Assembly (NCBI GenBank): GCA_024641545.1
Contig: JAHECW010000017.1
Coordinates: 1 to 48,709 of the forward strand
Source of the DNA: Acidobacteriota bacterium
GTDB taxonomy: Bacteria; Acidobacteriota; Thermoanaerobaculia; Thermoanaerobaculales; Sulfomarinibacteraceae
Reading direction: 5' to 3'
Length of the DNA stretch: 48,709 nucleotides
The notes under the pieces were generated by a model, which was not told the origin of the DNA, ran no database searches, and saw only the letters and a program-made list of their open reading frames with translations. The position numbers and the translations under genes are program-made. This document shows positions 1 to 48,709 of the stretch, in pieces (within the stretch, counting starts at the first letter, position 1; the number at the start of each line of letters is the position of its first letter).

Positions 1-2
1 AT

Positions 3-374
3 GCGCGCAACCTGGAAGAGCTGACACCGGGCTGGCTCAGCTTCACGGTGCTCACGCCGGAACCCATCCCCATGGCCGTGGGAACGACCATCGACTACCG
101 GCTCGCGTGGCGCGGCATCCCGCTGCGCTGGAAATCGGAGATCGCCGTCTGGGCGCCGCCCCACCGCTTTGTCGACCGGCAGCTCCGCGGCCCCTATCGT
201 CTGTGGCGCCACGAACACCGGTTTGCCGAGGAAAATGACGGCACCACCGTCATCGACAGCGTCGACTACGCGGTCTGGGGCGGCGCGCTCGCGGTGCGGC
301 TCGGGGTTCGTCGCGACATCGAACGGATCTTCGAGTTTCGCCGCCGGCGGCTGGTGGAGATCTTCGGCGGGTAA
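3..374 (+). CDS. SRPBCC-fold (START/polyketide cyclase-like) protein, C-terminal part
   Basis: The reading frame is open from the first bases of the window to a TAA at 372-374, so only the last ~123 residues are present and the start lies upstream. The visible part matches the SRPBCC ligand-binding fold: a 'NLEELTPGWLSF' stretch, 'IDYRLAWRGIPLRWKSEI', then 'PPHRFVDRQLRGPYRLWRHEH' with later hydrophobic strands and a basic C-terminal helix. Members bind lipids or other hydrophobic molecules, and many are uncharacterised cytoplasmic proteins. No catalytic residues can be assigned. The family assignment is from overall pattern; the specific role is unknown. The gene is followed by a 217-bp gap before the next gene. 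Confidence 0.75.
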   Translation, partial: ARNLEELTPGWLSFTVLTPEPIPMAVGTTIDYRLAWRGIPLRWKSEIAVWAPPHRFVDRQLRGPYRLWRHEHRFAEENDGTTVIDSVDYAVWGGALAVRLGVRRDIERIFEFRRRRLVEIFGG

Positions 375-492
375 CCAGTTCGTCCGAGCCGATCCTTCGC
401 ACCCGATCATTGCCGCAGATTCGTGGCGCACAGAATTGAAACACGAAGGCGACGCCCGGTGGAGCTGTGGCGCTCAGGGTGACCGGAGCCTC

Positions 493-545
493 AATATTTC
501 TTTAAATAACCTGGAATATAAGTTATTTTTCTTGACTTAACCTAG
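493..545 (+). promoter_or_regulatory. AT-rich upstream region with inverted repeat, probable fasciclin-gene control region
   Basis: An AT-rich island stands out in GC-rich surroundings 50-100 bp before the fasciclin gene. It holds a 7-bp inverted repeat, AAATAAC (504-510) and GTTATTT (522-528), separated by 11 bases, and a -35-like TTGACT at 532-537. No convincing -10 box follows at the usual spacing. The repeat could be an operator. It could also be an AT-rich terminator-like hairpin for the upstream gene, because a T-run follows it. Confidence 0.35.
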
Positions 546-591
546 ACGTGGCCGGAAAAGGGCCAACGACATCAAGACCCGGGAGGTCATC

Positions 592-1089
592 ATGAAGCGC
601 AATCTCGTTCTCGCAATCGTTCTCGCCCTGGCCGCAGCCCCGGCATTCGCAGGCAGCTGCGGAAATCACGCCAGCGCGGCTTCCAACAACATCGTCGAGA
701 CCGCTGTAACGGCCGGGTCGTTCAACACCCTGGTCGCCGCGGTCCAGGCCGCCGATCTCGCCGACACCCTCGCCGGCGACGGCCCCTTCACGGTCTTCGC
801 CCCTACCGACGAGGCCTTTGCCAAGCTGCCCGCGGGGACCGTCGAGACCCTCCTCGCCAACCCGGATCAGCTGCGTGAGATTCTTCTCTATCACGTCGTT
901 CCCGGCAGGGTCTCCGCCGCTCAGGTGGTCACCCTCACGAGTGCCACCACCGCCCAGGGCTCCGATGTCGCCATCCGGATCGCCGATGGCTCGGTCATGA
1001 TCAACGATGCGCTCATCACCGCCACCGACATCGAAACCTCGAACGGCGTCATCCACGTCATCGACACCGTGATCCTGCCCGCCGGCTGA
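592..1089 (+). CDS. Secreted fasciclin (FAS1) domain protein
   Basis: A 165-residue protein with a classic Sec signal peptide at residues 1-21 (basic start, hydrophobic core, 'AFA' before the predicted cut) followed by a single FAS1 domain. Diagnostic blocks are '[17 protein letters not shown]', the H1 box '[17 protein letters not shown]', 'LLYHVVPG' near residue 100 and the H2 box '[13 protein letters not shown]' at the C-terminus. Single-FAS1 secreted proteins are common in bacteria and are linked to adhesion or stress, but no enzyme activity is expected. The ATG at 592 has GGGAGG a few bases upstream. The gene is monocistronic, with a strong terminator just downstream. Confidence 0.93.
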
Positions 1090-1135
1090 ACCCGAGATCA
1101 CTCAGGCATTCGGTTCCCCCCCGAGTGTCACCCTG

Positions 1136-1164
1136 GACCCGCCGGACAACCGGCGGGTCTTTTT
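1136..1164 (+). terminator. Rho-independent terminator of the fasciclin gene
   Basis: Perfect 10-bp stem GACCCGCCGG (1136-1145) / CCGGCGGGTC (1150-1159) with the 4-base loop ACAA, followed by a T-run at 1160-1164. It lies 47 bp after the fasciclin stop codon. Confidence 0.93.
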
Positions 1165-1198
1165 CTTCCTCTCGGCGACACCCGATGCGCCGGCGGGC

Positions 1199-1227
1199 TT
1201 GGACTGAGTCAACGAACCCGGTAGACT
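1199..1227 (+). promoter_or_regulatory. Sigma-70-type promoter of pepT
   Basis: TTGGAC (1199-1204), 17-bp spacer, TAGACT (1222-1227). Transcription would begin near 1234, giving a short leader that carries the AGGAG ribosome site (1246-1250) before the ATG at 1257. Each box matches the consensus at 4 of 6 positions. Confidence 0.6.
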
Positions 1228-1256
1228 GTCGGCCCCGAACGCCACAGGAGGATTCC

Positions 1257-2528
1257 ATGCCCGTCACTCTCGATTCCGCGAACCGCCGGCAACTGCTCGA
1301 TCGTTTTCTTCGCTACGTCAAGGTCGACACCCGTTCCGACGAGGCCTCCACCACGAGCCCGACCACCGAAAAACAGAAGGACCTGGCGCGGATCCTCGCC
1401 GAAGAGCTCAAGGCGCTCGGTTGCGCCGACGCCGCCATGACCGAGTGGGGCTATGTTTTCGCCACCGTGCCGAGCAACATTCCCGAGAGCCACCCGGCCC
1501 ACGGCAGGGTCCCCACCATCGGCCTCATCGCCCACGTCGACACCTATTTCGGCACTTCGGGCAAGGACGTCAAACCGCAGATCATCGAGAGCTACTCGGG
1601 GAACGATATCGTCATCAGCGCGGATCAGGTCCTCAAGGTCGCCGACAACCCCAACCTCGCCAAGGTCGTCGGCCACACCGTCATCCACACCGACGGCACC
1701 ACCCTGCTCGGCGCCGACGACAAGGCCGGGGTCGCCGAGATCATGACAGCGGTGGCGTGGATGAGGGACAACCCCGGGTTCCTCCACGGCAGGATCCGGG
1801 TCGCCTTCACCACCGACGAGGAGGTCGGCCGCGGCACCGAGCACTTCGATGTCGAGGCCTTCGGCGCCGACTACGCCTACACCCTCGACGGCTCGGACCT
1901 CGGCGAGATCGAAGACGAGACCTTCTGCGCCGACACCGCAAACGTCCTCATCGAGGGCCACGACGTCCACCCCGGTTATGCCAAGAACAAGCTGGTCAAT
2001 GCGCTTCGAGTGGCGGCGGCGGTCATCGAGGGCATCGACACCCGCCACCTGCCCGAAACCACCGAAGGCCGCGAGCCCTACCTCCACCCCTACATCGCCT
2101 CGGGCGACGTCACCAAGGTCGATCTCAAGGTCCTGGTCAGAGCGTTCACGAACGAAGAGCTCGAGGAGCGCGAGGCGCACCTCCGCGCCGTCGTCGCCAA
2201 GGTCAACGAGCGTTTCCCGAAGGCCAAAATCACCGTCAAGATCGAAGAATCCTACCGCAACATGGCGTACAAGATCCGCGAAGACTCCAAGGTCCTCGAC
2301 TACGCCCTCGAAGCGGTGGAGCGGATCGGCGTCGCCCCCATCAGGCAGGCCATCCGCGGCGGCACCGACGGCGCCCGGCTGTCGTTCATGGGTCTGCTCA
2401 CCCCCAACGTCTGGGCCGGCGGCCAGAGCTTCCATTCCGTCAACGAGTGGGTCTCCCTCGAGTGGATGACCAAGGCCGTGGAAGCGACGCTGGAGATCTT
2501 GACGGTGTGGGTGGAAAAGACGGAATAG
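1257..2528 (+). CDS. pepT: Peptidase T (tripeptide aminopeptidase, M20B)
   Basis: A 423-residue cytoplasmic di-zinc aminopeptidase that removes the N-terminal residue from tripeptides; length is near the family's ~410. Metal and catalytic signatures are in order: 'IAHVDT' (His93, catalytic Asp95), 'LGADDKAG' (bridging Asp154), 'FTTDEEVGRG' (Glu188 general base, Glu189 ligand), 'TLDGSDLGE' (Asp211) and the C-terminal His in 'QSFHSVNEW'. 'RGGTDGARLS' is the substrate-binding block. The ATG at 1257 is chosen over an upstream GTG because AGGAG precedes it by 6 bases. A good promoter lies just upstream. The stop abuts a heptad-repeat element shared with the convergent ygfZ gene. Confidence 0.97.
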   Translation: MPVTLDSANRRQLLDRFLRYVKVDTRSDEASTTSPTTEKQKDLARILAEELKALGCADAAMTEWGYVFATVPSNIPESHPAHGRVPTIGLIAHVDTYFGTSGKDVKPQIIESYSGNDIVISADQVLKVADNPNLAKVVGHTVIHTDGTTLLGADDKAGVAEIMTAVAWMRDNPGFLHGRIRVAFTTDEEVGRGTEHFDVEAFGADYAYTLDGSDLGEIEDETFCADTANVLIEGHDVHPGYAKNKLVNALRVAAAVIEGIDTRHLPETTEGREPYLHPYIASGDVTKVDLKVLVRAFTNEELEEREAHLRAVVAKVNERFPKAKITVKIEESYRNMAYKIREDSKVLDYALEAVERIGVAPIRQAIRGGTDGARLSFMGLLTPNVWAGGQSFHSVNEWVSLEWMTKAVEATLEILTVWVEKTE

Positions 2529-2529
2529 T

Positions 2530-2614
2530 TTTGAGTTCGTGATTATTCATCGCACAGTTTCGAGAAACGGTTGCGATGTAATCGAGAATCAAGAACTGAA
2601 AATTTGAAATTGGA
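2530..2614. repeat. Heptad-array palindromic element, copy R1
   Basis: AT-rich element between the convergent pepT and ygfZ-TPR genes. The core is CATCGCA (2548-2554) with an inner GTTTC-GA-GAAAC hairpin, then TGCGATG (2572-2578). To the right are 7-bp units starting at 2580: AATCGAG, AATCAAG, AACTGAA, AATTTGA, AATTGGA. Weaker heptads lie to the left up to the pepT stop. The same core and heptads recur at five other places in the window. Confidence 0.85.
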
Positions 2615-2619
2615 ACGGC

Positions 2620-4221
2620 TCACGGCGCTCGCTTCACGAGCGCCGTGAGCCGTTCCTGCATCTTCTGCGCGGTGGCGAGATCGCCCTTTCGGGCGGCGAT
2701 GTCAATCCCCCGCTCATAGACGTCGCAGGCGCGGACGGCGTCACCGAGACCCTCGACGGCGGCGCCGAGCGACAAGATTGCAGCCGAGTGGGAGGGATCG
2801 CTCCTGACGGCACTCTCAAGGTGATCAACGGCGCGGTCGAACTGACGGCGCTCCAGGGCGAGCTCGCCCAGGCCGAAGTGTGCGAGAGCGTCTTCGGGAT
2901 CGATCTCGAGGACCTGGAGAAACAACATCTCGCGTCGGGTCCGATCGGCCTCCCGGTCCACGGCCTCCTCGCCGAGTGTTTCCTCAGAACCGGCCGTCGC
3001 CGAGCCCCCGAACGACAGCCGCGTCGCGAGTGCCAGGTGGCGCTCCGCCGATTCGATGTCGCCGAGTTGGTTGTAGAACAGCGACAGGTTCGAATGCGCC
3101 ATCACCGATGACGGATCGACCTCGAGCAGCCGGCGCATCCGATCGATGGCCTCACGGTGGCGGCCGAGCCGACCGAGGATCACACCCATGGATTCAAAGG
3201 CGTCCGCCGAGGTCGGGCAGATCATCGTCGCGCGCTCCAGGAGCTCGAGCGCGCGATCGCTGTGGTCCTCGGCAAAAGCTGCGGAGGCGGCCACCGTGAG
3301 CCGGTCCGCCATCTCCTCGCGGCTCGGCGGGCGCAGGATCGGCGCCGGATGAACCCCGACCCGCACCGATCGGCCATCGGCGAAGGTACAGATCATTTCG
3401 CGCCCGATGACCCTGAGTTCCCGGTGGAGCGAGACCTGAAGCCAGCGGCGGTTCTCCCAGCGGGCCGCCGACAGGACCTGCCCGGCACGCCCGCGCTCCC
3501 CGACATCGAACCACTCCCCCACCACCCGATCGGGGAGGATGCCGGTCTCGGCGACTTCGAGAAGCATCGGCGCCCGCACCGCGCCGCGATGGGACGCCAC
3601 CTTCGCAACCGTTTCCTGACCGAGATAGCAGCCCTTGCTGAACGACACCGCGCTGTCGAGGAGGGAGGTCTCGTTGATCAACTGGTCGCGCTGAATCTCG
3701 CGCCCCCATTCCGGCGGTCCGCCCAGGGTTCTCCGGGTGTCGAGCTCCTCCTCCGACAGGTCCGGGAAACCGAGTTCGCGGTCCCTCCAGGTCACGAATC
3801 CGCGCCCACCCCACCCGGCGACCGGGAAGCGGTCGGCGTCGCCGTTCTCGTCGATCATCGCCACCGCGGCGGGCCCGAGGACGATCCGCATGGGACCGAC
3901 CCGGCGTCGCCGGATCGTCACGTCGTCGGCGATGATGTGGCCTTCGAGCCTGTCGACGCAGTGCTCCGCGACCGCCTCGGGAAGCAGAAGCTCAAAGCAC
4001 CCGCTGATCCTTCGGAGAAAAAAGAACGCCTGCACCCGCCCGCTGCGGTCGAGCAGTGCCGACAGCTGCGACCCACCCTCGTCAAGGGCGGTCAGATCAG
4101 ACGTGACCTGGCTCGAGAGAAACCGCTCGCGGTGGCTTCCCGTGACCTCGACGAGCGCCCAGCCCGGCAAGGGGGCGACGACGCCGTCGAGGTCAATCGC
4201 CTCAGACGGAGAACGACTCAC
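2620..4221 (-). CDS. ygfZ: YgfZ/GcvT-fold iron-sulfur maturation protein fused to TPR repeats
   Basis: About 533 residues. The first ~300 form a folate-binding YgfZ/GcvT domain with 'RERFLSSQVTSDL' near the N-terminus and the family signature 'KGCYLGQE' (conserved Cys near residue 198). YgfZ proteins help assemble or repair certain 4Fe-4S enzymes using tetrahydrofolate. Residues ~305-533 are an added tetratricopeptide array ('ALELLERATMICPTSADAFESMG', 'LLEVDPSSVMAHSNLSLFYNQLGD', 'LEIDPEDALAHFGLGELALERR'), which ordinary YgfZ (~325 residues) lacks. The start is uncertain: the GTG at 4221 is used, overlapping the A-type carrier gene by 20 nt. An ATG at 4245 is possible, and neither has a clear ribosome site. 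It is the third gene of a minus-strand Fe-S operon, which supports the function. Confidence 0.88.
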   Translation of the reverse strand: MSRSPSEAIDLDGVVAPLPGWALVEVTGSHRERFLSSQVTSDLTALDEGGSQLSALLDRSGRVQAFFFLRRISGCFELLLPEAVAEHCVDRLEGHIIADDVTIRRRRVGPMRIVLGPAAVAMIDENGDADRFPVAGWGGRGFVTWRDRELGFPDLSEEELDTRRTLGGPPEWGREIQRDQLINETSLLDSAVSFSKGCYLGQETVAKVASHRGAVRAPMLLEVAETGILPDRVVGEWFDVGERGRAGQVLSAARWENRRWLQVSLHRELRVIGREMICTFADGRSVRVGVHPAPILRPPSREEMADRLTVAASAAFAEDHSDRALELLERATMICPTSADAFESMGVILGRLGRHREAIDRMRRLLEVDPSSVMAHSNLSLFYNQLGDIESAERHLALATRLSFGGSATAGSEETLGEEAVDREADRTRREMLFLQVLEIDPEDALAHFGLGELALERRQFDRAVDHLESAVRSDPSHSAAILSLGAAVEGLGDAVRACDVYERGIDIAARKGDLATAQKMQERLTALVKRAP

Positions 4222-4540
4222 CGCAGCCGCAGGTGTTGCTGGCATTGGGATTGCGGAAGACGAATCCCTTGCCCTTGAGCCCATCCTCGAAATCGAGGGT
4301 CACATCCTTGAGGTAGATCGCCGACTTGGGGTCGAGCAGGAGTTCGAAACCATTGAAATCGAGGATGTTGTCGTTGGTTCTGGTCTCGGAGAACTCCATC
4401 TCGTAGGACAGGCCGGAGCACCCACCCCCGACCACGCCGAGGCGGAGACCGACGCCGGCGCTCGGCCTCTCGCGCTCGAAGATCGACCGGATTTCCTCAA
4501 CCGCCCGCTCGGTGACGGTCACCAGGCTGGATGCGCTCAT
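4202..4540 (-). CDS. erpA: A-type iron-sulfur carrier (ErpA/IscA/HesB family)
   Basis: A 112-residue protein with the three invariant cluster cysteines: Cys41 in 'GGGCSGLSYEMEF' and Cys104/Cys106 in 'NTCGCGESF' at the C-terminus. A-type carriers accept 2Fe-2S or 4Fe-4S clusters from a scaffold and pass them to apo-enzymes. The ATG at 4540 overlaps the glutaredoxin stop as ATGA and has AAGGGG upstream, so it is preferred to the GTG at 4546. It lies between a CGFS glutaredoxin and YgfZ, all acting in cluster trafficking. Whether it is ErpA or IscA in the strict sense cannot be decided from sequence alone; no iscS/iscU lies nearby. Confidence 0.93.
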   Translation of the reverse strand: MSASSLVTVTERAVEEIRSIFERERPSAGVGLRLGVVGGGCSGLSYEMEFSETRTNDNILDFNGFELLLDPKSAIYLKDVTLDFEDGLKGKGFVFRNPNASNTCGCGESFSV

Positions 4541-4938
4541 GAGCACGCCCCTTTGACCAGGGTCTCGAGCTCACCGGTCTGGAGCATCTCCATCATGATG
4601 TCGTTGCCGCCGATGAACTCGCCTCCGACCCAGAGCTGCGGGAAGGTGGGCCAACTCGCGACCTGCTTGGCGGCGGCGCGGATCGACTCGTCGGAGAGGA
4701 TGTCAAAGGTCCGGTACGGAACCCCCATGGTCTCGAGGATCGCGACCGTGTTGGCCGAGAACCCGCACTGGGGCTGTTCCGGCACGCCCTTCATGAAGAG
4801 AAAGACAGCCGCCGAAGCGATGAGCTTTTCGACCCGTTCGAGGGCCGGCGCCGTGCGATCGACCTCATCGACCGGCGCACCCAGAAACGACGGCTCGGGC
4901 GAACCGCCGGTGATTCGGAAGGGGTTGGAATCGTTCAT
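4537..4938 (-). CDS. grxD: Monothiol CGFS glutaredoxin (Grx4/GrxD type)
   Basis: A 133-residue protein whose thioredoxin fold starts near residue 35. It carries the monothiol active site 'KGVPEQPQCGFS' (Cys58), followed by 'VPYRTFDILSDESIR' and the glutathione-binding 'WPTFPQLWVGGEFIGGNDI'. Monothiol CGFS glutaredoxins bind a bridging 2Fe-2S cluster with glutathione and hand it to A-type carriers, which is what the next gene encodes. Residues 1-30 are an extra low-complexity leader not typical of E. coli GrxD. The ATG has GGAGG upstream. First gene of the minus-strand operon grx-erpA-ygfZ; its stop overlaps the next start as ATGA. Confidence 0.95.
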   Translation of the reverse strand: MNDSNPFRITGGSPEPSFLGAPVDEVDRTAPALERVEKLIASAAVFLFMKGVPEQPQCGFSANTVAILETMGVPYRTFDILSDESIRAAAKQVASWPTFPQLWVGGEFIGGNDIMMEMLQTGELETLVKGACS

Positions 4939-5123
4939 GAAGATCGGTCCTCCAGGTTCAGAAACGGCACGATCAGTGCTCGCTTGAGAAAAAACCTGAG
5001 ATCCGATCGCGATATTTCCGTTCCCTCCAGATCGGCGTTGAACCGGGACCTGCCGGGACGACTCCGGATCACCACGAGCAACCGCGTGCTAAGCTCCGAG
5101 GCAATCCGCCGGGGGGGTCTTTC

Positions 5124-6902
<1,779 letters not shown>

Positions 6903-6905
6903 CAC

Positions 6906-7799
6906 TTGGACGTCCTCAGGCGCCTCGAAGGGCTCGAGCTCATCGTCGTCACCGGCAAGGGCGGTGTCGGCAAGAGCGTGGTCACGGCGTCCCTCGGCCG
7001 ATTGCTTGCCGCCCGCGGTCGAAAGGTCCTGCTCTTCGAGGTCGACCCGCGGGAGAATCTCCACCAGCTGCTCGACACCCAGCCGTCGGGCGGCGAGATC
7101 ATCAACGCCTCTCCGCGGCTCTATCTCCAGCACATCGAACCCCGGGAGCTCATCGACGATCTCGTGCGCGAGAAGCTCAAGGTCAATCTCCTGGTCAACC
7201 GGGTGCTCGCGAGCCCGGTCCACCGGCACTTCACCGAGGGCGCCCCGGGCCTCAAGGAGAGCGCCGTTTTCGGCCGGGCCCTGCGGATGGTCGAGGGCCA
7301 CGGCCCGTCGATCCTCCGCCGCCCCGATGTGGTGATCCTCGACGCCCCCGCCACCGGCCACGGCGTGTCGTGGCTGGCGGCCCCCCAGCTCGTGGCCGAC
7401 GTGGTTCGCAGCGGTCCCATCGGCCACATGGCCGAGGTCATCTCGGCCTTCCTCGGCGATCGATCCCGTTTCGGTGTGGTCGTGGTGACCACCGCCGAGG
7501 AGATGCCGGTCGAGGAGTCGCTCGAGCTCATCGCTGCCCTCGACGGGCGCTTCGGGCGCGAGCCCGAGGCCGTCATCGCCAACGCGCTCTACCCGGCCAT
7601 CGACGCGGCTGAGGCGGAAGACGACCCGGCGACCGCGCTCTGGCGGGACCGCAGGGCGATCAACGTCACCCAGCTCGAGCGCCTCGCAACCGCGTGGACG
7701 GGCCCGCTGGCCGAGGTCCCGCTCATGGCCATCGATCCGGGGCCGGCGCTGGTCGGCGCCATCGCCCGCCGGATCGAGGCGCAGTTGAGGTCATCGTGA
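6906..7799 (+). CDS. ArsA/Get3-like P-loop ATPase, subunit 1
   Basis: A 297-residue SIMIBI-class ATPase with the deviant Walker A 'VTGKGGVGKS' near residue 20 including the signature Lys, a switch Asp in 'FEVDPRENLHQLL', and 'VVILDAPATGHG' as Walker B/switch II. It lacks the ArsA arsenite cysteines, and there are no arsenic genes nearby. Translation begins at TTG (6906), 3 nt after the acyl-CoA synthetase stop; no ATG is available near the conserved start. It is half of a pair with the next gene. In mycobacteria a similar adjacent pair (Get3-like BagA/BagB) also lies near a crp gene. A role in handling tail-anchored or other membrane proteins is possible but unproven in bacteria. Confidence 0.88.
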   Translation: MDVLRRLEGLELIVVTGKGGVGKSVVTASLGRLLAARGRKVLLFEVDPRENLHQLLDTQPSGGEIINASPRLYLQHIEPRELIDDLVREKLKVNLLVNRVLASPVHRHFTEGAPGLKESAVFGRALRMVEGHGPSILRRPDVVILDAPATGHGVSWLAAPQLVADVVRSGPIGHMAEVISAFLGDRSRFGVVVVTTAEEMPVEESLELIAALDGRFGREPEAVIANALYPAIDAAEAEDDPATALWRDRRAINVTQLERLATAWTGPLAEVPLMAIDPGPALVGAIARRIEAQLRSS

Positions 7800-8842
7800 G
7801 CGCGCCGCTGACCATCGTCGTCGGTTCGGGCGGGGTCGGAAAGACCACTCTGGCCGCCGCCATCGCCGCCGACGAAGCGCGCCGCGGCAACGACACCCTG
7901 GTGATGACCTTCGACCCTTCGCTGCGGCTCAAAGACGCCCTCGGCGTCGATGTCGATCCCGAGTCCAACGAGATCAGGGTGCCGATGGACGCGCCCGGCG
8001 AGCTGTGGGCGAGTCTGCTCGATGCGCGCAGGACCTTCGACACGCTCGTCGACCGCTACGCCCCGGACGACACGGCACGTCAGCGAATCCTCACCAACCG
8101 GTTCTACGACCATCTCTCGGGAAGTCTGGCCGGCGTCCTCGAGTACATGGCCTCGGAACGGCTCTTCGAGGTCGCGAGCTTCGGAAAGTACCAGCGGGTC
8201 ATCCTCGACACGCCACCGACCCGGCAGGCCCTCGACTTCCTCGGCGCGCCCGAGAGAATCGTCTCCTTCCTCGAATCGGGCGCACTCCGGATCGCCCTCA
8301 AACCCTGGTTCGACGCCAACGGCAACTTCAAGGCCATGGCCAGGCTCGGGGTCCTCGGTCGCAACGTGGAGGCGTTTTTCGACCGCATGGTCGGAATGGA
8401 GCTGCTCCGCGACATGGCCGAGTTCTTCCAGGCCTTTACGCCGCTCTACGACGGATTCGTCGAGCGCGCCCTCGAGGTTCAGAAGATGCTGCGGTCGGAT
8501 GCAACCAGCTTCACGCTGGTGAGCGGACCCGGTGAACAGCGGGTGGCCGACACCCTCTTTTTCGCCCGCAAGCTCAGCGAGGCCGGCTACCGGCTCGGGC
8601 CCATCGTGGTCAATCGGGTTCACCCGAAGGTCGATGCCGCGCCCGAGGTCGTCAATCTCGCTGACGGCCGCGGCCTCCTCGCCTGGCTCGGCCGGCGCGA
8701 TCACCAGGGCGTGGCGCAGCTCCGCGATCTCCTCGGTGACTCGCACCCGTTGGTGGTCGTGCCGCTGCGGCCCGACGAGCCGACCAACCTCGAGTCCCTC
8801 GCCGAGCTCGGCGCGCTGCTGCGCGAGCAGCTCAAGGGTTGA
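7796..8842 (+). CDS. ArsA/Get3-like P-loop ATPase, subunit 2
   Basis: A 348-residue partner of the preceding ATPase. The start is GTG at 7796, overlapping the previous stop as GTGA, with GAGG 5 nt upstream. Its P-loop reads 'VVGSGGVGKTT': the position of the signature Lys of deviant Walker A (K in KGGVGK) is Ser, whereas subunit 1 keeps it. Switch I is 'TFDPSLRLKDALG' and switch II is 'VILDTPPTRQALDFL'. A C-terminal segment 'GPIVVNRVHPK' is typical of the family. The asymmetric P-loops suggest an obligate heterodimer in which one site differs. Last gene of the operon; its TGA touches a heptad-repeat element (R2) on the boundary with the convergent crp-type gene. Confidence 0.9.
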   Translation: MSAPLTIVVGSGGVGKTTLAAAIAADEARRGNDTLVMTFDPSLRLKDALGVDVDPESNEIRVPMDAPGELWASLLDARRTFDTLVDRYAPDDTARQRILTNRFYDHLSGSLAGVLEYMASERLFEVASFGKYQRVILDTPPTRQALDFLGAPERIVSFLESGALRIALKPWFDANGNFKAMARLGVLGRNVEAFFDRMVGMELLRDMAEFFQAFTPLYDGFVERALEVQKMLRSDATSFTLVSGPGEQRVADTLFFARKLSEAGYRLGPIVVNRVHPKVDAAPEVVNLADGRGLLAWLGRRDHQGVAQLRDLLGDSHPLVVVPLRPDEPTNLESLAELGALLREQLKG

Positions 8843-8937
8843 ATCCTCAATTCTCAATTCTGAATTGTCATCAAGACGCATCCCTGTTCGCCAGGGTGTG
8901 CGATGCGCTGCGATGTCATCAAGAATGGAGAATCAGC
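8842..8937. repeat. Heptad-array palindromic element, copy R2
   Basis: Left heptads start on the last base of the upstream stop codon: AATCCTC, AATTCTC, AATTCTG, AATTGTC (8842-8869). The core carries a CCCTG-TTCGC-CAGGG hairpin (8882-8896) and TGCGATG (8899-8905). Right heptads AATGGAG and AATCAGC (8924-8937) contain the stop codon of the converging regulator gene (8933-8935). It fills the whole convergent gap. Confidence 0.8.
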
Positions 8938-9622
8938 TCCCGAGCCACTCCGCGAGATCGGCGAGGCGTTTCGGGTCGAGGACCTTCACGGTCGTCGATC
9001 CGGTCTCGATGATCCCGTCCTCCTCGAGGTGTTTGAAGGTCCGCGACAGCACTTCAGGGCCGGTGCCGCACTCCGCGGCCACCAGGTGCTTGGGCTGACC
9101 GAGCTCGATGACCTCGCCCGGCGCCACTTCCCTTCGCCCCGCTCGCCCCATCAGAAAGAGCGCCAGCCGCTCCTCCACTCGACGCTGGGTCAGCATCTCG
9201 AGCTTGCCGGCGAGGGTCCGGGTCCAGGCCGAGACCGAGCCGATCATCGCCAGTCCGAGCTCGGGAGAGCTGCGGATCAGCGTCACGAGGTGGCTTCGTG
9301 ACAAGCACCAGACGACGCTCGACTCCACCGCCTCGGCGGTGGCCGGATAGCCGCCCGAACCGAAGAGCGCCGCCTCGGCGAAGGACGCCCCGGGCGACAC
9401 CAGGTGAAGCAGCAGCTCGCGCCCCTTCGGCGAGTAGCGCACGAGCTTGATGCGGCCCGAAACCACCGCGCACAGACTCTCCGCCGGATCACCCTCGTGG
9501 AAGAGGATCTCTCCCTTGGCCAACGAATGGATGTGCCCCGCGGCGAGAACGCGCTCGCGGTCGTCATCGGCGAGCAGGTGGAGGAGTGGGAGCCGGCGCA
9601 GCATCTCGGAGGTGTCGGACAT
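8933..9622 (-). CDS. Crp/Fnr-family transcription regulator (FNR/DNR-type recognition helix)
   Basis: A 229-residue regulator with an N-terminal cyclic-nucleotide-binding-fold domain ('LAKGEILFHEGDPAESLCAVVSGRIKL', residues ~35-61; 'SPGASFAEAALF' ~76-87), a long dimer helix near 130-160, and a winged helix with recognition helix 'GTGPEVLSRTFKHLEEDG' (~186-203). The Glu190-x-x-Ser193-Arg194 pattern is that of FNR/DNR proteins, which read TTGA half-sites, not the CRP pattern. The N-terminal cysteine set of oxygen-sensing FNR is absent, so any signal is different, possibly heme/NO as in DNR or HcpR. The ATG at 9622 has no ribosome site, but TATACT lies 7 nt upstream, suggesting a leaderless mRNA. 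A matching TTGAC-N4-GTCAA site lies before the octaheme cytochrome gene at 15105. Confidence 0.93.
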   Translation of the reverse strand: MSDTSEMLRRLPLLHLLADDDRERVLAAGHIHSLAKGEILFHEGDPAESLCAVVSGRIKLVRYSPKGRELLLHLVSPGASFAEAALFGSGGYPATAEAVESSVVWCLSRSHLVTLIRSSPELGLAMIGSVSAWTRTLAGKLEMLTQRRVEERLALFLMGRAGRREVAPGEVIELGQPKHLVAAECGTGPEVLSRTFKHLEEDGIIETGSTTVKVLDPKRLADLAEWLGS

Positions 9623-9629
9623 GACGAAG

Positions 9630-9635
9630 AGTATA
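9630..9635 (-). promoter_or_regulatory. -10 box for a probable leaderless transcript of the Crp/Fnr gene
   Basis: On the minus strand TATACT ends 7 nt before the ATG at 9622, the spacing expected if transcription starts at the ATG itself. There is no Shine-Dalgarno sequence in this gap. No good -35 box is seen. Confidence 0.5.
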
Positions 9636-9659
9636 GCGAGCCTATCGCACCGGGCTCCA

Positions 9660-9745
9660 GATTCTTGATTCTTTATTTTGAATTGCCATCGCACAGCATC
9701 GAAAACGGTTGCGATGTAATTAAGAATTAAGAATTAAGAATTGAG
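9660..9745. repeat. Heptad-array palindromic element, copy R3
   Basis: Left heptads GATTCTT, GATTCTT, TATTTTG, AATTGCC (9660-9687); core CATCGCA (9687-9693) to TGCGATG (9710-9716); right heptads are four in perfect register: AATTAAG three times and AATTGAG (9718-9745). After the inserted 185-bp element, two more heptads (AATTTAG, AATTACT, 9920-9933) run into the stop codon of the 4Fe-4S gene, so the array seems to have been split. Confidence 0.85.
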
Positions 9746-9923
9746 CCTTTTGCAAAAAGCCTGGTTCTCGGAGAATCAACGTCCCAGGTCGTGACGCCGG
9801 CGAGGGCGCCGGCGCTACAACAGGCTGAGATCCATTGTGGGGCCGGCGCCCTCGCCGGCCTGATGGTGGCGAGGATCGGGAAACCTCAATGGCCAGTTCC
9901 TGAATTTTGCAAGAGGCTCAATT
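9739..9923. mobile_element. 185-bp nested inverted-repeat (MITE-like) element
   Basis: The outer arms are 19-bp inverted repeats with one mismatch (9739-9757 and 9905-9923; they carry GAGCCTTTTGC and its complement GCAAGAGGCTC). Inside lies a perfect 18-bp inverted repeat (9796-9813 and 9842-9859), GC-rich and itself built of CGCCGGCG words. There is no coding capacity and no transposase nearby, so if mobile it would need help in trans. The element sits inside heptad array R3 and makes up most of the 306-bp gap between the regulator and the 4Fe-4S gene. Nothing else is visible in that gap. Confidence 0.65.
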
Positions 9924-9928
9924 TAGAA

Positions 9929-10960
9929 TTACTCCGTCATCGCCTGTCCGCCGACGTGGGAGTACACCGGCGAGTCGACCTCCTGCAGGCGCTCGTGGAA
10001 CTCGGCCTCGGTGACCGTGGTCCGCCAGTGGCCGGTGACGCGGAAGCCGGTGACGACGGCGAGATAGAGACCGATGGCCAGCAGCGAAGCGGTCGCGGGG
10101 CGCAGCCACCGCGAACGGCCGGCCGCCAGCGGCGGTCGAACCGCGAGGCAGCCGTCCACGGGACAGGCAACGACGCAGTCCTGGCAGCTGGTGCATTCCA
10201 CCGAAGCGACCCTGGTCATCCCGTGCACCGGGAGCCGGCCGGGGCAGACCTTGGTGCAGGCGTGGCAGTCGGTGCACAGGGCGGGGTCCCGGGTGACCTT
10301 GAGCGGGGCGAGGATGCCGAGCAGACCCACCAGCGCACCGTAGGGGCAGAGATAGCGGCACCACAAATCGCGGACGAAGACCGAGCCGACCACGAGCACT
10401 CCAAGGACCGCGATGGTGAGTCGCGTGGGCGACGCGAAGAAGAGCCACATCTTGGCGTCGACGATCTTCGCGTAGGGGCTTGCCAGAAAGCTCTCGATCG
10501 CCGGCGGATCCATGACCCACCAGATCGCCCAGGCAAAGAACCCGAGGAGCAGGTACTTGAGCCCGCGCAGGGGAATGTCGAGCCACTTCGGCGGCGTCAG
10601 CGTCCGACCCGTGATCCGGATTCCAAGGCGCCCGAGCAGCTCGGAAAACAGACCCACCGGACAGACGTGCGAGCAGAACGACTTCGCCACCACCACCGAC
10701 ATCAGGCAGATTCCGATGAAGATGGCGAGCCCGGCGGGGTGGATCGGATCGATGGAACCGGTCGAGAGCAGGTGGCGCAGCCCCATCATGCCGTCGATGG
10801 GAAGGAAGGCCTCGACCCCGGGCGGGCGGGAGACCGAGGGCCACCGACCCGCGAGGTGGGGCATCACCCAAAGGCTGAATTGGACGCCGATGGCGATCGT
10901 CACCGCCGCAACGGCCCACTGAATCACTCGCCTCGTCGTCGGTACCCGGTGCACAACCAT
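9929..10960 (-). CDS. Membrane-bound 4Fe-4S ferredoxin-type protein (NapH/NosR/CcoG-like)
   Basis: A 343-residue membrane protein with a first transmembrane helix at ~12-32, further helices around 75-95, 135-155, 185-205 and 290-310, and membrane-facing Cys motifs 'FCSHVCPVG' and 'WCRYLCPYGAL'. A cytoplasmic di-cluster domain follows: 'CTDCHACTKVCP' (~230) and 'CTSCQDCVVACP' (~255). This layout is that of NapH/NosR-like quinol-oxidising or electron-transfer proteins. The ATG at 10960 is preferred over TTG 10963 because GGAGGGG lies upstream. It is the last gene after the ECF transporter genes with a 67-bp gap, so it may be co-transcribed. The electron partner is not visible here. Confidence 0.88.
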   Translation of the reverse strand: MVVHRVPTTRRVIQWAVAAVTIAIGVQFSLWVMPHLAGRWPSVSRPPGVEAFLPIDGMMGLRHLLSTGSIDPIHPAGLAIFIGICLMSVVVAKSFCSHVCPVGLFSELLGRLGIRITGRTLTPPKWLDIPLRGLKYLLLGFFAWAIWWVMDPPAIESFLASPYAKIVDAKMWLFFASPTRLTIAVLGVLVVGSVFVRDLWCRYLCPYGALVGLLGILAPLKVTRDPALCTDCHACTKVCPGRLPVHGMTRVASVECTSCQDCVVACPVDGCLAVRPPLAAGRSRWLRPATASLLAIGLYLAVVTGFRVTGHWRTTVTEAEFHERLQEVDSPVYSHVGGQAMTE

Positions 10961-11027
10961 CAACCCCTCCGCGGCCGAGGTTCTCTCGAACCCGGCCCGG
11001 ATTCATTGATCAACATCAAACCGACGG

Positions 11028-12146
11028 TCACGGGTCGGTCACGAGGATGTCGAGGATCATCGCCAGCGGGTCGAGTTCGGGTTCTTCGAGATCGACGATG
11101 ACGACATCGCCGGCGTCGAGGGCTTCGACCAGCGCCGGAACCAGGGTCCGCCGGACGACGACGACGAGCGCCGCGAGACCGGTCGTCTCGACCGCCCGCT
11201 CCACCGCCGGCCAGTGACCGCCGCCGCGGAGTTCGACCGGACCCAGTTCGTCGATGACGAGGACCGAGCCCGGCGGGATCTCCTGCAGGGCTCGCCTGCC
11301 GAGCTCGAAGCCGGCTTCGAAGAACTCGAAGGAGGTCCCGAACCTGCCCTCGCCCGGCGCCACCCGGCGAGCGAGGTCGAGCACCTCGCCGGTGGCCGTG
11401 TTCTGGATTTGAAAGCCGATCTTCTCTCCGTCCTGCAGCATCGCCGGTTGGAAGAACCCGGCGACGGGAATCCCCCTCTTTCCGAGCTGGTCGACCACCG
11501 TCCTCACCAGCGGGGTCTTGCCGCTGCCGGCCGGACCGGTGACCACCAGTGTCCGTGCGCTCGTCACCAGCGGAGCAGCGCCCCGACTCAGGGCGGTGTG
11601 GCCGCGGAGGGCGGCCGCGGCCGCAGCCTGATCCGCCACCCGACCGGTGTGGGCGAGCAGCACCTCGGCCAGCGCCGGGAATCGCCGCAGGGCCGCCATC
11701 CTGCCGCCGCTCCGGACGCGGTGAGCGGCCCACACGGTGGAGGCGGTTTCGCTCAGGTGCGGCAGCGCGTTCAGGGCGAGGCCGAGGACCAGCCCGAGAC
11801 GCTCCATCCCGAGGCGCGAGGTCGTCCTCAGAATCGTCTCGGCATCGACGCTCCGGGCCACGACTGCCGCTGCGGTTCCGAGCACCACGAGGCGGAGCAG
11901 GACCGTGCCGCCGATGGTCAGCCCGCGGTCGAGACCCGAGGCCCACGCCACCGCCGCGGCCGCCGCCGCCGCGGCGAAGAGCGCTCCGAGAACCAGCCCC
12001 ACCCGGAGCACCCGGCGGAACACACCCCGGTCAGCGACCCAGGCCACGGAGCAGACGATCACCGCCGCGGCCGCCACAGCCTCGATTCTCGACGAGAACG
12101 ACGCCCCGACCGCAGCCGCGAGGACGAGGGCGAGCACCGGGTTCAC
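11028..12146 (-). CDS. ECF transporter T component fused to a THEP1-like NTPase
   Basis: A 372-residue two-part protein. Residues 1-185 are an EcfT/CbiQ-like membrane scaffold: several hydrophobic helices in the first 100 residues, then a cytoplasmic coupling region with 'AHRVRSGGR' and 'AAALRGH' where classical EcfT has its two ARG-type motifs. Residues ~198-372 are a nucleoside-triphosphatase of the THEP1/NTPase_1 type: Walker A 'GPAGSGKT' (204-211), 'IPVAGFFQPAM', 'KIGFQIQNTATGEVLDLA' and Walker B 'VLVIDELGPVEL' (~295). The GTG start at 12146 overlaps the S-component stop as GTGA. A T component carrying its own NTPase is unusual, since ATP is normally supplied by separate EcfA proteins. 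It could be a chaperone or nucleotide-dependent switch; this is inference. Confidence 0.82.
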   Translation of the reverse strand: MNPVLALVLAAAVGASFSSRIEAVAAAAVIVCSVAWVADRGVFRRVLRVGLVLGALFAAAAAAAAVAWASGLDRGLTIGGTVLLRLVVLGTAAAVVARSVDAETILRTTSRLGMERLGLVLGLALNALPHLSETASTVWAAHRVRSGGRMAALRRFPALAEVLLAHTGRVADQAAAAAALRGHTALSRGAAPLVTSARTLVVTGPAGSGKTPLVRTVVDQLGKRGIPVAGFFQPAMLQDGEKIGFQIQNTATGEVLDLARRVAPGEGRFGTSFEFFEAGFELGRRALQEIPPGSVLVIDELGPVELRGGGHWPAVERAVETTGLAALVVVVRRTLVPALVEALDAGDVVIVDLEEPELDPLAMILDILVTDP

Positions 12147-12706
12147 AGCCGGCCACCCAGTCGGCGCGCGACCCGGCCGGCCAGACGCCAGGCCCAGACC
12201 CCGCCAACCGCGCCGATCGCTGCGGCGAGCCCGACAAAGCCGGCGAGGACCCACTTCGCCTCGACGCCTCCGATCTCGCCGACCGCCCGAAGGACCGCGG
12301 TCGCAGCTTCACTGCCGCCGACGATCCAGGCCGTGATCACCCGCTGGATCGGGTTGGTGCCGAGGGCGACGGCGCCGCCCAACGCGGCCGCCCACGGGCC
12401 CCGGGCCACGAGAAAACCGAACTCAACGGCGAGTGCCTGAGTGGCGATTCCCACCAGCGGGCCCGGGTAGAGCCCGCCGAGGGTGAAGACCTTGAGAAAG
12501 ATCGCCGTAAGACCGGCCACGAGGACGACGCCGACCCTCGGTTGGAGCCGCCGCAGGCAGACCAGACAGACCAGGCCGATGAGACCCATGATCTCGCCGC
12601 GGAACGGCACCCGCCCGAGGTGGATGGCGGTACCGACCGTCGCCTCCAGGGCCCCCCACAGGGCGCCGTAGAGTGCGGCGTGGGTCCAGGGCCGGAGGTC
12701 TCTCAC
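12143..12706 (-). CDS. Putative ECF transporter S (substrate-binding) component
   Basis: A 187-residue, strongly hydrophobic protein with about six predicted helices ('ALYGALWGALEATVGTAIHL' at the start, 'IMGLIGLVCLVCL', 'VLVAGLTAIFLKVFTLGG', 'GPWAAALGGAVALG', 'WVLAGFVGLAAAIGAVGGVW') and a basic C-terminus. The size, fold pattern and position between EcfA and EcfT genes point to the substrate-capture subunit of an energy-coupling-factor vitamin or metal importer. The substrate cannot be read from sequence, and no riboswitch is seen upstream of the operon. The GTG start at 12706 overlaps the ATPase stop as GTGA. Confidence 0.72.
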   Translation of the reverse strand: MRDLRPWTHAALYGALWGALEATVGTAIHLGRVPFRGEIMGLIGLVCLVCLRRLQPRVGVVLVAGLTAIFLKVFTLGGLYPGPLVGIATQALAVEFGFLVARGPWAAALGGAVALGTNPIQRVITAWIVGGSEAATAVLRAVGEIGGVEAKWVLAGFVGLAAAIGAVGGVWAWRLAGRVARRLGGRL

Positions 12707-14031
12707 GACCCGACCTCGTCCAGCCGCCGTTCGCGCAGCACGAATCGACGGTGCGCCGCGGCGGCGAGCTCGGGCCGGTGGGAGATGACGAGGTAGGCGC
12801 GGCCCTTCGCCGACCGCCGTCGAATGAGTTCGAGGAGATCCAGGAGATCATCGCGGTCGAGACCCTGGGCCGGTTCGTCGACGATCATGACGTCGGGTTG
12901 GAGCATGTCGAGGGCGGCGTGGACCAGCCGCTGCTGCTCGCCGCGGGAGAGCGACCACGGGGCTCGCGCCGCGAGGTGCTCCAACCGGTGACGACGCAGA
13001 ACCCGCGCGCGCTCCTCCTGCCGGGTCCCGGGAACGGCGACCTCGCCGATCACCGTCGAGGCGAAGAGCTGGAGATCGGATTCGGGAAACATCAGGGCGA
13101 CACGGCCGCGTCGCCGGACCTCTCCCCTGCCGGGCGCCGCCAATCCGGCCAGGACCCGGGCGAGGGTGGACTTGCCGCTCCCGTTGAGCCCCGACACGAG
13201 CGCGACCTCTCCCTCGTGGAGGTCGATGTCGACGTCCTCCGCCAACCTGCGGTCGCCGCGCGACACCGACACGCCGCGACAGCTCAGCACGACCTCGGCG
13301 CCCGGCTGGTGCAGCGGCGCCGGGATCACCGGCACGCGGGGCGCCGCGGTCGGGTTCAGGCAGCCGCCATCGATCTCCGCCCATCCCGTGACGGCGTCGC
13401 CGAACCGCCACCCGGCCTGCTCGGTGACGGCGATGGCGGCGCCACGACTCCTGGCCCGCCCCAGGAGGTCGACCAGGGCCGCCACACCGTCAGAATCGAG
13501 ATGGGCGGTGGGCTCGTCGAGCAGGATCGGCCGCGGGCAGCCGGCGAGCGCCACCGCCAGCGCCACCCGTTGGCGTTCGCCCGACGAAAGCTCGGTCACC
13601 CGCCGCTGCAGGAGGGGCCCGAGAGCGAAGCCGTCGACAACCGCATCGACAAACCTTCCTCCCCGATAAAGCCGGCGCGCCGCCTCGATCTCCTGACCGA
13701 CGGTGGCCAGGAAAAGCTGGGTCTCCGGCCGATCGAGGCAGGTGGCCAGAATGTGGGCCCGCTGGCCGGGGTCGAGGTCCTCCACCGAATCCCCGCCGAT
13801 GGTGATCCGGCCGGCGACCGACGCCGGGGTCAGCCAGGGAACCAACCCCGCCACGGCATGGAGCAGCGTTGTCTTGCCCGACCCCGATCGTCCGAGGATC
13901 CCGATGGCGTCACCCGATGCGATCGCGATGTCGGTGTTGCGGATGATCGGCGTCGCGGCCCGCGGATAGCGAACCTCGAGTCCGGCAACCTCGAGGGTCG
14001 AGCGGCGCGGGTGATCGGAGTGAATCGGCAC
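12703..14031 (-). CDS. ECF transporter double ATP-binding protein (EcfA-EcfA' fusion)
   Basis: A 442-residue protein with two complete ABC ATPase cassettes in one chain. Cassette 1 (~12-215): Walker A 'GRSGSGKTT', Q-loop region 'CLDRPETQLF', signature 'LSSGERQRV', Walker B 'PILLDEPTAHLD'. Cassette 2 (~245-440): 'GLNGSGKST', 'MFPESDLQLFASTV', signature 'LSRGEQQRL', 'VMIVDEPAQGLD', H-loop 'VISHRPELA'. The 'PE-x-Q-L-F' Q-loop variants are typical of ECF-type ATPases. It energises uptake with the S and T components downstream. The start is GTG at 14031 with no strong ribosome site, so the exact N-terminus is uncertain. First gene of the operon, divergent from the zinc-ribbon gene. Confidence 0.93.
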   Translation of the reverse strand: MPIHSDHPRRSTLEVAGLEVRYPRAATPIIRNTDIAIASGDAIGILGRSGSGKTTLLHAVAGLVPWLTPASVAGRITIGGDSVEDLDPGQRAHILATCLDRPETQLFLATVGQEIEAARRLYRGGRFVDAVVDGFALGPLLQRRVTELSSGERQRVALAVALAGCPRPILLDEPTAHLDSDGVAALVDLLGRARSRGAAIAVTEQAGWRFGDAVTGWAEIDGGCLNPTAAPRVPVIPAPLHQPGAEVVLSCRGVSVSRGDRRLAEDVDIDLHEGEVALVSGLNGSGKSTLARVLAGLAAPGRGEVRRRGRVALMFPESDLQLFASTVIGEVAVPGTRQEERARVLRRHRLEHLAARAPWSLSRGEQQRLVHAALDMLQPDVMIVDEPAQGLDRDDLLDLLELIRRRSAKGRAYLVISHRPELAAAAHRRFVLRERRLDEVGS

Positions 14032-14112
14032 CTCATGGACTGAGCCACGGCGACCCGGTCCGTGTCAAGGGTCGCGGCCGTTCTCGGCCGCTGTCCGACC
14101 CGACGCGCCCGG

Positions 14113-14144
14113 CGGTTGCCGAAGCAACCGCTCCCAGGCATGAT
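14113..14144 (+). promoter_or_regulatory. Promoter with overlapping inverted repeat before the zinc-ribbon gene
   Basis: -35 TTGCCG (14116-14121), 17-bp spacer, -10 CATGAT (14139-14144). A perfect 7-bp inverted repeat CGGTTGC-CGAA-GCAACCG (14113-14130) covers the -35 box, a typical operator position for a repressor. It lies in the 154-bp divergent gap with the ECF operon. The hairpin could alternatively act in RNA from neither gene. Confidence 0.5.
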
Positions 14145-14185
14145 GGAGACGGCACGCCGTCACGCGCCCGAAAAAGGAGACACTC

Positions 14186-14728
14186 ATGAACTGTCCCCGC
14201 TGCCAGACCGAACTTGAAACCCGATCCGTCGAGGGCGTCGAGATCGACGAGTGCCGCGACTGCCAGGGGATCTGGCTCGACGCGGAGAAGCTCCGCCGCC
14301 TCAAGGACGGGACCGACCCCGATCTCCAGTGGATGGACTTCGAACTCTGGGACCACGCGGATCGATTCCACCTCACCGAAAAACCCATCGACTGCCCCGC
14401 CTGCTCCGTTCCGCTGGTCGCCATCGAGTACGGCGACACCGGGGTCGCCATCGACTGCTGCAACGGCTGCCGCGGTGTCTGGCTCGATGCCGACGAGTTC
14501 GGCAAGATCATCGCCCACCTGTCCCAGGACCTGCTGACCACCGAGTCGTCGGAGTACCTCCGGGCCAGCCTCGAGGAGGCGAGGGAGCTCGTCACCGGGC
14601 CCGAGAGCTTTCTCTCCGAGTGGAAGGACTTCGTGACCGTCCTGCGGATGCTGCAATACCGGCTGCTCGGCGAGAATCCGGGATTCGGACGCGCCCTGGC
14701 GGAGTTTCAGGCCAAGAGCCAGTTCTGA
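14186..14728 (+). CDS. Double TFIIB-type zinc-ribbon protein
   Basis: A 180-residue protein with two copies of the 'transcription factor zinc-finger' motif: 'MNCPRCQTEL...DECRDCQGIWLDAEKL' (residues 1-37) and 'IDCPACSVPL...DCCNGCRGVWLDADEF' (~70-112). Each has two CxxC pairs and the hallmark C-x-G-x-W-L-D. The C-terminal ~65 residues are helical with no known motif. Such proteins are widespread in bacteria with unknown role, likely zinc-binding and possibly nucleic-acid or protein binding. The ATG at 14186 has AAGGAG upstream. Its TGA overlaps the ATG of the next gene (TGATG), so the two are translationally coupled. Confidence 0.9.
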   Translation: MNCPRCQTELETRSVEGVEIDECRDCQGIWLDAEKLRRLKDGTDPDLQWMDFELWDHADRFHLTEKPIDCPACSVPLVAIEYGDTGVAIDCCNGCRGVWLDADEFGKIIAHLSQDLLTTESSEYLRASLEEARELVTGPESFLSEWKDFVTVLRMLQYRLLGENPGFGRALAEFQAKSQF

Positions 14729-15054
14729 TGAAACTCGCCTACCACCACATCGGCATTCCGTCGACAACCCCGCGACCCGGCGAGGTCTTTCTCGAGCAGT
14801 TCAAGATGCACGTCGTCGGCTTCGACACCAACCCCTTCGGCGTTGAGTGGCTGCGTTTCGAGCCCGGCTGTACGCTTCCCGCACTCGTCCAGACCGTTCC
14901 TCACGTCGCCTTTGTCGTCGACGACCTCGGCGAAGCCCTCGAAGGACGCGAGATCCTCATCCATCCGAACCGCCCCTCCGCCGGCGTGACCGTCGCCTTT
15001 GTCGTCGACAACGGCGCCCCGGTGGAGTTTCTCGAGTACGACAACCCCGATTGA
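14728..15054 (+). CDS. Small VOC-superfamily (glyoxalase-like) protein
   Basis: A 108-residue, single-module vicinal-oxygen-chelate protein. It begins 'MKLAYHHIGIPS' with the HHIGI metal-ligand strand, contains 'VPHVAFVVDDLGEALEG' as the second strand-helix and ends with 'GAPVEFLEY', whose Glu is the usual last metal ligand. VOC proteins of this size dimerise to make a metal site; substrates vary and cannot be predicted. The start codon overlaps the zinc-ribbon gene's stop (TGATG). No functional link between the two is known to me. Confidence 0.85.
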   Translation: MKLAYHHIGIPSTTPRPGEVFLEQFKMHVVGFDTNPFGVEWLRFEPGCTLPALVQTVPHVAFVVDDLGEALEGREILIHPNRPSAGVTVAFVVDNGAPVEFLEYDNPD

Positions 15055-15104
15055 CCGCCGACCCCTCAGCCTCACCCCACGCCCTCGATCCCCAGAGTCC
15101 CGAC

Positions 15105-15146
15105 TTGACCCCAGTCAATGCTCGACTAATCTCATTATCAGAGAAT
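15105..15146 (+). promoter_or_regulatory. FNR/DNR-like operator and promoter of the octaheme cytochrome gene
   Basis: TTGAC-CCCA-GTCAA (15105-15118) is a perfect FNR/DNR/HcpR-style palindrome. A -10-like GAGAAT lies at 15141-15146, predicting transcription start near 15153 and so placing the site centre at about -41.5, the classic class II activator position. Another -10 candidate, TTATCA (15135-15140), would shift this by 6 nt. Confidence 0.65.
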
Positions 15147-15155
15147 TGTCACGAT

Positions 15156-15186
15156 CGAAGGAGGGGCCGTTTCGGCCCGAAGGAGG
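15156..15186 (+). promoter_or_regulatory. Leader hairpin flanked by duplicated ribosome-binding site
   Basis: CGAAGGAGG occurs twice (15156-15164 and 15178-15186), separated by a 6-bp hairpin GGGCCG-TTT-CGGCCC (15164-15178). The second copy is the Shine-Dalgarno of the octaheme gene (ATG 15191). The hairpin sits immediately before it and may protect the mRNA 5' end or present the site. Confidence 0.5.
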
Positions 15187-15190
15187 AGTG

Positions 15191-16420
15191 ATGCAGGGAA
15201 CCAGGGGATGGATCGCGTGCGTCGGAGTGACGATGATCATGGGAGCGGCTGCGGGCGCCGGGGCCGTGGGCTCCGCCTGCGAGGAGTGCCACGCCAAGGT
15301 CACTCCCTGGCTCGTCAAGGACTTCAACCGCGGCGTCATGGCGGAAACCATGGGCTGCGCCGACTGCCACGGCGATGGCCACACCGGGGCGGATGACGCC
15401 GATCAGGCCGAGCTGCCGACCATCGCGACCTGCCAGGCCTGCCATGAGGACCAGGCCGGCCAGTATCTTGCCGGCAAGCACGCCAAGGGGCTGCTCGCGG
15501 TCCAGGTCCTGCCGTTCTCGCACAGCCAGCCCGACGCTTTCGTCGAAGGCCAGAAGGGCTGCGGCGGCTGCCACACCCTCGGGATCGCCACCCAGGACGA
15601 CCGCAAGACCGAAGCCCGCCAGTACTACAAGTACGGAATGGACTGCCAGAACTGCCACACCCGGCACTCGTTCTCGGTCGCCGAGGCGCGCGAGCCCGAG
15701 GCCTGCCAGACCTGCCACCAGGGTTTCGACCACCCGCAGTGGGAGATGTGGTCGACCTCCAAGCACGGCGTCGCCTACCTGCTCGACCGTGAGGCCCACC
15801 GCGGACCCACCTGCCAGGACTGCCACATGCCCGAAGGCGACCACCGGGTCCGCACCCCCTGGGGCTTCCTCGGCGTCCGTCTTCCCGAGGAGGACGAGGA
15901 GTGGATGGGCTACCGGGTTTCGGTGCTCAAGGGTCTCGGGGTCCTCGACGCCAAAGGTCAACCCACCGCCCTGCTCGAGGTCGTCAAGGCCGGTGATCTC
16001 GCCCGCCTCGACGCCGAGACCTTTGCGGCCGAGCGCAAGCGGATCACCGACACCTGCGGCAAGTGCCACTCGAAGGGGTTCTACGAGGCCAACATCGCCA
16101 ACGCCGACAAGATGCTCAAGGAGGCCGACAAGCTCTTCGCCGAGGCCATCGAGATCGTCGCAGGTCTCCGCCGCGACGGATTCATCGAGGTCGGCGAAGG
16201 CGAGGGCGTGTACCCGCAGCTGCTCTCGTTCTACGAAGTCGAGACCCGGGCCGAGCAGATCCTCTACGACATGTTCATGGATCACCGGATGAAGACCTTC
16301 CAGGGCGCGTTCCACATCAACCCGGACTACACGACCTGGTACGGCTACGCCAAGATGAAACAGGACCTCGCCGAAATCCGCGAGATCTCCCTCGAGATGC
16401 GGGCCGCGAAATCCCCCTAG
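15191..16420 (+). CDS. Exported octaheme c-type cytochrome, hydroxylamine oxidoreductase-like
   Basis: A 409-residue protein with a signal peptide (residues 1-26) and eight CxxCH heme motifs at residues 30, 56, 81, 124, 152, 172, 208 and 289. The spacing, the long helical C-terminus after heme 8 and 'FHINPDYTTWYGYAKMKQDLAEI' match the HAO/octaheme nitrite-tetrathionate reductase superfamily. It is shorter than ammonia-oxidiser HAO (about 550 residues), nearer the reductive 'Hao' of Epsilonproteobacteria, which reduces nitrite or hydroxylamine in the periplasm. The direction of catalysis is an inference; the tyrosine that cross-links heme P460 cannot be assigned without alignment. The ATG is preceded by AGGAGG. 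It is controlled by an FNR-like site and followed by a strong terminator, so it is monocistronic. Confidence 0.9.
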   Translation: MQGTRGWIACVGVTMIMGAAAGAGAVGSACEECHAKVTPWLVKDFNRGVMAETMGCADCHGDGHTGADDADQAELPTIATCQACHEDQAGQYLAGKHAKGLLAVQVLPFSHSQPDAFVEGQKGCGGCHTLGIATQDDRKTEARQYYKYGMDCQNCHTRHSFSVAEAREPEACQTCHQGFDHPQWEMWSTSKHGVAYLLDREAHRGPTCQDCHMPEGDHRVRTPWGFLGVRLPEEDEEWMGYRVSVLKGLGVLDAKGQPTALLEVVKAGDLARLDAETFAAERKRITDTCGKCHSKGFYEANIANADKMLKEADKLFAEAIEIVAGLRRDGFIEVGEGEGVYPQLLSFYEVETRAEQILYDMFMDHRMKTFQGAFHINPDYTTWYGYAKMKQDLAEIREISLEMRAAKSP

Positions 16421-16449
16421 CTAAGACGCCCCGCAGACGACAATTTCAA

Positions 16450-16480
16450 GGGTCTCCGGCATCTGCCGGGGACCCCTTTT
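16450..16480 (+). terminator. Rho-independent terminator of the octaheme cytochrome gene
   Basis: Twelve-position stem GGGTCTCCGGCA (16450-16461) / TGCCGGGGACCC (16464-16475) with one T-G wobble and a tiny loop, followed by C and TTTT to 16480. Confidence 0.88.
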
Positions 16481-16488
16481 CAGTTGTG

Positions 16489-16598
16489 GATTATGAGTTG
16501 TGAATCAGGAATTGCATCCCACCATCGCACCGCCGCTGTTGGCCGGATGCGCCGTCATTCAAGAATCATCAATTCACTATCCATAATTGAGAGTCACT
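16489..16598. repeat. Heptad-array palindromic element, copy R4 (degenerate core)
   Basis: Left heptads GATTATG, AGTTGTG, AATCAGG, AATTGCA (16489-16516); a core with CATCGCA but a decayed right half; right heptads AATCATC, AATTCAC, TATCCAT, AATTGAG (16564-16591), then AGTCACT, which contains the terC stop codon (16594-16596). It fills the convergent gap after the terminator. Confidence 0.75.
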
Positions 16599-17388
16599 TC
16601 TTCCGTCGCCGCAGCTCGACCGGCGTCTGCTCACGCTTGCGCTCGAGCCAGTTCTGGTAGAAGTCCACCGAGAACATGAACAAGAGAATGAAGATGGTGA
16701 TCCACTGCGGGATGTATGGGAACTCGCCTTCGTTGATCGTCAGGTGCGCCACGTGGCCGCCCTCGAGGAAAAGCACGAAACCGATGAGCAGGAGCACGAA
16801 GAGACCGAGAATCTCGAAGTCGGGGTTTCGGTGCATGAAATCGGCGATCGGACCGGCAAAGACCAGCATGAGCGCCACCGAGATCACCACTGAGCCCATC
16901 ATCACGAGGAAGATGTCGGTCATCCCAACGACGGTGAGGATCGAGTCCACCGAGAAGAGCAGGTTGAGGCTGACGATGGTGACGAGCACCTGACCGAAGC
17001 CCGCGGCCTGCCCGACCTCGTGCTCGACCCCTTTGATCTTGTGCCGAAGCTCTTTGACACCCGACCAGATGAGGAAGATCCCGCCCCCGACCAGCACCAG
17101 GGCCTTGACGCTGACGGAACCGTCGAAGTGGATTCCGAGAATGGTGCCGTCGAGCTCGTAGAACGACGCCGTGGCGAAGCGCAGAACCCAGCTCACGACG
17201 GCGAGCAGGGCGATTCTGAAGAACATCGCCAGGATCAGCCCCCACCGTACCGCCTTCTTCTGCTGATCCAGGGGCAACTTCTTGGCGAGGATCGTGATGA
17301 TGATGAGGTTGTCGGCGCCGAGGGCGATCTGCACGAGCGTCACCGAAACGAGCGCCAACCAGAATCCGGGTTCGAGAAAAAGGCCCAT
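16594..17388 (-). CDS. TerC-family integral membrane protein
   Basis: A 264-residue protein with about seven transmembrane helices. The two family motifs are present: 'LGADNLIIITILAKKLP' in helix 1 and 'LLFSVDSILTVVGMTD' in a later helix. Both carry acidic residues in the membrane that form a probable metal-ion path. TerC/Alx/YkoY proteins export manganese or help metalation of secreted enzymes; the tellurite-resistance name is historical. The C-terminus is highly basic ('ERKREQTPVELRRRKK'), as expected for a cytoplasmic tail. The ATG at 17388 follows GGTGA/GGAGG. Same strand as the PepSY gene upstream, with a 37-bp gap. Confidence 0.93.
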   Translation of the reverse strand: MGLFLEPGFWLALVSVTLVQIALGADNLIIITILAKKLPLDQQKKAVRWGLILAMFFRIALLAVVSWVLRFATASFYELDGTILGIHFDGSVSVKALVLVGGGIFLIWSGVKELRHKIKGVEHEVGQAAGFGQVLVTIVSLNLLFSVDSILTVVGMTDIFLVMMGSVVISVALMLVFAGPIADFMHRNPDFEILGLFVLLLIGFVLFLEGGHVAHLTINEGEFPYIPQWITIFILLFMFSVDFYQNWLERKREQTPVELRRRKK

Positions 17389-17425
17389 TTCACCTACTCC
17401 CTCCCATGAACGCCAGAGAGAATAC

Positions 17426-17980
17426 CTACGACCACACCACGAGAACGAGGTACACGATCGGAATCAGCAGCCCGGCGATGAGAAGCCATCGCCCGCGGCC
17501 GCCGAGGCCCTTCCTGCCGGTGATGATGAAGATCCCGGTGCCGGCGAGCACCATGAGGCCGACGGCGTAGAGATCGGCGAACCAGGTCCAGAAACCCTTG
17601 CCGTGATTGAGGTGGAGATAGTTGACCTCGAAGAAGGCATAGCGCCGTCGAGCGTGCTCGTCGAGCACCTCGCCTGACGGCACCGCCACCGTCAGCGTTC
17701 GCCGATCGAGGAAGATCTTGAGTTGGTCGGGCGCCATCCGGACCACCGACTTGGGCCGGTCGGTGATTCCCAGGCGATCGAGGACCGCGGTGGCCATGAT
17801 GGCGTTGTCGCCCGCCGGAAGCTCTCCAACCGACCCCATCTCGGTACGGATGACATAACTGGGATTCCAGTCCTCGATGTGATTGACCGCAATCCCGGAC
17901 ACCGCATAGATCACGGTCAGGCCGGCAAAGAAATAGCCGACATCCCGATGGGTTGCGATGATCAGCTTGCGCCAGCTCAT
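17426..17980 (-). CDS. PepSY-associated transmembrane protein
   Basis: A 184-residue membrane protein with a first helix in 'HRDVGYFFAGLTVIYAVSGIAVNH' (residues ~11-34), a periplasmic PepSY-like domain (~35-115, 'VLDRLGITDRPKSVVRMAPDQLKIFLD'), then two helices ('FADLYAVGLMVLAGTGIFIITG' and 'GRWLLIAGLLIPIVYLVLVVW') at the end. The His residues in the first helix and 'NYLHLNHGKGFWTW' resemble PepSY-TM proteins found near iron uptake and reductase genes, where they may bind heme. Role here is unknown. The ATG has GGTGGGGG upstream. It may share a transcript with the DUF4920 gene upstream (140-bp gap) and TerC downstream. Confidence 0.82.
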   Translation of the reverse strand: MSWRKLIIATHRDVGYFFAGLTVIYAVSGIAVNHIEDWNPSYVIRTEMGSVGELPAGDNAIMATAVLDRLGITDRPKSVVRMAPDQLKIFLDRRTLTVAVPSGEVLDEHARRRYAFFEVNYLHLNHGKGFWTWFADLYAVGLMVLAGTGIFIITGRKGLGGRGRWLLIAGLLIPIVYLVLVVWS

Positions 17981-18120
17981 GTATCCCCCACCTGCGTCCT
18001 ACGCACCACCGCCGGCGCTCGAAGCCGGGCAAGGCGCCCGCCCCACGGTCGGCAGGGGATCCTCGGGAAGCAGAGCTTCAGCCCGCTTCTCGATCAAGAA
18101 ACGACGTTGCTTCAAGACCC

Positions 18121-18648
18121 TCAGCTGTAGATGACCGCGCCGGTGCCGTGGACCACCAAGACCCGATTGTCCTGCACCGGTGCGTCGCAGCCCGCGCCCT
18201 CACCGCTGCCGTCCTTCTTCTGATCGGCCTTGTCGCAACCTTCGCCTTCGGCCTGGGCGGGCTCGCCCGCCTGCTGCTCGGCGCGGGCCTGGACCTGCTC
18301 CGGAGTCAGGGTGATGACCTGAAAGACCCCTTCCGCCGAGGCCTTCCTGCCCATGGCTTCGTACGGGAAAACGATGACACCGTCATCGACCTTGATCCGC
18401 ACGCCGTTGCCGGTCTCGGGATCGGTCAACTGCATCCAGCAGCCCCGCATCTTGCACACGCCGGTGATGACGCCGTCGACCCGGACGGTCTTGCCGACGT
18501 AGTCGTCGGGCGCGGCGAGAAGGGTCTTCACGGAAACGGCTTTCTCGATGGTCACACCCTCGCCGTATTCGACGAAATCACTACCGGCAAAGACCGGCGT
18601 GGTCGCAAGAAAGGCAATGGCGAGAGAGATGGTGATCACGCGTCGCAT
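18121..18648 (-). CDS. Exported DUF4920-family (OB-fold-like) protein
   Basis: A 175-residue protein with a signal peptide (residues 1-22, ending 'TTPVFAGS') and a DUF4920 core: 'YVGKTVRVDGVITGVCKMRGCWMQLTD' followed by 'GVRIKVDDGVIVFPYEAMGRKASAEGVF'. The CxxxxC pair in 'CKMRGCWM' is the conserved metal or disulfide motif. A low-complexity segment rich in Gln/Glu/Gly with two further Cys precedes the C-terminal 'VLVVHGTGAVIYS'. The family is often near metal-handling or membrane PepSY genes; its function is not established. The start at 18648 is chosen because GAGGAGG lies just before this ATG and the signal peptide begins there. Confidence 0.85.
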   Translation of the reverse strand: MRRVITISLAIAFLATTPVFAGSDFVEYGEGVTIEKAVSVKTLLAAPDDYVGKTVRVDGVITGVCKMRGCWMQLTDPETGNGVRIKVDDGVIVFPYEAMGRKASAEGVFQVITLTPEQVQARAEQQAGEPAQAEGEGCDKADQKKDGSGEGAGCDAPVQDNRVLVVHGTGAVIYS

Positions 18649-18766
18649 GGGTCCTCCTCTGCGGTGAGCGATTTGAGACCGCCACCGTGTGCCGACATCT
18701 TTGCCGCAACCGGGGTTGGTGTCAAGGCGAGAGGCGCGAGATTCGAGCCCGTCACTCCTCACCTCC

Positions 18767-19471
18767 TCAACCTCCCCCGCCGGCCGCGAACAACCCCGGC
18801 CTCGACCTCCGCAACGACAACCACTGGCCGCAGCCGACGATCACGTGATCGAAGACCGCGACGCCGACGACCTCGCCGGCCCGCACCAGCCGCCGGGTCA
18901 GCTCGATGTCGTCCCGACTCGGCTCGAGCTGACCGCTGGGGTGGTTGTGGAAGATCAGGACCGCGGCGGCGCCATCTTGGAGCGCTCGGCGGAAGAGATC
19001 GGCCGGGTCGACCGGCGCCTGGGTCCTGGTGCCGAGGCTGAGCTCGTGGCTGCGGACCAACCGGTGCCGGCCATCGACACTGAGAAACCCGAAGACCTCG
19101 CGGCGCTCCACCTGGAGCCGGCGCAGCAGGTACTCACCCACCACCGCCGGGTCGCCGAGGATCTCGGTCTCCCGCAGCCGGGCGCGTGCGATGCGGTGCC
19201 CGAGCTCGAGGCTGGCGAGGATGGTCGCGGCCTTTGCCGGACCGATTCCGTTGAATCCGAGCAACTCGGCGGCGTCCCAGCGCGCGAGTTCCGGCAGCGA
19301 ACCTGCGGCGACGAGAAGAGCGTTGGCCTCGACCACCGCGCCCCGGCCGCGCCTGCCGGTTCTCATCAGTACCGCAAGCAGCTCCGCATCCGACAGGACT
19401 GCGGGACCGAACTCGAGCAGACGCTCGCGCGGCCGTGACGACGGCTCGAGCTCACGAATAAACTGGACCAT
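18767..19471 (-). CDS. radC: RadC-family JAB/MPN-domain protein
   Basis: A 234-residue protein. Residues ~1-100 form the helix-hairpin-helix UPF0758 N-domain ('RERLLEFGPAVLSDAELLAVLMRTG', 'LLGFNGIGPAKAATILASLELGHR'). Residues ~105-225 form the JAB1/MPN metalloprotease-like domain with the JAMM motif 'IFHNHPSGQLEPSRDD'. RadC is widespread and was once linked to DNA repair, but its biochemical role is unresolved. The ATG at 19471 is preferred because GGGGGAG lies 8 nt upstream. It is divergent from the PerR-type gene, separated by 124 bp. Confidence 0.94.
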   Translation of the reverse strand: MVQFIRELEPSSRPRERLLEFGPAVLSDAELLAVLMRTGRRGRGAVVEANALLVAAGSLPELARWDAAELLGFNGIGPAKAATILASLELGHRIARARLRETEILGDPAVVGEYLLRRLQVERREVFGFLSVDGRHRLVRSHELSLGTRTQAPVDPADLFRRALQDGAAAVLIFHNHPSGQLEPSRDDIELTRRLVRAGEVVGVAVFDHVIVGCGQWLSLRRSRPGLFAAGGGG

Positions 19472-19595
19472 GATGAACTCCCCCGTGGACGGGAGCGACA
19501 AAAGCATACCACGTGAGCCCAACCGTACTAGGAATCAGACTCGACTTTGAGAAGGGCCTGTGATAGAAACGAATCGACCTCAACAGGGGGACCTC

Positions 19596-20000
19596 ATGCC
19601 AGAGCGCAACCGAACCAGAGAAACCCGCCAACGTCGCGTGGTCTACGACACCATCAAGAAAACCCACTCCCACCCGACCGCGGATTGGATCTTCGAACAG
19701 GTTCGGGCCGCGGTGCCGAAGATTTCGCTCGGAACCGTCTACCGCAACCTCTCGGTCCTCAAGGACGAAGGAATCGTCCGCGAGATCTATGGCTTTGACC
19801 GGCGGGCGCACTACGACGCCGACCTCTCGCCGCACGCCCACTTCATCTGCTCCGATTGCGGTCAGATCTGGGATGTCTTCGGCGTCCCGGAAATCGACTG
19901 GCGAACCCTCAAAGAGCTGGTCGGCTGCGAAGTCAACGACCAGCGTCTCGACTTCCAGGGTCGCTGTGCCGCATGCCGCGTCGCCGAGAACAAGAACTGA
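19596..20000 (+). CDS. Fur-superfamily regulator, PerR type
   Basis: A 134-residue repressor with a winged helix at the N-terminus ('TRQRRVVYDTIKKTHSHPTADWIFEQV', 'ISLGTVYRNLSVLKDEGIV') and a metal-binding dimer domain. Structural-zinc cysteine pairs are Cys85-x-x-Cys88 and Cys124-x-x-Cys127. The regulatory site fits PerR: His26 ('HPTAD'), Asp74 in 'HYDADLSPHAHF', His80 and His82. The Asp matches the PerR residue that permits iron-catalysed His oxidation. A peroxide-sensing role is therefore predicted, not shown. The ATG at 19596 has AGGGGG six nt before it and is preferred over a GTG at 19560. No Fur/PerR box was recognised upstream, and no catalase or peroxidase gene lies nearby. Confidence 0.9.
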   Translation: MPERNRTRETRQRRVVYDTIKKTHSHPTADWIFEQVRAAVPKISLGTVYRNLSVLKDEGIVREIYGFDRRAHYDADLSPHAHFICSDCGQIWDVFGVPEIDWRTLKELVGCEVNDQRLDFQGRCAACRVAENKN

Positions 20001-20002
20001 CT

Positions 20003-20105
20003 CTGAATTCTAAATTTAAAATTCATCATTCTTGATTACATCGCAACCGTTTCTCGAGGCTGTGCGATGAAATTGAGAGTTAACAATTGAGAATCAAGAA
20101 TTGAC
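20003..20105. repeat. Heptad-array palindromic element, copy R5 (inverted relative to R1)
   Basis: On the minus strand, heptads AATCAAG, AATGATG, AATTTTA, AATTTAG, AATTCAG (20037 down to 20003). The core is CATCGCA (20039-20045) to TGCGATG (20063-20069). The right array is in exact register: AATTGAG, AGTTAAC, AATTGAG, AATCAAG, AATTGAC (20071-20105). The stop codon of the NifU-domain gene (20094-20096) lies within the fourth heptad. It fills the convergent gap. Confidence 0.88.
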
Positions 20106-20351
20106 AGGGACGACGCGTTCGATTTCGGGCGCATAGAGGCAGATTCGGTCGGTGACGAAATCCGCCAGCGTGGATTTGGCCATGGGGCAGCCGTCACAGG
20201 CGCCCTGGAGCTCGACATAGACGACCGCGCCTTCGATGCGAACCAGATCGACATCGCCGCCGTCCGCCTGGAGCGCGGGTCGCACCTCCTCGATGGCGAA
20301 GCGGACCCTCGACTCGAGATCTCCGGTGGGCCACCCGGCGGGGGCGCTCAT
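20094..20351 (-). CDS. Small NifU C-terminal-domain (Nfu) iron-sulfur scaffold protein
   Basis: An 85-residue protein consisting only of the Nfu domain: 'FAIEEVRPALQADGGDVDLVRIEG' and the cluster site 'LQGACDGCPMAKSTL' with Cys52 and Cys55. Two such domains bridge a 4Fe-4S cluster in a dimer and pass it to targets. It complements the grx-erpA-ygfZ operon elsewhere in the window. The last codons and the TGA lie inside a heptad-repeat element, so the natural C-terminus may have been altered by it; the domain itself is complete. The ATG overlaps no neighbour. A perfect -35 hexamer TTGACA lies on the minus strand at 20388-20383, but the -10 is weak. Confidence 0.92.
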   Translation of the reverse strand: MSAPAGWPTGDLESRVRFAIEEVRPALQADGGDVDLVRIEGAVVYVELQGACDGCPMAKSTLADFVTDRICLYAPEIERVVPVNS

Positions 20352-20494
20352 GGACGGAACCGAATGATGACTGTCACGGAACTGTCAACACGAAACACGG
20401 GGCGAATCATTCCTCCCGCGTGACCGAATGCGGACTCGGCCGCGGCTGCGGTTCCGGGCACGGGGCGAGCACGGGCGCGGCCACGGGTTGGAGC

Positions 20495-20500
20495 TATACT
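20495..20500 (+). promoter_or_regulatory. -10 box before the ECF sigma factor gene
   Basis: TATACT lies 62 nt before the ATG, in the 211-bp divergent gap between the Nfu and sigma genes. No good -35 is present 16-18 bp upstream, so it may need an activator or another sigma factor. Otherwise the gap is GC-rich, with two GCGAACC words just before the gene. Confidence 0.35.
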
Positions 20501-20562
20501 CCGTTCGCGGATCACACGAAACGCGAACCTTTCCTGGCGAACCCGCGTTGTAGAGGGTGGAT

Positions 20563-21165
20563 ATGGAACCTGAGGAACTCGAGCACACCGTCGAACGATG
20601 CCGGGAAGGAGATGAAGACGCATGGACAACCCTCGTCAACACCACTCTTCGCCCGATTTATCGCCTTTGCGCCAGCTACGCTCCGTCGGCCGCCGAAGCC
20701 GAGGAGCTGACCCAAGAGGTCTACTTCAAGCTGTGGGAGAACCTCCATCGATACACCGCCGGCTCCAACTTCATGGCGTGGGCCTGGCGGGTCGCCAAGA
20801 ACCTGATCATCGATTCGTATCGACGCGGCCGCCGGGAACGGGACGCCGCGTGGCTCGACCCGGAGATCCTCGACCGCCTGCCCGGTTCGGACAACCCCCA
20901 CGAGCAGGCGGAAAGAAGGCAGCGCCTGGGTCTGATCGGGGTCGCCCTGCGCCAGATCGACGAAGATCTGGCCAGCCTCGTCCTGATGCGGGACTTCGCC
21001 GGGATGAGCTATCAGGAGATTTCAGAGGCACTGGAGCTGCCTCTTGGAACCGTCAAGTCACGACTCAACCGGGCTCGGATGGAGCTCGCCACCGGGGTCC
21101 GGCGGCGGCTCCAGATCCGTGCCGTCCCACCGGCCGCCGGGCCGGCTGAAGGGCGCGTCTCGTGA
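20563..21165 (+). CDS. ECF-family RNA polymerase sigma factor
   Basis: A 200-residue group IV sigma factor. Region 2 at ~10-85 ('YRLCASYAPSAAEAEELTQEVYFKLWENLHRY', 'NFMAWAWRVAKNLIIDSYRR') and region 4 at ~120-180 ('QIDEDLASLVLMRDFAGMSYQEISEALELPLGTVKSRLNRAR'). There is no region 3 and no extra C-terminal sensor domain. It would direct transcription of an envelope or stress regulon when released by the coupled anti-sigma factor. The ATG at 20563 has GAGGG upstream. Its TGA overlaps the GTG of the next gene as GTGA, the usual arrangement for a sigma/anti-sigma pair. Confidence 0.95.
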   Translation: MEPEELEHTVERCREGDEDAWTTLVNTTLRPIYRLCASYAPSAAEAEELTQEVYFKLWENLHRYTAGSNFMAWAWRVAKNLIIDSYRRGRRERDAAWLDPEILDRLPGSDNPHEQAERRQRLGLIGVALRQIDEDLASLVLMRDFAGMSYQEISEALELPLGTVKSRLNRARMELATGVRRRLQIRAVPPAAGPAEGRVS

Positions 21166-21920
21166 GCAGCTGCACCGACACCCGCGACCTCTTCGCAGCC
21201 GTCCTCGAGAATGAGGCGTCCGAGGCCGAGACCGAGCAGGTGCGCAGCCACCTCGACGGCTGTGTCGAATGTGCCGAACTCTACGACGCCATGGGGATGA
21301 TCATCGGCGCCGGCGACTTTCTCGGCGACCTCGAGCCGCCGCCACACATCGGTGAGGAGATCGCTTCTTCACCGTGCCGGCGATGGCTCGGCCTGCTCTA
21401 CCAGGCGGTTGATCGGGAGATTTCACAGCAAAATCTCGAACGGCTGCTGACTCACCTCGGGTCCTGCCCTTCCTGCCGCCGGGTGTGGCACGACCTCACC
21501 CTGATCCACCAGGTCGGCGACTCCATGCGGCCGCCGAACCACCTGCTGCAGAAATGCATCAAGGTGCGCGAAGCCGTCGCGAGGATCGCGATCCTGCCCC
21601 GGCGAACCGCTACCGCCGCCGCCTACATCCTGGCTCTCCTGGCCTCCCTGGCGATCGGCAACCCCACGATCATCGCGCAGGATCTCCACGCCGTTGCCAC
21701 CGAGAAGGTCGCCAAGGCCGCCACGGGTGTCAGCGAAGTCGCCGCCGACGGCCGCGGCGAGGCCCGGGTCGTTCTCTGGCGGGCGCTGAACTGGGGCGAG
21801 CAGAAGGTCAACACCGTTCGCGGCTGGATCGACCGACTGAGAGACAACGACGACGACGTTTCCTTAGAAACGAATTCCGACACCGCTACGCACGCGAAAC
21901 CGCAAGGAGAAAGCTCATGA
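21162..21920 (+). CDS. Membrane-anchored anti-sigma factor with two zinc-finger motifs
   Basis: A 252-residue protein. The N-terminal anti-sigma zinc domain (ZAS/zf-HC2) has His30-x3-Cys34-x2-Cys37 in 'RSHLDGCVECAEL'. Unusually, a second copy, 'LLTHLGSCPSCRRVW', follows near residue 85-97. One transmembrane helix lies at ~148-170 ('AAAYILALLASLAIG'), and the C-terminal ~80 residues would be periplasmic with amphipathic helices. It is predicted to hold the cognate sigma factor at the membrane through the zinc domain. GTG start at 21162, overlapping the sigma stop; its own stop overlaps the next ATG (ATGA). Confidence 0.88.
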   Translation: MSSCTDTRDLFAAVLENEASEAETEQVRSHLDGCVECAELYDAMGMIIGAGDFLGDLEPPPHIGEEIASSPCRRWLGLLYQAVDREISQQNLERLLTHLGSCPSCRRVWHDLTLIHQVGDSMRPPNHLLQKCIKVREAVARIAILPRRTATAAAYILALLASLAIGNPTIIAQDLHAVATEKVAKAATGVSEVAADGRGEARVVLWRALNWGEQKVNTVRGWIDRLRDNDDDVSLETNSDTATHAKPQGESS

Positions 21921-22591
21921 GCAACACCAAACCACCCCTTCCGCCCGAGGAATATGACGATCCGGGAGTCGAAAACGGAATCGAGGTCGATGTCGTGGTC
22001 GAGGAGAGGGCTCGCGCCGCCAGACCGGTGCCGCCCGTGCCTTCATTCGAACCGGCGCCGCCGCCGCCCGCGGCGCCCGCCGCAACCTACGCGCCGCGCC
22101 CGTATGGCGACCCGCTCGCCAAATCGCCGGGGCTCGCCCTCTTCCTGTCGATCCTCGTCCCCGGCCTCGGTCACATCTACGTCGGGTCCTACGAACGGGC
22201 GTTGATGATCATCGGCAGCATCGGCGTCTCGATCTGGGCGATCGTCCAATCCGAAGGGCAATTGTGGCCGTTGGCCTTCGCCATCGCCTTCGGCTACTTT
22301 TTCTCCATCTTCGACGCCTACCGCGAGGCCCAGATCGCCAACCTCGACGGGCGCGAACTGCCGAAGCCGCAGCGCCAAGGCGACGGCCGCCTCCTGTTCG
22401 GCATCTTTCTCACCGTCGTGGCGGGGCTGGTCCTCGCGGACAACCTCGGCCTCTTCGATATCCGCTGGTTCTATGAGTGGTGGCCCGTCCTGATCCTTCT
22501 CATCGGGCTCTACTTCATCGGCTCCTGGATCTGGGAGAAAATGAACGCCGCCGGCGGCAACAGCACTTCCAACGACGACGAGTCCTTCTGA
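21917..22591 (+). CDS. Membrane protein with TM2-like and LiaF/DUF5668-like segments
   Basis: A 224-residue protein. Residues 1-65 are acidic then Pro/Ala-rich and probably disordered. A helix pair follows with 'LALFLSILVPGLGHIYVGSYERALMI', the G-x-G-x-x-Y-x-G pattern of TM2-type proteins, then further helices at ~105-125, 150-170 ('LFGIFLTVVAGLVLADNLG') and 178-198 ('EWWPVLILLIGLYFIGSWIW'). The last two resemble the LiaF/DUF5668 family found with cell-envelope stress systems. Encoded in one coupled unit with the sigma and anti-sigma genes, it may be a target or sensor of that system. The ATG is preceded by AAGGAG. Confidence 0.82.
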   Translation: MSNTKPPLPPEEYDDPGVENGIEVDVVVEERARAARPVPPVPSFEPAPPPPAAPAATYAPRPYGDPLAKSPGLALFLSILVPGLGHIYVGSYERALMIIGSIGVSIWAIVQSEGQLWPLAFAIAFGYFFSIFDAYREAQIANLDGRELPKPQRQGDGRLLFGIFLTVVAGLVLADNLGLFDIRWFYEWWPVLILLIGLYFIGSWIWEKMNAAGGNSTSNDDESF

Positions 22592-22612
22592 CGTCCCCAC
22601 ACGGCTGAATGA

Positions 22613-22641
22613 ACGACCCCGGGCCCTCCCGGGGTCGTTTC
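22613..22641 (+). terminator. Terminator of the sigma/anti-sigma operon
   Basis: Perfect 11-bp stem ACGACCCCGGG (22613-22623) / CCCGGGGTCGT (22628-22638) with loop CCCT. The T-tract is short (TTT), so efficiency is uncertain. Confidence 0.8.
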
Positions 22642-22736
22642 CATTATCAACAGGTGATCCTGCGCACGTTCGCGCGTTCGAATACGGGCTCATGTGTGCG
22701 ACAATGAAGGGAGAAAAGGGGAAGGAGAGTCATTCG

Positions 22737-23468
22737 ATGCCCCGTGCGCTGATCCAACTGGCCGTCGTTTCCGTTCTCCTCCTGGTCGGATCGACTGCAT
22801 CCGCTCAGACCACGCAGCCCGGCGACGCCATCGACCTTGAGGTCTACAACCCCGCCGACGGCGGCAACCGATTCTGCGTCGCTCCCTCCGCGACGCTCGA
22901 AGCACGAGTTTTCCTCCGGCCCGGCACCGGCTCCTCGACCTGCAGCCTCAGCTGCTCGCCCCCGACCGTCCCGGGGGGATCCGCCAACATCGCAACCGCT
23001 GTGATCGACCTCGCTTTCGATTCATCCAAGCTGGCCTACGTCAATGGAAGCATCGAGTCCAACAGCGCCACAGCCGCGATTCAGGGTCTTGCGCAGGAAC
23101 AGAACACCGCCGACGGCCGCATCGGTTGGGCGCTCGCCGGCACGTGGAGCACCCCGGGGAATCCAGCGAGCAGTCTCCTCTCTCCCTGCGCCATGCAGAT
23201 GATCACGACCGCGAACTGGGTCTTCGGGGCGCAGTTCCAGGCCGTCGGAACCGGAACGACAACGATTCACCTCCGCCGCGAAACCGACGATGCGCCCTTT
23301 GCTCTGTCCTTCGCCGACATCTGCGGCACCGAGGCCTTCAAGCAATCCAACGGCGGCATCGACGAGGTCCGGAACGCCGTCGTGATGATCGCCACCGACT
23401 GCCAGGATGTGATCTTCTTCGACACCTTCGGCACCGGCGACGCGAGCCTTTGGACGAGCACCAACTGA
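22737..23468 (+). CDS. Secreted protein of unknown function with FxDxF C-terminal tail
   Basis: A 243-residue protein with a strong signal peptide (residues 1-23, ending 'GSTASAQ'). The body resembles a cohesin-like or Ig-like beta-sandwich: 'IDLEVYNPADGG', 'ATAVIDLAFDSSKLAYVNGSI', 'TANWVFGAQFQAVGTGTTTIHLR'. Six cysteines could form disulfides. The C-terminus 'VIFFDTFGTGDASLWTSTN' matches the tails of two other exported proteins in this window (38118 and 46541 genes). The start at 22737 is preferred to upstream ATGs because it begins the signal peptide and has AAGGAGAG before it. Possible promoter: TTCGAA (22677-22682), 17 bp, GACAAT (22700-22705). No enzymatic motif is recognised. Confidence 0.75.
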   Translation: MPRALIQLAVVSVLLLVGSTASAQTTQPGDAIDLEVYNPADGGNRFCVAPSATLEARVFLRPGTGSSTCSLSCSPPTVPGGSANIATAVIDLAFDSSKLAYVNGSIESNSATAAIQGLAQEQNTADGRIGWALAGTWSTPGNPASSLLSPCAMQMITTANWVFGAQFQAVGTGTTTIHLRRETDDAPFALSFADICGTEAFKQSNGGIDEVRNAVVMIATDCQDVIFFDTFGTGDASLWTSTN

Positions 23469-23524
23469 TTACGACAACGCGGTCACGGCGGTCGCGGTTT
23501 TCGCAAGCAGGGCGACGATCGATC

Positions 23525-25105
23525 ATGACGGGCGAGACGCGGTTGCGTTCGGGGAAGTCGGGCCGGAAACCGGACCGCCGGCCGCCTTCCCTCTCTCGAC
23601 ACCGCAGTTCGCTCGCAGTCCTGATCGGGATGACCATCGTCGCCGGTGTGCTCCTGCGGCCGGCGGTCGCCGGCGCTCAACACCGGATCGAGCTTCCGAT
23701 TGAATCCGCGCTGAATACCCCACGGGTGGAGTTGGAGCTCACCGATGCGCGGGTCGTCGTCACCATCGATTCCACCCTTCCGGCTCGGTTTTCCGCCCGC
23801 GCGGCCGATCCCGGCATCGATCGGGATCTCTCTCTCGAGGGAGAAATGGCGCCGCGGGCCGTCACCCGGGTCCGCCGAAACGACAGCGGAAACGACCTCC
23901 CGACCATCGTCGTCGAAATCAACCTCGGTACCGACCAGGTGCTTGTCGTCACCGGGAAACGGCTCGATCTCAGCATCTCTCTCACCGATCCGACACTCGA
24001 ATCCGGCGCGGCGAACGAGCTGAGCACCCTCGAGGACGAGGAGGCAGCCAAGGCCGCCAAGGCCGGCGATCAAGGGGAGTCGGAGGACCCCGGCCCGACG
24101 ATCTCGGTCAGCCTGGAGGACTCAGCCTTTCAAGCGGCAGGCCTCAGGGGCCTGACCCTGGCGGCGACGCGCAGCACCATCGACCTCGATTCCATCATCG
24201 GCCCCATCGAGGCCGACCTCGACGAGAGCGAGGCCCACGCGCGAGGTCTGCTCGGACCGATCAACCTCCACGCCGTCGCATCGGAAATGACCGTCGAGGA
24301 TGCACAAGGCGCACTTGCGGTCGATCTCGAGGGCGGTCACCTCTCTGCGACCGGCGGCAGATTGAGCCTGACGTGCAAGGCGTCGAACGCAGGCATCGCG
24401 CTGGTCGCGTTGGGAGGATCGGCCCGACTCGACGGTTCCGACACGTCTGTCCGGATCACCGACGCTCGAATCTTTGCCATCCAGTTGACCGGGACGGATC
24501 TCGACATCGGACTCGACGACGTGGGCGGACCGGTCAACGCGAGTCTCGTCAGCGGCCGGATTCAGGCCGATACCATCGCCGGACGACTCGATCTCCAACT
24601 CGCGGCGGGCGCCGAAGCCGATCTCAGCAATCTCGAGAGTGACCTGTCCATCACCTTGAACGAAGGATCGAGTGCCGATCTGAATCACGTCGCCGGCCAC
24701 ACTCGGGTCGCGCTCAGCGACAGCGATCTGAAGGCGACCGGCCTCAAGAGCATCGAGCTCACCGCGCGCGGCGGATCCATCGACGGCGAGGACATCGGAA
24801 GACTGGTTCGTGTCGAAACGGACGGTTCGACCTCGTACTTTTCGCTCCCCGAAGCCCTCGGGAAGCACGACATCATCCTCAAGGGTCCCAGTACCGCGGT
24901 CGTTCAGCTGCCGACACCGTGCCGCGTTGTTGCGAAAATGTCGGACACGACCGCCGGCGAACAACTCCGGGTTACCGGGTGCCTGCTCGATTTCGACGGA
25001 GCGATCAAGCGTGGTATTCCCCGCGGGATCGACGGGCGAACCCTGATTCGGCTCAACGCCGAGCTGGACAGCCAGGCGACCCTCCAGGTGGATGGCCTGC
25101 CTTAG
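23525..25105 (+). CDS. Exported beta-solenoid-like protein of unknown function
   Basis: A 526-residue protein with a basic N-terminus and hydrophobic segment 'SLAVLIGMTIVAGVLLRPAVAGA' (~28-50) as a signal peptide or anchor. From ~residue 190 onward it has regular short beta-rich turns in which hydrophobic positions alternate with Asp/Ser/Gly ('LRGLTLAATRSTIDLDSIIGPIEADLDES', 'GPVNASLVSGRIQADTIAGRLDLQL'), as in DUF4097-like or other right-handed beta-solenoid adhesins. An acidic/Ala-rich linker precedes this. Two Cys near the C-terminus may form a disulfide. It follows the secreted-protein gene by 56 bp on the same strand. The function is unknown and the fold assignment is by pattern only. Confidence 0.65.
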   Translation: MTGETRLRSGKSGRKPDRRPPSLSRHRSSLAVLIGMTIVAGVLLRPAVAGAQHRIELPIESALNTPRVELELTDARVVVTIDSTLPARFSARAADPGIDRDLSLEGEMAPRAVTRVRRNDSGNDLPTIVVEINLGTDQVLVVTGKRLDLSISLTDPTLESGAANELSTLEDEEAAKAAKAGDQGESEDPGPTISVSLEDSAFQAAGLRGLTLAATRSTIDLDSIIGPIEADLDESEAHARGLLGPINLHAVASEMTVEDAQGALAVDLEGGHLSATGGRLSLTCKASNAGIALVALGGSARLDGSDTSVRITDARIFAIQLTGTDLDIGLDDVGGPVNASLVSGRIQADTIAGRLDLQLAAGAEADLSNLESDLSITLNEGSSADLNHVAGHTRVALSDSDLKATGLKSIELTARGGSIDGEDIGRLVRVETDGSTSYFSLPEALGKHDIILKGPSTAVVQLPTPCRVVAKMSDTTAGEQLRVTGCLLDFDGAIKRGIPRGIDGRTLIRLNAELDSQATLQVDGLP

Positions 25106-25291
25106 CCGGGACCCTTCAGCTCATCGGCCGCGATCGAGCGCAGGCCATTTCAACGCCCGGCGGAGACTGCGTCCGGGGTCGGGTTCGTGTAGACTGAGCC
25201 TCCGTTTGCAGGCCTTGGGTTCAACCGTTGGAGGCCGTCACACCACTCGCTCGTACCACGTATCGAAAAATAAGATGAGACGGAGAATCAC

Positions 25292-26077
25292 ATGTTCGGA
25301 CGAAACAAGAAAGGACCGACCGCCCCGAGTTCCGGCTTGACGTTCCAGCGCTGGATCAGAGACCGGGTCGAGGCCGAAGACTACTGGTTCCAGAAGATCC
25401 CGCTGTTCGACGACCTCGTGACCCCCGGGTGGTCCGACCCGGCGACCGAAAAGGAGCCCTATTTTTCGGTTCCGGGAGACCTCACCGGCAAACGCGTCCT
25501 CGACATCGGCTGTGCCGAAGGCTACTTTTCGTTTCTCGCGGAGCGCAAAGGCGCGGCCGAGGTGGTTGCCATCGATTCATTCCCGGACTCCGTTCGGCGG
25601 TTCAACATCTGCCGAGAGGCGCTCGGTTCCAAAGCCACAGCCTATCTCTGCAACGTCTACGACCTCAGTCCGAAGACCTTCGGGACATTCGACGTGGTCC
25701 TTTTTTACGGTGTCCTCTACCATCTCCGTCACCCGCTTCTCGCCCTTGAGAAGATCGTCAGCGTGTGCACCGGAACCATGATGATGCAGACCCTCATCCA
25801 TGAGGACCCCGCCCTCGTCGACACCGCGATGGCGAAGTTCTATCCGCGAGGCCACCAGAGCGGGCCGATCGAGGAAAGCGACAACGACGAGTTCTTCGAT
25901 CCGACGATCTTCTGGGTGCCGAACAGGACCTGTGTCGTGGAGATGGTCGATTCGGCCGGATTCCAGGACATCGAGCGCGTCACCGACGATCCGTCGATTC
26001 CATTCGTCATACGGGCCAAGAGCCCCATCATCGCCCGCGGCGAGGCGCCGGACCAGATGAAGGCTCCGTGGTCATAA
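25292..26077 (+). CDS. SAM-dependent methyltransferase (CmoB-like class I)
   Basis: A 261-residue Rossmann methyltransferase. An N-terminal segment with 'DYWFQKIPLFDDLVTPGWSDP' precedes the SAM-binding motif I 'GKRVLDIGCAEGYFSFLAERKGA' (~66-88), motif II 'VVAIDSFPDSVRRFN' and motif IV 'FDVVLFYGVLYHLRHPLLALEKI'. The motif order and 'GVLYHLRHP' resemble CmoB-type and related sugar/lipid methyltransferases. Its gene overlaps the sulfatase-fold gene by 10 nt, suggesting that it modifies a glycan or lipid handled by the same locus rather than tRNA. The ATG at 25292 has GGAG upstream. The 186 bp before it hold only a TAGACT -10-like box (25190-25195). Confidence 0.88.
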   Translation: MFGRNKKGPTAPSSGLTFQRWIRDRVEAEDYWFQKIPLFDDLVTPGWSDPATEKEPYFSVPGDLTGKRVLDIGCAEGYFSFLAERKGAAEVVAIDSFPDSVRRFNICREALGSKATAYLCNVYDLSPKTFGTFDVVLFYGVLYHLRHPLLALEKIVSVCTGTMMMQTLIHEDPALVDTAMAKFYPRGHQSGPIEESDNDEFFDPTIFWVPNRTCVVEMVDSAGFQDIERVTDDPSIPFVIRAKSPIIARGEAPDQMKAPWS

Positions 26078-28890
26078 CCCCTTCGTCGCTCGGGGCGGCT
26101 TCGCCGAGACCCGGCGATCGAACCACTCGGACGACCGGAGTCATCGGATTCGGATGGTTCCCGACCGTGCTGGCCGCGGCCGCCCTGGCTTTCCTCGCGG
26201 GTTGCCACGGATCCGAACCACAGCCCGCTGAGGCCGCCCGCAATCTCATCAGGCTGATGCCGGAGACCACCGAAACGCCGAGCACACAGGTTCCGATTTG
26301 GGAGGAGAACGAGGTCTTTCGTTGGGATCTCTCCACCGAAGAGGAGGTCGCGCTGTGGCAGCAAGAGCGGATCGGCGACGACGTCGCCCTGAAGTCGGGC
26401 GGACTCTATTTTCGATCGAAAAACAGCGATCCGGCGCTGTCTCGCGCGACGTCTCTCGATGCCGACCGAATCGACGCCATCCGGGTGTCCCAGAACGGTC
26501 TCACCACCGGGGCCTCGCTGCAGATTTTCTGGACCCGGCCCGGCGAGATCTTCGCGGAAGAACGATCCATGGTCACCGATCGGATGGACTCCAACGGTAG
26601 CCTGACGCCCACGTTCACCTTCGATGTGTACCGTCACGACCTGTGGTCCGGCACCATCGACGGCTTCCGTCTCGACCCGACATCGGTGGCCATGAGACGG
26701 GTGCAGGTCAACTCGATCTCGGGGATCGAGTACGTGATGTCGCAAGCCCTGATGGACGCGGCCGTATCCAAGGCGTGGCGGGTGGATTTTCGCGGCGACG
26801 CCAGGTACGCCGTGCTTGTGCCGCCCGATCGGCCCTATGTCCGGGAGGTCACGATTCCCGACGCCTCACGGCTCCAATTCGCCGTCGGACTTCCTCCTGG
26901 AATCCCGGTCGAAGTTCGATTCAAGGTGACCTGGTCGCCCGACGATCGCCCTGAAGAGGTCGTCTTCGAAGAAACCGTTTCGCCGACGCTCGAAGCACGC
27001 GACGCGAAGTGGCTCGATCGCTCCATCGATCTGACGCCGTATGGCGGTCGGCGGGGAAAGCTGACCTTCAGCACCGAGACCTCCGGCGAACTCGATCTTC
27101 GAGACGGCTTCCCCTGCTTTGCCAACATCTCGGTCGTCGTTGACCGACCCGTCGAGCCGAAGATGAACGTGGTCCTCATTGTCGTCGACACCCTCCGCGC
27201 CGATGGTCTGTCGTGTTACGGCAGCGAGTTCGAGTCGTCCCCGCGAATCGACGCCTGGGCACGGGAGTCCGGCGTGATCTTCAATCACGTCGTCGTCTCG
27301 GCGCCGTGGACCCTCCCCTCGCACGTTTCCATCTTCACCGGGATGGATCCCATCAACCACAGCATGAACGTCGGCGAACCGATCGACGAGTCGCTGATCA
27401 CCCTGGCTGAAGCTCTGAACGAACAGGGATACGCCACCGTCGCCTTCACCGGGGGCGGATACCTGTCCACCGACTTCGCCCTGATGCAGGGGTTTGACAA
27501 GGTTCACTACTTCTATGAGTCTCGGGCCCGCCCGAGAGAAACCGGAAACGACATCGAATCGGGAGTGGACCACACCCTCACGTGGCTCGATGCCAACGCC
27601 GATCATCCCTTCTTCCTGATGTTCCACACCTACGAGGTCCACGCCCCGTACCGGCCGCGAGAGCCCTTTGTCAGTCGATTCCTCGGCGTCGAACCGGGGA
27701 CCATCGACACGCTCATCTCGACCGGTCCGGTCGAGCCGACGAGAGAGATCGGTTATCAACTCACCAGCAGATTGATGCAGCGCCATTTGGAAGACGGACC
27801 GAGATACGAGCCCATCGATCCCGATCTCGAACCGATGGTCCCCGCCCTGTACGCAAGCAGCGTCGCCAACGCCGATGCCCATATCGGAAGAATCCTCGAC
27901 AAACTCGAGGCTCTCGGCGTTGCCGACAACACGATCGTGATCCTGACCTCGGATCACGGCGAAGCTCTCGGCGAAAATGGCCTCGCGGGCCACGCGACTC
28001 TGCAGGAGTGCGAGATCATGGTGCCGCTCATCGTCGCCGCTCCGGGCAGCAAGGCCCGCGGGGGGCGCGTCGACGAGCAGGTCCAGTCGATCAGCATCGC
28101 TCCCACGATTCTCGATCTTCTGGGTCTCGATCCTCTGCCGGAGAGCGACGGCCGATCGCTCGTTGGGTTCCTCGAAGGCGACGAACCGGGTGAGATGGGG
28201 GACGCCGTCACTTACGCAGGATCGAGCAATTTCGGCATCTCGGTCCGCCGCGCCAACCGCCTGAAGTACATCTACAACAACTCGATCTGGCCCGCGAACC
28301 ACGGCCGGGAAGAACTCGTTGCTCTCGAACCGGCCGCCGGGGCCCTCATCGACCCAACGACCACGTCGGAGACAGCCGGCGAGTTCCGACGCGACCTGAG
28401 GGAGGACCTCGAGACCCGGTACACCGGTCTCAGGGTTCACTACGCCAACCACCAGACGACGCCGATGCGTGCGATCCTGAAGGGCTGGCTCGTCAATCCC
28501 CTCCGCGTCAAGTCGTTCGACATCACCGCCGACGACATCAGCTGGATCAACGACCGCCTCAATTTCACCCTCGATCCCGGAGAGAGCGCGACGTTCCTTC
28601 TCGAGGGGGCGGTCCGGGGAGAGCTGCAGGTCGTCTGCACCTTCGACGGCGCACCGAACGCGGCTCAATCTCGGCTCAACCACACCCTGCTCCTCGACCG
28701 GCTCGAGTCGCAGTGGCAGGCCGCGCTTCAAGACGGCGCGTGGACCGAAGACCCGGGTCCTTCCGGCGCGACCGACTCGACCCGGGTCCGCGTTTGGATC
28801 GGGGGAGCTCGCGCCGCTGCGCGGTCGACCGGCGCCATCAACGAACAAACGCGGGAAGAGCTCAAACAGCTGGGTTATCTGGTGGATTGA
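26068..28890 (+). CDS. Sulfatase-fold lipoprotein with Thr nucleophile (alkaline phosphatase superfamily)
   Basis: A 940-residue protein. A lipoprotein-type leader near 28-46 ends 'LAFLAGC'; an N-terminal beta-sandwich of ~300 residues is followed by the catalytic domain from ~365: 'NVVLIVVDTLRADGLSCYG' (metal Asp), 'APWTLPSHVSIFTG' (Thr ~415), 'FFLMFHTYEVHAPY', 'IVILTSDHGEALGE' (~629) and 'GHATLQECEIMVPLIV'. The formylglycine motif C/S-x-P-x-R of true sulfatases reads T-L-P-S-H, so it is more likely a phospho-transferase or phosphodiesterase acting on envelope glycans or lipids. It ends 'EELKQLGYLVD', like the second homolog at 44153-46510. GTG start at 26068, inside the end of the methyltransferase gene. 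Confidence 0.85.
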   Translation: MVITPSSLGAASPRPGDRTTRTTGVIGFGWFPTVLAAAALAFLAGCHGSEPQPAEAARNLIRLMPETTETPSTQVPIWEENEVFRWDLSTEEEVALWQQERIGDDVALKSGGLYFRSKNSDPALSRATSLDADRIDAIRVSQNGLTTGASLQIFWTRPGEIFAEERSMVTDRMDSNGSLTPTFTFDVYRHDLWSGTIDGFRLDPTSVAMRRVQVNSISGIEYVMSQALMDAAVSKAWRVDFRGDARYAVLVPPDRPYVREVTIPDASRLQFAVGLPPGIPVEVRFKVTWSPDDRPEEVVFEETVSPTLEARDAKWLDRSIDLTPYGGRRGKLTFSTETSGELDLRDGFPCFANISVVVDRPVEPKMNVVLIVVDTLRADGLSCYGSEFESSPRIDAWARESGVIFNHVVVSAPWTLPSHVSIFTGMDPINHSMNVGEPIDESLITLAEALNEQGYATVAFTGGGYLSTDFALMQGFDKVHYFYESRARPRETGNDIESGVDHTLTWLDANADHPFFLMFHTYEVHAPYRPREPFVSRFLGVEPGTIDTLISTGPVEPTREIGYQLTSRLMQRHLEDGPRYEPIDPDLEPMVPALYASSVANADAHIGRILDKLEALGVADNTIVILTSDHGEALGENGLAGHATLQECEIMVPLIVAAPGSKARGGRVDEQVQSISIAPTILDLLGLDPLPESDGRSLVGFLEGDEPGEMGDAVTYAGSSNFGISVRRANRLKYIYNNSIWPANHGREELVALEPAAGALIDPTTTSETAGEFRRDLREDLETRYTGLRVHYANHQTTPMRAILKGWLVNPLRVKSFDITADDISWINDRLNFTLDPGESATFLLEGAVRGELQVVCTFDGAPNAAQSRLNHTLLLDRLESQWQAALQDGAWTEDPGPSGATDSTRVRVWIGGARAAARSTGAINEQTREELKQLGYLVD

Positions 28891-28988
28891 TGCGTTACCT
28901 TGCCCGCCCTCGTGCGTCTTTGCTAGAGAAGCAGGCCCACTGGCCTATTATTCTGGAAACTACTTCTGTTACGGGAAAGGGGAGAAGG

Positions 28989-29666
28989 ATGAAAATCACA
29001 AAGGTATTTCTCGGCGTCGCCATGATCGGTCTGGTGGCGTCCGTCGCCGGCGCGGCCAACTCGCTGGATGTCAACGCTTCGGCTGCGGCGGCCGGGACCA
29101 ACTACGGCCTCGAGGTCATCTTCGACGGATCGGGAACCGTTGCCAAGGTCGTCGACGACACACCGGTTGACGAGACCGTCTACCGCGCGGAGTTCTGGTT
29201 CCATCCGAATAGCTGCTACATGGGCGGAACCGGGTCCACGGGCCACTGGTTCTCCTTCATGCGCGCCACCGACTCGGCGACCTTCCGTTCGTCCTTCCAG
29301 CTCCTGCTGACCAACAAATTCAACCTGTACCGCCTCTCGGGCCGTGCCGGAACCAACAGCGCCGGCGTGTTCAAGATCACCGGTCGAATCAACCTCGACC
29401 CGACGGCGTGGCACAAGATCCGGGTCGAGCTGACCAACAGCCCCGCCGCGGGAACTCCGGGTGGTGACCTGGTCATCACGGTCCTCGAAGGACCGCAGGC
29501 CGGCCAGTCGGTGTCGGCGAGCGCGTTCTCCGGTGGTGTGGGCATCAACAACAGCACCATCACCGCGGACGACCTGCACATGGGTGCGGTTGGTAACGTG
29601 GATCCTCTGATCACCGGATCGATGTACTTCGACGAGTTCGCGTCCTTCCGGACTCTCGCCCCGTAA
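28989..29666 (+). CDS. Secreted LamG/concanavalin-like domain protein
   Basis: A 225-residue protein with a signal peptide (residues 1-22, 'GLVASVAGA'). The rest is one beta-sandwich of the LamG/concanavalin A-like type: 'TVYRAEFWFHPNSCYMGG', 'FRSSFQLLLTNKFNLYRLSGR', 'DPTAWHKIRVELTN' and the closing strand 'GSMYFDEFASF'. Such domains usually bind glycans or proteins. A single-domain secreted form may be a surface or matrix protein. ATG at 28989 with GGGGAG upstream. It is monocistronic, with an excellent terminator downstream. A small AGGCC-CACT-GGCCT palindrome lies at 28933-28946 in its 98-bp upstream gap. Confidence 0.78.
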   Translation: MKITKVFLGVAMIGLVASVAGAANSLDVNASAAAAGTNYGLEVIFDGSGTVAKVVDDTPVDETVYRAEFWFHPNSCYMGGTGSTGHWFSFMRATDSATFRSSFQLLLTNKFNLYRLSGRAGTNSAGVFKITGRINLDPTAWHKIRVELTNSPAAGTPGGDLVITVLEGPQAGQSVSASAFSGGVGINNSTITADDLHMGAVGNVDPLITGSMYFDEFASFRTLAP

Positions 29667-29691
29667 GACCGCTGAATCATCGCAACGATCG

Positions 29692-29732
29692 GAACCCGGC
29701 AGAGGGAAACTCCCTTGCCGGGTTCTTTTTTT
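29692..29732 (+). terminator. Strong Rho-independent terminator after the LamG-like gene
   Basis: Stem GAACCCGGCA (29692-29701) / TGCCGGGTTC (29716-29725) extended by AGGGA/TCCCT (29703-29707 / 29711-29715) with one bulged G, then seven T (29726-29732). Confidence 0.95.
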
Positions 29733-29986
29733 GTTCGCCGTCCGGAGAACCTGGTTTCGGCCATCAATCGCAGCAGGCTGATTCACCAACCCGGTCGCCG
29801 CCACCGCTGCCATCCGCAACTTGGGCTCAAGAGCGGGGATCTGAAGCGGACGACCGCACCGGCGATGGGCGCCACCGGCCCGGGACAGAAAGTCGGCGCC
29901 GCCGCCTCGCTGCGGAGCGGACGATGGTCACCCGCGGCGCGCCGTCGACACCTCGATCCAATCCGGGTCGCTCTGCCGACCGCTGG
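29733..29986. other. Intergenic gap without recognised content
   Basis: These 254 bp separate the terminator from the end of the minus-strand SGNH gene. I see no coding frame with family resemblance, no tRNA and no strong hairpin. Base composition is like that of the surrounding genes, so a decayed gene cannot be excluded. Confidence 0.5.
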
Positions 29987-31474
29987 TCAGAGCTGATCCA
30001 CCTGTTCGACGTAGACGGACCGAAGCGCAAGAACATCGGGTGCGAGGGCTGCACGATCGGCGCGGATCTGGAGCTCGATGACGGATCCCGGAGCGATCGA
30101 CTCGGGCAACGGCAGCTCAAAACTCGCGACCTCCGGACCATCTTCGGGCACGGTCATGGTCGCAACCGATGATCCGCCCTCAACCGGAATCGTGGCGGTC
30201 AACCGCACCGGGTACAACCCGTCCATGTCTTCGACACGGCGGACGTTGATCCGCAACCGGTCGGAGCCTTCTCTCCTGAGGATCAGCAAGGTCGTGGCTC
30301 GGCCCATCAAACCGGTGCTGCAGTCCATCGGACCCGCGCACTGCCCGCGGTGAACCCCCGGATGAGCGCTGTAGTTGTCAGGGATCTCCGACCACCATCT
30401 CCGCGTGGCCGCCAGACTTTTCTGGGTCCAGTCTCCCGGCGGCACGGTCGTGAAGAACAGAGCCTTCATCTCGTCCTGACTGGTGTCGAGAGGCGTCCAT
30501 CCGAGCGTCTCGGCGAGTGCCGGGTAAACCATGCGCGCATACAAATTGTAGGTCTCGAGGGTCCCGTGCAACCACGGTGGCGGCCCTTTCCACTTTCCCA
30601 AGACCATCTCTTTCGGGGCGATGACGTACGGGCTCCGGCATCCGGCCGCGGACATGTGGCTATGAACGAACTCGGGCTCCCAGTAGGCCGGGAAGAAGAA
30701 GACCACCGGTACTTCCCGCTCAGCGAGCCACCGCTCGGCCCCGGCCAAGGCTCCGAAAGCCTGGTTCCAGCGATCCAGAAACGGGAACGAATCGAGAAAC
30801 CGATAGAAATAGGTCAACGAGTGGTCGGCTCCGAAATCGTCCCGGTAAAGTCCGGTCGGCCGGCGCACCGAACCGTTCGGAAGGACATAAAGTCCCGAGT
30901 CGATATCGTTCCGGGTCGGGCAGAATACGACCGCATCGGGCTTGATGCGGTCGAAGAACACCTCGAGCGCGGAGGTCTCGTTCATCGTGTTGTACCCGGG
31001 GAGAGCCAGCGACCAGGACTCGACCGTCCGACCGAATCCGCCGTGCCGGTTGGCCAACTCCTCGAGACGCTTTGGAAACGACTCTTCCTCGGTCACACCC
31101 ATCCCGTAGGTCCACGAATCGCCGACGAAGACGATGCGGAAAACCCCGGCGGTTTTTTCAACCGGACCCGCGCGGTAGCCGAGGTCGTTTGTGGTGAAGG
31201 TATCCGCCCACGCCGTCATCTTCTCGCCGCGGACGAGGGTGTAGCCGACGGCCGGCGCGAACCAGGCGGGCGCGTATCGCTCTCCGCTGATATCGATGAA
31301 CTCCTCGACCAGCCGCTGCCGATCTTCCGTCGTGAGGTCGGTGATGCTCAGGAGGCGCCGTGATTGAGAGACATACCAACCAAGGCCACAGACGATCGTT
31401 CCCAGAACACCAAAAACCGCGGCAGCGAGGAAAAGACGGGCGATGCGCGCATCTATTGCCTGACGCAAGAGCAA
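29987..31474 (-). CDS. Membrane-anchored SGNH/GDSL-hydrolase-like protein
   Basis: About 495 residues if translation begins at TTG 31474. One N-terminal transmembrane helix ('ARLFLAAAVFGVLGTIVCGLGWYV', ~11-34) is followed by an SGNH fold: 'VFRIVFVGDSWTYGMGVTEEESFP' (block I with Ser ~120), 'SLALPGYNTMNETSALEVF' (Gly block), 'PDAVVFCPTRNDIDSG' (Asn block). A C-terminal beta-sandwich (~390-495) follows. Extracytoplasmic SGNH proteins of this shape usually add or remove acetyl groups on polysaccharides, fitting the neighbouring glycosyltransferases. The frame continues upstream to 31627, but that stretch is a REP-like hairpin element, so the start was placed inside. The short TTG start is uncertain. 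Confidence 0.8.
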   Translation of the reverse strand: MLLRQAIDARIARLFLAAAVFGVLGTIVCGLGWYVSQSRRLLSITDLTTEDRQRLVEEFIDISGERYAPAWFAPAVGYTLVRGEKMTAWADTFTTNDLGYRAGPVEKTAGVFRIVFVGDSWTYGMGVTEEESFPKRLEELANRHGGFGRTVESWSLALPGYNTMNETSALEVFFDRIKPDAVVFCPTRNDIDSGLYVLPNGSVRRPTGLYRDDFGADHSLTYFYRFLDSFPFLDRWNQAFGALAGAERWLAEREVPVVFFFPAYWEPEFVHSHMSAAGCRSPYVIAPKEMVLGKWKGPPPWLHGTLETYNLYARMVYPALAETLGWTPLDTSQDEMKALFFTTVPPGDWTQKSLAATRRWWSEIPDNYSAHPGVHRGQCAGPMDCSTGLMGRATTLLILRREGSDRLRINVRRVEDMDGLYPVRLTATIPVEGGSSVATMTVPEDGPEVASFELPLPESIAPGSVIELQIRADRAALAPDVLALRSVYVEQVDQL

Positions 31475-31522
31475 ATCCAGAACATCGGAAAATACTACGC
31501 CTGCAAGGGAAACAGCGTCAAG

Positions 31523-31603
31523 GTCGGGAGCTCTCCAGCTCCCGCCTGGTGGGGAACCGGGCGTGTCGGCTCGCGCTCCCTGCGGAGACCTCCCGACGGT
31601 CTC
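31523..31603. repeat. REP-like hairpin doublet E2
   Basis: Hairpin CGGGAGCT-CTCC-AGCTCCCG (31525-31544) and hairpin GAGACC-N7-GGTCTC (31585-31603), with outer inverted repeat GTCGGGAG (31523-31530) / CTCCCGAC (31590-31597). The 10-mer CTCCCTGCGG (31576-31585) is shared with element E3 at 39346-39355. It lies between the GT4 stop and the SGNH start. Confidence 0.6.
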
Positions 31604-31636
31604 AGGTCGCCGCCCGCGACGGGTCACCGCCGACGG

Positions 31637-33115
31637 CTATCCCTGATGGCGGGCGAATCGAGTGAGGGCCCGAGTCAGGATCATCCTCATCCCGCCGTCC
31701 TCGTACGACTTCCGAACCACCCGACCGATCCACTGCAACCGGGTCTCCTGGAGCGGGGCTGCCCGCGAAGGATCGTTGTCCACCTCCGCGGCGGGAACAC
31801 CGCCGCCGTCGGCCGAGCCATCAGCCGGGTCTTTCGCAGCCTCGGCATCGGCGAGCATCGCCTGAAGGCAACTCGGAGCCCGCTCATGATCCGGAGCAAA
31901 AGCCGGAGCAGCGGCCCACACCCTCAGCGCCTCGGTCGACGCGCGGAATCCGTACCTCCGCCGCATCGATTGCCGGAATCGTTCGCCCATCTGTGCGAGC
32001 TCATTCCGCCTTTCGGCCGCAGCCAGGATCGTCGTGCCGAGGGCCACCGGATCACCGGCTTTGCAGATGAAACCGACGCCGTCCTCCTCGACCGCCTCGC
32101 TGAGTTCGGTGACCCGGGTCGACACCACCGGCAGGCCTGCCCGCGACCAGTCGAGAATGCGGTGTTTGCTGCCGAGCCGGACCTCGTAGATGTCCTTCTC
32201 GCAGTTGATGCCGACGTCCGCCTCGAAGTAGTAGTTGGGCACGAGGTCCCGCTGCAGCCAACCCTTGAGGATGAACCTGTCGCGGTGCGGCGAGGCCTCG
32301 ATCAGTTCGACGAACCTCGGGTAGGTGATCTCGTCGTGGCCGTCGATCTGACCTCCGGTGGCGACAAAGCGGATCGACGGATCTCGATCCATGGCGTAGC
32401 TCAGGCCCTCGAACATGGTGTCGATATCGGTCCAGGTGTTGAATCCCCCGCTCCACAGCACGACGAAATCCTCATCCTCGACATCGATCCCGCGAAGCAC
32501 GGTCCTCTCGTGCCGATAGTCATCCTCCTCCACGCCACACGGAATGGTGTGAACCAGCCGCACTCCATCGGTGAGCGAATTGAGCCGACCGGCCATGCCG
32601 AGCTCGCCGACGAGCGCCCAGCCCTGAGCATCCGAAACCGTGGAAAAGACGTCACCCCTGAAGAGGGATCCGAGCATCTTGGAGAAAAAATAGTCCAGGA
32701 ACGAGTCGTCGCCATAGACGGCGGCTTTTGCCTGCGCCTCGGCCATCACGTGCCCGCAGAGATCGATCCAGACCGGAACCGATGCATCGAGGATGGAATC
32801 TGCAAACGACGCCGATCCATGGGCGAAGATCACGGCATCGGGTTGAAATTCGTCATAGGCATTCTGTACGTAAGGCGGCTGAAAGTAGAGTTCACCGGTA
32901 ATGGACGCATACGTGAGGCCGCCGCGTTGCTCGATCAGCTCGGGCGGGGCATCATCGGGATAGGTCATCGGGATTCTCATCCCCACCAAAAGGATGTCGT
33001 GACCGTCATCGAGGAGCGGCTCCGTCAGCTGCCAGGTGCGCGTTCCCGGACCGAAGGAGCGCTCGGTCGACTCGAAGGGCAAAGGGCTGACGCCGAGGAT
33101 CAGCAGCCGCGACAT
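31637..33115 (-). CDS. GT4-like glycosyltransferase
   Basis: A 492-residue protein of the GT-B fold. N-terminal Rossmann 'MSRLLILGVSPLPFESTERSFGPGTRTWQL', a central 'VWIDLCGHVMAEAQAKAAVYG', 'FSTVSDAQGWALVGELGMAGRLN', then the C-terminal half 'DFVVLWSGGFNTWTDIDTMFEGLSYAM' and 'GINCEKDIYEVRLGSKHRILDWSRAGLPVVST', where the Glu-x7-type nucleotide-sugar site is expected. A ~90-residue tail rich in Ala/Glu follows. It is a clear paralog of the C-terminal half of the next gene upstream. Sugar donor and acceptor are unknown. ATG at 33115 with GGAG upstream; 25-bp gap to the upstream gene, same operon. Confidence 0.85.
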   Translation of the reverse strand: MSRLLILGVSPLPFESTERSFGPGTRTWQLTEPLLDDGHDILLVGMRIPMTYPDDAPPELIEQRGGLTYASITGELYFQPPYVQNAYDEFQPDAVIFAHGSASFADSILDASVPVWIDLCGHVMAEAQAKAAVYGDDSFLDYFFSKMLGSLFRGDVFSTVSDAQGWALVGELGMAGRLNSLTDGVRLVHTIPCGVEEDDYRHERTVLRGIDVEDEDFVVLWSGGFNTWTDIDTMFEGLSYAMDRDPSIRFVATGGQIDGHDEITYPRFVELIEASPHRDRFILKGWLQRDLVPNYYFEADVGINCEKDIYEVRLGSKHRILDWSRAGLPVVSTRVTELSEAVEEDGVGFICKAGDPVALGTTILAAAERRNELAQMGERFRQSMRRRYGFRASTEALRVWAAAPAFAPDHERAPSCLQAMLADAEAAKDPADGSADGGGVPAAEVDNDPSRAAPLQETRLQWIGRVVRKSYEDGGMRMILTRALTRFARHQG

Positions 33116-33140
33116 GGAGCAATCTCCGCCACTTTCATCA

Positions 33141-35717
33141 TCATCGATCCTCTTCTTCGTCGGTCGCGCCGGATGACGCCCGGCGCAAGCTGAAGATACC
33201 GGTCGATCTCAGATAGAACATCCAGATCTTCCACATCCGGGACTGGTGAATCAACCCGAGCTCCGACCGAACCTGGTGGTAGTTGCGGCGCTCCTGGTCC
33301 AATTCAACCCTCAGCTCGGACGCCTGCCGGGCCGCTCCGAGCATGGAGACCACCGAAAGCGGGTTTTCAAATCCCGCATCGGGCGCCCTGCCGCCGTTTC
33401 TCACCCAGCGCCGGAGCGGCGCCGTCGTCGCCGACACGCTCCAGTGTTCGAGCGCGTAGCGGCGGCCGCGAGCCGCCCGGGCGCGCGCGGTTTCCGGGTC
33501 CGATGCAGCCTCCAGGATCACCCGCGCGAAATCCTCGGGGTTTCCGACCTCGTAGACGGCGGCGAGACCGTTTGCGGCGAGGATTGAACCGAGCTCCGAG
33601 ACGCTGGTGCAGAGCAGCGGCAGCCCGTCCTCGATCCACTGCAGAATCCTCCCGCTGGAGCCGAGAAAACGTTCGGTCAGGTCCTTTTCCGTGACGACCC
33701 CGAGATCGGCGCGGCGCCGGTAGGCCGCGGCCGAATCAGCCGCAAGCGGCCCTTTGATGACGAAATTCTCCCTCAAGGCCGAGCTCTCTACACGATCGCG
33801 GAACCTGGAGAAGGTCACGTCGTCGTGGCCCTGGATCGAACCGCCCGTCGCCACGAAACGGACCCGTGGGTTCTGAGACACCGCCCGCTCGACGCCGTCG
33901 AACAGGGTGTCCACATCACACCACGTATTGAACCCCCCGCTCCACAGCACGACGAAGTCGTCGTCGCCGACGTCTTCGAGGGTGACCGGTGTTCGGCCGC
34001 CACCCGGATCGGTTCCTGCGCCTTGAACGCAACACGGAATCGTGTGCACGAACCTGTGTTCGCCCGTCCACCGGTTGAGCCGCCCGACCAGACCGAGCTG
34101 CCCGATCACGCAGGCGTGTTGCCGGTCGGACACCGTCGAAAAGGCATCTCCCCGTTCGAGCAGCATCGCCAGAACATCCCGGTACGGCGCCAGCTCCTCT
34201 TCGGGGTGGACCCCGAGACGAGCCTGGGCTTCGGCCATGAGGTCGCCGAATAGATCGACCCAGACGGGTCGATCACCCGCGACCGACACGGCGCGCAGAG
34301 CCGGAACCGCCGAGGACGCCCCGATCACCACGTCCGGCCGCAGGGCATCCATCGCGGCTTCGATCAAGCCCGGCTGTCGAAAACCGTCGTGGTCAAGGGT
34401 GGTGACACCAACGCCGGACTCCTCGAACCGGTCTACCGCGGCGCTCTCCGGGTCGTAGGCGCCGGGGATCCTCATGGCGATCACCGAAACCGCATGCCCT
34501 TCCTCGGCGAGGGACCTGGCGAATTGCCAGGTCCGGGCCCCGGGGGCGTAGTTCATCTTCTGATTCTCGAACGGGAGCGGGGCGCAACCGAGGATCAGCA
34601 CCCGCCGTCGGGCGCCGGCTTCGGCCTCGTTATGAGGTGACGCCGGCCAGTCGAGCCCCAACGTCCGAGGCACCTGGTCCGAGGGCCCGGTCTCCCGTGA
34701 TTTCTCCGGAAGAGTGATCACCGGCACCGATCCCCGCGGCACCAGGAGCTTGGCCCAGGTCTTCCTGCCGCCGGACCGCCATCGAGCCGAAAGCGTCTTC
34801 GGGAGCTTGCGCAGCGCGCCCGCCAACGCCCGTCGCTGGAGGGCGCTCTCGGCCCGCGGCCGGCGCAGGATCTCGTCGACGACGGCGATCTTGAGCAGCC
34901 GCGCGAGGAGGGAGAGCGGCCAGTGGACCATGGCGAGCAGCAGCCGATTCCGCCAGAACAGATAGAGCTTGTAGTCCGACTCGAGGGTCATGGTGGCCGA
35001 AACGTGGTGGCCCACGACGGCCGCGGGTTCGTGAATCACCTCGTGGCCGGCGCCCCGGATCTTGAGGCACAGATCGATGTCCTCGAAGTAGTAGTCGTAG
35101 AGCTCGGTCCAGCCGCCGACCCGTTCGTAGACCTCAGCGTCCACCAGCATGGCCGATCCGGTCACCGCTGTCACACGGCGGCGACCGGGCAGGGGACCGT
35201 ATTCGGAGAGGCTGATGCCGATCCCTTCGTCCCAGCCCCACGCATCGTCGGTCACGTTGAGACAGAGGCTGTTGAGAAACTCGGGCGCCCAGTCGATGAG
35301 GAGGGTCGGCCCAACCACCGCTGCGTCGCGGTCAGCCTCGAGCGCGGCGACCTGCAACGCCAGGCTGTCGGCCTCCGAGCGGGTGTCGTTGTTGATGAAG
35401 TAGTAATAGTCCGGCCGGCCGAGGTTGGCCGTGGACCAGTCGGTTCCGAGGTTGTTGGCCGCCGAAAAACCGACCGGTTGTCCGGTCGAGATGACGTGAA
35501 CCCGGCTCGACGCGTGCGCCACATCGGGGAGCTCCTCATCGCAGCCGTTGAGGACGACGATGACATCGAGATCGACGGACTCCGAGGCCAGCAGCGTCGT
35601 GAGGCACACATCGAGCATCTCCCACCCGCGATGGTGGATCGTGACCGCGTGAACTCGGACCCGATTTCCGAGGTTCCTGTGTTCATCGTTTGACCTCAAT
35701 GACGGCTCCAGACTCAT
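33141..35717 (-). CDS. Bifunctional GT2-GT4 glycosyltransferase fusion
   Basis: An 858-residue protein. Residues ~20-290 are a rhamnosyltransferase-like GT2: 'VHAVTIHHRGWEMLDVCLTTLL', 'VGFSAANNLG', the acidic 'YYYFINNDTRSEADS' and 'YDYYFEDIDLCLKIRGAGHEVIHEP' (ED-x-D base region). Residues ~375-770 are a GT4-like GT-B domain, 'RVLILGCAPLPFENQKMNYAPGARTWQF' to 'GVVTEKDLTERFLGSSGRILQWIEDGLPLL', paralogous to the next gene. The C-terminal ~60 residues are a short coiled coil and 'SRMWKIWMFYL'. Two linkages of a glycan chain may be made by one polypeptide. The ATG at 35717 has no ribosome site but sits 5 nt after a -10 box, so it is probably leaderless. Confidence 0.9.
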   Translation of the reverse strand: MSLEPSLRSNDEHRNLGNRVRVHAVTIHHRGWEMLDVCLTTLLASESVDLDVIVVLNGCDEELPDVAHASSRVHVISTGQPVGFSAANNLGTDWSTANLGRPDYYYFINNDTRSEADSLALQVAALEADRDAAVVGPTLLIDWAPEFLNSLCLNVTDDAWGWDEGIGISLSEYGPLPGRRRVTAVTGSAMLVDAEVYERVGGWTELYDYYFEDIDLCLKIRGAGHEVIHEPAAVVGHHVSATMTLESDYKLYLFWRNRLLLAMVHWPLSLLARLLKIAVVDEILRRPRAESALQRRALAGALRKLPKTLSARWRSGGRKTWAKLLVPRGSVPVITLPEKSRETGPSDQVPRTLGLDWPASPHNEAEAGARRRVLILGCAPLPFENQKMNYAPGARTWQFARSLAEEGHAVSVIAMRIPGAYDPESAAVDRFEESGVGVTTLDHDGFRQPGLIEAAMDALRPDVVIGASSAVPALRAVSVAGDRPVWVDLFGDLMAEAQARLGVHPEEELAPYRDVLAMLLERGDAFSTVSDRQHACVIGQLGLVGRLNRWTGEHRFVHTIPCCVQGAGTDPGGGRTPVTLEDVGDDDFVVLWSGGFNTWCDVDTLFDGVERAVSQNPRVRFVATGGSIQGHDDVTFSRFRDRVESSALRENFVIKGPLAADSAAAYRRRADLGVVTEKDLTERFLGSSGRILQWIEDGLPLLCTSVSELGSILAANGLAAVYEVGNPEDFARVILEAASDPETARARAARGRRYALEHWSVSATTAPLRRWVRNGGRAPDAGFENPLSVVSMLGAARQASELRVELDQERRNYHQVRSELGLIHQSRMWKIWMFYLRSTGIFSLRRASSGATDEEEDR

Positions 35718-35722
35718 CGGCC

Positions 35723-35763
35723 ATTCTCGACGAATCCGGCGAAGCGGTCAACGCGGGTATAAT
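35723..35763. promoter_or_regulatory. Divergent promoter region between the GT fusion and the methyltransferase-kinase gene
   Basis: Minus strand: TTGACC (35751-35746), 17-bp spacer, GAGAAT (35728-35723), only 5 nt before the ATG at 35717, predicting a leaderless mRNA. Plus strand: a consensus TATAAT at 35758-35763 with no good -35, giving a leader of about 40 nt with a GGAGA ribosome site before the ATG at 35811. The two core promoters nearly touch, so one protein could control both. Confidence 0.6.
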
Positions 35764-35810
35764 CCCGACCGAGGACCGAGCAGGCCAGCCCCGAAGTTTT
35801 CGGAGATTGA

Positions 35811-38069
35811 ATGACTCAGAAGCCCCCCGCCACGATTCGTTTTCTCGGAGCCAACCGCAGCTATTCCGACGGCGCCGAAGACGAAGTGCTCGCGGTATTG
35901 GAGAGCGCCGCCGACCGCAGTGATGGCTCCGACGAGCTTTTCCGACATGCGGTCGACTGGCCGACGACATACCACTTCAGCCCACGACGCAGCAATATCC
36001 TGCGCCCTTTCGAGATCAACAAACACCATCGGGTTCTCGAAATCGGCGCCGGGACCGGTGCAGTCACCCGTTACCTCGGCGAGCGCGGGGCCGACGTGAC
36101 CGCCCTCGAAGGGGAGTCGATCCGGGCTCGAGCCATCGCCGCCCGGTGCTCCGACCTCGCGAACGTCGCGGTCGTCAGCGGCTCGCTCGAAGACTTCCAC
36201 GACGCGAGCGGCTTCGACCTCGTCGTGATTGTCGGCGTCCTCGAGTACGCCGGCCCAGCGACTTCCGACCGCCGCCATCAGCTCGATTTCCTGCGCTGCG
36301 CCTCCGACCTGCTCCGCCCCGACGGGACCCTGGTGCTCGCCATCGAGAATCAGATCGGCCTCAAGTATCTCCTCGGCTACAGCGAGGACCACCTGAACCA
36401 ACCGTGGGTCGGCGTCGAGGGCTATCCCGGCAGACCCGCCGTCTGCACCGTACCTCGCACCGCGCTGACTTCCCTTCTCGCCGAGGTTGGATTGCCCGCG
36501 CAGCGCTGGTACTACCCTTATCCCGACTACAAGCTCCCAAAAACGATCCTCGCCGAGCAGGCGTTCAACCTGCCCGCCTCCACTGAGCTTGTCGACCAAC
36601 TCGCCGGCCGCCCGGTCCAGGATCTCGCCAACCCGCCGACACGTTTCTGTGACGATCGCGCATGCCATCGCGTCTTTCTCGATGCAGGCCTCGGGATCGA
36701 GGTGGCGAACTCGTTCCTCGTGGCCGCAGCACGGCGGGACGCCGCCCTCGATGCGACCACCGACGCGGCGGCGGTCGCATGGCACTTCAGCTCCGACCGG
36801 CTCAAACGTTGGCGGCGCTCCCAGACGGTTCGGAGGAGTGACGGCGTTCTTCGGCTGACGGCGGGTCCGATCTTCCCGGACGCATCGAGAGCTGAACCGG
36901 CCTGGCTTGGTCACGATCCCAACAAGGATGAGGAGTTCACCGTCGGTCGAACCCTGGAACAGGAGGCCATGGAGTCGTCCAGGAACTTCGACCTCGACGG
37001 CCTCGCGGTCGTCGTCCGACGCTGGCACGCGCTGCTCACGGAAAGGGAGACCCCGCCAACCCACGGTTCGGATGCCGACATCCCGTTTGCACCGCGTCCC
37101 GGCCGGTCCGCTCTGCCGCCGGAGTATCTCGATGCGAGCCTGTCGAATTTCGTCGACAGCGGGGATGCCACCGTCTTCATCGACCGCGAGTGGCGTCTCG
37201 GTTCACAGGTCGATGCGACGCTCACCCGGGTCCGAACGCTGTGGTACTTCGCGCTCGACCTCGTCGTGTCCGGCGCCGGCCACCCATTCGGCCCCAAAAC
37301 TGCGGTCAACGACCTCGCCATCCGGCTGGCGAAACTCGCCGGCCTCGATTTCGATCAGGGTCTGATCGAGGAGTTCATCGCCGACGAGGCCCGACTCCAG
37401 GAGGTGGTCACCGGAAAGCCCGCGCAGCGCATCGATGACGATCTTCACGCCGTGGGATCGATTTCGAGAACCAAGAAAGAGGCCACGGCCAACCTCCCGG
37501 TCTCCCAGATCCGCCGTGATCTCGTCCAGCTCGATGGGTTGCTCCACGGCATGGAGTCCCAAGCCGAGGACTCCCGGACCTACCAGGCCCGGCTCGAGAG
37601 AGAGATCACCGCCTTCGGTTCCGGAATGGCGAAACTGGAAGACGAGTACCGGCGGCTCGAGCACCTGCTCAAGAGCCATGAGATCCAGAACCGCGAAGTG
37701 ACGGTCTGGGCGCGGGGCCTCGAAGCCCAGATCCAGGAAGTGACGACCTGGGCGCGGAACCTCGAAGCCCAGATCCAGGAAGTGACGACCTGGGCGCGGA
37801 ACCTCGAAGCCCAGGTTCTGGCGGCTCAAACGCGGGAACGCGCTCTCATAGACGAGGCGGCCGAGGCCGAGAGGGCGTCGGCGAGAATCCGTGCCGATCG
37901 CACCGCGCTCGAGCTACGCGTCGTCAGCATCGCGAGGGAGGTCGAGGAGCTTCGGACGTGGAAGCAGCGGGCGCTCCGGCGCCCTCTCGTGAGGTTCGCA
38001 CTCGCGTTTCACCGGTTCTTCGCGCACGAGGACGCCGACGACGATGAAAAGGCGCCGGACAACCGGTGA
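35811..38069 (+). CDS. Methyltransferase-kinase-coiled-coil protein, WbdD-like chain terminator candidate
   Basis: A 752-residue protein in three parts. (1) Class I methyltransferase: SAM motif 'VLEIGAGTGAVTRYLGERGADVTALEG' (~75-101), 'FDLVVIVGVLEYAG' and 'GTLVLAIENQIGLKYLLGY'. (2) A kinase-like central part (~250-540) whose catalytic elements look like 'LDASLSN' (Asp441...Asn446) and 'VFIDREW' (Asp458), i.e. the HxDxxxxN loop and metal Asp of small-molecule kinases. (3) A coiled coil (~565-725) with three 14-residue repeats, then a basic tail. The order and length resemble E. coli WbdD, which methylates and phosphorylates the end of an O-polysaccharide and measures chain length with its coil. 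No Wzm/Wzt-type exporter is in the window. Function is inferred. Confidence 0.75.
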   Translation: MTQKPPATIRFLGANRSYSDGAEDEVLAVLESAADRSDGSDELFRHAVDWPTTYHFSPRRSNILRPFEINKHHRVLEIGAGTGAVTRYLGERGADVTALEGESIRARAIAARCSDLANVAVVSGSLEDFHDASGFDLVVIVGVLEYAGPATSDRRHQLDFLRCASDLLRPDGTLVLAIENQIGLKYLLGYSEDHLNQPWVGVEGYPGRPAVCTVPRTALTSLLAEVGLPAQRWYYPYPDYKLPKTILAEQAFNLPASTELVDQLAGRPVQDLANPPTRFCDDRACHRVFLDAGLGIEVANSFLVAAARRDAALDATTDAAAVAWHFSSDRLKRWRRSQTVRRSDGVLRLTAGPIFPDASRAEPAWLGHDPNKDEEFTVGRTLEQEAMESSRNFDLDGLAVVVRRWHALLTERETPPTHGSDADIPFAPRPGRSALPPEYLDASLSNFVDSGDATVFIDREWRLGSQVDATLTRVRTLWYFALDLVVSGAGHPFGPKTAVNDLAIRLAKLAGLDFDQGLIEEFIADEARLQEVVTGKPAQRIDDDLHAVGSISRTKKEATANLPVSQIRRDLVQLDGLLHGMESQAEDSRTYQARLEREITAFGSGMAKLEDEYRRLEHLLKSHEIQNREVTVWARGLEAQIQEVTTWARNLEAQIQEVTTWARNLEAQVLAAQTRERALIDEAAEAERASARIRADRTALELRVVSIAREVEELRTWKQRALRRPLVRFALAFHRFFAHEDADDDEKAPDNR
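37695..37820 (+). repeat. 42-bp in-frame tandem repeat, three units
   Basis: Units at 37695-37736, 37737-37778 and 37779-37820 encode 'EVTVWARGLEAQIQ', 'EVTTWARNLEAQIQ' and 'EVTTWARNLEAQVL'. Fourteen residues equal exactly two coiled-coil heptads (hydrophobic V2, A6, L9, I13 in d-a-d-a register), so adding or losing a unit keeps frame and coil phase. Units differ at several bases, which argues against an assembly artefact. Confidence 0.93.
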
Positions 38070-38117
38070 ATTTCAAGCGTCGTTGATGGTCATCGCCGGG
38101 GCCCTGCGGCGCCGGCT

Positions 38118-39245
38118 TCACCGATTCATCGATCGCCGCCACTGCGGGCCGATACCACCTTCGAACCCGTCGACGAAAATCGGCGGCGAAGCGCATCTCG
38201 CGCCCCGGCCGGGATCGCGACCGACGACATAGAGCGAGAGCTGGCGGCGTCCGCGCTTGTTGTAGTGGCGCAGGCTCGGCAGGACGATCTCGTCGCCGGG
38301 CACCACCACCCCTCCGAATGAGATCTGATCTTCGCTCTCGACGAGGACCTCCGGTGCGGTCCACGAACGTCCGAGATCGAACGATCTCCGCATCAGGATC
38401 GACGCGCGATCGTACGACCCTCCTCCGGCCCGCTCATCCGAAGATGCCACAAACCAGAGCTCACCGTCGGGAAAGAGGACATAGCCACCGGGCTCCACAT
38501 CCGCGCCGTCCCAGATCACCGTGCCCTCCGACCACGACCGGCCGGCGTCGATCGAGCGCCGCTGCAGCACCCAGGAGGGAGCGGCCTCGGCCCTCTCGAG
38601 CTCATAGGCCAGGAGCAGCGATCCGCCGCCGAGATGGACGCTTCGGGTGTCTTCGACGTGCCTTCCGCGACGACCGCTGACCACCGGTTCCCCCCCCGAC
38701 CACGCGGCTCCCCCATCGAGAGAACGGTAGAGCAGAACCGTATAGACCGCGTCGTTGAGATCATCGGGGCGATCGACGTGCGTCGCAAATAGAATCACCT
38801 CGCCGCCCGGCAACGACTGGAGGTGGGTGTCGATGAAGAGACCGTCGCCGGCATCGGCCACGATCGGCGCCGACCAACCGCCGTCGGGATCCTCGGCCAT
38901 GACCAGCAGGCGGCGGGGCGCCTTCGGCTCGGAGCACGAAATCAGCAGGCGACCGTCGAGCTCGACGACGTCGGGCCAACTGCAGCTCAACGGCAGATCC
39001 TCGCGTCGCCAGCTGTACCCGAGATCGGTCGAATGCAGGAGCTCGACACCGCCGCCGACCAGGACCAGCTCGCCCGACTCCCGAAGCAGCGCAGCCACGT
39101 CGCCCGTCGCGCCGGCCACCCGGCAGTCGGGTGCGGTGGTCGCGGTCCGAGGCGTCTCCACCGGACCGAGAGACGCGCAACCCGTCAGCGCAACGAAACC
39201 GAGGGCGAGAATGAATATCCGAGCCGACCACATGCCCTGCATCAT
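38118..39245 (-). CDS. Sialidase-like (BNR/Asp-box) lipoprotein
   Basis: A 375-residue protein with a lipoprotein signal peptide; the lipobox 'LTGC' puts the lipidated Cys near residue 23. It contains four Asp-box (S-x-D-x-G-x-x-W) repeats, 'STDLGYSW', 'SLDGGAAW', 'SIDAGRSW' and 'SFDLGRSW', spread over a six-bladed beta-propeller. Family members include exo-alpha-sialidases and many non-enzymatic propellers. The catalytic Arg triad/Tyr cannot be confirmed by eye. The protein ends with 'IFVDGFEGGIGPQWRRSMNR', the same kind of tail as the genes at 22737 and 46541. ATG at 39245 (ATG 39233 possible). It is convergent with the methyltransferase-kinase gene. Confidence 0.8.
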   Translation of the reverse strand: MMQGMWSARIFILALGFVALTGCASLGPVETPRTATTAPDCRVAGATGDVAALLRESGELVLVGGGVELLHSTDLGYSWRREDLPLSCSWPDVVELDGRLLISCSEPKAPRRLLVMAEDPDGGWSAPIVADAGDGLFIDTHLQSLPGGEVILFATHVDRPDDLNDAVYTVLLYRSLDGGAAWSGGEPVVSGRRGRHVEDTRSVHLGGGSLLLAYELERAEAAPSWVLQRRSIDAGRSWSEGTVIWDGADVEPGGYVLFPDGELWFVASSDERAGGGSYDRASILMRRSFDLGRSWTAPEVLVESEDQISFGGVVVPGDEIVLPSLRHYNKRGRRQLSLYVVGRDPGRGARCASPPIFVDGFEGGIGPQWRRSMNR

Positions 39246-39289
39246 ATCCGTTTCCGACCCTCAACTCTCTTCGGGGTGGAGCGGGCAGA

Positions 39290-39375
39290 TTGTGGTGCGC
39301 GCGTCTCGCGCGCACGGGGTGTCGAGAGTCGGAAGACCGGAACGGCTCCCTGCGGGCGGGACGCCCGCACCACAA
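39290..39375. repeat. REP-like hairpin doublet E3
   Basis: Two perfect hairpins, GTGCGCGCG-TCT-CGCGCGCAC (39295-39315) and TGCGGGCG-GGA-CGCCCGCA (39351-39369), are enclosed by a 10-bp terminal inverted repeat TTGTGGTGCG (39290-39299) / CGCACCACAA (39366-39375). It contains CTCCCTGCGG (39346-39355), also found in E2. It occupies the 211-bp divergent space between the sialidase-like gene and the GT4 gene. No transposase is near. Confidence 0.75.
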
Positions 39376-39456
39376 AGCCGATCGGTTCTTTGAGCGATGG
39401 CGAGACCGAGACCGGAAGCCCATCTCCGACGACTGGGCTAAACTGGCCCGGCTTCA

Positions 39457-41307
39457 ATGGATCTCACTCACCTCCCCCGCCGTCTCGCCACCGCGGCCAA
39501 ACGAAAGCTGGATGATCGAGCCTATCGCCGCGCCCTCGCGCGCGGCGAACCGGCCGGCGCTCTCGCCTATCGATTCGTCGGCTGGGAGCAACCCGATCCG
39601 GCGCTGGTCGAGCTCCGGCTGCGGGCGGACGGACCGGGTGCGGTCGCCTACGCGGACGCACTCCGCTGGTGTCGCCGCCAGACCCTTTCGGAACTCCGCG
39701 CGGTGGGCTTTCGGGCCGACGGAGAAGAGGCCTGGCGGATCGAGCCCGGGGACGATCGACTCGCGGGCGTCGCCGCCTCGTGGTTCGCCGCACCCGGCTC
39801 TCTGCCGGATGTCATTTCCGCCCACCTCGAGACCTGCATGCTCACCGCCGCGGCCGAGGCCGTCGACGCCGTCGTGCTACTCGAACGCGTCGCGGCCTTC
39901 AGCGGCGAGGCCGTCGCCGACATCGACGCCGTACACCGGGCCGCCCTTCGCCCGTGGGCCCTCTATCGCCGCGACGCCTACACCTGGGATGCCGCAACCG
40001 ACACCGTCCGCCCCACCCGCGGTGATCGTCTGGCCAAGCTGATCGGCACCGCCGGTGTCGCCGACATCCCGTTCACCAGCGCAACCTTCAATCGCCGCCG
40101 CCGAGGGCCGTACCTCAGCGACGTCGATTTCGGTGCCGTGGCCCGGATCGCCCTTCGCGACGCCTCCCTGCTCGACCGCCGCGCAGCGAGCGACGAGCGA
40201 CCCGCGGTGCTCGTCCTGGCGCCCTTCCTCGCTCGCGGCGGGGCCGAGCAGACGCTCCACGCCACCATGGAAGCTCTCAGCCGGCGCTTCCGCTTCTCCA
40301 TGGTCACGCTGGCGCCCCACCGCGCGGCTCTCGGCGACCGTCGGGAGGATTTCCTCGAAATCACCCAGCGGATCCTCTGCCTCGGCGATCTCGTCCACCC
40401 TGACGCCATGGTCGGAATCCTCGAGGCCCTCCTCGACGCCACCGGCGCCGAGATCCTCTACAACGCCAACGGCACGACCCTGTTCTACGAATTCGCCCCC
40501 CGGCTCAAGGCGGGGCGGCCCTCGTTGCGGATCATCGACCACCTCTACGACCACCGCATCGGCTATATCGAAAGCTACCTCCCCGGGGTCGAGGAGTCGG
40601 TGGACGCCTGCGTCGCCGAGAACCGGCCCATCGCCGAGGTCCTGGTGCGGGACCGCGGCTGGCCCGAGACCCGGGTGCCGGTGATCTGGCCGTGCGGCCG
40701 CCCCGACGACGCCCTTCCTCCCGAATCCGACAGGGACCGGCTCAGGGACGCGATCCGGCACGAGTTCGGATTCAACGATGACGATGTCGTCTTCCTGGCG
40801 GCCGCCCGGATGCACCCGCAGAAACGCCCCCTCGATCTGGTTGCCCTGGCGGACCGGGTCCGCGACCTCGAAACGGTTCACTTCATCCTCGCCGGCGGCG
40901 GCGATCTCGCCGACGAGGTCGATGGCGCCATCGCCGCCCACGACGGCGCCCGGATTCGGCGGCTCGGATTTCGAAACGACATCCCCGACCTGATCCTGGC
41001 GTCGGACGTCGGTTGTCTGGTGTCGGAGCACGAGGGCCTGCCGGTTTTCATGCTCGAGTGCCTGCAGCTCGGCCGGCCGTTTCTCGGCACCCGGGTCGGG
41101 GATCTGGGCGCTGTGCTCGACGACACCGGCGCCGGCCTCGTGGTGGATCGCCCGGGCGATCTCGACGCCCTCGAGGCGGCAGTGCGTGCGCTCGCGGATC
41201 CCGCAACCCGCGCCGGGCTCGCCGAGCGGGCGAGGAGCGCCGCGCCGCGTTTTTCGGTGGCCGTCTGCGCCGACGCCTATGCACACGTATTTCTGGGTGA
41301 ATCCTAG
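39457..41307 (+). CDS. GT4 glycosyltransferase with N-terminal extension
   Basis: A 616-residue protein. The first ~240 residues are an alpha-helical or degenerate domain with no family I recognise. From ~248 ('RPAVLVLAPFLARGGAEQTLHATMEAL', the GGAE glycine loop) there is a GT-B glycosyltransferase ending with 'VVFLAAARMHPQKRPLDLVALADRV' and the E-x7-E motif 'SEHEGLPVFMLECLQLGRP'. It transfers a nucleotide-activated sugar to a growing glycan, donor unknown. The ATG at 39457 lacks a ribosome site; TAAACT (39439-39444) lies 12 nt before it. The next gene starts directly after its TAG and is a paralog. Confidence 0.88.
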   Translation: MDLTHLPRRLATAAKRKLDDRAYRRALARGEPAGALAYRFVGWEQPDPALVELRLRADGPGAVAYADALRWCRRQTLSELRAVGFRADGEEAWRIEPGDDRLAGVAASWFAAPGSLPDVISAHLETCMLTAAAEAVDAVVLLERVAAFSGEAVADIDAVHRAALRPWALYRRDAYTWDAATDTVRPTRGDRLAKLIGTAGVADIPFTSATFNRRRRGPYLSDVDFGAVARIALRDASLLDRRAASDERPAVLVLAPFLARGGAEQTLHATMEALSRRFRFSMVTLAPHRAALGDRREDFLEITQRILCLGDLVHPDAMVGILEALLDATGAEILYNANGTTLFYEFAPRLKAGRPSLRIIDHLYDHRIGYIESYLPGVEESVDACVAENRPIAEVLVRDRGWPETRVPVIWPCGRPDDALPPESDRDRLRDAIRHEFGFNDDDVVFLAAARMHPQKRPLDLVALADRVRDLETVHFILAGGGDLADEVDGAIAAHDGARIRRLGFRNDIPDLILASDVGCLVSEHEGLPVFMLECLQLGRPFLGTRVGDLGAVLDDTGAGLVVDRPGDLDALEAAVRALADPATRAGLAERARSAAPRFSVAVCADAYAHVFLGES

Positions 41308-43062
41308 GTGGCGGCCCCAGCCCTCGGTCGCCGCCTCCAGGCCCTCTTCTGGGAGTTCAGCCCGGCGCTTCGCCGACACCTGAGGAGTCTGCGCAAATCA
41401 GTCTCCGTCGTGCTCCACCGGGCCCGCCGCCTTGCCGCCCCGGGCACGGGCCCGCGGATTGTGGCGGTACGTGCGACATCGCCGACGCCGGTGCTCCCCG
41501 ACCCGGCGGTGACCATCATCGGCGCGGCCCGGGACGACGGCGCCGCGTTCATCGCGCACGGGCGCGGTCTCGAAGCACTGCCCCCGTGGCACATCGAGGC
41601 CATGCTCATGGCCGCCGCGGCCGAGGACCTGAACTGGGTTGCCGCCGGTTGGGCGCCACCCGCCCCGGGCCGTCACGGGCCGTCGGGGGTCGTCCTGCGC
41701 GACCCGCAGATTCCGGAATCGGCTCATCTCCTCCTGCGCCGGCCGACCGCGGCCCGGGCTCGGTGCGCAGCGGTGACCGGGCGCGCCCTCCCCCACATCA
41801 CTTCCCCGGAAAACTGCGACGGGCTCAGACCCATCGCCGAGCACACCACTGCAGCCGGGCCGCACCGGATTCGACCCGACCTGGCCGCCGCAGCCGTCGT
41901 CGAGAGTCCGTGGTTTCCGGTGGACGAGGCGCTGGCCCGGTTCCCCGCCGTCGATGGGCCGCCGACGGCGCTCTTCCTCCTGCCCTTCCTCGCGGTGGGC
42001 GGCGCCGAGCGGCTGCTCTTCGAGCTCATGGCGGGCCTCGGAAACCGCTATCGGCTCGTCATCGCCACCACCGATCCCCACCTCGAGTCCTTCGGCCAGA
42101 CCGTCGACCGGGCGCGGCGGCTGACCCCCCACGTCTACACCCTCGGCGACTGGCTGCCGCGAGAGGCGGTGCCCTCGGCCATCCGCCACCTCATCCGGCG
42201 CTGGAGGGTCGAGAGCCTCGTCTGCTGGAACGGTTCGGTCACCTTTTATGACGAGGTTGCGGACCTTCGCCGGGTCTTTCCCGAGCTCCACATCGTCAAC
42301 CAGCTTTTCAACCACCGGGGCGGGTGGATCGATCACTTCTCACCGACGCTCATCCGCTCGGTGGACACCCAGATCGCGGTCAACACCCCCATCGCTGAGG
42401 CCCTGGTGACCGAGCGGGGGGTCCCCGAGAACCGTGTGGTCACCATCCATCACGCGGTCGGTCCACCCGAACCCCGAAACCTTGATCGCCGCGCCAGCCT
42501 CCGCCGGGAGCTCGGCGTCGACGACGCCACAATGGTGGTGGGCAGCTTCATCCGGATGCACCCGCAGAAGAGACCCCTGGACATCATCGAGCTCGCCCGC
42601 CGCATGACCGGCGACAAGATCCACTTCTTTCTCGTCGGCGGCGGTCCGCTCGATGGCGCCGTCAACCGGGAGGTCGCCCGCAACCGGCCGCCGAATCTGA
42701 CGAGATGGCCTCTTCAGCACGACGCGACGGCGCTCTACGACGCCATCGATCTCTGCCTGATGACCTCCACCTTCGAGGGACTGCCGATCTTCCTCCTCGA
42801 CGGTCTCGCCCGCGGCATACCCTGCGTCGCAACCGCGGTCGGCGACATCCCGTTGCTGGTCGGCGACGGCGGCGGCCGGGTCGTCGAACGCGCCGGCGAC
42901 CTCGATGAGCTGGCCGCCGCCCTCCGCGCCTACCTCGACCCCGACCACCGGCGATCCGATGGCGAGAAGGGCCGCTCCGTCGTCGAAACCCGGTTCGGCC
43001 TCGACCGCTACCTCGCCGCCTACGAGGCGGCGATCTTCCGCCGCGGGTGCGGCGAAAGATAA
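41308..43062 (+). CDS. GT4 glycosyltransferase, paralog of the preceding gene
   Basis: A 584-residue protein with the same layout: a ~215-residue N-terminal region, then GT-B with 'PTALFLLPFLAVGGAERLLFELMAGL', 'VVGSFIRMHPQKRPLDIIELARRM' and 'STFEGLPIFLLDGLARGIP'. The second acid of the E-x7-E nucleotide-sugar motif is Asp here (E-x7-D), a conservative change that may alter activity. GTG start at 41308, contiguous with the upstream stop (TAGGTG), so translation is coupled. It shares the block 'RMHPQKRPLD' with its neighbour, suggesting a tandem duplication followed by divergence. Its TAA is overlapped by heptad element R6. Confidence 0.87.
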   Translation: MAAPALGRRLQALFWEFSPALRRHLRSLRKSVSVVLHRARRLAAPGTGPRIVAVRATSPTPVLPDPAVTIIGAARDDGAAFIAHGRGLEALPPWHIEAMLMAAAAEDLNWVAAGWAPPAPGRHGPSGVVLRDPQIPESAHLLLRRPTAARARCAAVTGRALPHITSPENCDGLRPIAEHTTAAGPHRIRPDLAAAAVVESPWFPVDEALARFPAVDGPPTALFLLPFLAVGGAERLLFELMAGLGNRYRLVIATTDPHLESFGQTVDRARRLTPHVYTLGDWLPREAVPSAIRHLIRRWRVESLVCWNGSVTFYDEVADLRRVFPELHIVNQLFNHRGGWIDHFSPTLIRSVDTQIAVNTPIAEALVTERGVPENRVVTIHHAVGPPEPRNLDRRASLRRELGVDDATMVVGSFIRMHPQKRPLDIIELARRMTGDKIHFFLVGGGPLDGAVNREVARNRPPNLTRWPLQHDATALYDAIDLCLMTSTFEGLPIFLLDGLARGIPCVATAVGDIPLLVGDGGGRVVERAGDLDELAAALRAYLDPDHRRSDGEKGRSVVETRFGLDRYLAAYEAAIFRRGCGER

Positions 43063-43171
43063 TTGCGAATTATGAATGATGAATTGCCATCGCAGAGCGC
43101 CATCTGCGACGTTGCGACGTTGCGACGTTGCGACGCGATTCATAATTCAAAATTCATAATTTAAAATTGAT
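43061..43171. repeat. Heptad-array palindromic element, copy R6, with 8-bp tandem repeat core
   Basis: Left heptads AATTGCG, AATTATG, AATGATG, AATTGCC (43061-43088) begin within the upstream stop codon TAA. Core left half CATCGCA (43088-43094). The right half is replaced by four 8-bp units TGCGACGT/TGCGACGC (43105-43136). Right heptads GATTCAT, AATTCAA, AATTCAT, AATTTAA, AATTGAT (43137-43171). Confidence 0.85.
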
Positions 43172-43174
43172 GCG

Positions 43175-43180
43175 TAGAAT
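43175..43180 (+). promoter_or_regulatory. -10 box before the GT2 gene at 43190
   Basis: TAGAAT ends 9 nt before the ATG at 43190, with no ribosome-binding site between them, consistent with a leaderless or nearly leaderless transcript. It lies immediately after heptad element R6, which could supply the AT-rich upstream DNA. Confidence 0.45.
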
Positions 43181-43189
43181 ATCCGTGCA

Positions 43190-44146
43190 ATGAGCCCTGC
43201 CGTCAGCGTCATCATCCCCAGCTTCAACCACGAAGCGTTCATCGGTCGAGCCATCGACAGTGCCCTCGCCGTCGATGGCGTCGACCTCGAGGTGATCGTC
43301 GTGGATGACGGCTCCACCGACGCGAGCCGCGCCCGCCTCGAGCAGGTCGAAGACTCCCGGGTTCGGGTCCACCTCCAGGAGAATCAGGGGGCCCACGCGG
43401 CCCTCAACCGCGGTCTCGAAGAGGCGGGCGGCGATTTCATCTTCATCCTCAACTCCGACGACGCCTTCGTGCCCGGCCGGATCAGCGCACTCACCGGCAG
43501 GCTCAAGAGAAACCGCCGCGCGGCCCTCGCGGCGAGCTGGATCGAGGTCGTCGACGCCGACGACGCCCGGCTCGGCGTCAAGCAGGCGTGGCACACCCTG
43601 CCGCCGTGGCCGGCGCCGTCACCCGGACCCTTCCTCTCCGCCCTCGGCGACCCCCGCCTGGCGCTGCTCGAGACGAACTGGATCTCCACCACGTCCAACA
43701 TCGCCTTCCCCGCGTCACTGGTGCGCGACCACGGCCTCCGCTTCGCGCCGCTGCGCTACGCCCACGACTGGGACTTCATCCTCTCTGCGGGCCACCTCGG
43801 AGCCCTGGAGCTGGTCGAGGAGCCCCTCGTCCGCTACCGCGTCCACGGGACCAACACCATCGGAGAGGGTGGCGCCGAGGGCGAGGGGCGGATGCGGTTC
43901 GAGATTCTCTGGGTGGTGGCGCGGCACGCCATGCGTCTGATCCGGTCGTCGGCCGGATCCGACGCCGAGCTCGCCGACCTCCGCCTCCGCCTCGCCGCCT
44001 CGGCGCCGACCTTCGGCCGCAGCGCCCTGCTCGACCAGCTGCTGCTCCTGCGGGGTTCCGGCGAGCGCGCACCCGCTGCGTACGACGCGCTGCTCGACGA
44101 CGGCAACCCGTTTCGAGAGTGGGCGGTCAACGCGCTCGCCGGATGA
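43190..44146 (+). CDS. GT2-family glycosyltransferase
   Basis: A 318-residue GT-A enzyme: 'SPAVSVIIPSFNHEAFIGRAIDSAL' at the N-terminus, 'LEVIVVDDGSTDASRARLEQ', 'NQGAHAALNRGLEEAGGDFIFILNSDDAFVP' (S-D-D as the DxD metal site) and 'RYAHDWDFILSAG' (base region D-W-D). The C-terminal ~90 residues are helical. Donor sugar unknown. No Shine-Dalgarno precedes the ATG. It converges on the second sulfatase-fold gene with only 6 bp between stops and continues the glycan gene run, though probably on its own promoter. Confidence 0.9.
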   Translation: MSPAVSVIIPSFNHEAFIGRAIDSALAVDGVDLEVIVVDDGSTDASRARLEQVEDSRVRVHLQENQGAHAALNRGLEEAGGDFIFILNSDDAFVPGRISALTGRLKRNRRAALAASWIEVVDADDARLGVKQAWHTLPPWPAPSPGPFLSALGDPRLALLETNWISTTSNIAFPASLVRDHGLRFAPLRYAHDWDFILSAGHLGALELVEEPLVRYRVHGTNTIGEGGAEGEGRMRFEILWVVARHAMRLIRSSAGSDAELADLRLRLAASAPTFGRSALLDQLLLLRGSGERAPAAYDALLDDGNPFREWAVNALAG

Positions 44147-44152
44147 GCCGGG

Positions 44153-46510
44153 CTACTTGATATAGCCGAGGGCCCGAAGCTGCTCTGCGAGCTCGTCATC
44201 ATCGACGGCGGCCGGTGGCCCGCCCAGGATGATGTCTCCCTGCCAGCGCACGGCCAGGCCGATTTCTCCCTCGGCCAGGCCCCGCCGAACCCGGCGCCAC
44301 CGTTCGCCATCGAGCACGACGGCCTCGGTACCCTCGAGGTTCTGCACGTCAAACCGCTCCCTCAAGGAGACGACCGAGCCGAATTGCTCGATCTCGCCCG
44401 CGACGGTCAGTGCGCCGCCGAAGACCTTCTCGAAAACGACGGTGAAGCTGCGGCCCGCCGGGACGTCCACCGACGCCTCGCCCATCCCGTCCCACCGGAG
44501 AAACGGCCCGTCCATGCCGATCACCTTGGTCCCCACCGGTCGGACGGGCGCCCCGAGAATCCGCCCCTGCAGCCGGGCGTCGCCGGTCTGAATCCGCAAC
44601 CGCAACCCGGCCGCGCGCCCGTACAGGTACGACGTCACCTTGGATTCGAGGCCATCGGCCCGGACATCGGCTTCGGCCAGATTCGCCGTCTCAGCGTGGT
44701 CTCTTTCGAGATCGAAGAGCTCGCGTCGACCCTTCGCCGGCGGCCAGGCCGCGTTGTTCAGAGTGAACTTGAGGCGGTTGTCGATCCTCAGCGAGACGCC
44801 CCGATTCGGCGCCGCCGAGTAGCTCCAGGCCTCGGCCGGCACCGCCGCCGGCTCACCTCGCAGTAAAGGCGCCAGCGAGACCCCGTCCATGGATCGCGAC
44901 GGCTCGATCCCGAGCACGTCGAGGATGGTCGGAGTCACGTCGATGAGGCGGACCTGACGATCGACCCGCCGCCCGCCGCCGGCGGCCCCGGGCGCGGCGA
45001 TGATCAGGGGAACGAGCAGGTTTTCGTCGGTGAGAAAGATGTGGCCCACGCGGCCGGCCTCGCCCAGCGACTCGCCGTGGTCCGAGGTGAAGACGATCAC
45101 GGTCCGGCTCGTGATCCCGAGCTCGTCCATCCCGTCGAGCAGACGGCCGATCTCGTGGTCCATGTAGGCGACACCGCTGTCGTACATGGCCGTGATCATG
45201 CGCCGATTCCCGTCGGACGGCTCGAGCGGCGACTCTCCACCGTCCTGCGGCCGCCAGACGAACCGGTTGACCTGCTGAAACCCGTTCTCGACGCTGTTCT
45301 TCGGCGACTTCAGGGCGACCCGTCCGGCGGGAGGGTCGCCCGGGTCGGCCGACACGCGATCGAAGAACCCGGCGCGGACACGGTAGGGGTCGTGCACCGC
45401 GTAGGTATGGAGAAAGAGGGCGAACGGGCGGGCCTGCTCGACCGCCATCCACGCCAGTGCCCTGTCGACGCCGGCCTCGAGCTCACCCCGGTCCCGCGCC
45501 CGGTCCGGCCAGGTCACGTAGCGGTCGAATCCCTGGGCGAATCCGAAACGGGGATCGAGGTACGCACCGCCGGTGAAGGCGGCGGTCTCGTAGCCGGCGC
45601 GGGCGAGAATCTCGGCAAGAAAATCGAGGGCGAGCACGGCGTCGCCGCCGCCGGGTGCGCCGAGCCCTCCGACATCGTGGTTGACTCCGTGGCGCACCGC
45701 ATCGAGACCGGTGAGGAGCGAAACGTGCGACGGCAGTGTCCACGGCGCCGGCGCCACGGCGGCGGTGAAGATCACCGCATCGGCGCCGGCCCAACCGTCG
45801 ATCCGGGGCGTCGTGGGCAGCGGGTAACCGTAGAGCGAGAGGTGGTCGGCGCGCAGTGTGTCGATGGAGATCAGGACCACGTTGAACCGTTCGTCCCGCC
45901 CGCCGTCCGTCGCCACCACCTCGGGATCGGCCAACAACGGGACGCCGAGGACCTCGCCGGAGCCGGGCTCGACGGCGGCCGTGATCACCAGCTCGACCTC
46001 TCGGCCGAGCCACGGTTCGAGGCCGGCGCGCACCTCCCACCAACGATCGGTGCTCTCGGCGGCGGGGTCGATCCGGTGTTCGAAGAGCTCGGCCTCCTGC
46101 CCGTCGGTCCCCCGCACGATCCCGCTAAAGACGGCCGGGCGGGCGAAACCGGCGGGCACCCCGACCGACGCCCGGAGCTCGGCCCCTCCGGCGACGAAGA
46201 TCCGGACCTCGAAAGTCGACCCCGGTGGCAGCGGCGCGGCGGTGCGCAGGTCGTTGCCGAGCTCGGCCTTCGCGACCGCCGGCGGACCCCGAAACCGCTG
46301 AATGAACGATGGCTTCTCGGTCGCGCCGAGAAGGCGATGGGGCTCGTCGGCGATGAGCCGGACCATCGGTCGCTCGCCGACCCGCACCGGGGCCGCCGGC
46401 GGTGCGCCTCCACAGCCTCCGAAGCCGATGACGAGGGCCGCCGTTACAGCGCAGACGCGGTCACGCCCCGCTCGATAGAAAACTGCCTCATGGTCGCTGG
46501 AAGCCGCCAC
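44153..46510 (-). CDS. Second sulfatase-fold lipoprotein with Thr nucleophile
   Basis: A 785-residue homolog of the protein at 26068-28890. Lipoprotein leader with 'GFGGC' (Cys33), N-terminal beta domain to ~205, catalytic domain with 'NVVLISIDTLRADHLSLYG' (Asp217), 'APWTLPSHVSLLTG' (Thr258, His262), 'FALFLHTYAVHDPY', 'VIVFTSDHGESLGE' and 'GHIFLTDENLLVPLII'. The usual C/S-x-P-x-R is T-L-P-S-H, so formylglycine chemistry is not expected. After ~595 comes a C-terminal beta region ending 'LAEQLRALGYIK', matching the other homolog's ending. GTG start at 46510; an internal start is possible. It lies 30 bp after the beta-helix gene on the same strand. Confidence 0.85.
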   Translation of the reverse strand: MAASSDHEAVFYRAGRDRVCAVTAALVIGFGGCGGAPPAAPVRVGERPMVRLIADEPHRLLGATEKPSFIQRFRGPPAVAKAELGNDLRTAAPLPPGSTFEVRIFVAGGAELRASVGVPAGFARPAVFSGIVRGTDGQEAELFEHRIDPAAESTDRWWEVRAGLEPWLGREVELVITAAVEPGSGEVLGVPLLADPEVVATDGGRDERFNVVLISIDTLRADHLSLYGYPLPTTPRIDGWAGADAVIFTAAVAPAPWTLPSHVSLLTGLDAVRHGVNHDVGGLGAPGGGDAVLALDFLAEILARAGYETAAFTGGAYLDPRFGFAQGFDRYVTWPDRARDRGELEAGVDRALAWMAVEQARPFALFLHTYAVHDPYRVRAGFFDRVSADPGDPPAGRVALKSPKNSVENGFQQVNRFVWRPQDGGESPLEPSDGNRRMITAMYDSGVAYMDHEIGRLLDGMDELGITSRTVIVFTSDHGESLGEAGRVGHIFLTDENLLVPLIIAAPGAAGGGRRVDRQVRLIDVTPTILDVLGIEPSRSMDGVSLAPLLRGEPAAVPAEAWSYSAAPNRGVSLRIDNRLKFTLNNAAWPPAKGRRELFDLERDHAETANLAEADVRADGLESKVTSYLYGRAAGLRLRIQTGDARLQGRILGAPVRPVGTKVIGMDGPFLRWDGMGEASVDVPAGRSFTVVFEKVFGGALTVAGEIEQFGSVVSLRERFDVQNLEGTEAVVLDGERWRRVRRGLAEGEIGLAVRWQGDIILGGPPAAVDDDELAEQLRALGYIK

Positions 46511-46540
46511 CGAGGAGAGCTTACCACCGCCTCCTGGGCC

Positions 46541-48709
46541 TTACAGGGTGCCCGAACTCCAGGCGGAGGTGTCGCCCGATTCGAAATCGTCGGCGAACAG
46601 GGGCGGCGGGACCTCGTCGACGTACAGCGTCACCTCGGCCGTCGCCCCGCCCTCCTCGGTCAGCACAAAGAGCCGGTAGGTTGTGGTGACCGTCGGCGAC
46701 ACCGTCACCGACCCCGACGCGGCCGACGGGATGACGACCCCGTGATCGAGCACGGCGCTGATGAAGGTCCCGCCGGTGGTCGACCACTGCAGCTGCGCCT
46801 GGTCGCCCGATGAGATGAAGGGCGGCAGGGCGGTCAATGTTGCCGCCGGCGCCTCGGCCGAGATCACCGCGGCACTGCGCTGGACGCCGTCCACGTTCAG
46901 GGTGTGGGTCCCGGCCGACACCTGGGCCAGGCCCTTGAAACCACTGACGGGCGAGCCGTCGAGGGTCGCCGAACCGCCCGTCCACGCGTATCCGACAAAG
47001 GCCGCGGTGGGTCCGGCCGGATCGCCGGCTGCGCCGCCCGGGAGGATCGCGCGCGGCGCGGCGGCGATGGCCGCGACCACCGGCGCCGAGCTCGGGTTGC
47101 CGTTGTTGACCTGAGATTTGTCGGTGGAGGGGGTGCCCCCCGTCCGGTTGATCACCAGGCCGTTGAGTTCGCTCGCCGTTTTCGCTCCGCCGGCCAGCGG
47201 ATCGCGATAGACCTGCGCGCCCGGCGCCCGGTCGAAGATCGTGTTGCCGTTGAACCGCAGGTCGTTGTACGGCGTTGCAACCGAGCCCTGACGGTCATCG
47301 TCGAAGAGCAGCAGTCCGCGGTCGGAGGTGTTGCTGATCACCGAGTTGGCGACGGTTCCGGTCTGGGACACACCGGTGCTCTCATCGGGGGCGCTGAAGA
47401 TGGCGGCGCCGTACTCGGCGTCGCCGTTGGTGTTCTCGATGAGGGCGCAGTTGTTCAGGTAGACCTCGGTGCCCTGGATGTAGACGCCGCCTCCGAACCG
47501 CTGCGCCGCGTTCCCGGCGAGGGTCGACGCATCGATGTTGACCAGCGACTGCCGGATGGCGCGGAACCCGCCGCCGTGGCTGTTCGTTCCGACCGCTTCG
47601 GATGCCAGAATCAGCGTGTCATCGATATCCGCACGAACCAGATCGACCATCACGCCGCCGCCGGTCCCGGTGCCGATCACGCTCTGCACGACCTGGCAGC
47701 CGGTGAGCACCAACCCGGAGACCGTGATCTCGGCGCGGTTCGCAGTCAGGTTCGGCATCGCCGACACCCCGCCGAGCCCGTACTGGCGGTTCTGATCGCC
47801 GGCCGAGTAGATTCCTCCGCCGATCTGGCCGACGCTGCCCACCGTCTGGTAGGCGCCCTGGATGAGGCTGTCGGTGAGGATGAGGTCGGCAGACGGCCGG
47901 TTGTTCGCTCCGTCCGCCGACGTGTCGTTGGAGATGGCCGACACGGCGCCGCCGAAACCGGTGCCGCCCCCGGTCGCCGTGGCGCGGTTGCCGCGGAAGA
48001 CGCTGTTGGTGATTTCGACCCGGGCCCGGTAGAGGTTGACCCCACCGCCGGTCTCGGCCGAATTGAGGATGAACCGGGAGTTGTCGATGCGCACCGCGGT
48101 CTGATCCTCGGCGTGCAGGCCGCCGGCCTCGGTGGGGGCCGGGGGGTTGATGCCCGGGTACGGTACGGCCTTGTTGCCCTCGAAGGTGCAGTTGGCGACC
48201 TCGACGGTCGACCGGGGGATCGAGACCGGATCCTGCCACTGCCCGATGACGTAAAGCCCGCCACCGACGTATCCGGCCTGGTTGCCCGCGAATCGGCTGT
48301 TGGTCACGATCAGGCCCGCGTTGCCGACGTGGATTCCGCCGCCGGCCGAGGACGGCCGATGACCGGCCAGGTTGACCCGGTTGTTCGAGAACACCGACTC
48401 GTGCACCACAACCTTCGAAAACTCGCCGACCTTGAGCCCCCCGCCCTCGTTGGTGGCCCGGTTGTCGAGGAACTGGCAACGGATGAACTGCACCTCCGAC
48501 TCGTCGAAGACAAAGGCGCCGCCGCCGCCGGTGATGCCGGCGTCGGAAAAGTTGTCACGGAAGACGCAGTCGGTGAAGACCGCCGGGTTGGCCTCGATGG
48601 TGACGCCGCCGGCGACGCCGTTCTGGGTGGAGAACCCGTTGGCGAAGACGAGGTTTTCGAAGCCGATCTGACCGCCGAGCGAAGGGCTGGTGTTCTGGAC
48701 GCGAAAGAC
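46541..48709 (-). CDS. Large right-handed beta-helix (polymorphic-outer-membrane-like) protein, 5' truncated
   Basis: The frame is open to the right edge of the window, so the N-terminus is missing; 722 residues are seen. The first ~470 are imperfect repeats of the parallel beta-helix/Pmp type with 'GGG' turns and 'F-x-x-N' positions ('CVFRDNFSDAGITGGGG', 'SRFAGNQAGYVGGGLYV', 'CTFEGNKA', 'SVFRGNRATATGGG'). These are followed by a short spacer and an Ig-like beta-sandwich ('TLTALPPFISSGDQAQLQWSTTG', 'SVTVSPTVTTTYRLFV'). The protein ends 'PPLFADDFESGDTSAWSSGTL', the tail type shared with two other exported proteins here. It is probably surface-exposed or secreted, binding or structural; no catalytic residues are recognised. 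Confidence 0.88.
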   Translation of the reverse strand, partial: VFRVQNTSPSLGGQIGFENLVFANGFSTQNGVAGGVTIEANPAVFTDCVFRDNFSDAGITGGGGAFVFDESEVQFIRCQFLDNRATNEGGGLKVGEFSKVVVHESVFSNNRVNLAGHRPSSAGGGIHVGNAGLIVTNSRFAGNQAGYVGGGLYVIGQWQDPVSIPRSTVEVANCTFEGNKAVPYPGINPPAPTEAGGLHAEDQTAVRIDNSRFILNSAETGGGVNLYRARVEITNSVFRGNRATATGGGTGFGGAVSAISNDTSADGANNRPSADLILTDSLIQGAYQTVGSVGQIGGGIYSAGDQNRQYGLGGVSAMPNLTANRAEITVSGLVLTGCQVVQSVIGTGTGGGVMVDLVRADIDDTLILASEAVGTNSHGGGFRAIRQSLVNIDASTLAGNAAQRFGGGVYIQGTEVYLNNCALIENTNGDAEYGAAIFSAPDESTGVSQTGTVANSVISNTSDRGLLLFDDDRQGSVATPYNDLRFNGNTIFDRAPGAQVYRDPLAGGAKTASELNGLVINRTGGTPSTDKSQVNNGNPSSAPVVAAIAAAPRAILPGGAAGDPAGPTAAFVGYAWTGGSATLDGSPVSGFKGLAQVSAGTHTLNVDGVQRSAAVISAEAPAATLTALPPFISSGDQAQLQWSTTGGTFISAVLDHGVVIPSAASGSVTVSPTVTTTYRLFVLTEEGGATAEVTLYVDEVPPPLFADDFESGDTSAWSSGTL

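What the first reader, a model, noticed from the sequence alone, without database searches (positions are those of the whole stretch)
2530..43171. Dispersed AT-rich heptad-array elements with a palindromic core (six copies)
Six intergenic elements (2530-2614, 8842-8937, 9660-9745 plus 9920-9933, 16489-16598, 20003-20105, 43061-43171) share one architecture. A palindromic core (consensus CATCGCACAG...GGTTGCGATG) is flanked on both sides by 7-bp units close to AATTNAG, kept in strict 7-bp register even where the bases vary. They are the most AT-rich DNA in a GC-rich window. R1, R3 and inverted R5 share most core bases; R2, R4 and R6 have changed cores with intact heptads. Short heptamer repeats are known in cyanobacteria (STRR), but the combination with a palindromic core in this type of genome is not one I recognise. 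It may be a non-autonomous mobile repeat or a recombination or transcription-boundary element.
Basis: seen in the sequence. Interest (0 to 1): 0.85.

Follow-up and report, generated by a model that had tools for sequence, protein, structure and literature searches.

The report
Word-armed hairpins at bacterial gene ends
The six AT-rich repeats belong to a large family of hairpin-forming DNA elements, built from stacked 7-letter words, that sit at gene ends in an Acidobacteriota bacterium; they look like stripped-down copies of units that carry the poorly understood S23p gene, known from insertions in ribosomal RNA, and similar word-built arms flank that gene in sampled bacteria of other phyla.

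Summary
At least 72 such places lie in the window's genome (an Acidobacteriota MAG), with inverted arms of AATTNAN heptads around a core ending CATCGCA...TGCGATG. They abut stop codons: of 68 with both neighbours called, 32 lie between convergent, 34 between codirectional and 2 between divergent genes. In two congeners, orthologous convergent gaps are nearly closed (5 of 37 resolved), hold a 7-8-bp word array, mostly of other words (17), or hold none that is significant (15). Two of those arrays are longer versions: inverted heptad arms around an S23p gene (PF05635, 23S rRNA-intervening-sequence protein). Inverted flanks surround 27 of 30 distinct strong-scoring S23p genes of this class, against 7 of 105 control genes, and 15 of 15 fetched plasmid S23p genes (13 Cyanobacteria, one Gemmatimonadota, one Alphaproteobacteria). 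Two Nostoc plasmids show reciprocal empty and filled sites. Best reading: ORF-less, MITE-like relatives of S23p-bearing heptad-armed mobile units. The mobility enzyme is unknown; S23p resembles, below the curated cut-off, the retroelement accessory Avd, so an RNA route is possible but untested.

The parts
2526..2618 (+). R1: heptad arms around core 2548-2578; fills the gap between stop codons of a convergent M20 peptidase gene (+) and a TPR gene (-)
8840..8938 (+). R2: heptad arms around a changed core (about 8869-8915, by reading); convergent ArsA-like gene (+) and Crp-like regulator (-)
   Evidence: not in the covariance-model list
9658..9745 (+). R3: heptad arms around core 9687-9716; right arm AATTAAG repeats; its neighbours are codirectional
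9743..9919 (.). Second dispersed palindromic repeat (ends GAGCCTTTTGCA / TGCAAGAGGCTC) sitting inside the right arm of R3
   Evidence: (blastn copies in other fetched loci), boundaries read
9920..9933 (+). Continuation of the right arm of R3 after the inserted repeat
   Evidence: by reading
16484..16600 (+). R4: degenerate heptad arms, changed core; convergent gene (+, no Pfam hit for the part scanned) and TerC gene (-)
   Evidence: not in the covariance-model list
19998..20107 (-). R5: heptad arms around inverted core 20039-20069; after the FUR-family gene stop, convergent gap
43058..43172 (+). R6: heptad arms around an expanded core with an 8-bp tandem (CGACGTTG); after the stop of a glycosyltransferase gene, codirectional gap

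Best explanation
R1-R6 are ORF-less (MITE-like) members of a family of mobile hairpin units. A complete unit has two inverted arms, each an array of 7-bp (sometimes 8-bp) words, around a core that carries an S23p/23S_rRNA_IVP gene. In the short form the gene is gone and only the core ends (CATCGCA...TGCGATG in this genus) with a loop of mostly 16-37 bp remain. Shown here: the architecture, the dispersal, the gene-end location, near-empty orthologous gaps, replacement by other words at the same sites, and S23p-bearing versions at the same sites and in several phyla. Inferred: that the short ones derive from the long ones; that both move; that S23p (an Avd-like four-helix-bundle protein) is the mobility accessory, perhaps on an RNA or single-strand hairpin intermediate with an enzyme supplied in trans; and that units survive at stop codons because insertion there does least harm, the words supplying new stop codons and a hairpin 3' end. 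How arms change length and spelling (word slippage, arm-to-arm copying) is a guess.
For: At least 72 places in the genome; 31 core matches against 0 reversed controls. Gene context 32 convergent, 34 codirectional, 2 divergent of 68; among gaps of 60 bp or more in the same stretches 31/33/2 with elements against 10/78/31 without (Fisher p 4e-9 for convergence). Of 102 3'-facing gene ends, 35 have their stop codon inside the 28-nt arm window; examples of C-termini extended by word-coded residues relative to orthologues. Orthologous gaps (23 sites, all convergent; 46 comparisons, 9 unresolved): of 37, 5 are under 30 bp, 17 hold a 7-8-bp array at p <= 0.01 (by reading 15 of the 17 with words unlike AATTNAN/AATCNAN) and 15 do not. 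The G102 orthologue of the C155 gap and the G101 orthologue of the C274:31566 gap hold an S23p ORF (interrupted in G101) between inverted arms with CATCGCA-like ends. Class scan: PF05635 in 68 of 148 genomes; in 23 of 24 genomes with AATT heptads against 45 of 124 without. Inverted flanks (at least 17 of 21 bases) around 27 of 30 distinct strong S23p copies against 7 of 105 control genes with the same windows, both flanks periodic 18 of 30 against 5 of 105; 15 of 15 fetched plasmid copies, 0 of 32 other genes of a Nostoc stretch. Reciprocal empty/filled junctions in two Nostoc plasmids. The Coxiella 23S IVS, also S23p-coding, is reported to have GACAGAT heptads and a 28-bp terminal stem (PMC4990558 passages).
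Against: No transposition was observed and no mobility enzyme identified; presence/absence could also be loss. No consistent target duplication: 3 bp at one Nostoc junction, none at the other (by reading). Core loops of the short elements were not aligned to S23p units; only 3 of 7 congeneric S23p loci examined have CATCGCA-like ends, and the two armed own-genome copies fetched (L294, L295) do not. A weaker PF05635 subgroup lacks heptad arms: of 13 loci with flanks, 3 pass the inverted cut, through 6-bp repeats; it includes 3 of the 5 own-genome copies fetched of 8 matches. The strong group was cut at 127 bits after seeing the scores. One S23p unit is at the same junction in all three species (L295, L299, L310), so turnover is not universal. 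15 of 37 resolved orthologous gaps hold no significant array. Over all 53 S23p ORF fragments, inverted flanks are 32 of 53 and both flanks periodic 24 of 53; one periodic flank is common in control genes too (35 of 105). Class co-occurrence is not corrected for phylogeny. In sampled loci of other genomes of the class, arrays are less strictly at gene ends.
Confidence: 0.62

Rival explanations
1. Bidirectional transcription terminators or mRNA 3'-end stabilisers kept by selection: both transcripts of a convergent pair fold the same hairpin.
For: Location at stop codons, 32 of 68 spanning convergent gaps; hairpin folding with z -2.0 to -6.5 in R1-R6; some of the same sites occupied with other words in congeners.
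Against: Orthologous convergent genes can lie close together with no element (gaps -4, 6, 15, 15 and 26 bp). No U-tract (read from sequence). Heptad triplets do not covary position by position (0.643 against 0.620 with heptads permuted within the element, 73 of 1000 permutations at least as high).
Confidence: 0.15
2. Plain heptameric tandem repeats (STRR-like) that expand locally by polymerase slippage; inversion and core are incidental.
For: Heptamer arrays are common in bacterial gaps (PMC4692102, PMC4679880 passages); word families differ by genome.
Against: The arrangement around a shared core recurs at least 72 times, opposite arms are as alike as neighbours on one arm (0.643 against 0.649), and S23p ORFs sit between inverted arms in several phyla.
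Confidence: 0.12
3. REP/BIME-like elements moved by a RAYT (Y1_Tnp) transposase.
For: Short palindromes, intergenic, 3' of genes.
Against: Y1_Tnp in 119 of 148 class genomes against heptad arrays in 24; 2 copies in this genome and 0 found in G111 (65% complete). The neighbourhoods of the two own copies were not examined.
Confidence: 0.04
4. Protein-binding array (nucleoid or replication boundary) with dyad symmetry; S23p association is hitch-hiking.
For: Register with three heptads equal to about two helical turns (inference); small word vocabulary AATT + CAT/GAG/CAA/AAG.
Against: Words often change between congeners at the same site, which a sequence-specific binder would not be expected to tolerate.
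Confidence: 0.05

Closest known systems
23S rRNA intervening sequences (IVS) with S23p, e.g. Coxiella, Leptospira
   Same: Hairpin with inverted terminal stem, S23p ORF in the loop, heptameric repeats (GACAGAT) beside the ORF in Coxiella (PMC4990558 passages).
   Different: Here units lie in intergenic gaps at gene ends rather than in rRNA genes, arms are word arrays, and the window's copies lack the ORF.
Heptameric repeats of Xanthomonas and Nostoc (GGGAATC, GGGGAYT)
   Same: 7-bp words, paired inverted arrays in Xanthomonas (70 and 75 cases), close to or overlapping stop codons, under-represented between divergent genes (PMC4692102 passages).
   Different: G-rich; studied there as quadruplex-forming sequences. 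The passages read do not mention S23p or a conserved core, and report 83% of the repeats at the same gene context in two Xanthomonas genomes.
Cyanobacterial STRR heptamers and trnL P6b stems (TDNGATT / NNTGAGT)
   Same: Stem built of heptads on both sides of a loop, with repeated replacement of one word class by another (PMC4476775 passages; STRR recalled).
   Different: One intron stem-loop; no ORF or gene-end location in the passages read.
TAACTGA repeats of Beggiatoaceae
   Same: Heptamer arrays giving stops in all three frames (PMC4679880 abstract and passages).
   Different: Direct repeats, mostly just upstream of start codons; one inverted case reported.
MITEs / REP-BIME elements
   Same: Short, intergenic, palindromic, no ORF.
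   Different: No transposase partner recognised; Y1_Tnp distribution does not follow the elements.

Membership tests
23S rRNA IVS / S23p element | Encodes S23p (PF05635/TIGR02436) | tested here: not met
   R1-R6 (88-117 bp) are too short for the ~360-bp gene; longer units at two orthologous sites have it (G102 copy E 7.9e-42).
23S rRNA IVS / S23p element | Terminal inverted repeats forming a long stem | tested here: met
   Arm pairs 75.7% paired in 28 elements, 80.6% with the core, against 29-43% when slid; but arm inversion is significant on its own only in R3, R5, R6.
23S rRNA IVS / S23p element | Location inside a 23S rRNA gene and excision by RNase III | tested here: not met
   Intergenic at protein-gene ends; excision not testable.
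MITE (non-autonomous transposon) | Dispersed multicopy, no ORF, inverted ends | tested here: met
   At least 72 places; inter-arm cores 28-78 bp.
MITE (non-autonomous transposon) | Autonomous partner with the same ends | tested here: inconclusive
   S23p units with CATCGCA-like ends in 3 of 7 congeneric loci; enzyme not identified.
MITE (non-autonomous transposon) | Empty sites and target duplication | tested here: inconclusive
   Near-empty gaps in 5 of 37 comparisons and two reciprocal plasmid junctions; duplication 3 bp at one junction, none at the other.
REP/RAYT | Associated Y1_Tnp gene | tested here: not met
   Distribution over 148 genomes does not follow the arrays; neighbourhoods of Y1_Tnp genes not examined.
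Heptameric STRR | Tandem 7-bp units in intergenic DNA | tested here: met
Intrinsic terminator | GC-rich stem followed by U-tract and transcript 3' ends | not tested
   No U-tract seen by reading; no RNA data; terminator scan not run.
Diversity-generating retroelement | Avd accessory protein above curated cut-off with RT and template repeat | tested here: not met
   S23p reaches NF033474 (Avd) at E 5.4e-11, 42.7 bits, below the cut-off of 80, and bAvd at 33.9 bits, below 40; RT and template not searched.

The most novel reading that the evidence does not exclude
S23p genes and the heptamer repeats scattered through many bacterial phyla are two parts of one previously unrecognised cross-phylum class of mobile elements: word-armed hairpins moved, probably through an RNA intermediate, with the help of an Avd-like protein. 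The classical 23S rRNA intervening sequences are members that landed in rRNA genes, and STRR-type heptamer arrays are largely their ORF-less remains.
Probability: 0.4. Interest if true: 0.92.

Novelty: new variant of a known kind. Interest (0 to 1): 0.85.

Why it matters
Heptamer repeats have been reported in several bacterial groups without an agreed origin, and S23p, annotated as a 'four helix bundle protein', has no known function (PMC4990558 passage); older proposals that IVS are mobile and that the ORF helps them move (cited in the same passages) were, in what I saw, not tied to other data. Finding inverted word arms around S23p genes in Acidobacteriota, in 13 cyanobacterial plasmids and in one plasmid each of Gemmatimonadota and Alphaproteobacteria, and ORF-less versions at the same gene-end sites, gives both puzzles one testable frame. 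The word switching at orthologous sites also offers a natural experiment on how short tandem arrays are rewritten.

Tried and rejected
RAYT link: Y1_Tnp distribution does not follow the arrays. Base-pair covariation of the arms: arms share vocabulary within an element (0.643 against 0.522 with arms shuffled between elements, 0 of 1000; 56 of the 72 elements, those scoring 60 or more) but not position by position (73 of 1000), so no proof of an RNA stem (the excess over shuffles can come from shared vocabulary). RNA families: no Rfam match in the window at gathering scores. All-frame stop codons as a designed feature: 36% of arms entering, 29% exiting, 11% shuffled, so hardly directional. Literature: ten searches listed no paper that, from title and abstract start, joins S23p to intergenic heptad arrays; the library lacks most subscription journals. 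Phages: tblastn gave 8 weak records, 4 annotated as Avd or accessory variability determinant, 1 as four helix bundle protein, 1 hypothetical, 2 unannotated; not pursued. Controls: a first control had only 5 genes; one search gave 3 of 105 with shorter windows; with windows matched to the S23p test it is 7 of 105. Of those 7, one is the window gene between R2 and R3, and two (in L312) lie where one search places S23p copies that I had not excluded. A 39-bp gap with a 6-bp period (C102 in G102) met p < 0.01 but was set aside as too short and is counted among the 15. The model scored 150 of 1179 candidates, so 72 is a lower bound. The stretches fetched for gene context were chosen because they hold elements, so one search is not genome-wide. 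Of 53 eligible elements, 24 (all convergent, best-scoring first) were prepared for the orthologue test and 20 sent. Plasmid S23p: 15 of 41 records fetched, mostly the best-scoring; some are related insertions (L319 and L322).
Full report
Where it is. The window is contig C9 of a 5.38-Mb, 310-contig, 99.4%-complete unnamed assembly. The best named relative of its TerC gene, at 86%, is a contig of 15,226 bases titled Thermoanaerobaculales bacterium MAG_Ve_Sed_50 (L117); contig C253 of congener G102 has the same length, so I take G102 to be that MAG and the window to be Acidobacteriota (inference).

Observation. R1-R6 are as described. Lag-7 identity is raised in all six, and the exact core is unique to R1, R3 and R5. 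The elements are part of a family: 31 cores CATCGCA-N12-42-TGCGATG against 0 for the reversed pattern; 382 heptad matches against 28; and 72 places found by a covariance model built from 28 copies. Lengths of the 31 exact cores are 30-32 bp (20), 42-44 bp (9) and 51 bp (2). The heptad, read outward, is AATTNAN; CAT, GAG, CAA and AAG make up 268 of 336 triplets in 56 elements. Within the class the core is enriched in the genus (31, 10 and 11 in its three genomes) and in G111 (11, mostly one repeated core of about 43 bp); the other 144 genomes have 0-6, not examined for arms. The R3 split is caused by another repeat sitting inside its arm.

Where they sit. With a codon-model gene caller, 68 elements have both neighbours called: 32 lie in convergent, 34 in codirectional and 2 in divergent gaps. 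In gaps of 60 bp or more of the same stretches, those with elements are 31/33/2 and those without 10/78/31 (p 4e-9 for convergence). Of 102 gene ends facing an element, 35 have the stop codon inside the 28-nt arm window and 47 more within 28-45 nt of the arm's inner edge; distances such as 9, 16, 23, 30 and 37 are over-represented by eye. Comparison with orthologues shows C-termini extended by residues coded by the words (e.g. VEHGTRTTNSQL* against VEHGTR* and VEHGAR*), so some arrays have invaded coding ends.

Orthologous gaps. Flanks of 13 + 7 elements and of R1, R2 and R5, all convergent, were located in the two congeners. Of 46 comparisons 9 are unresolved. Of 37 resolved, 5 gaps are under 30 bp, 17 hold a 7-8-bp array at p <= 0.01 in 200 shuffles, and 15 do not; a few of the 15 still show a CATCGCA/TGCGATG-like core by eye. 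By reading, 15 of the 17 use words unlike the window's (AATGATG, AGCTGAC, GACTGTC, AACTNAN, AATGAAA, an 8-bp CTAACCTC and others; in C83 and C301:37164 of G102 the 8-bp period comes from repeated TGCGATGG), while R5 in G101 (AATCGAG) and C301:11892 in G102 (AATTATG) use close ones. R3's gap in G101 also holds a CATTCAT-word element; R4's gap is rearranged around TerC in G102 and shows no clear element there.

The S23p link. In two of those gaps the element is longer and holds an ORF: G102 at the C155 site, and an interrupted copy in G101 at the C274:31566 site. The G102 protein is PF05635 23S_rRNA_IVP (E 7.9e-42) and TIGR02436 'four helix bundle protein', with weaker, below-cut-off matches to bAvd and to the diversity-generating-retroelement protein Avd; its closest solved structures by sequence are 2gsc (XCC0516) and 2rld. 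Across the class 68 of 148 genomes have PF05635: 17 of 20 in family f1, 18 of 18 in f3, 8 of 17 in f2, the one f4 genome, and scattered others. Of 24 genomes with AATT heptads 23 have it, against 45 of 124 others (not corrected for phylogeny; a few of the 24 have only 1-2 array matches). Taking S23p loci above 127 bits in my own model (a cut chosen after seeing the scores), 30 distinct copies have both flanks held: 27 have inverted flanks at 17 or more of 21 bases and 18 have both flanks periodic at 7 or 8 bp, against 7 and 5 of 105 control genes. Two of the three misses (L266, L271) show arms when flanks are measured from the ORF ends. Words differ among most copies, and the period is 7 in 55 of 65 periodic flanks. 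A lower-scoring subgroup (13 loci with flanks) lacks heptad arms; 3 of these pass the inverted cut through 6-bp GGCAGC repeats. Four other lower-scoring loci (L295, L299, L310, L311) are armed.

Other phyla. tblastn against plasmids found 41 records, mostly Nostocales and other cyanobacteria. The 15 fetched (13 Cyanobacteria, Gemmatirosa, Azospirillum) all have inverted flanks around S23p (17-21 of 21). In a 49-kb stretch of Nostoc plasmid pNe_5, S23p is the only one of 33 tested genes (35 annotated) so flanked, and four of its five 7-bp arrays form two inverted pairs: one around S23p and one ORF-less in the convergent gap between a restriction endonuclease gene and mobF. Plasmids pC052_D and pNsp_c share three adjacent genes; each carries an S23p unit at the junction where the other has none (gene A / gene B against gene B / gene C), with different words. 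That is strong evidence that whole units are gained or lost at stop-start junctions.

How it probably works. Shown: architecture, dispersal, gene-end location, presence/absence, word replacement, S23p-bearing forms. Inferred: short elements are internally deleted forms; S23p assists movement; an RNA or single-strand hairpin intermediate is plausible because of the Avd resemblance and the hairpin form, but no enzyme was identified and no RT search was made. Gene-end location may reflect either targeting or survival, and I cannot separate them.

Compared with the literature. Heptamer arrays near stop codons, including inverted pairs, are described in Xanthomonas (PMC4692102, passages); TAACTGA arrays in Beggiatoaceae (PMC4679880, abstract and passages); heptad-built trnL stems with repeated class replacement in Nostoc (PMC4476775, passages); and GACAGAT heptads with a 28-bp terminal stem in the S23p-coding Coxiella IVS, with older proposals of mobility (PMC4990558, passages). 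None of the passages or listings I saw joins S23p to intergenic word arrays. So the kind is known in pieces, and the combination is new as far as these searches go.

Check.

Noticed in passing
window 9743-9919; copies in L121, L126, L133, L218, L223, L225: A second dispersed palindromic repeat (ends GAGCCTTTTGCA/TGCAAGAGGCTC, 80-98% identical copies). At R3, L121, L126, L133, L223 and L225 it lies in or within a few bases of a heptad arm (L218 is cut by a contig start), suggesting the arrays are landing sites for another mobile repeat.
   Followed up: partly
G101 and G102 orthologous gaps (L170, L172, L239, L243, L256, L259, L330, L333): Some orthologous gaps hold other repeats instead, e.g. 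GGAGCAGGCTTCCAGCCTGCTCC and GTGCCAGGTGAAACAAAGTTAACAATC in G102, a TTGTTCGCGGCGAACAATG hairpin in G101, and 9-bp CGCAAAGAA-type arrays in G102.
   Followed up: no
G001: The reversed control pattern (TTAA heptads) is strongly enriched there (355 places against 15), so that genome may use a TTAA word family.
   Followed up: no
L314, L316 (Pseudanabaena and Anabaena plasmids), L315: S23p units sit between CRISPR-cas genes, twice between cas6 and cas4 with different words, once between cas10 and a Cmr3-family gene.
   Followed up: no
L296-L298, L300-L306, L308, L309, L312, L313: A lower-scoring PF05635 subgroup without heptad arms, several copies near contig ends; possibly a different kind of gene.
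   Followed up: partly
window 16594-17388 against G102:C253: The TerC gene next to R4 is inverted relative to its neighbours in G102, with a breakpoint at the R4 gap.
   Followed up: no
L295, L299, L310: One S23p unit with AATGATG words lies at the same gene junction in all three congeneric genomes; the own copy has an internal stop.
   Followed up: partly

What the first reader, a model, noticed from the sequence alone, without database searches (positions are those of the whole stretch)
35811..38069. WbdD-like methyltransferase-kinase with a repeat-tunable coiled-coil ruler
The protein combines a SAM methyltransferase, a kinase-like centre (D-x4-N at 441-446 and 'FIDREW') and a ~160-residue coiled coil. 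E. coli WbdD has this order; it caps O-polysaccharide ends, and its coil length sets chain length. Here the coil holds a 42-bp tandem repeat of exactly two heptads, so slippage would lengthen or shorten the coil by about 2 nm without losing frame or phase. This would be a genetic mechanism for switching surface glycan length. The gene lies among five glycosyltransferase genes.
Basis: partly seen in the sequence, partly recalled or inferred. Interest (0 to 1): 0.8.

Follow-up and report, generated by a model that had tools for sequence, protein, structure and literature searches.

The report
Glycan-capping enzyme with repeat-bearing coil
The gene most likely makes a two-step enzyme that caps a growing surface sugar chain with methyl-phosphate at the end of a long coiled-coil "ruler"; the ruler carries a real in-frame 42-base repeat, but nothing held here shows that the repeat number ever switches.

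Summary
Window 35811-38069 encodes a 752-aa protein with a SAM methyltransferase, a kinase-like domain (D441-x4-N446, FIDREW) and a coil of about 165 residues. The coil carries a 42-bp, 2.9-copy tandem repeat (37695-37814), and five glycosyltransferase genes are nearby. Hydrophobic 3.5-residue periodicity runs through the coil with constant phase, so one repeat unit adds two heptads in register.

The closest characterized relative is not WbdD but the Klebsiella pneumoniae O7 terminator ORF6. All six SAM-pocket residues named for ORF6 have counterparts here at a near-constant offset, and the kinase model resembles APH-type small-molecule kinases, not WbdD's Src-like kinase. In other phyla, homologues sit directly behind Wzm/Wzt exporter genes; no such exporter is on this contig.

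Repeat-driven switching is untested: no relative closer than 46% identity is held, and family homologues lack this repeat. Indirect support exists. In two sister genomes of the same family the enzyme has no coil, and a standalone repeat-bearing coil protein lies two genes upstream. It differs between them by an 18-residue repeat-associated indel, while the enzymes (88.6% identical) have no gaps. So ruler length evolves between species; a population-level switch remains speculation.

The parts
35811..38069 (+). Methyltransferase-kinase-coiled coil protein, 752 aa, flanked on both sides by opposite-strand genes
35994..36530 (+). Class I SAM methyltransferase domain (about residues 62-240); SAM-pocket residues G79, G81, E100, Y146 (Y18 and Y54 lie upstream)
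   Evidence: Pfam; residue correspondence to K. pneumoniae O7 ORF6
36708..37415 (+). Kinase-like domain (residues about 300-535), predicted APH-like fold
   Evidence: AlphaFold model pLDDT 76; Foldseek hits to small-molecule kinases
37131..37148 (+). Putative catalytic loop D441-x4-N446
   Evidence: at least 90% conserved in 14 homologues; corresponds to the catalytic Asp of O7 ORF6
37176..37193 (+). FIDREW, putative metal-binding Asp (DFG-like position)
   Evidence: D458, E460, W461 at least 90% conserved
37491..37985 (+). Coiled coil, residues about 561-725 (about 24 nm if fully helical)
   Evidence: 3.5-residue periodicity with constant phase; helix 651-737 in the model
37695..37814 (+). 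42-bp tandem repeat, 2.9 copies (EVTTWARNLEAQIQ, two heptads per copy)
37962..38021 (+). C-terminal basic amphipathic helix (residues about 718-737), candidate membrane or polymerase docking site
   Evidence: hydrophobic moment 0.70 for residues 720-737; W-basic ... PVR/LVR motif shared by L016, L019, L020
33141..35717 (-). Divergent neighbour: GT2 plus GT4 fusion, candidate polymerase
   Evidence: Pfam; homologues next to the methyltransferase-kinase gene in L046, L047, L048
31637..33115 (-). GT4 glycosyltransferase
39457..41307 (+). GT4 glycosyltransferase with N-terminal extension
   Evidence: conserved in L045, L046, L048
41308..43062 (+). GT4 glycosyltransferase with N-terminal extension
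   Evidence: conserved in L045, L046, L048
43190..44146 (+). GT2 glycosyltransferase
   Evidence: conserved in L045, L046, L048

Best explanation
The protein is a chain-terminating methyltransferase-kinase of the type characterized in K. pneumoniae O7 (ORF6). The kinase phosphorylates the non-reducing end of a growing glycan, and the methyltransferase then methylates the phosphate, which stops extension. The coil, anchored by the C-terminal amphipathic helix, would hold this capping head at a set distance from the membrane-side polymerase (perhaps the adjacent GT2-GT4 protein) and so set chain length. The 42-bp repeat is a recent in-frame duplication that lengthened the ruler by up to two units of about 2 nm while keeping heptad phase. 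Shown: domain order, conserved catalytic residues, heptad continuity, repeat, glycosyltransferase context. Inferred: capping chemistry, ruler function, polymerase partner, effect of the repeat on glycan length. Not shown at all: repeat-number switching within a population.
For: O7 ORF6 SAM-site residues Y28, Y66, G91, G93, E112, Y158 (PMC11231755) correspond to Y18, Y54, G79, G81, E100, Y146 here (offset 10, then constantly 12). The Pseudomonas plasmid homologue (33.5% identical over 531 residues covering both catalytic domains) has these six residues at exactly the ORF6 numbers and two C-terminal GT2 domains, as ORF6 does. The kinase model's best PDB matches are glucosamine, ethanolamine, maltose, macrolide and aminoglycoside kinases; ORF6's closest was AmiN, of the same class. 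Homologues lie directly behind Wzm/Wzt genes in 8 of 13 loci from other phyla and behind Wzt in a ninth, and on both plasmid hits. Coil. C-terminal helix. Glycosyltransferase cluster conserved in the family.
Against: No exporter gene lies on this 48.7-kb contig or beside the family homologues read. Wzt_C proteins are encoded elsewhere in the genome, but in 19 of 20 family genomes whether or not the enzyme is present. The position of the N-lobe lysine seen in several relatives is not lysine here, so kinase activity is not certain. Foldseek E-values for the kinase are weak (best 6.9e-3). Two family members lack the fused coil.
Confidence: 0.66

Rival explanations
1. One reading: the 42-bp array is a live slippage switch, so that cells in one population differ in repeat number, coil length and surface glycan length.
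For: Unit is in frame and two heptads long; phase is constant through it; copies 2 and 3 are identical over 36 bases, so the last duplication is recent. A standalone coil protein of the sister pair G013/G016 differs by an 18-residue repeat-associated indel while seven other syntenic pairs have 0-4 gap positions.
Against: No variant allele seen; only one genome of the species is held; family homologues have no such array. Three copies of a 42-bp unit is a short array. The sister-pair change is between species, and 18 residues is not a multiple of seven.
Confidence: 0.1
2. The repeat is an incidental duplication in a coil whose exact length matters little; coils tolerate such duplications and this one is neutral.
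For: Coil length between kinase and C-terminal motif varies widely in the family (roughly 190, 185, 145, 118 residues, and none in two); the repeat is private to this sequence; internal duplications occur in some other coils of the family and not in others.
Against: Phase is preserved through the whole coil and the C-terminal docking motif is conserved in the fused forms, which suggests that the coil as a whole is under selection.
Confidence: 0.45
3. The enzyme modifies a glycan but is not a length-setting terminator: for example it decorates a protein-linked or short glycan made by this exporter-free cluster, or the kinase half is degenerate and only methylation remains.
For: No Wzm/Wzt, flippase-like or other multi-spanning protein among genes at 22-48.7 kb; N-lobe lysine position not conserved here; two relatives lack a fused coil.
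Against: D441, N446, D458 are conserved; homologues elsewhere are next to Wzm/Wzt; relatives without fused coil have a separate coil protein in the same cluster.
Confidence: 0.22

Closest known systems
ORF6 of K. pneumoniae O7 (methyltransferase-kinase chain terminator; PMC11231755)
   Same: Methyltransferase then APH-like kinase then coiled coil; all six named SAM-site residues and the catalytic Asp have counterparts; relatives linked to Wzm/Wzt.
   Different: No C-terminal GT2 domains and no clear carbohydrate-binding module here; no linked exporter; a 42-bp repeat in the coil. The paper reports orthologues that end after the coil, so that difference is not new.
WbdD of E. coli O9a (PMC3482155)
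   Same: Same order: methyltransferase, kinase, coil, C-terminal amphipathic region; coil-only layout with glycosyltransferases in separate genes.
   Different: WbdD's kinase is Src-like; the kinase here models as APH-like and no WbdD match was found with it.
Coil-length variants of WbdD made experimentally (review PMC5082667)
   Same: Insertions and truncations of the coil raise or lower modal O-antigen length, the effect that repeat gain or loss here would be expected to have.
   Different: Those were engineered; here only one natural allele is known and no phenotype.

Membership tests
K. pneumoniae O7 ORF6-type methyltransferase-kinase terminators | Methyltransferase with SAM residues Y28, Y66, G91, G93, E112, Y158 | tested here: met
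   Y18, Y54, G79, G81, E100, Y146; the ORF6 sequence itself was not available, so the match is by residue number plus the Pseudomonas homologue
K. pneumoniae O7 ORF6-type methyltransferase-kinase terminators | Kinase domain of APH/AmiN-like fold with catalytic Asp (D441) | tested here: met
   D441 conserved; best fold matches are APH-class kinases, weak E-values
K. pneumoniae O7 ORF6-type methyltransferase-kinase terminators | Coiled coil after the kinase | tested here: met
K. pneumoniae O7 ORF6-type methyltransferase-kinase terminators | Gene in an ABC-transporter-dependent (Wzm/Wzt) polysaccharide cluster | tested here: not met
   None on the contig; Wzt_C genes on three other contigs; met in relatives of other phyla. 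This is a context feature of the system, not of the protein itself
K. pneumoniae O7 ORF6-type methyltransferase-kinase terminators | Phosphorylation then methylation of the glycan end | not testable with these tools
   needs enzyme assay
WbdD (E. coli O9a) | Order methyltransferase, kinase, coil, C-terminal amphipathic helix | tested here: met
WbdD (E. coli O9a) | Eukaryotic (Src-like) kinase fold | tested here: not met
   small-molecule kinases lead the fold matches; only weak, non-significant sequence hits to the JAK2 N-lobe
WbdD (E. coli O9a) | Trimeric coil that recruits the polymerase | not testable with these tools
   needs biochemistry
Repeat-based length or phase-variation locus | Repeat number differs between isolates or cells | not testable with these tools
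   one genome of the species held; nearest family homologue 46% identical

The most novel reading that the evidence does not exclude
In this bacterial family the length ruler of a glycan terminator is a rapidly evolving, repeat-built module that changes length by in-frame repeat gain and loss and can be fused to the capping enzyme or supplied as a separate coiled-coil protein (a split ruler in G013 and G016), giving a genetic route to changing surface glycan length.
Probability: 0.22. Interest if true: 0.72.

Novelty: new member of a known kind. Interest (0 to 1): 0.45.

Why it matters
Engineered changes in coil length are known to change O-antigen length in E. coli O9a. A natural terminator whose coil is built from in-frame repeats would show how bacteria could tune surface glycan length by repeat gain and loss, and this gene together with the G013/G016 pair makes that directly testable. 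The family also extends the O7-type methyltransferase-kinase to a further lineage and to clusters without a linked exporter.

Tried and rejected
Single-sequence search of the PDB found only generic methyltransferases and coiled coils. A fold search with the full-length model was swamped by methyltransferases, so the kinase was modelled alone. In the full-length model the repeat region came out as low-confidence strands; this is probably an artefact of aligning the coil with unrelated post-kinase segments of the relatives, and it was not used. A search for close relatives to compare repeat number failed: none above 46% identity in 20 family genomes, and few matches in 396 phylum genomes. A possible fused-coil sister gene in G018 is cut short and its remainder was not found. 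The K. pneumoniae O7 sequence could not be fetched: a family search centred on the Citrobacter plasmid is not accepted by the tool. A recurring 42-base best self-match offset in other coils was checked with a heptad-preserving null: besides the window it is clearly significant only in L007 (L006 marginal, and its match is not in a clear coil).

Full report
What was checked. The ORF is 752 aa. Pfam finds only the methyltransferase. The D441-x4-N446 and FIDREW motifs are at the stated residues and their key residues are at least 90% conserved in 14 homologues from several phyla. The 42-bp array at 37695-37814 is by far the strongest tandem repeat in the window, and it exceeds a null that preserves codon content and heptad position.

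The coil. Hydrophobic residues between 561 and 728 have a sharp 3.5-residue periodicity (power 2.82, 0 of 5000 shuffles as high), and this remains with the repeat collapsed to one copy. The phase is the same before, within and after the repeat. Methyltransferase and kinase segments used as controls show none. The last 58 residues on their own are not significant. One unit of 14 residues is about 2.1 nm of helix. Copies 1 and 2 differ at four bases in two codons, both changing the amino acid; copies 2 and 3 are identical for the first 36 bases, so the array looks young.

The kinase. A model of residues 299-545 made from window and related-locus sequences reached mean pLDDT 76. Its best PDB matches are glucosamine kinase, ethanolamine kinase, maltose kinase, macrolide and aminoglycoside phosphotransferases, mixed with unrelated low-probability hits; the best E-value is only 6.9e-3. 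A sequence profile of the domain gives only insignificant hits, mostly to JAK2. This supports an APH-like kinase and speaks against the Src-like kinase described for WbdD (PMC3482155). The position of the N-lobe lysine seen in several relatives is not lysine here.

The closest known system. K. pneumoniae O7 ORF6 was shown by others to phosphorylate and then methylate the glycan end, with an unannotated AmiN-like kinase and catalytic D441 (PMC11231755). The SAM-site residues listed for ORF6 have counterparts here at an offset of 10 for the first and 12 for the other five. A Pseudomonas plasmid protein has them at exactly the ORF6 numbers, carries two C-terminal GT2 domains, and aligns with the window protein over residues 17-538. 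The Citrobacter plasmid homologue lies in a row of dTDP-rhamnose genes, ABC permease, ABC ATPase, enzyme and glycosyltransferases. Wzm/Wzt-like genes lie directly upstream in most of the Firmicutes homologue loci.

Context in the window's own family. Seven of 20 family genomes have a homologue. The glycosyltransferase genes around it are conserved in L045, L046 and L048, and partly in L047. No exporter or other multi-spanning protein was seen in this part of the contig. The window is the whole contig. Wzt_C proteins occur on other contigs of the genome and in 19 of 20 family genomes, so export through an unlinked transporter is possible but not specific.

Evidence on length change. The distance from the kinase end to the C-terminal motif varies: about 190 residues in the window, about 118, 185 and 145 in L016, L019 and L020. 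In G013 and G016 the enzyme stops right after the kinase, with a convergent gene immediately downstream. In both, a standalone protein of 319 or 325 residues two genes upstream shows strong 3.5-residue periodicity, internal repeats (96 bp, 2.4 copies in G016) and a basic N-terminus. That protein is found only in these two of the 20 family genomes. The two orthologues are 70.5% identical with 22 gap positions, including one 18-residue repeat-associated indel. Seven other syntenic pairs are 86-95% identical with no gaps, or 4 gap positions in one. So the coil is the fastest-changing protein compared in the cluster. Eighteen residues is not a whole number of heptads, so strict heptad steps are not a general rule. 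The two genomes are related, so the co-occurrence of coil-less enzyme and separate coil is a single evolutionary observation.

Verdict. The reading as a capping enzyme with a coil ruler is well supported in outline, with the family corrected from WbdD to the O7 ORF6 type. The claim of a genetic switch is untested; it rests on one allele and on indirect evidence from a related genus.

Noticed in passing
L046:7442-8401 (+) and L047:4794-5771 (-): Standalone repeat-bearing coiled-coil protein with basic N-terminus, two genes from a coil-less methyltransferase-kinase in G013 and G016; found in only these two of 20 family genomes. Possible split ruler.
   Followed up: partly
L044:11923-16296: Pseudomonas asturiensis plasmid protein with methyltransferase, kinase-like, coil and two GT2 domains behind ABC transporter genes, annotated only as 'glycosyltransferase'; appears to be an O7 ORF6-type terminator-polymerase.
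   Followed up: partly
L043:7207-22046: Citrobacter braakii conjugative plasmid carries dTDP-rhamnose genes, an ABC exporter, a methyltransferase-kinase and glycosyltransferases: what looks like an O-polysaccharide cluster on a plasmid.
   Followed up: no
L050:7840-11178: Homologue in G034 followed by a 114-bp tandem repeat (2.9 copies, 86%) encoding PHPLFD-x-FYL-x-NPDV repeats after the coil.
   Followed up: no
window 38118-39245: BNR-repeat protein gene between the enzyme and the glycosyltransferases; homologues occur beside the enzyme in G002, G008, G013 and G016.
   Followed up: no
window 26068-28890 and 44153-46510: Two large sulfatase-family proteins, about 36% identical to each other, flank the glycosyltransferase cluster; related genes are near the cluster in G008, G013 and G016.
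   Followed up: no
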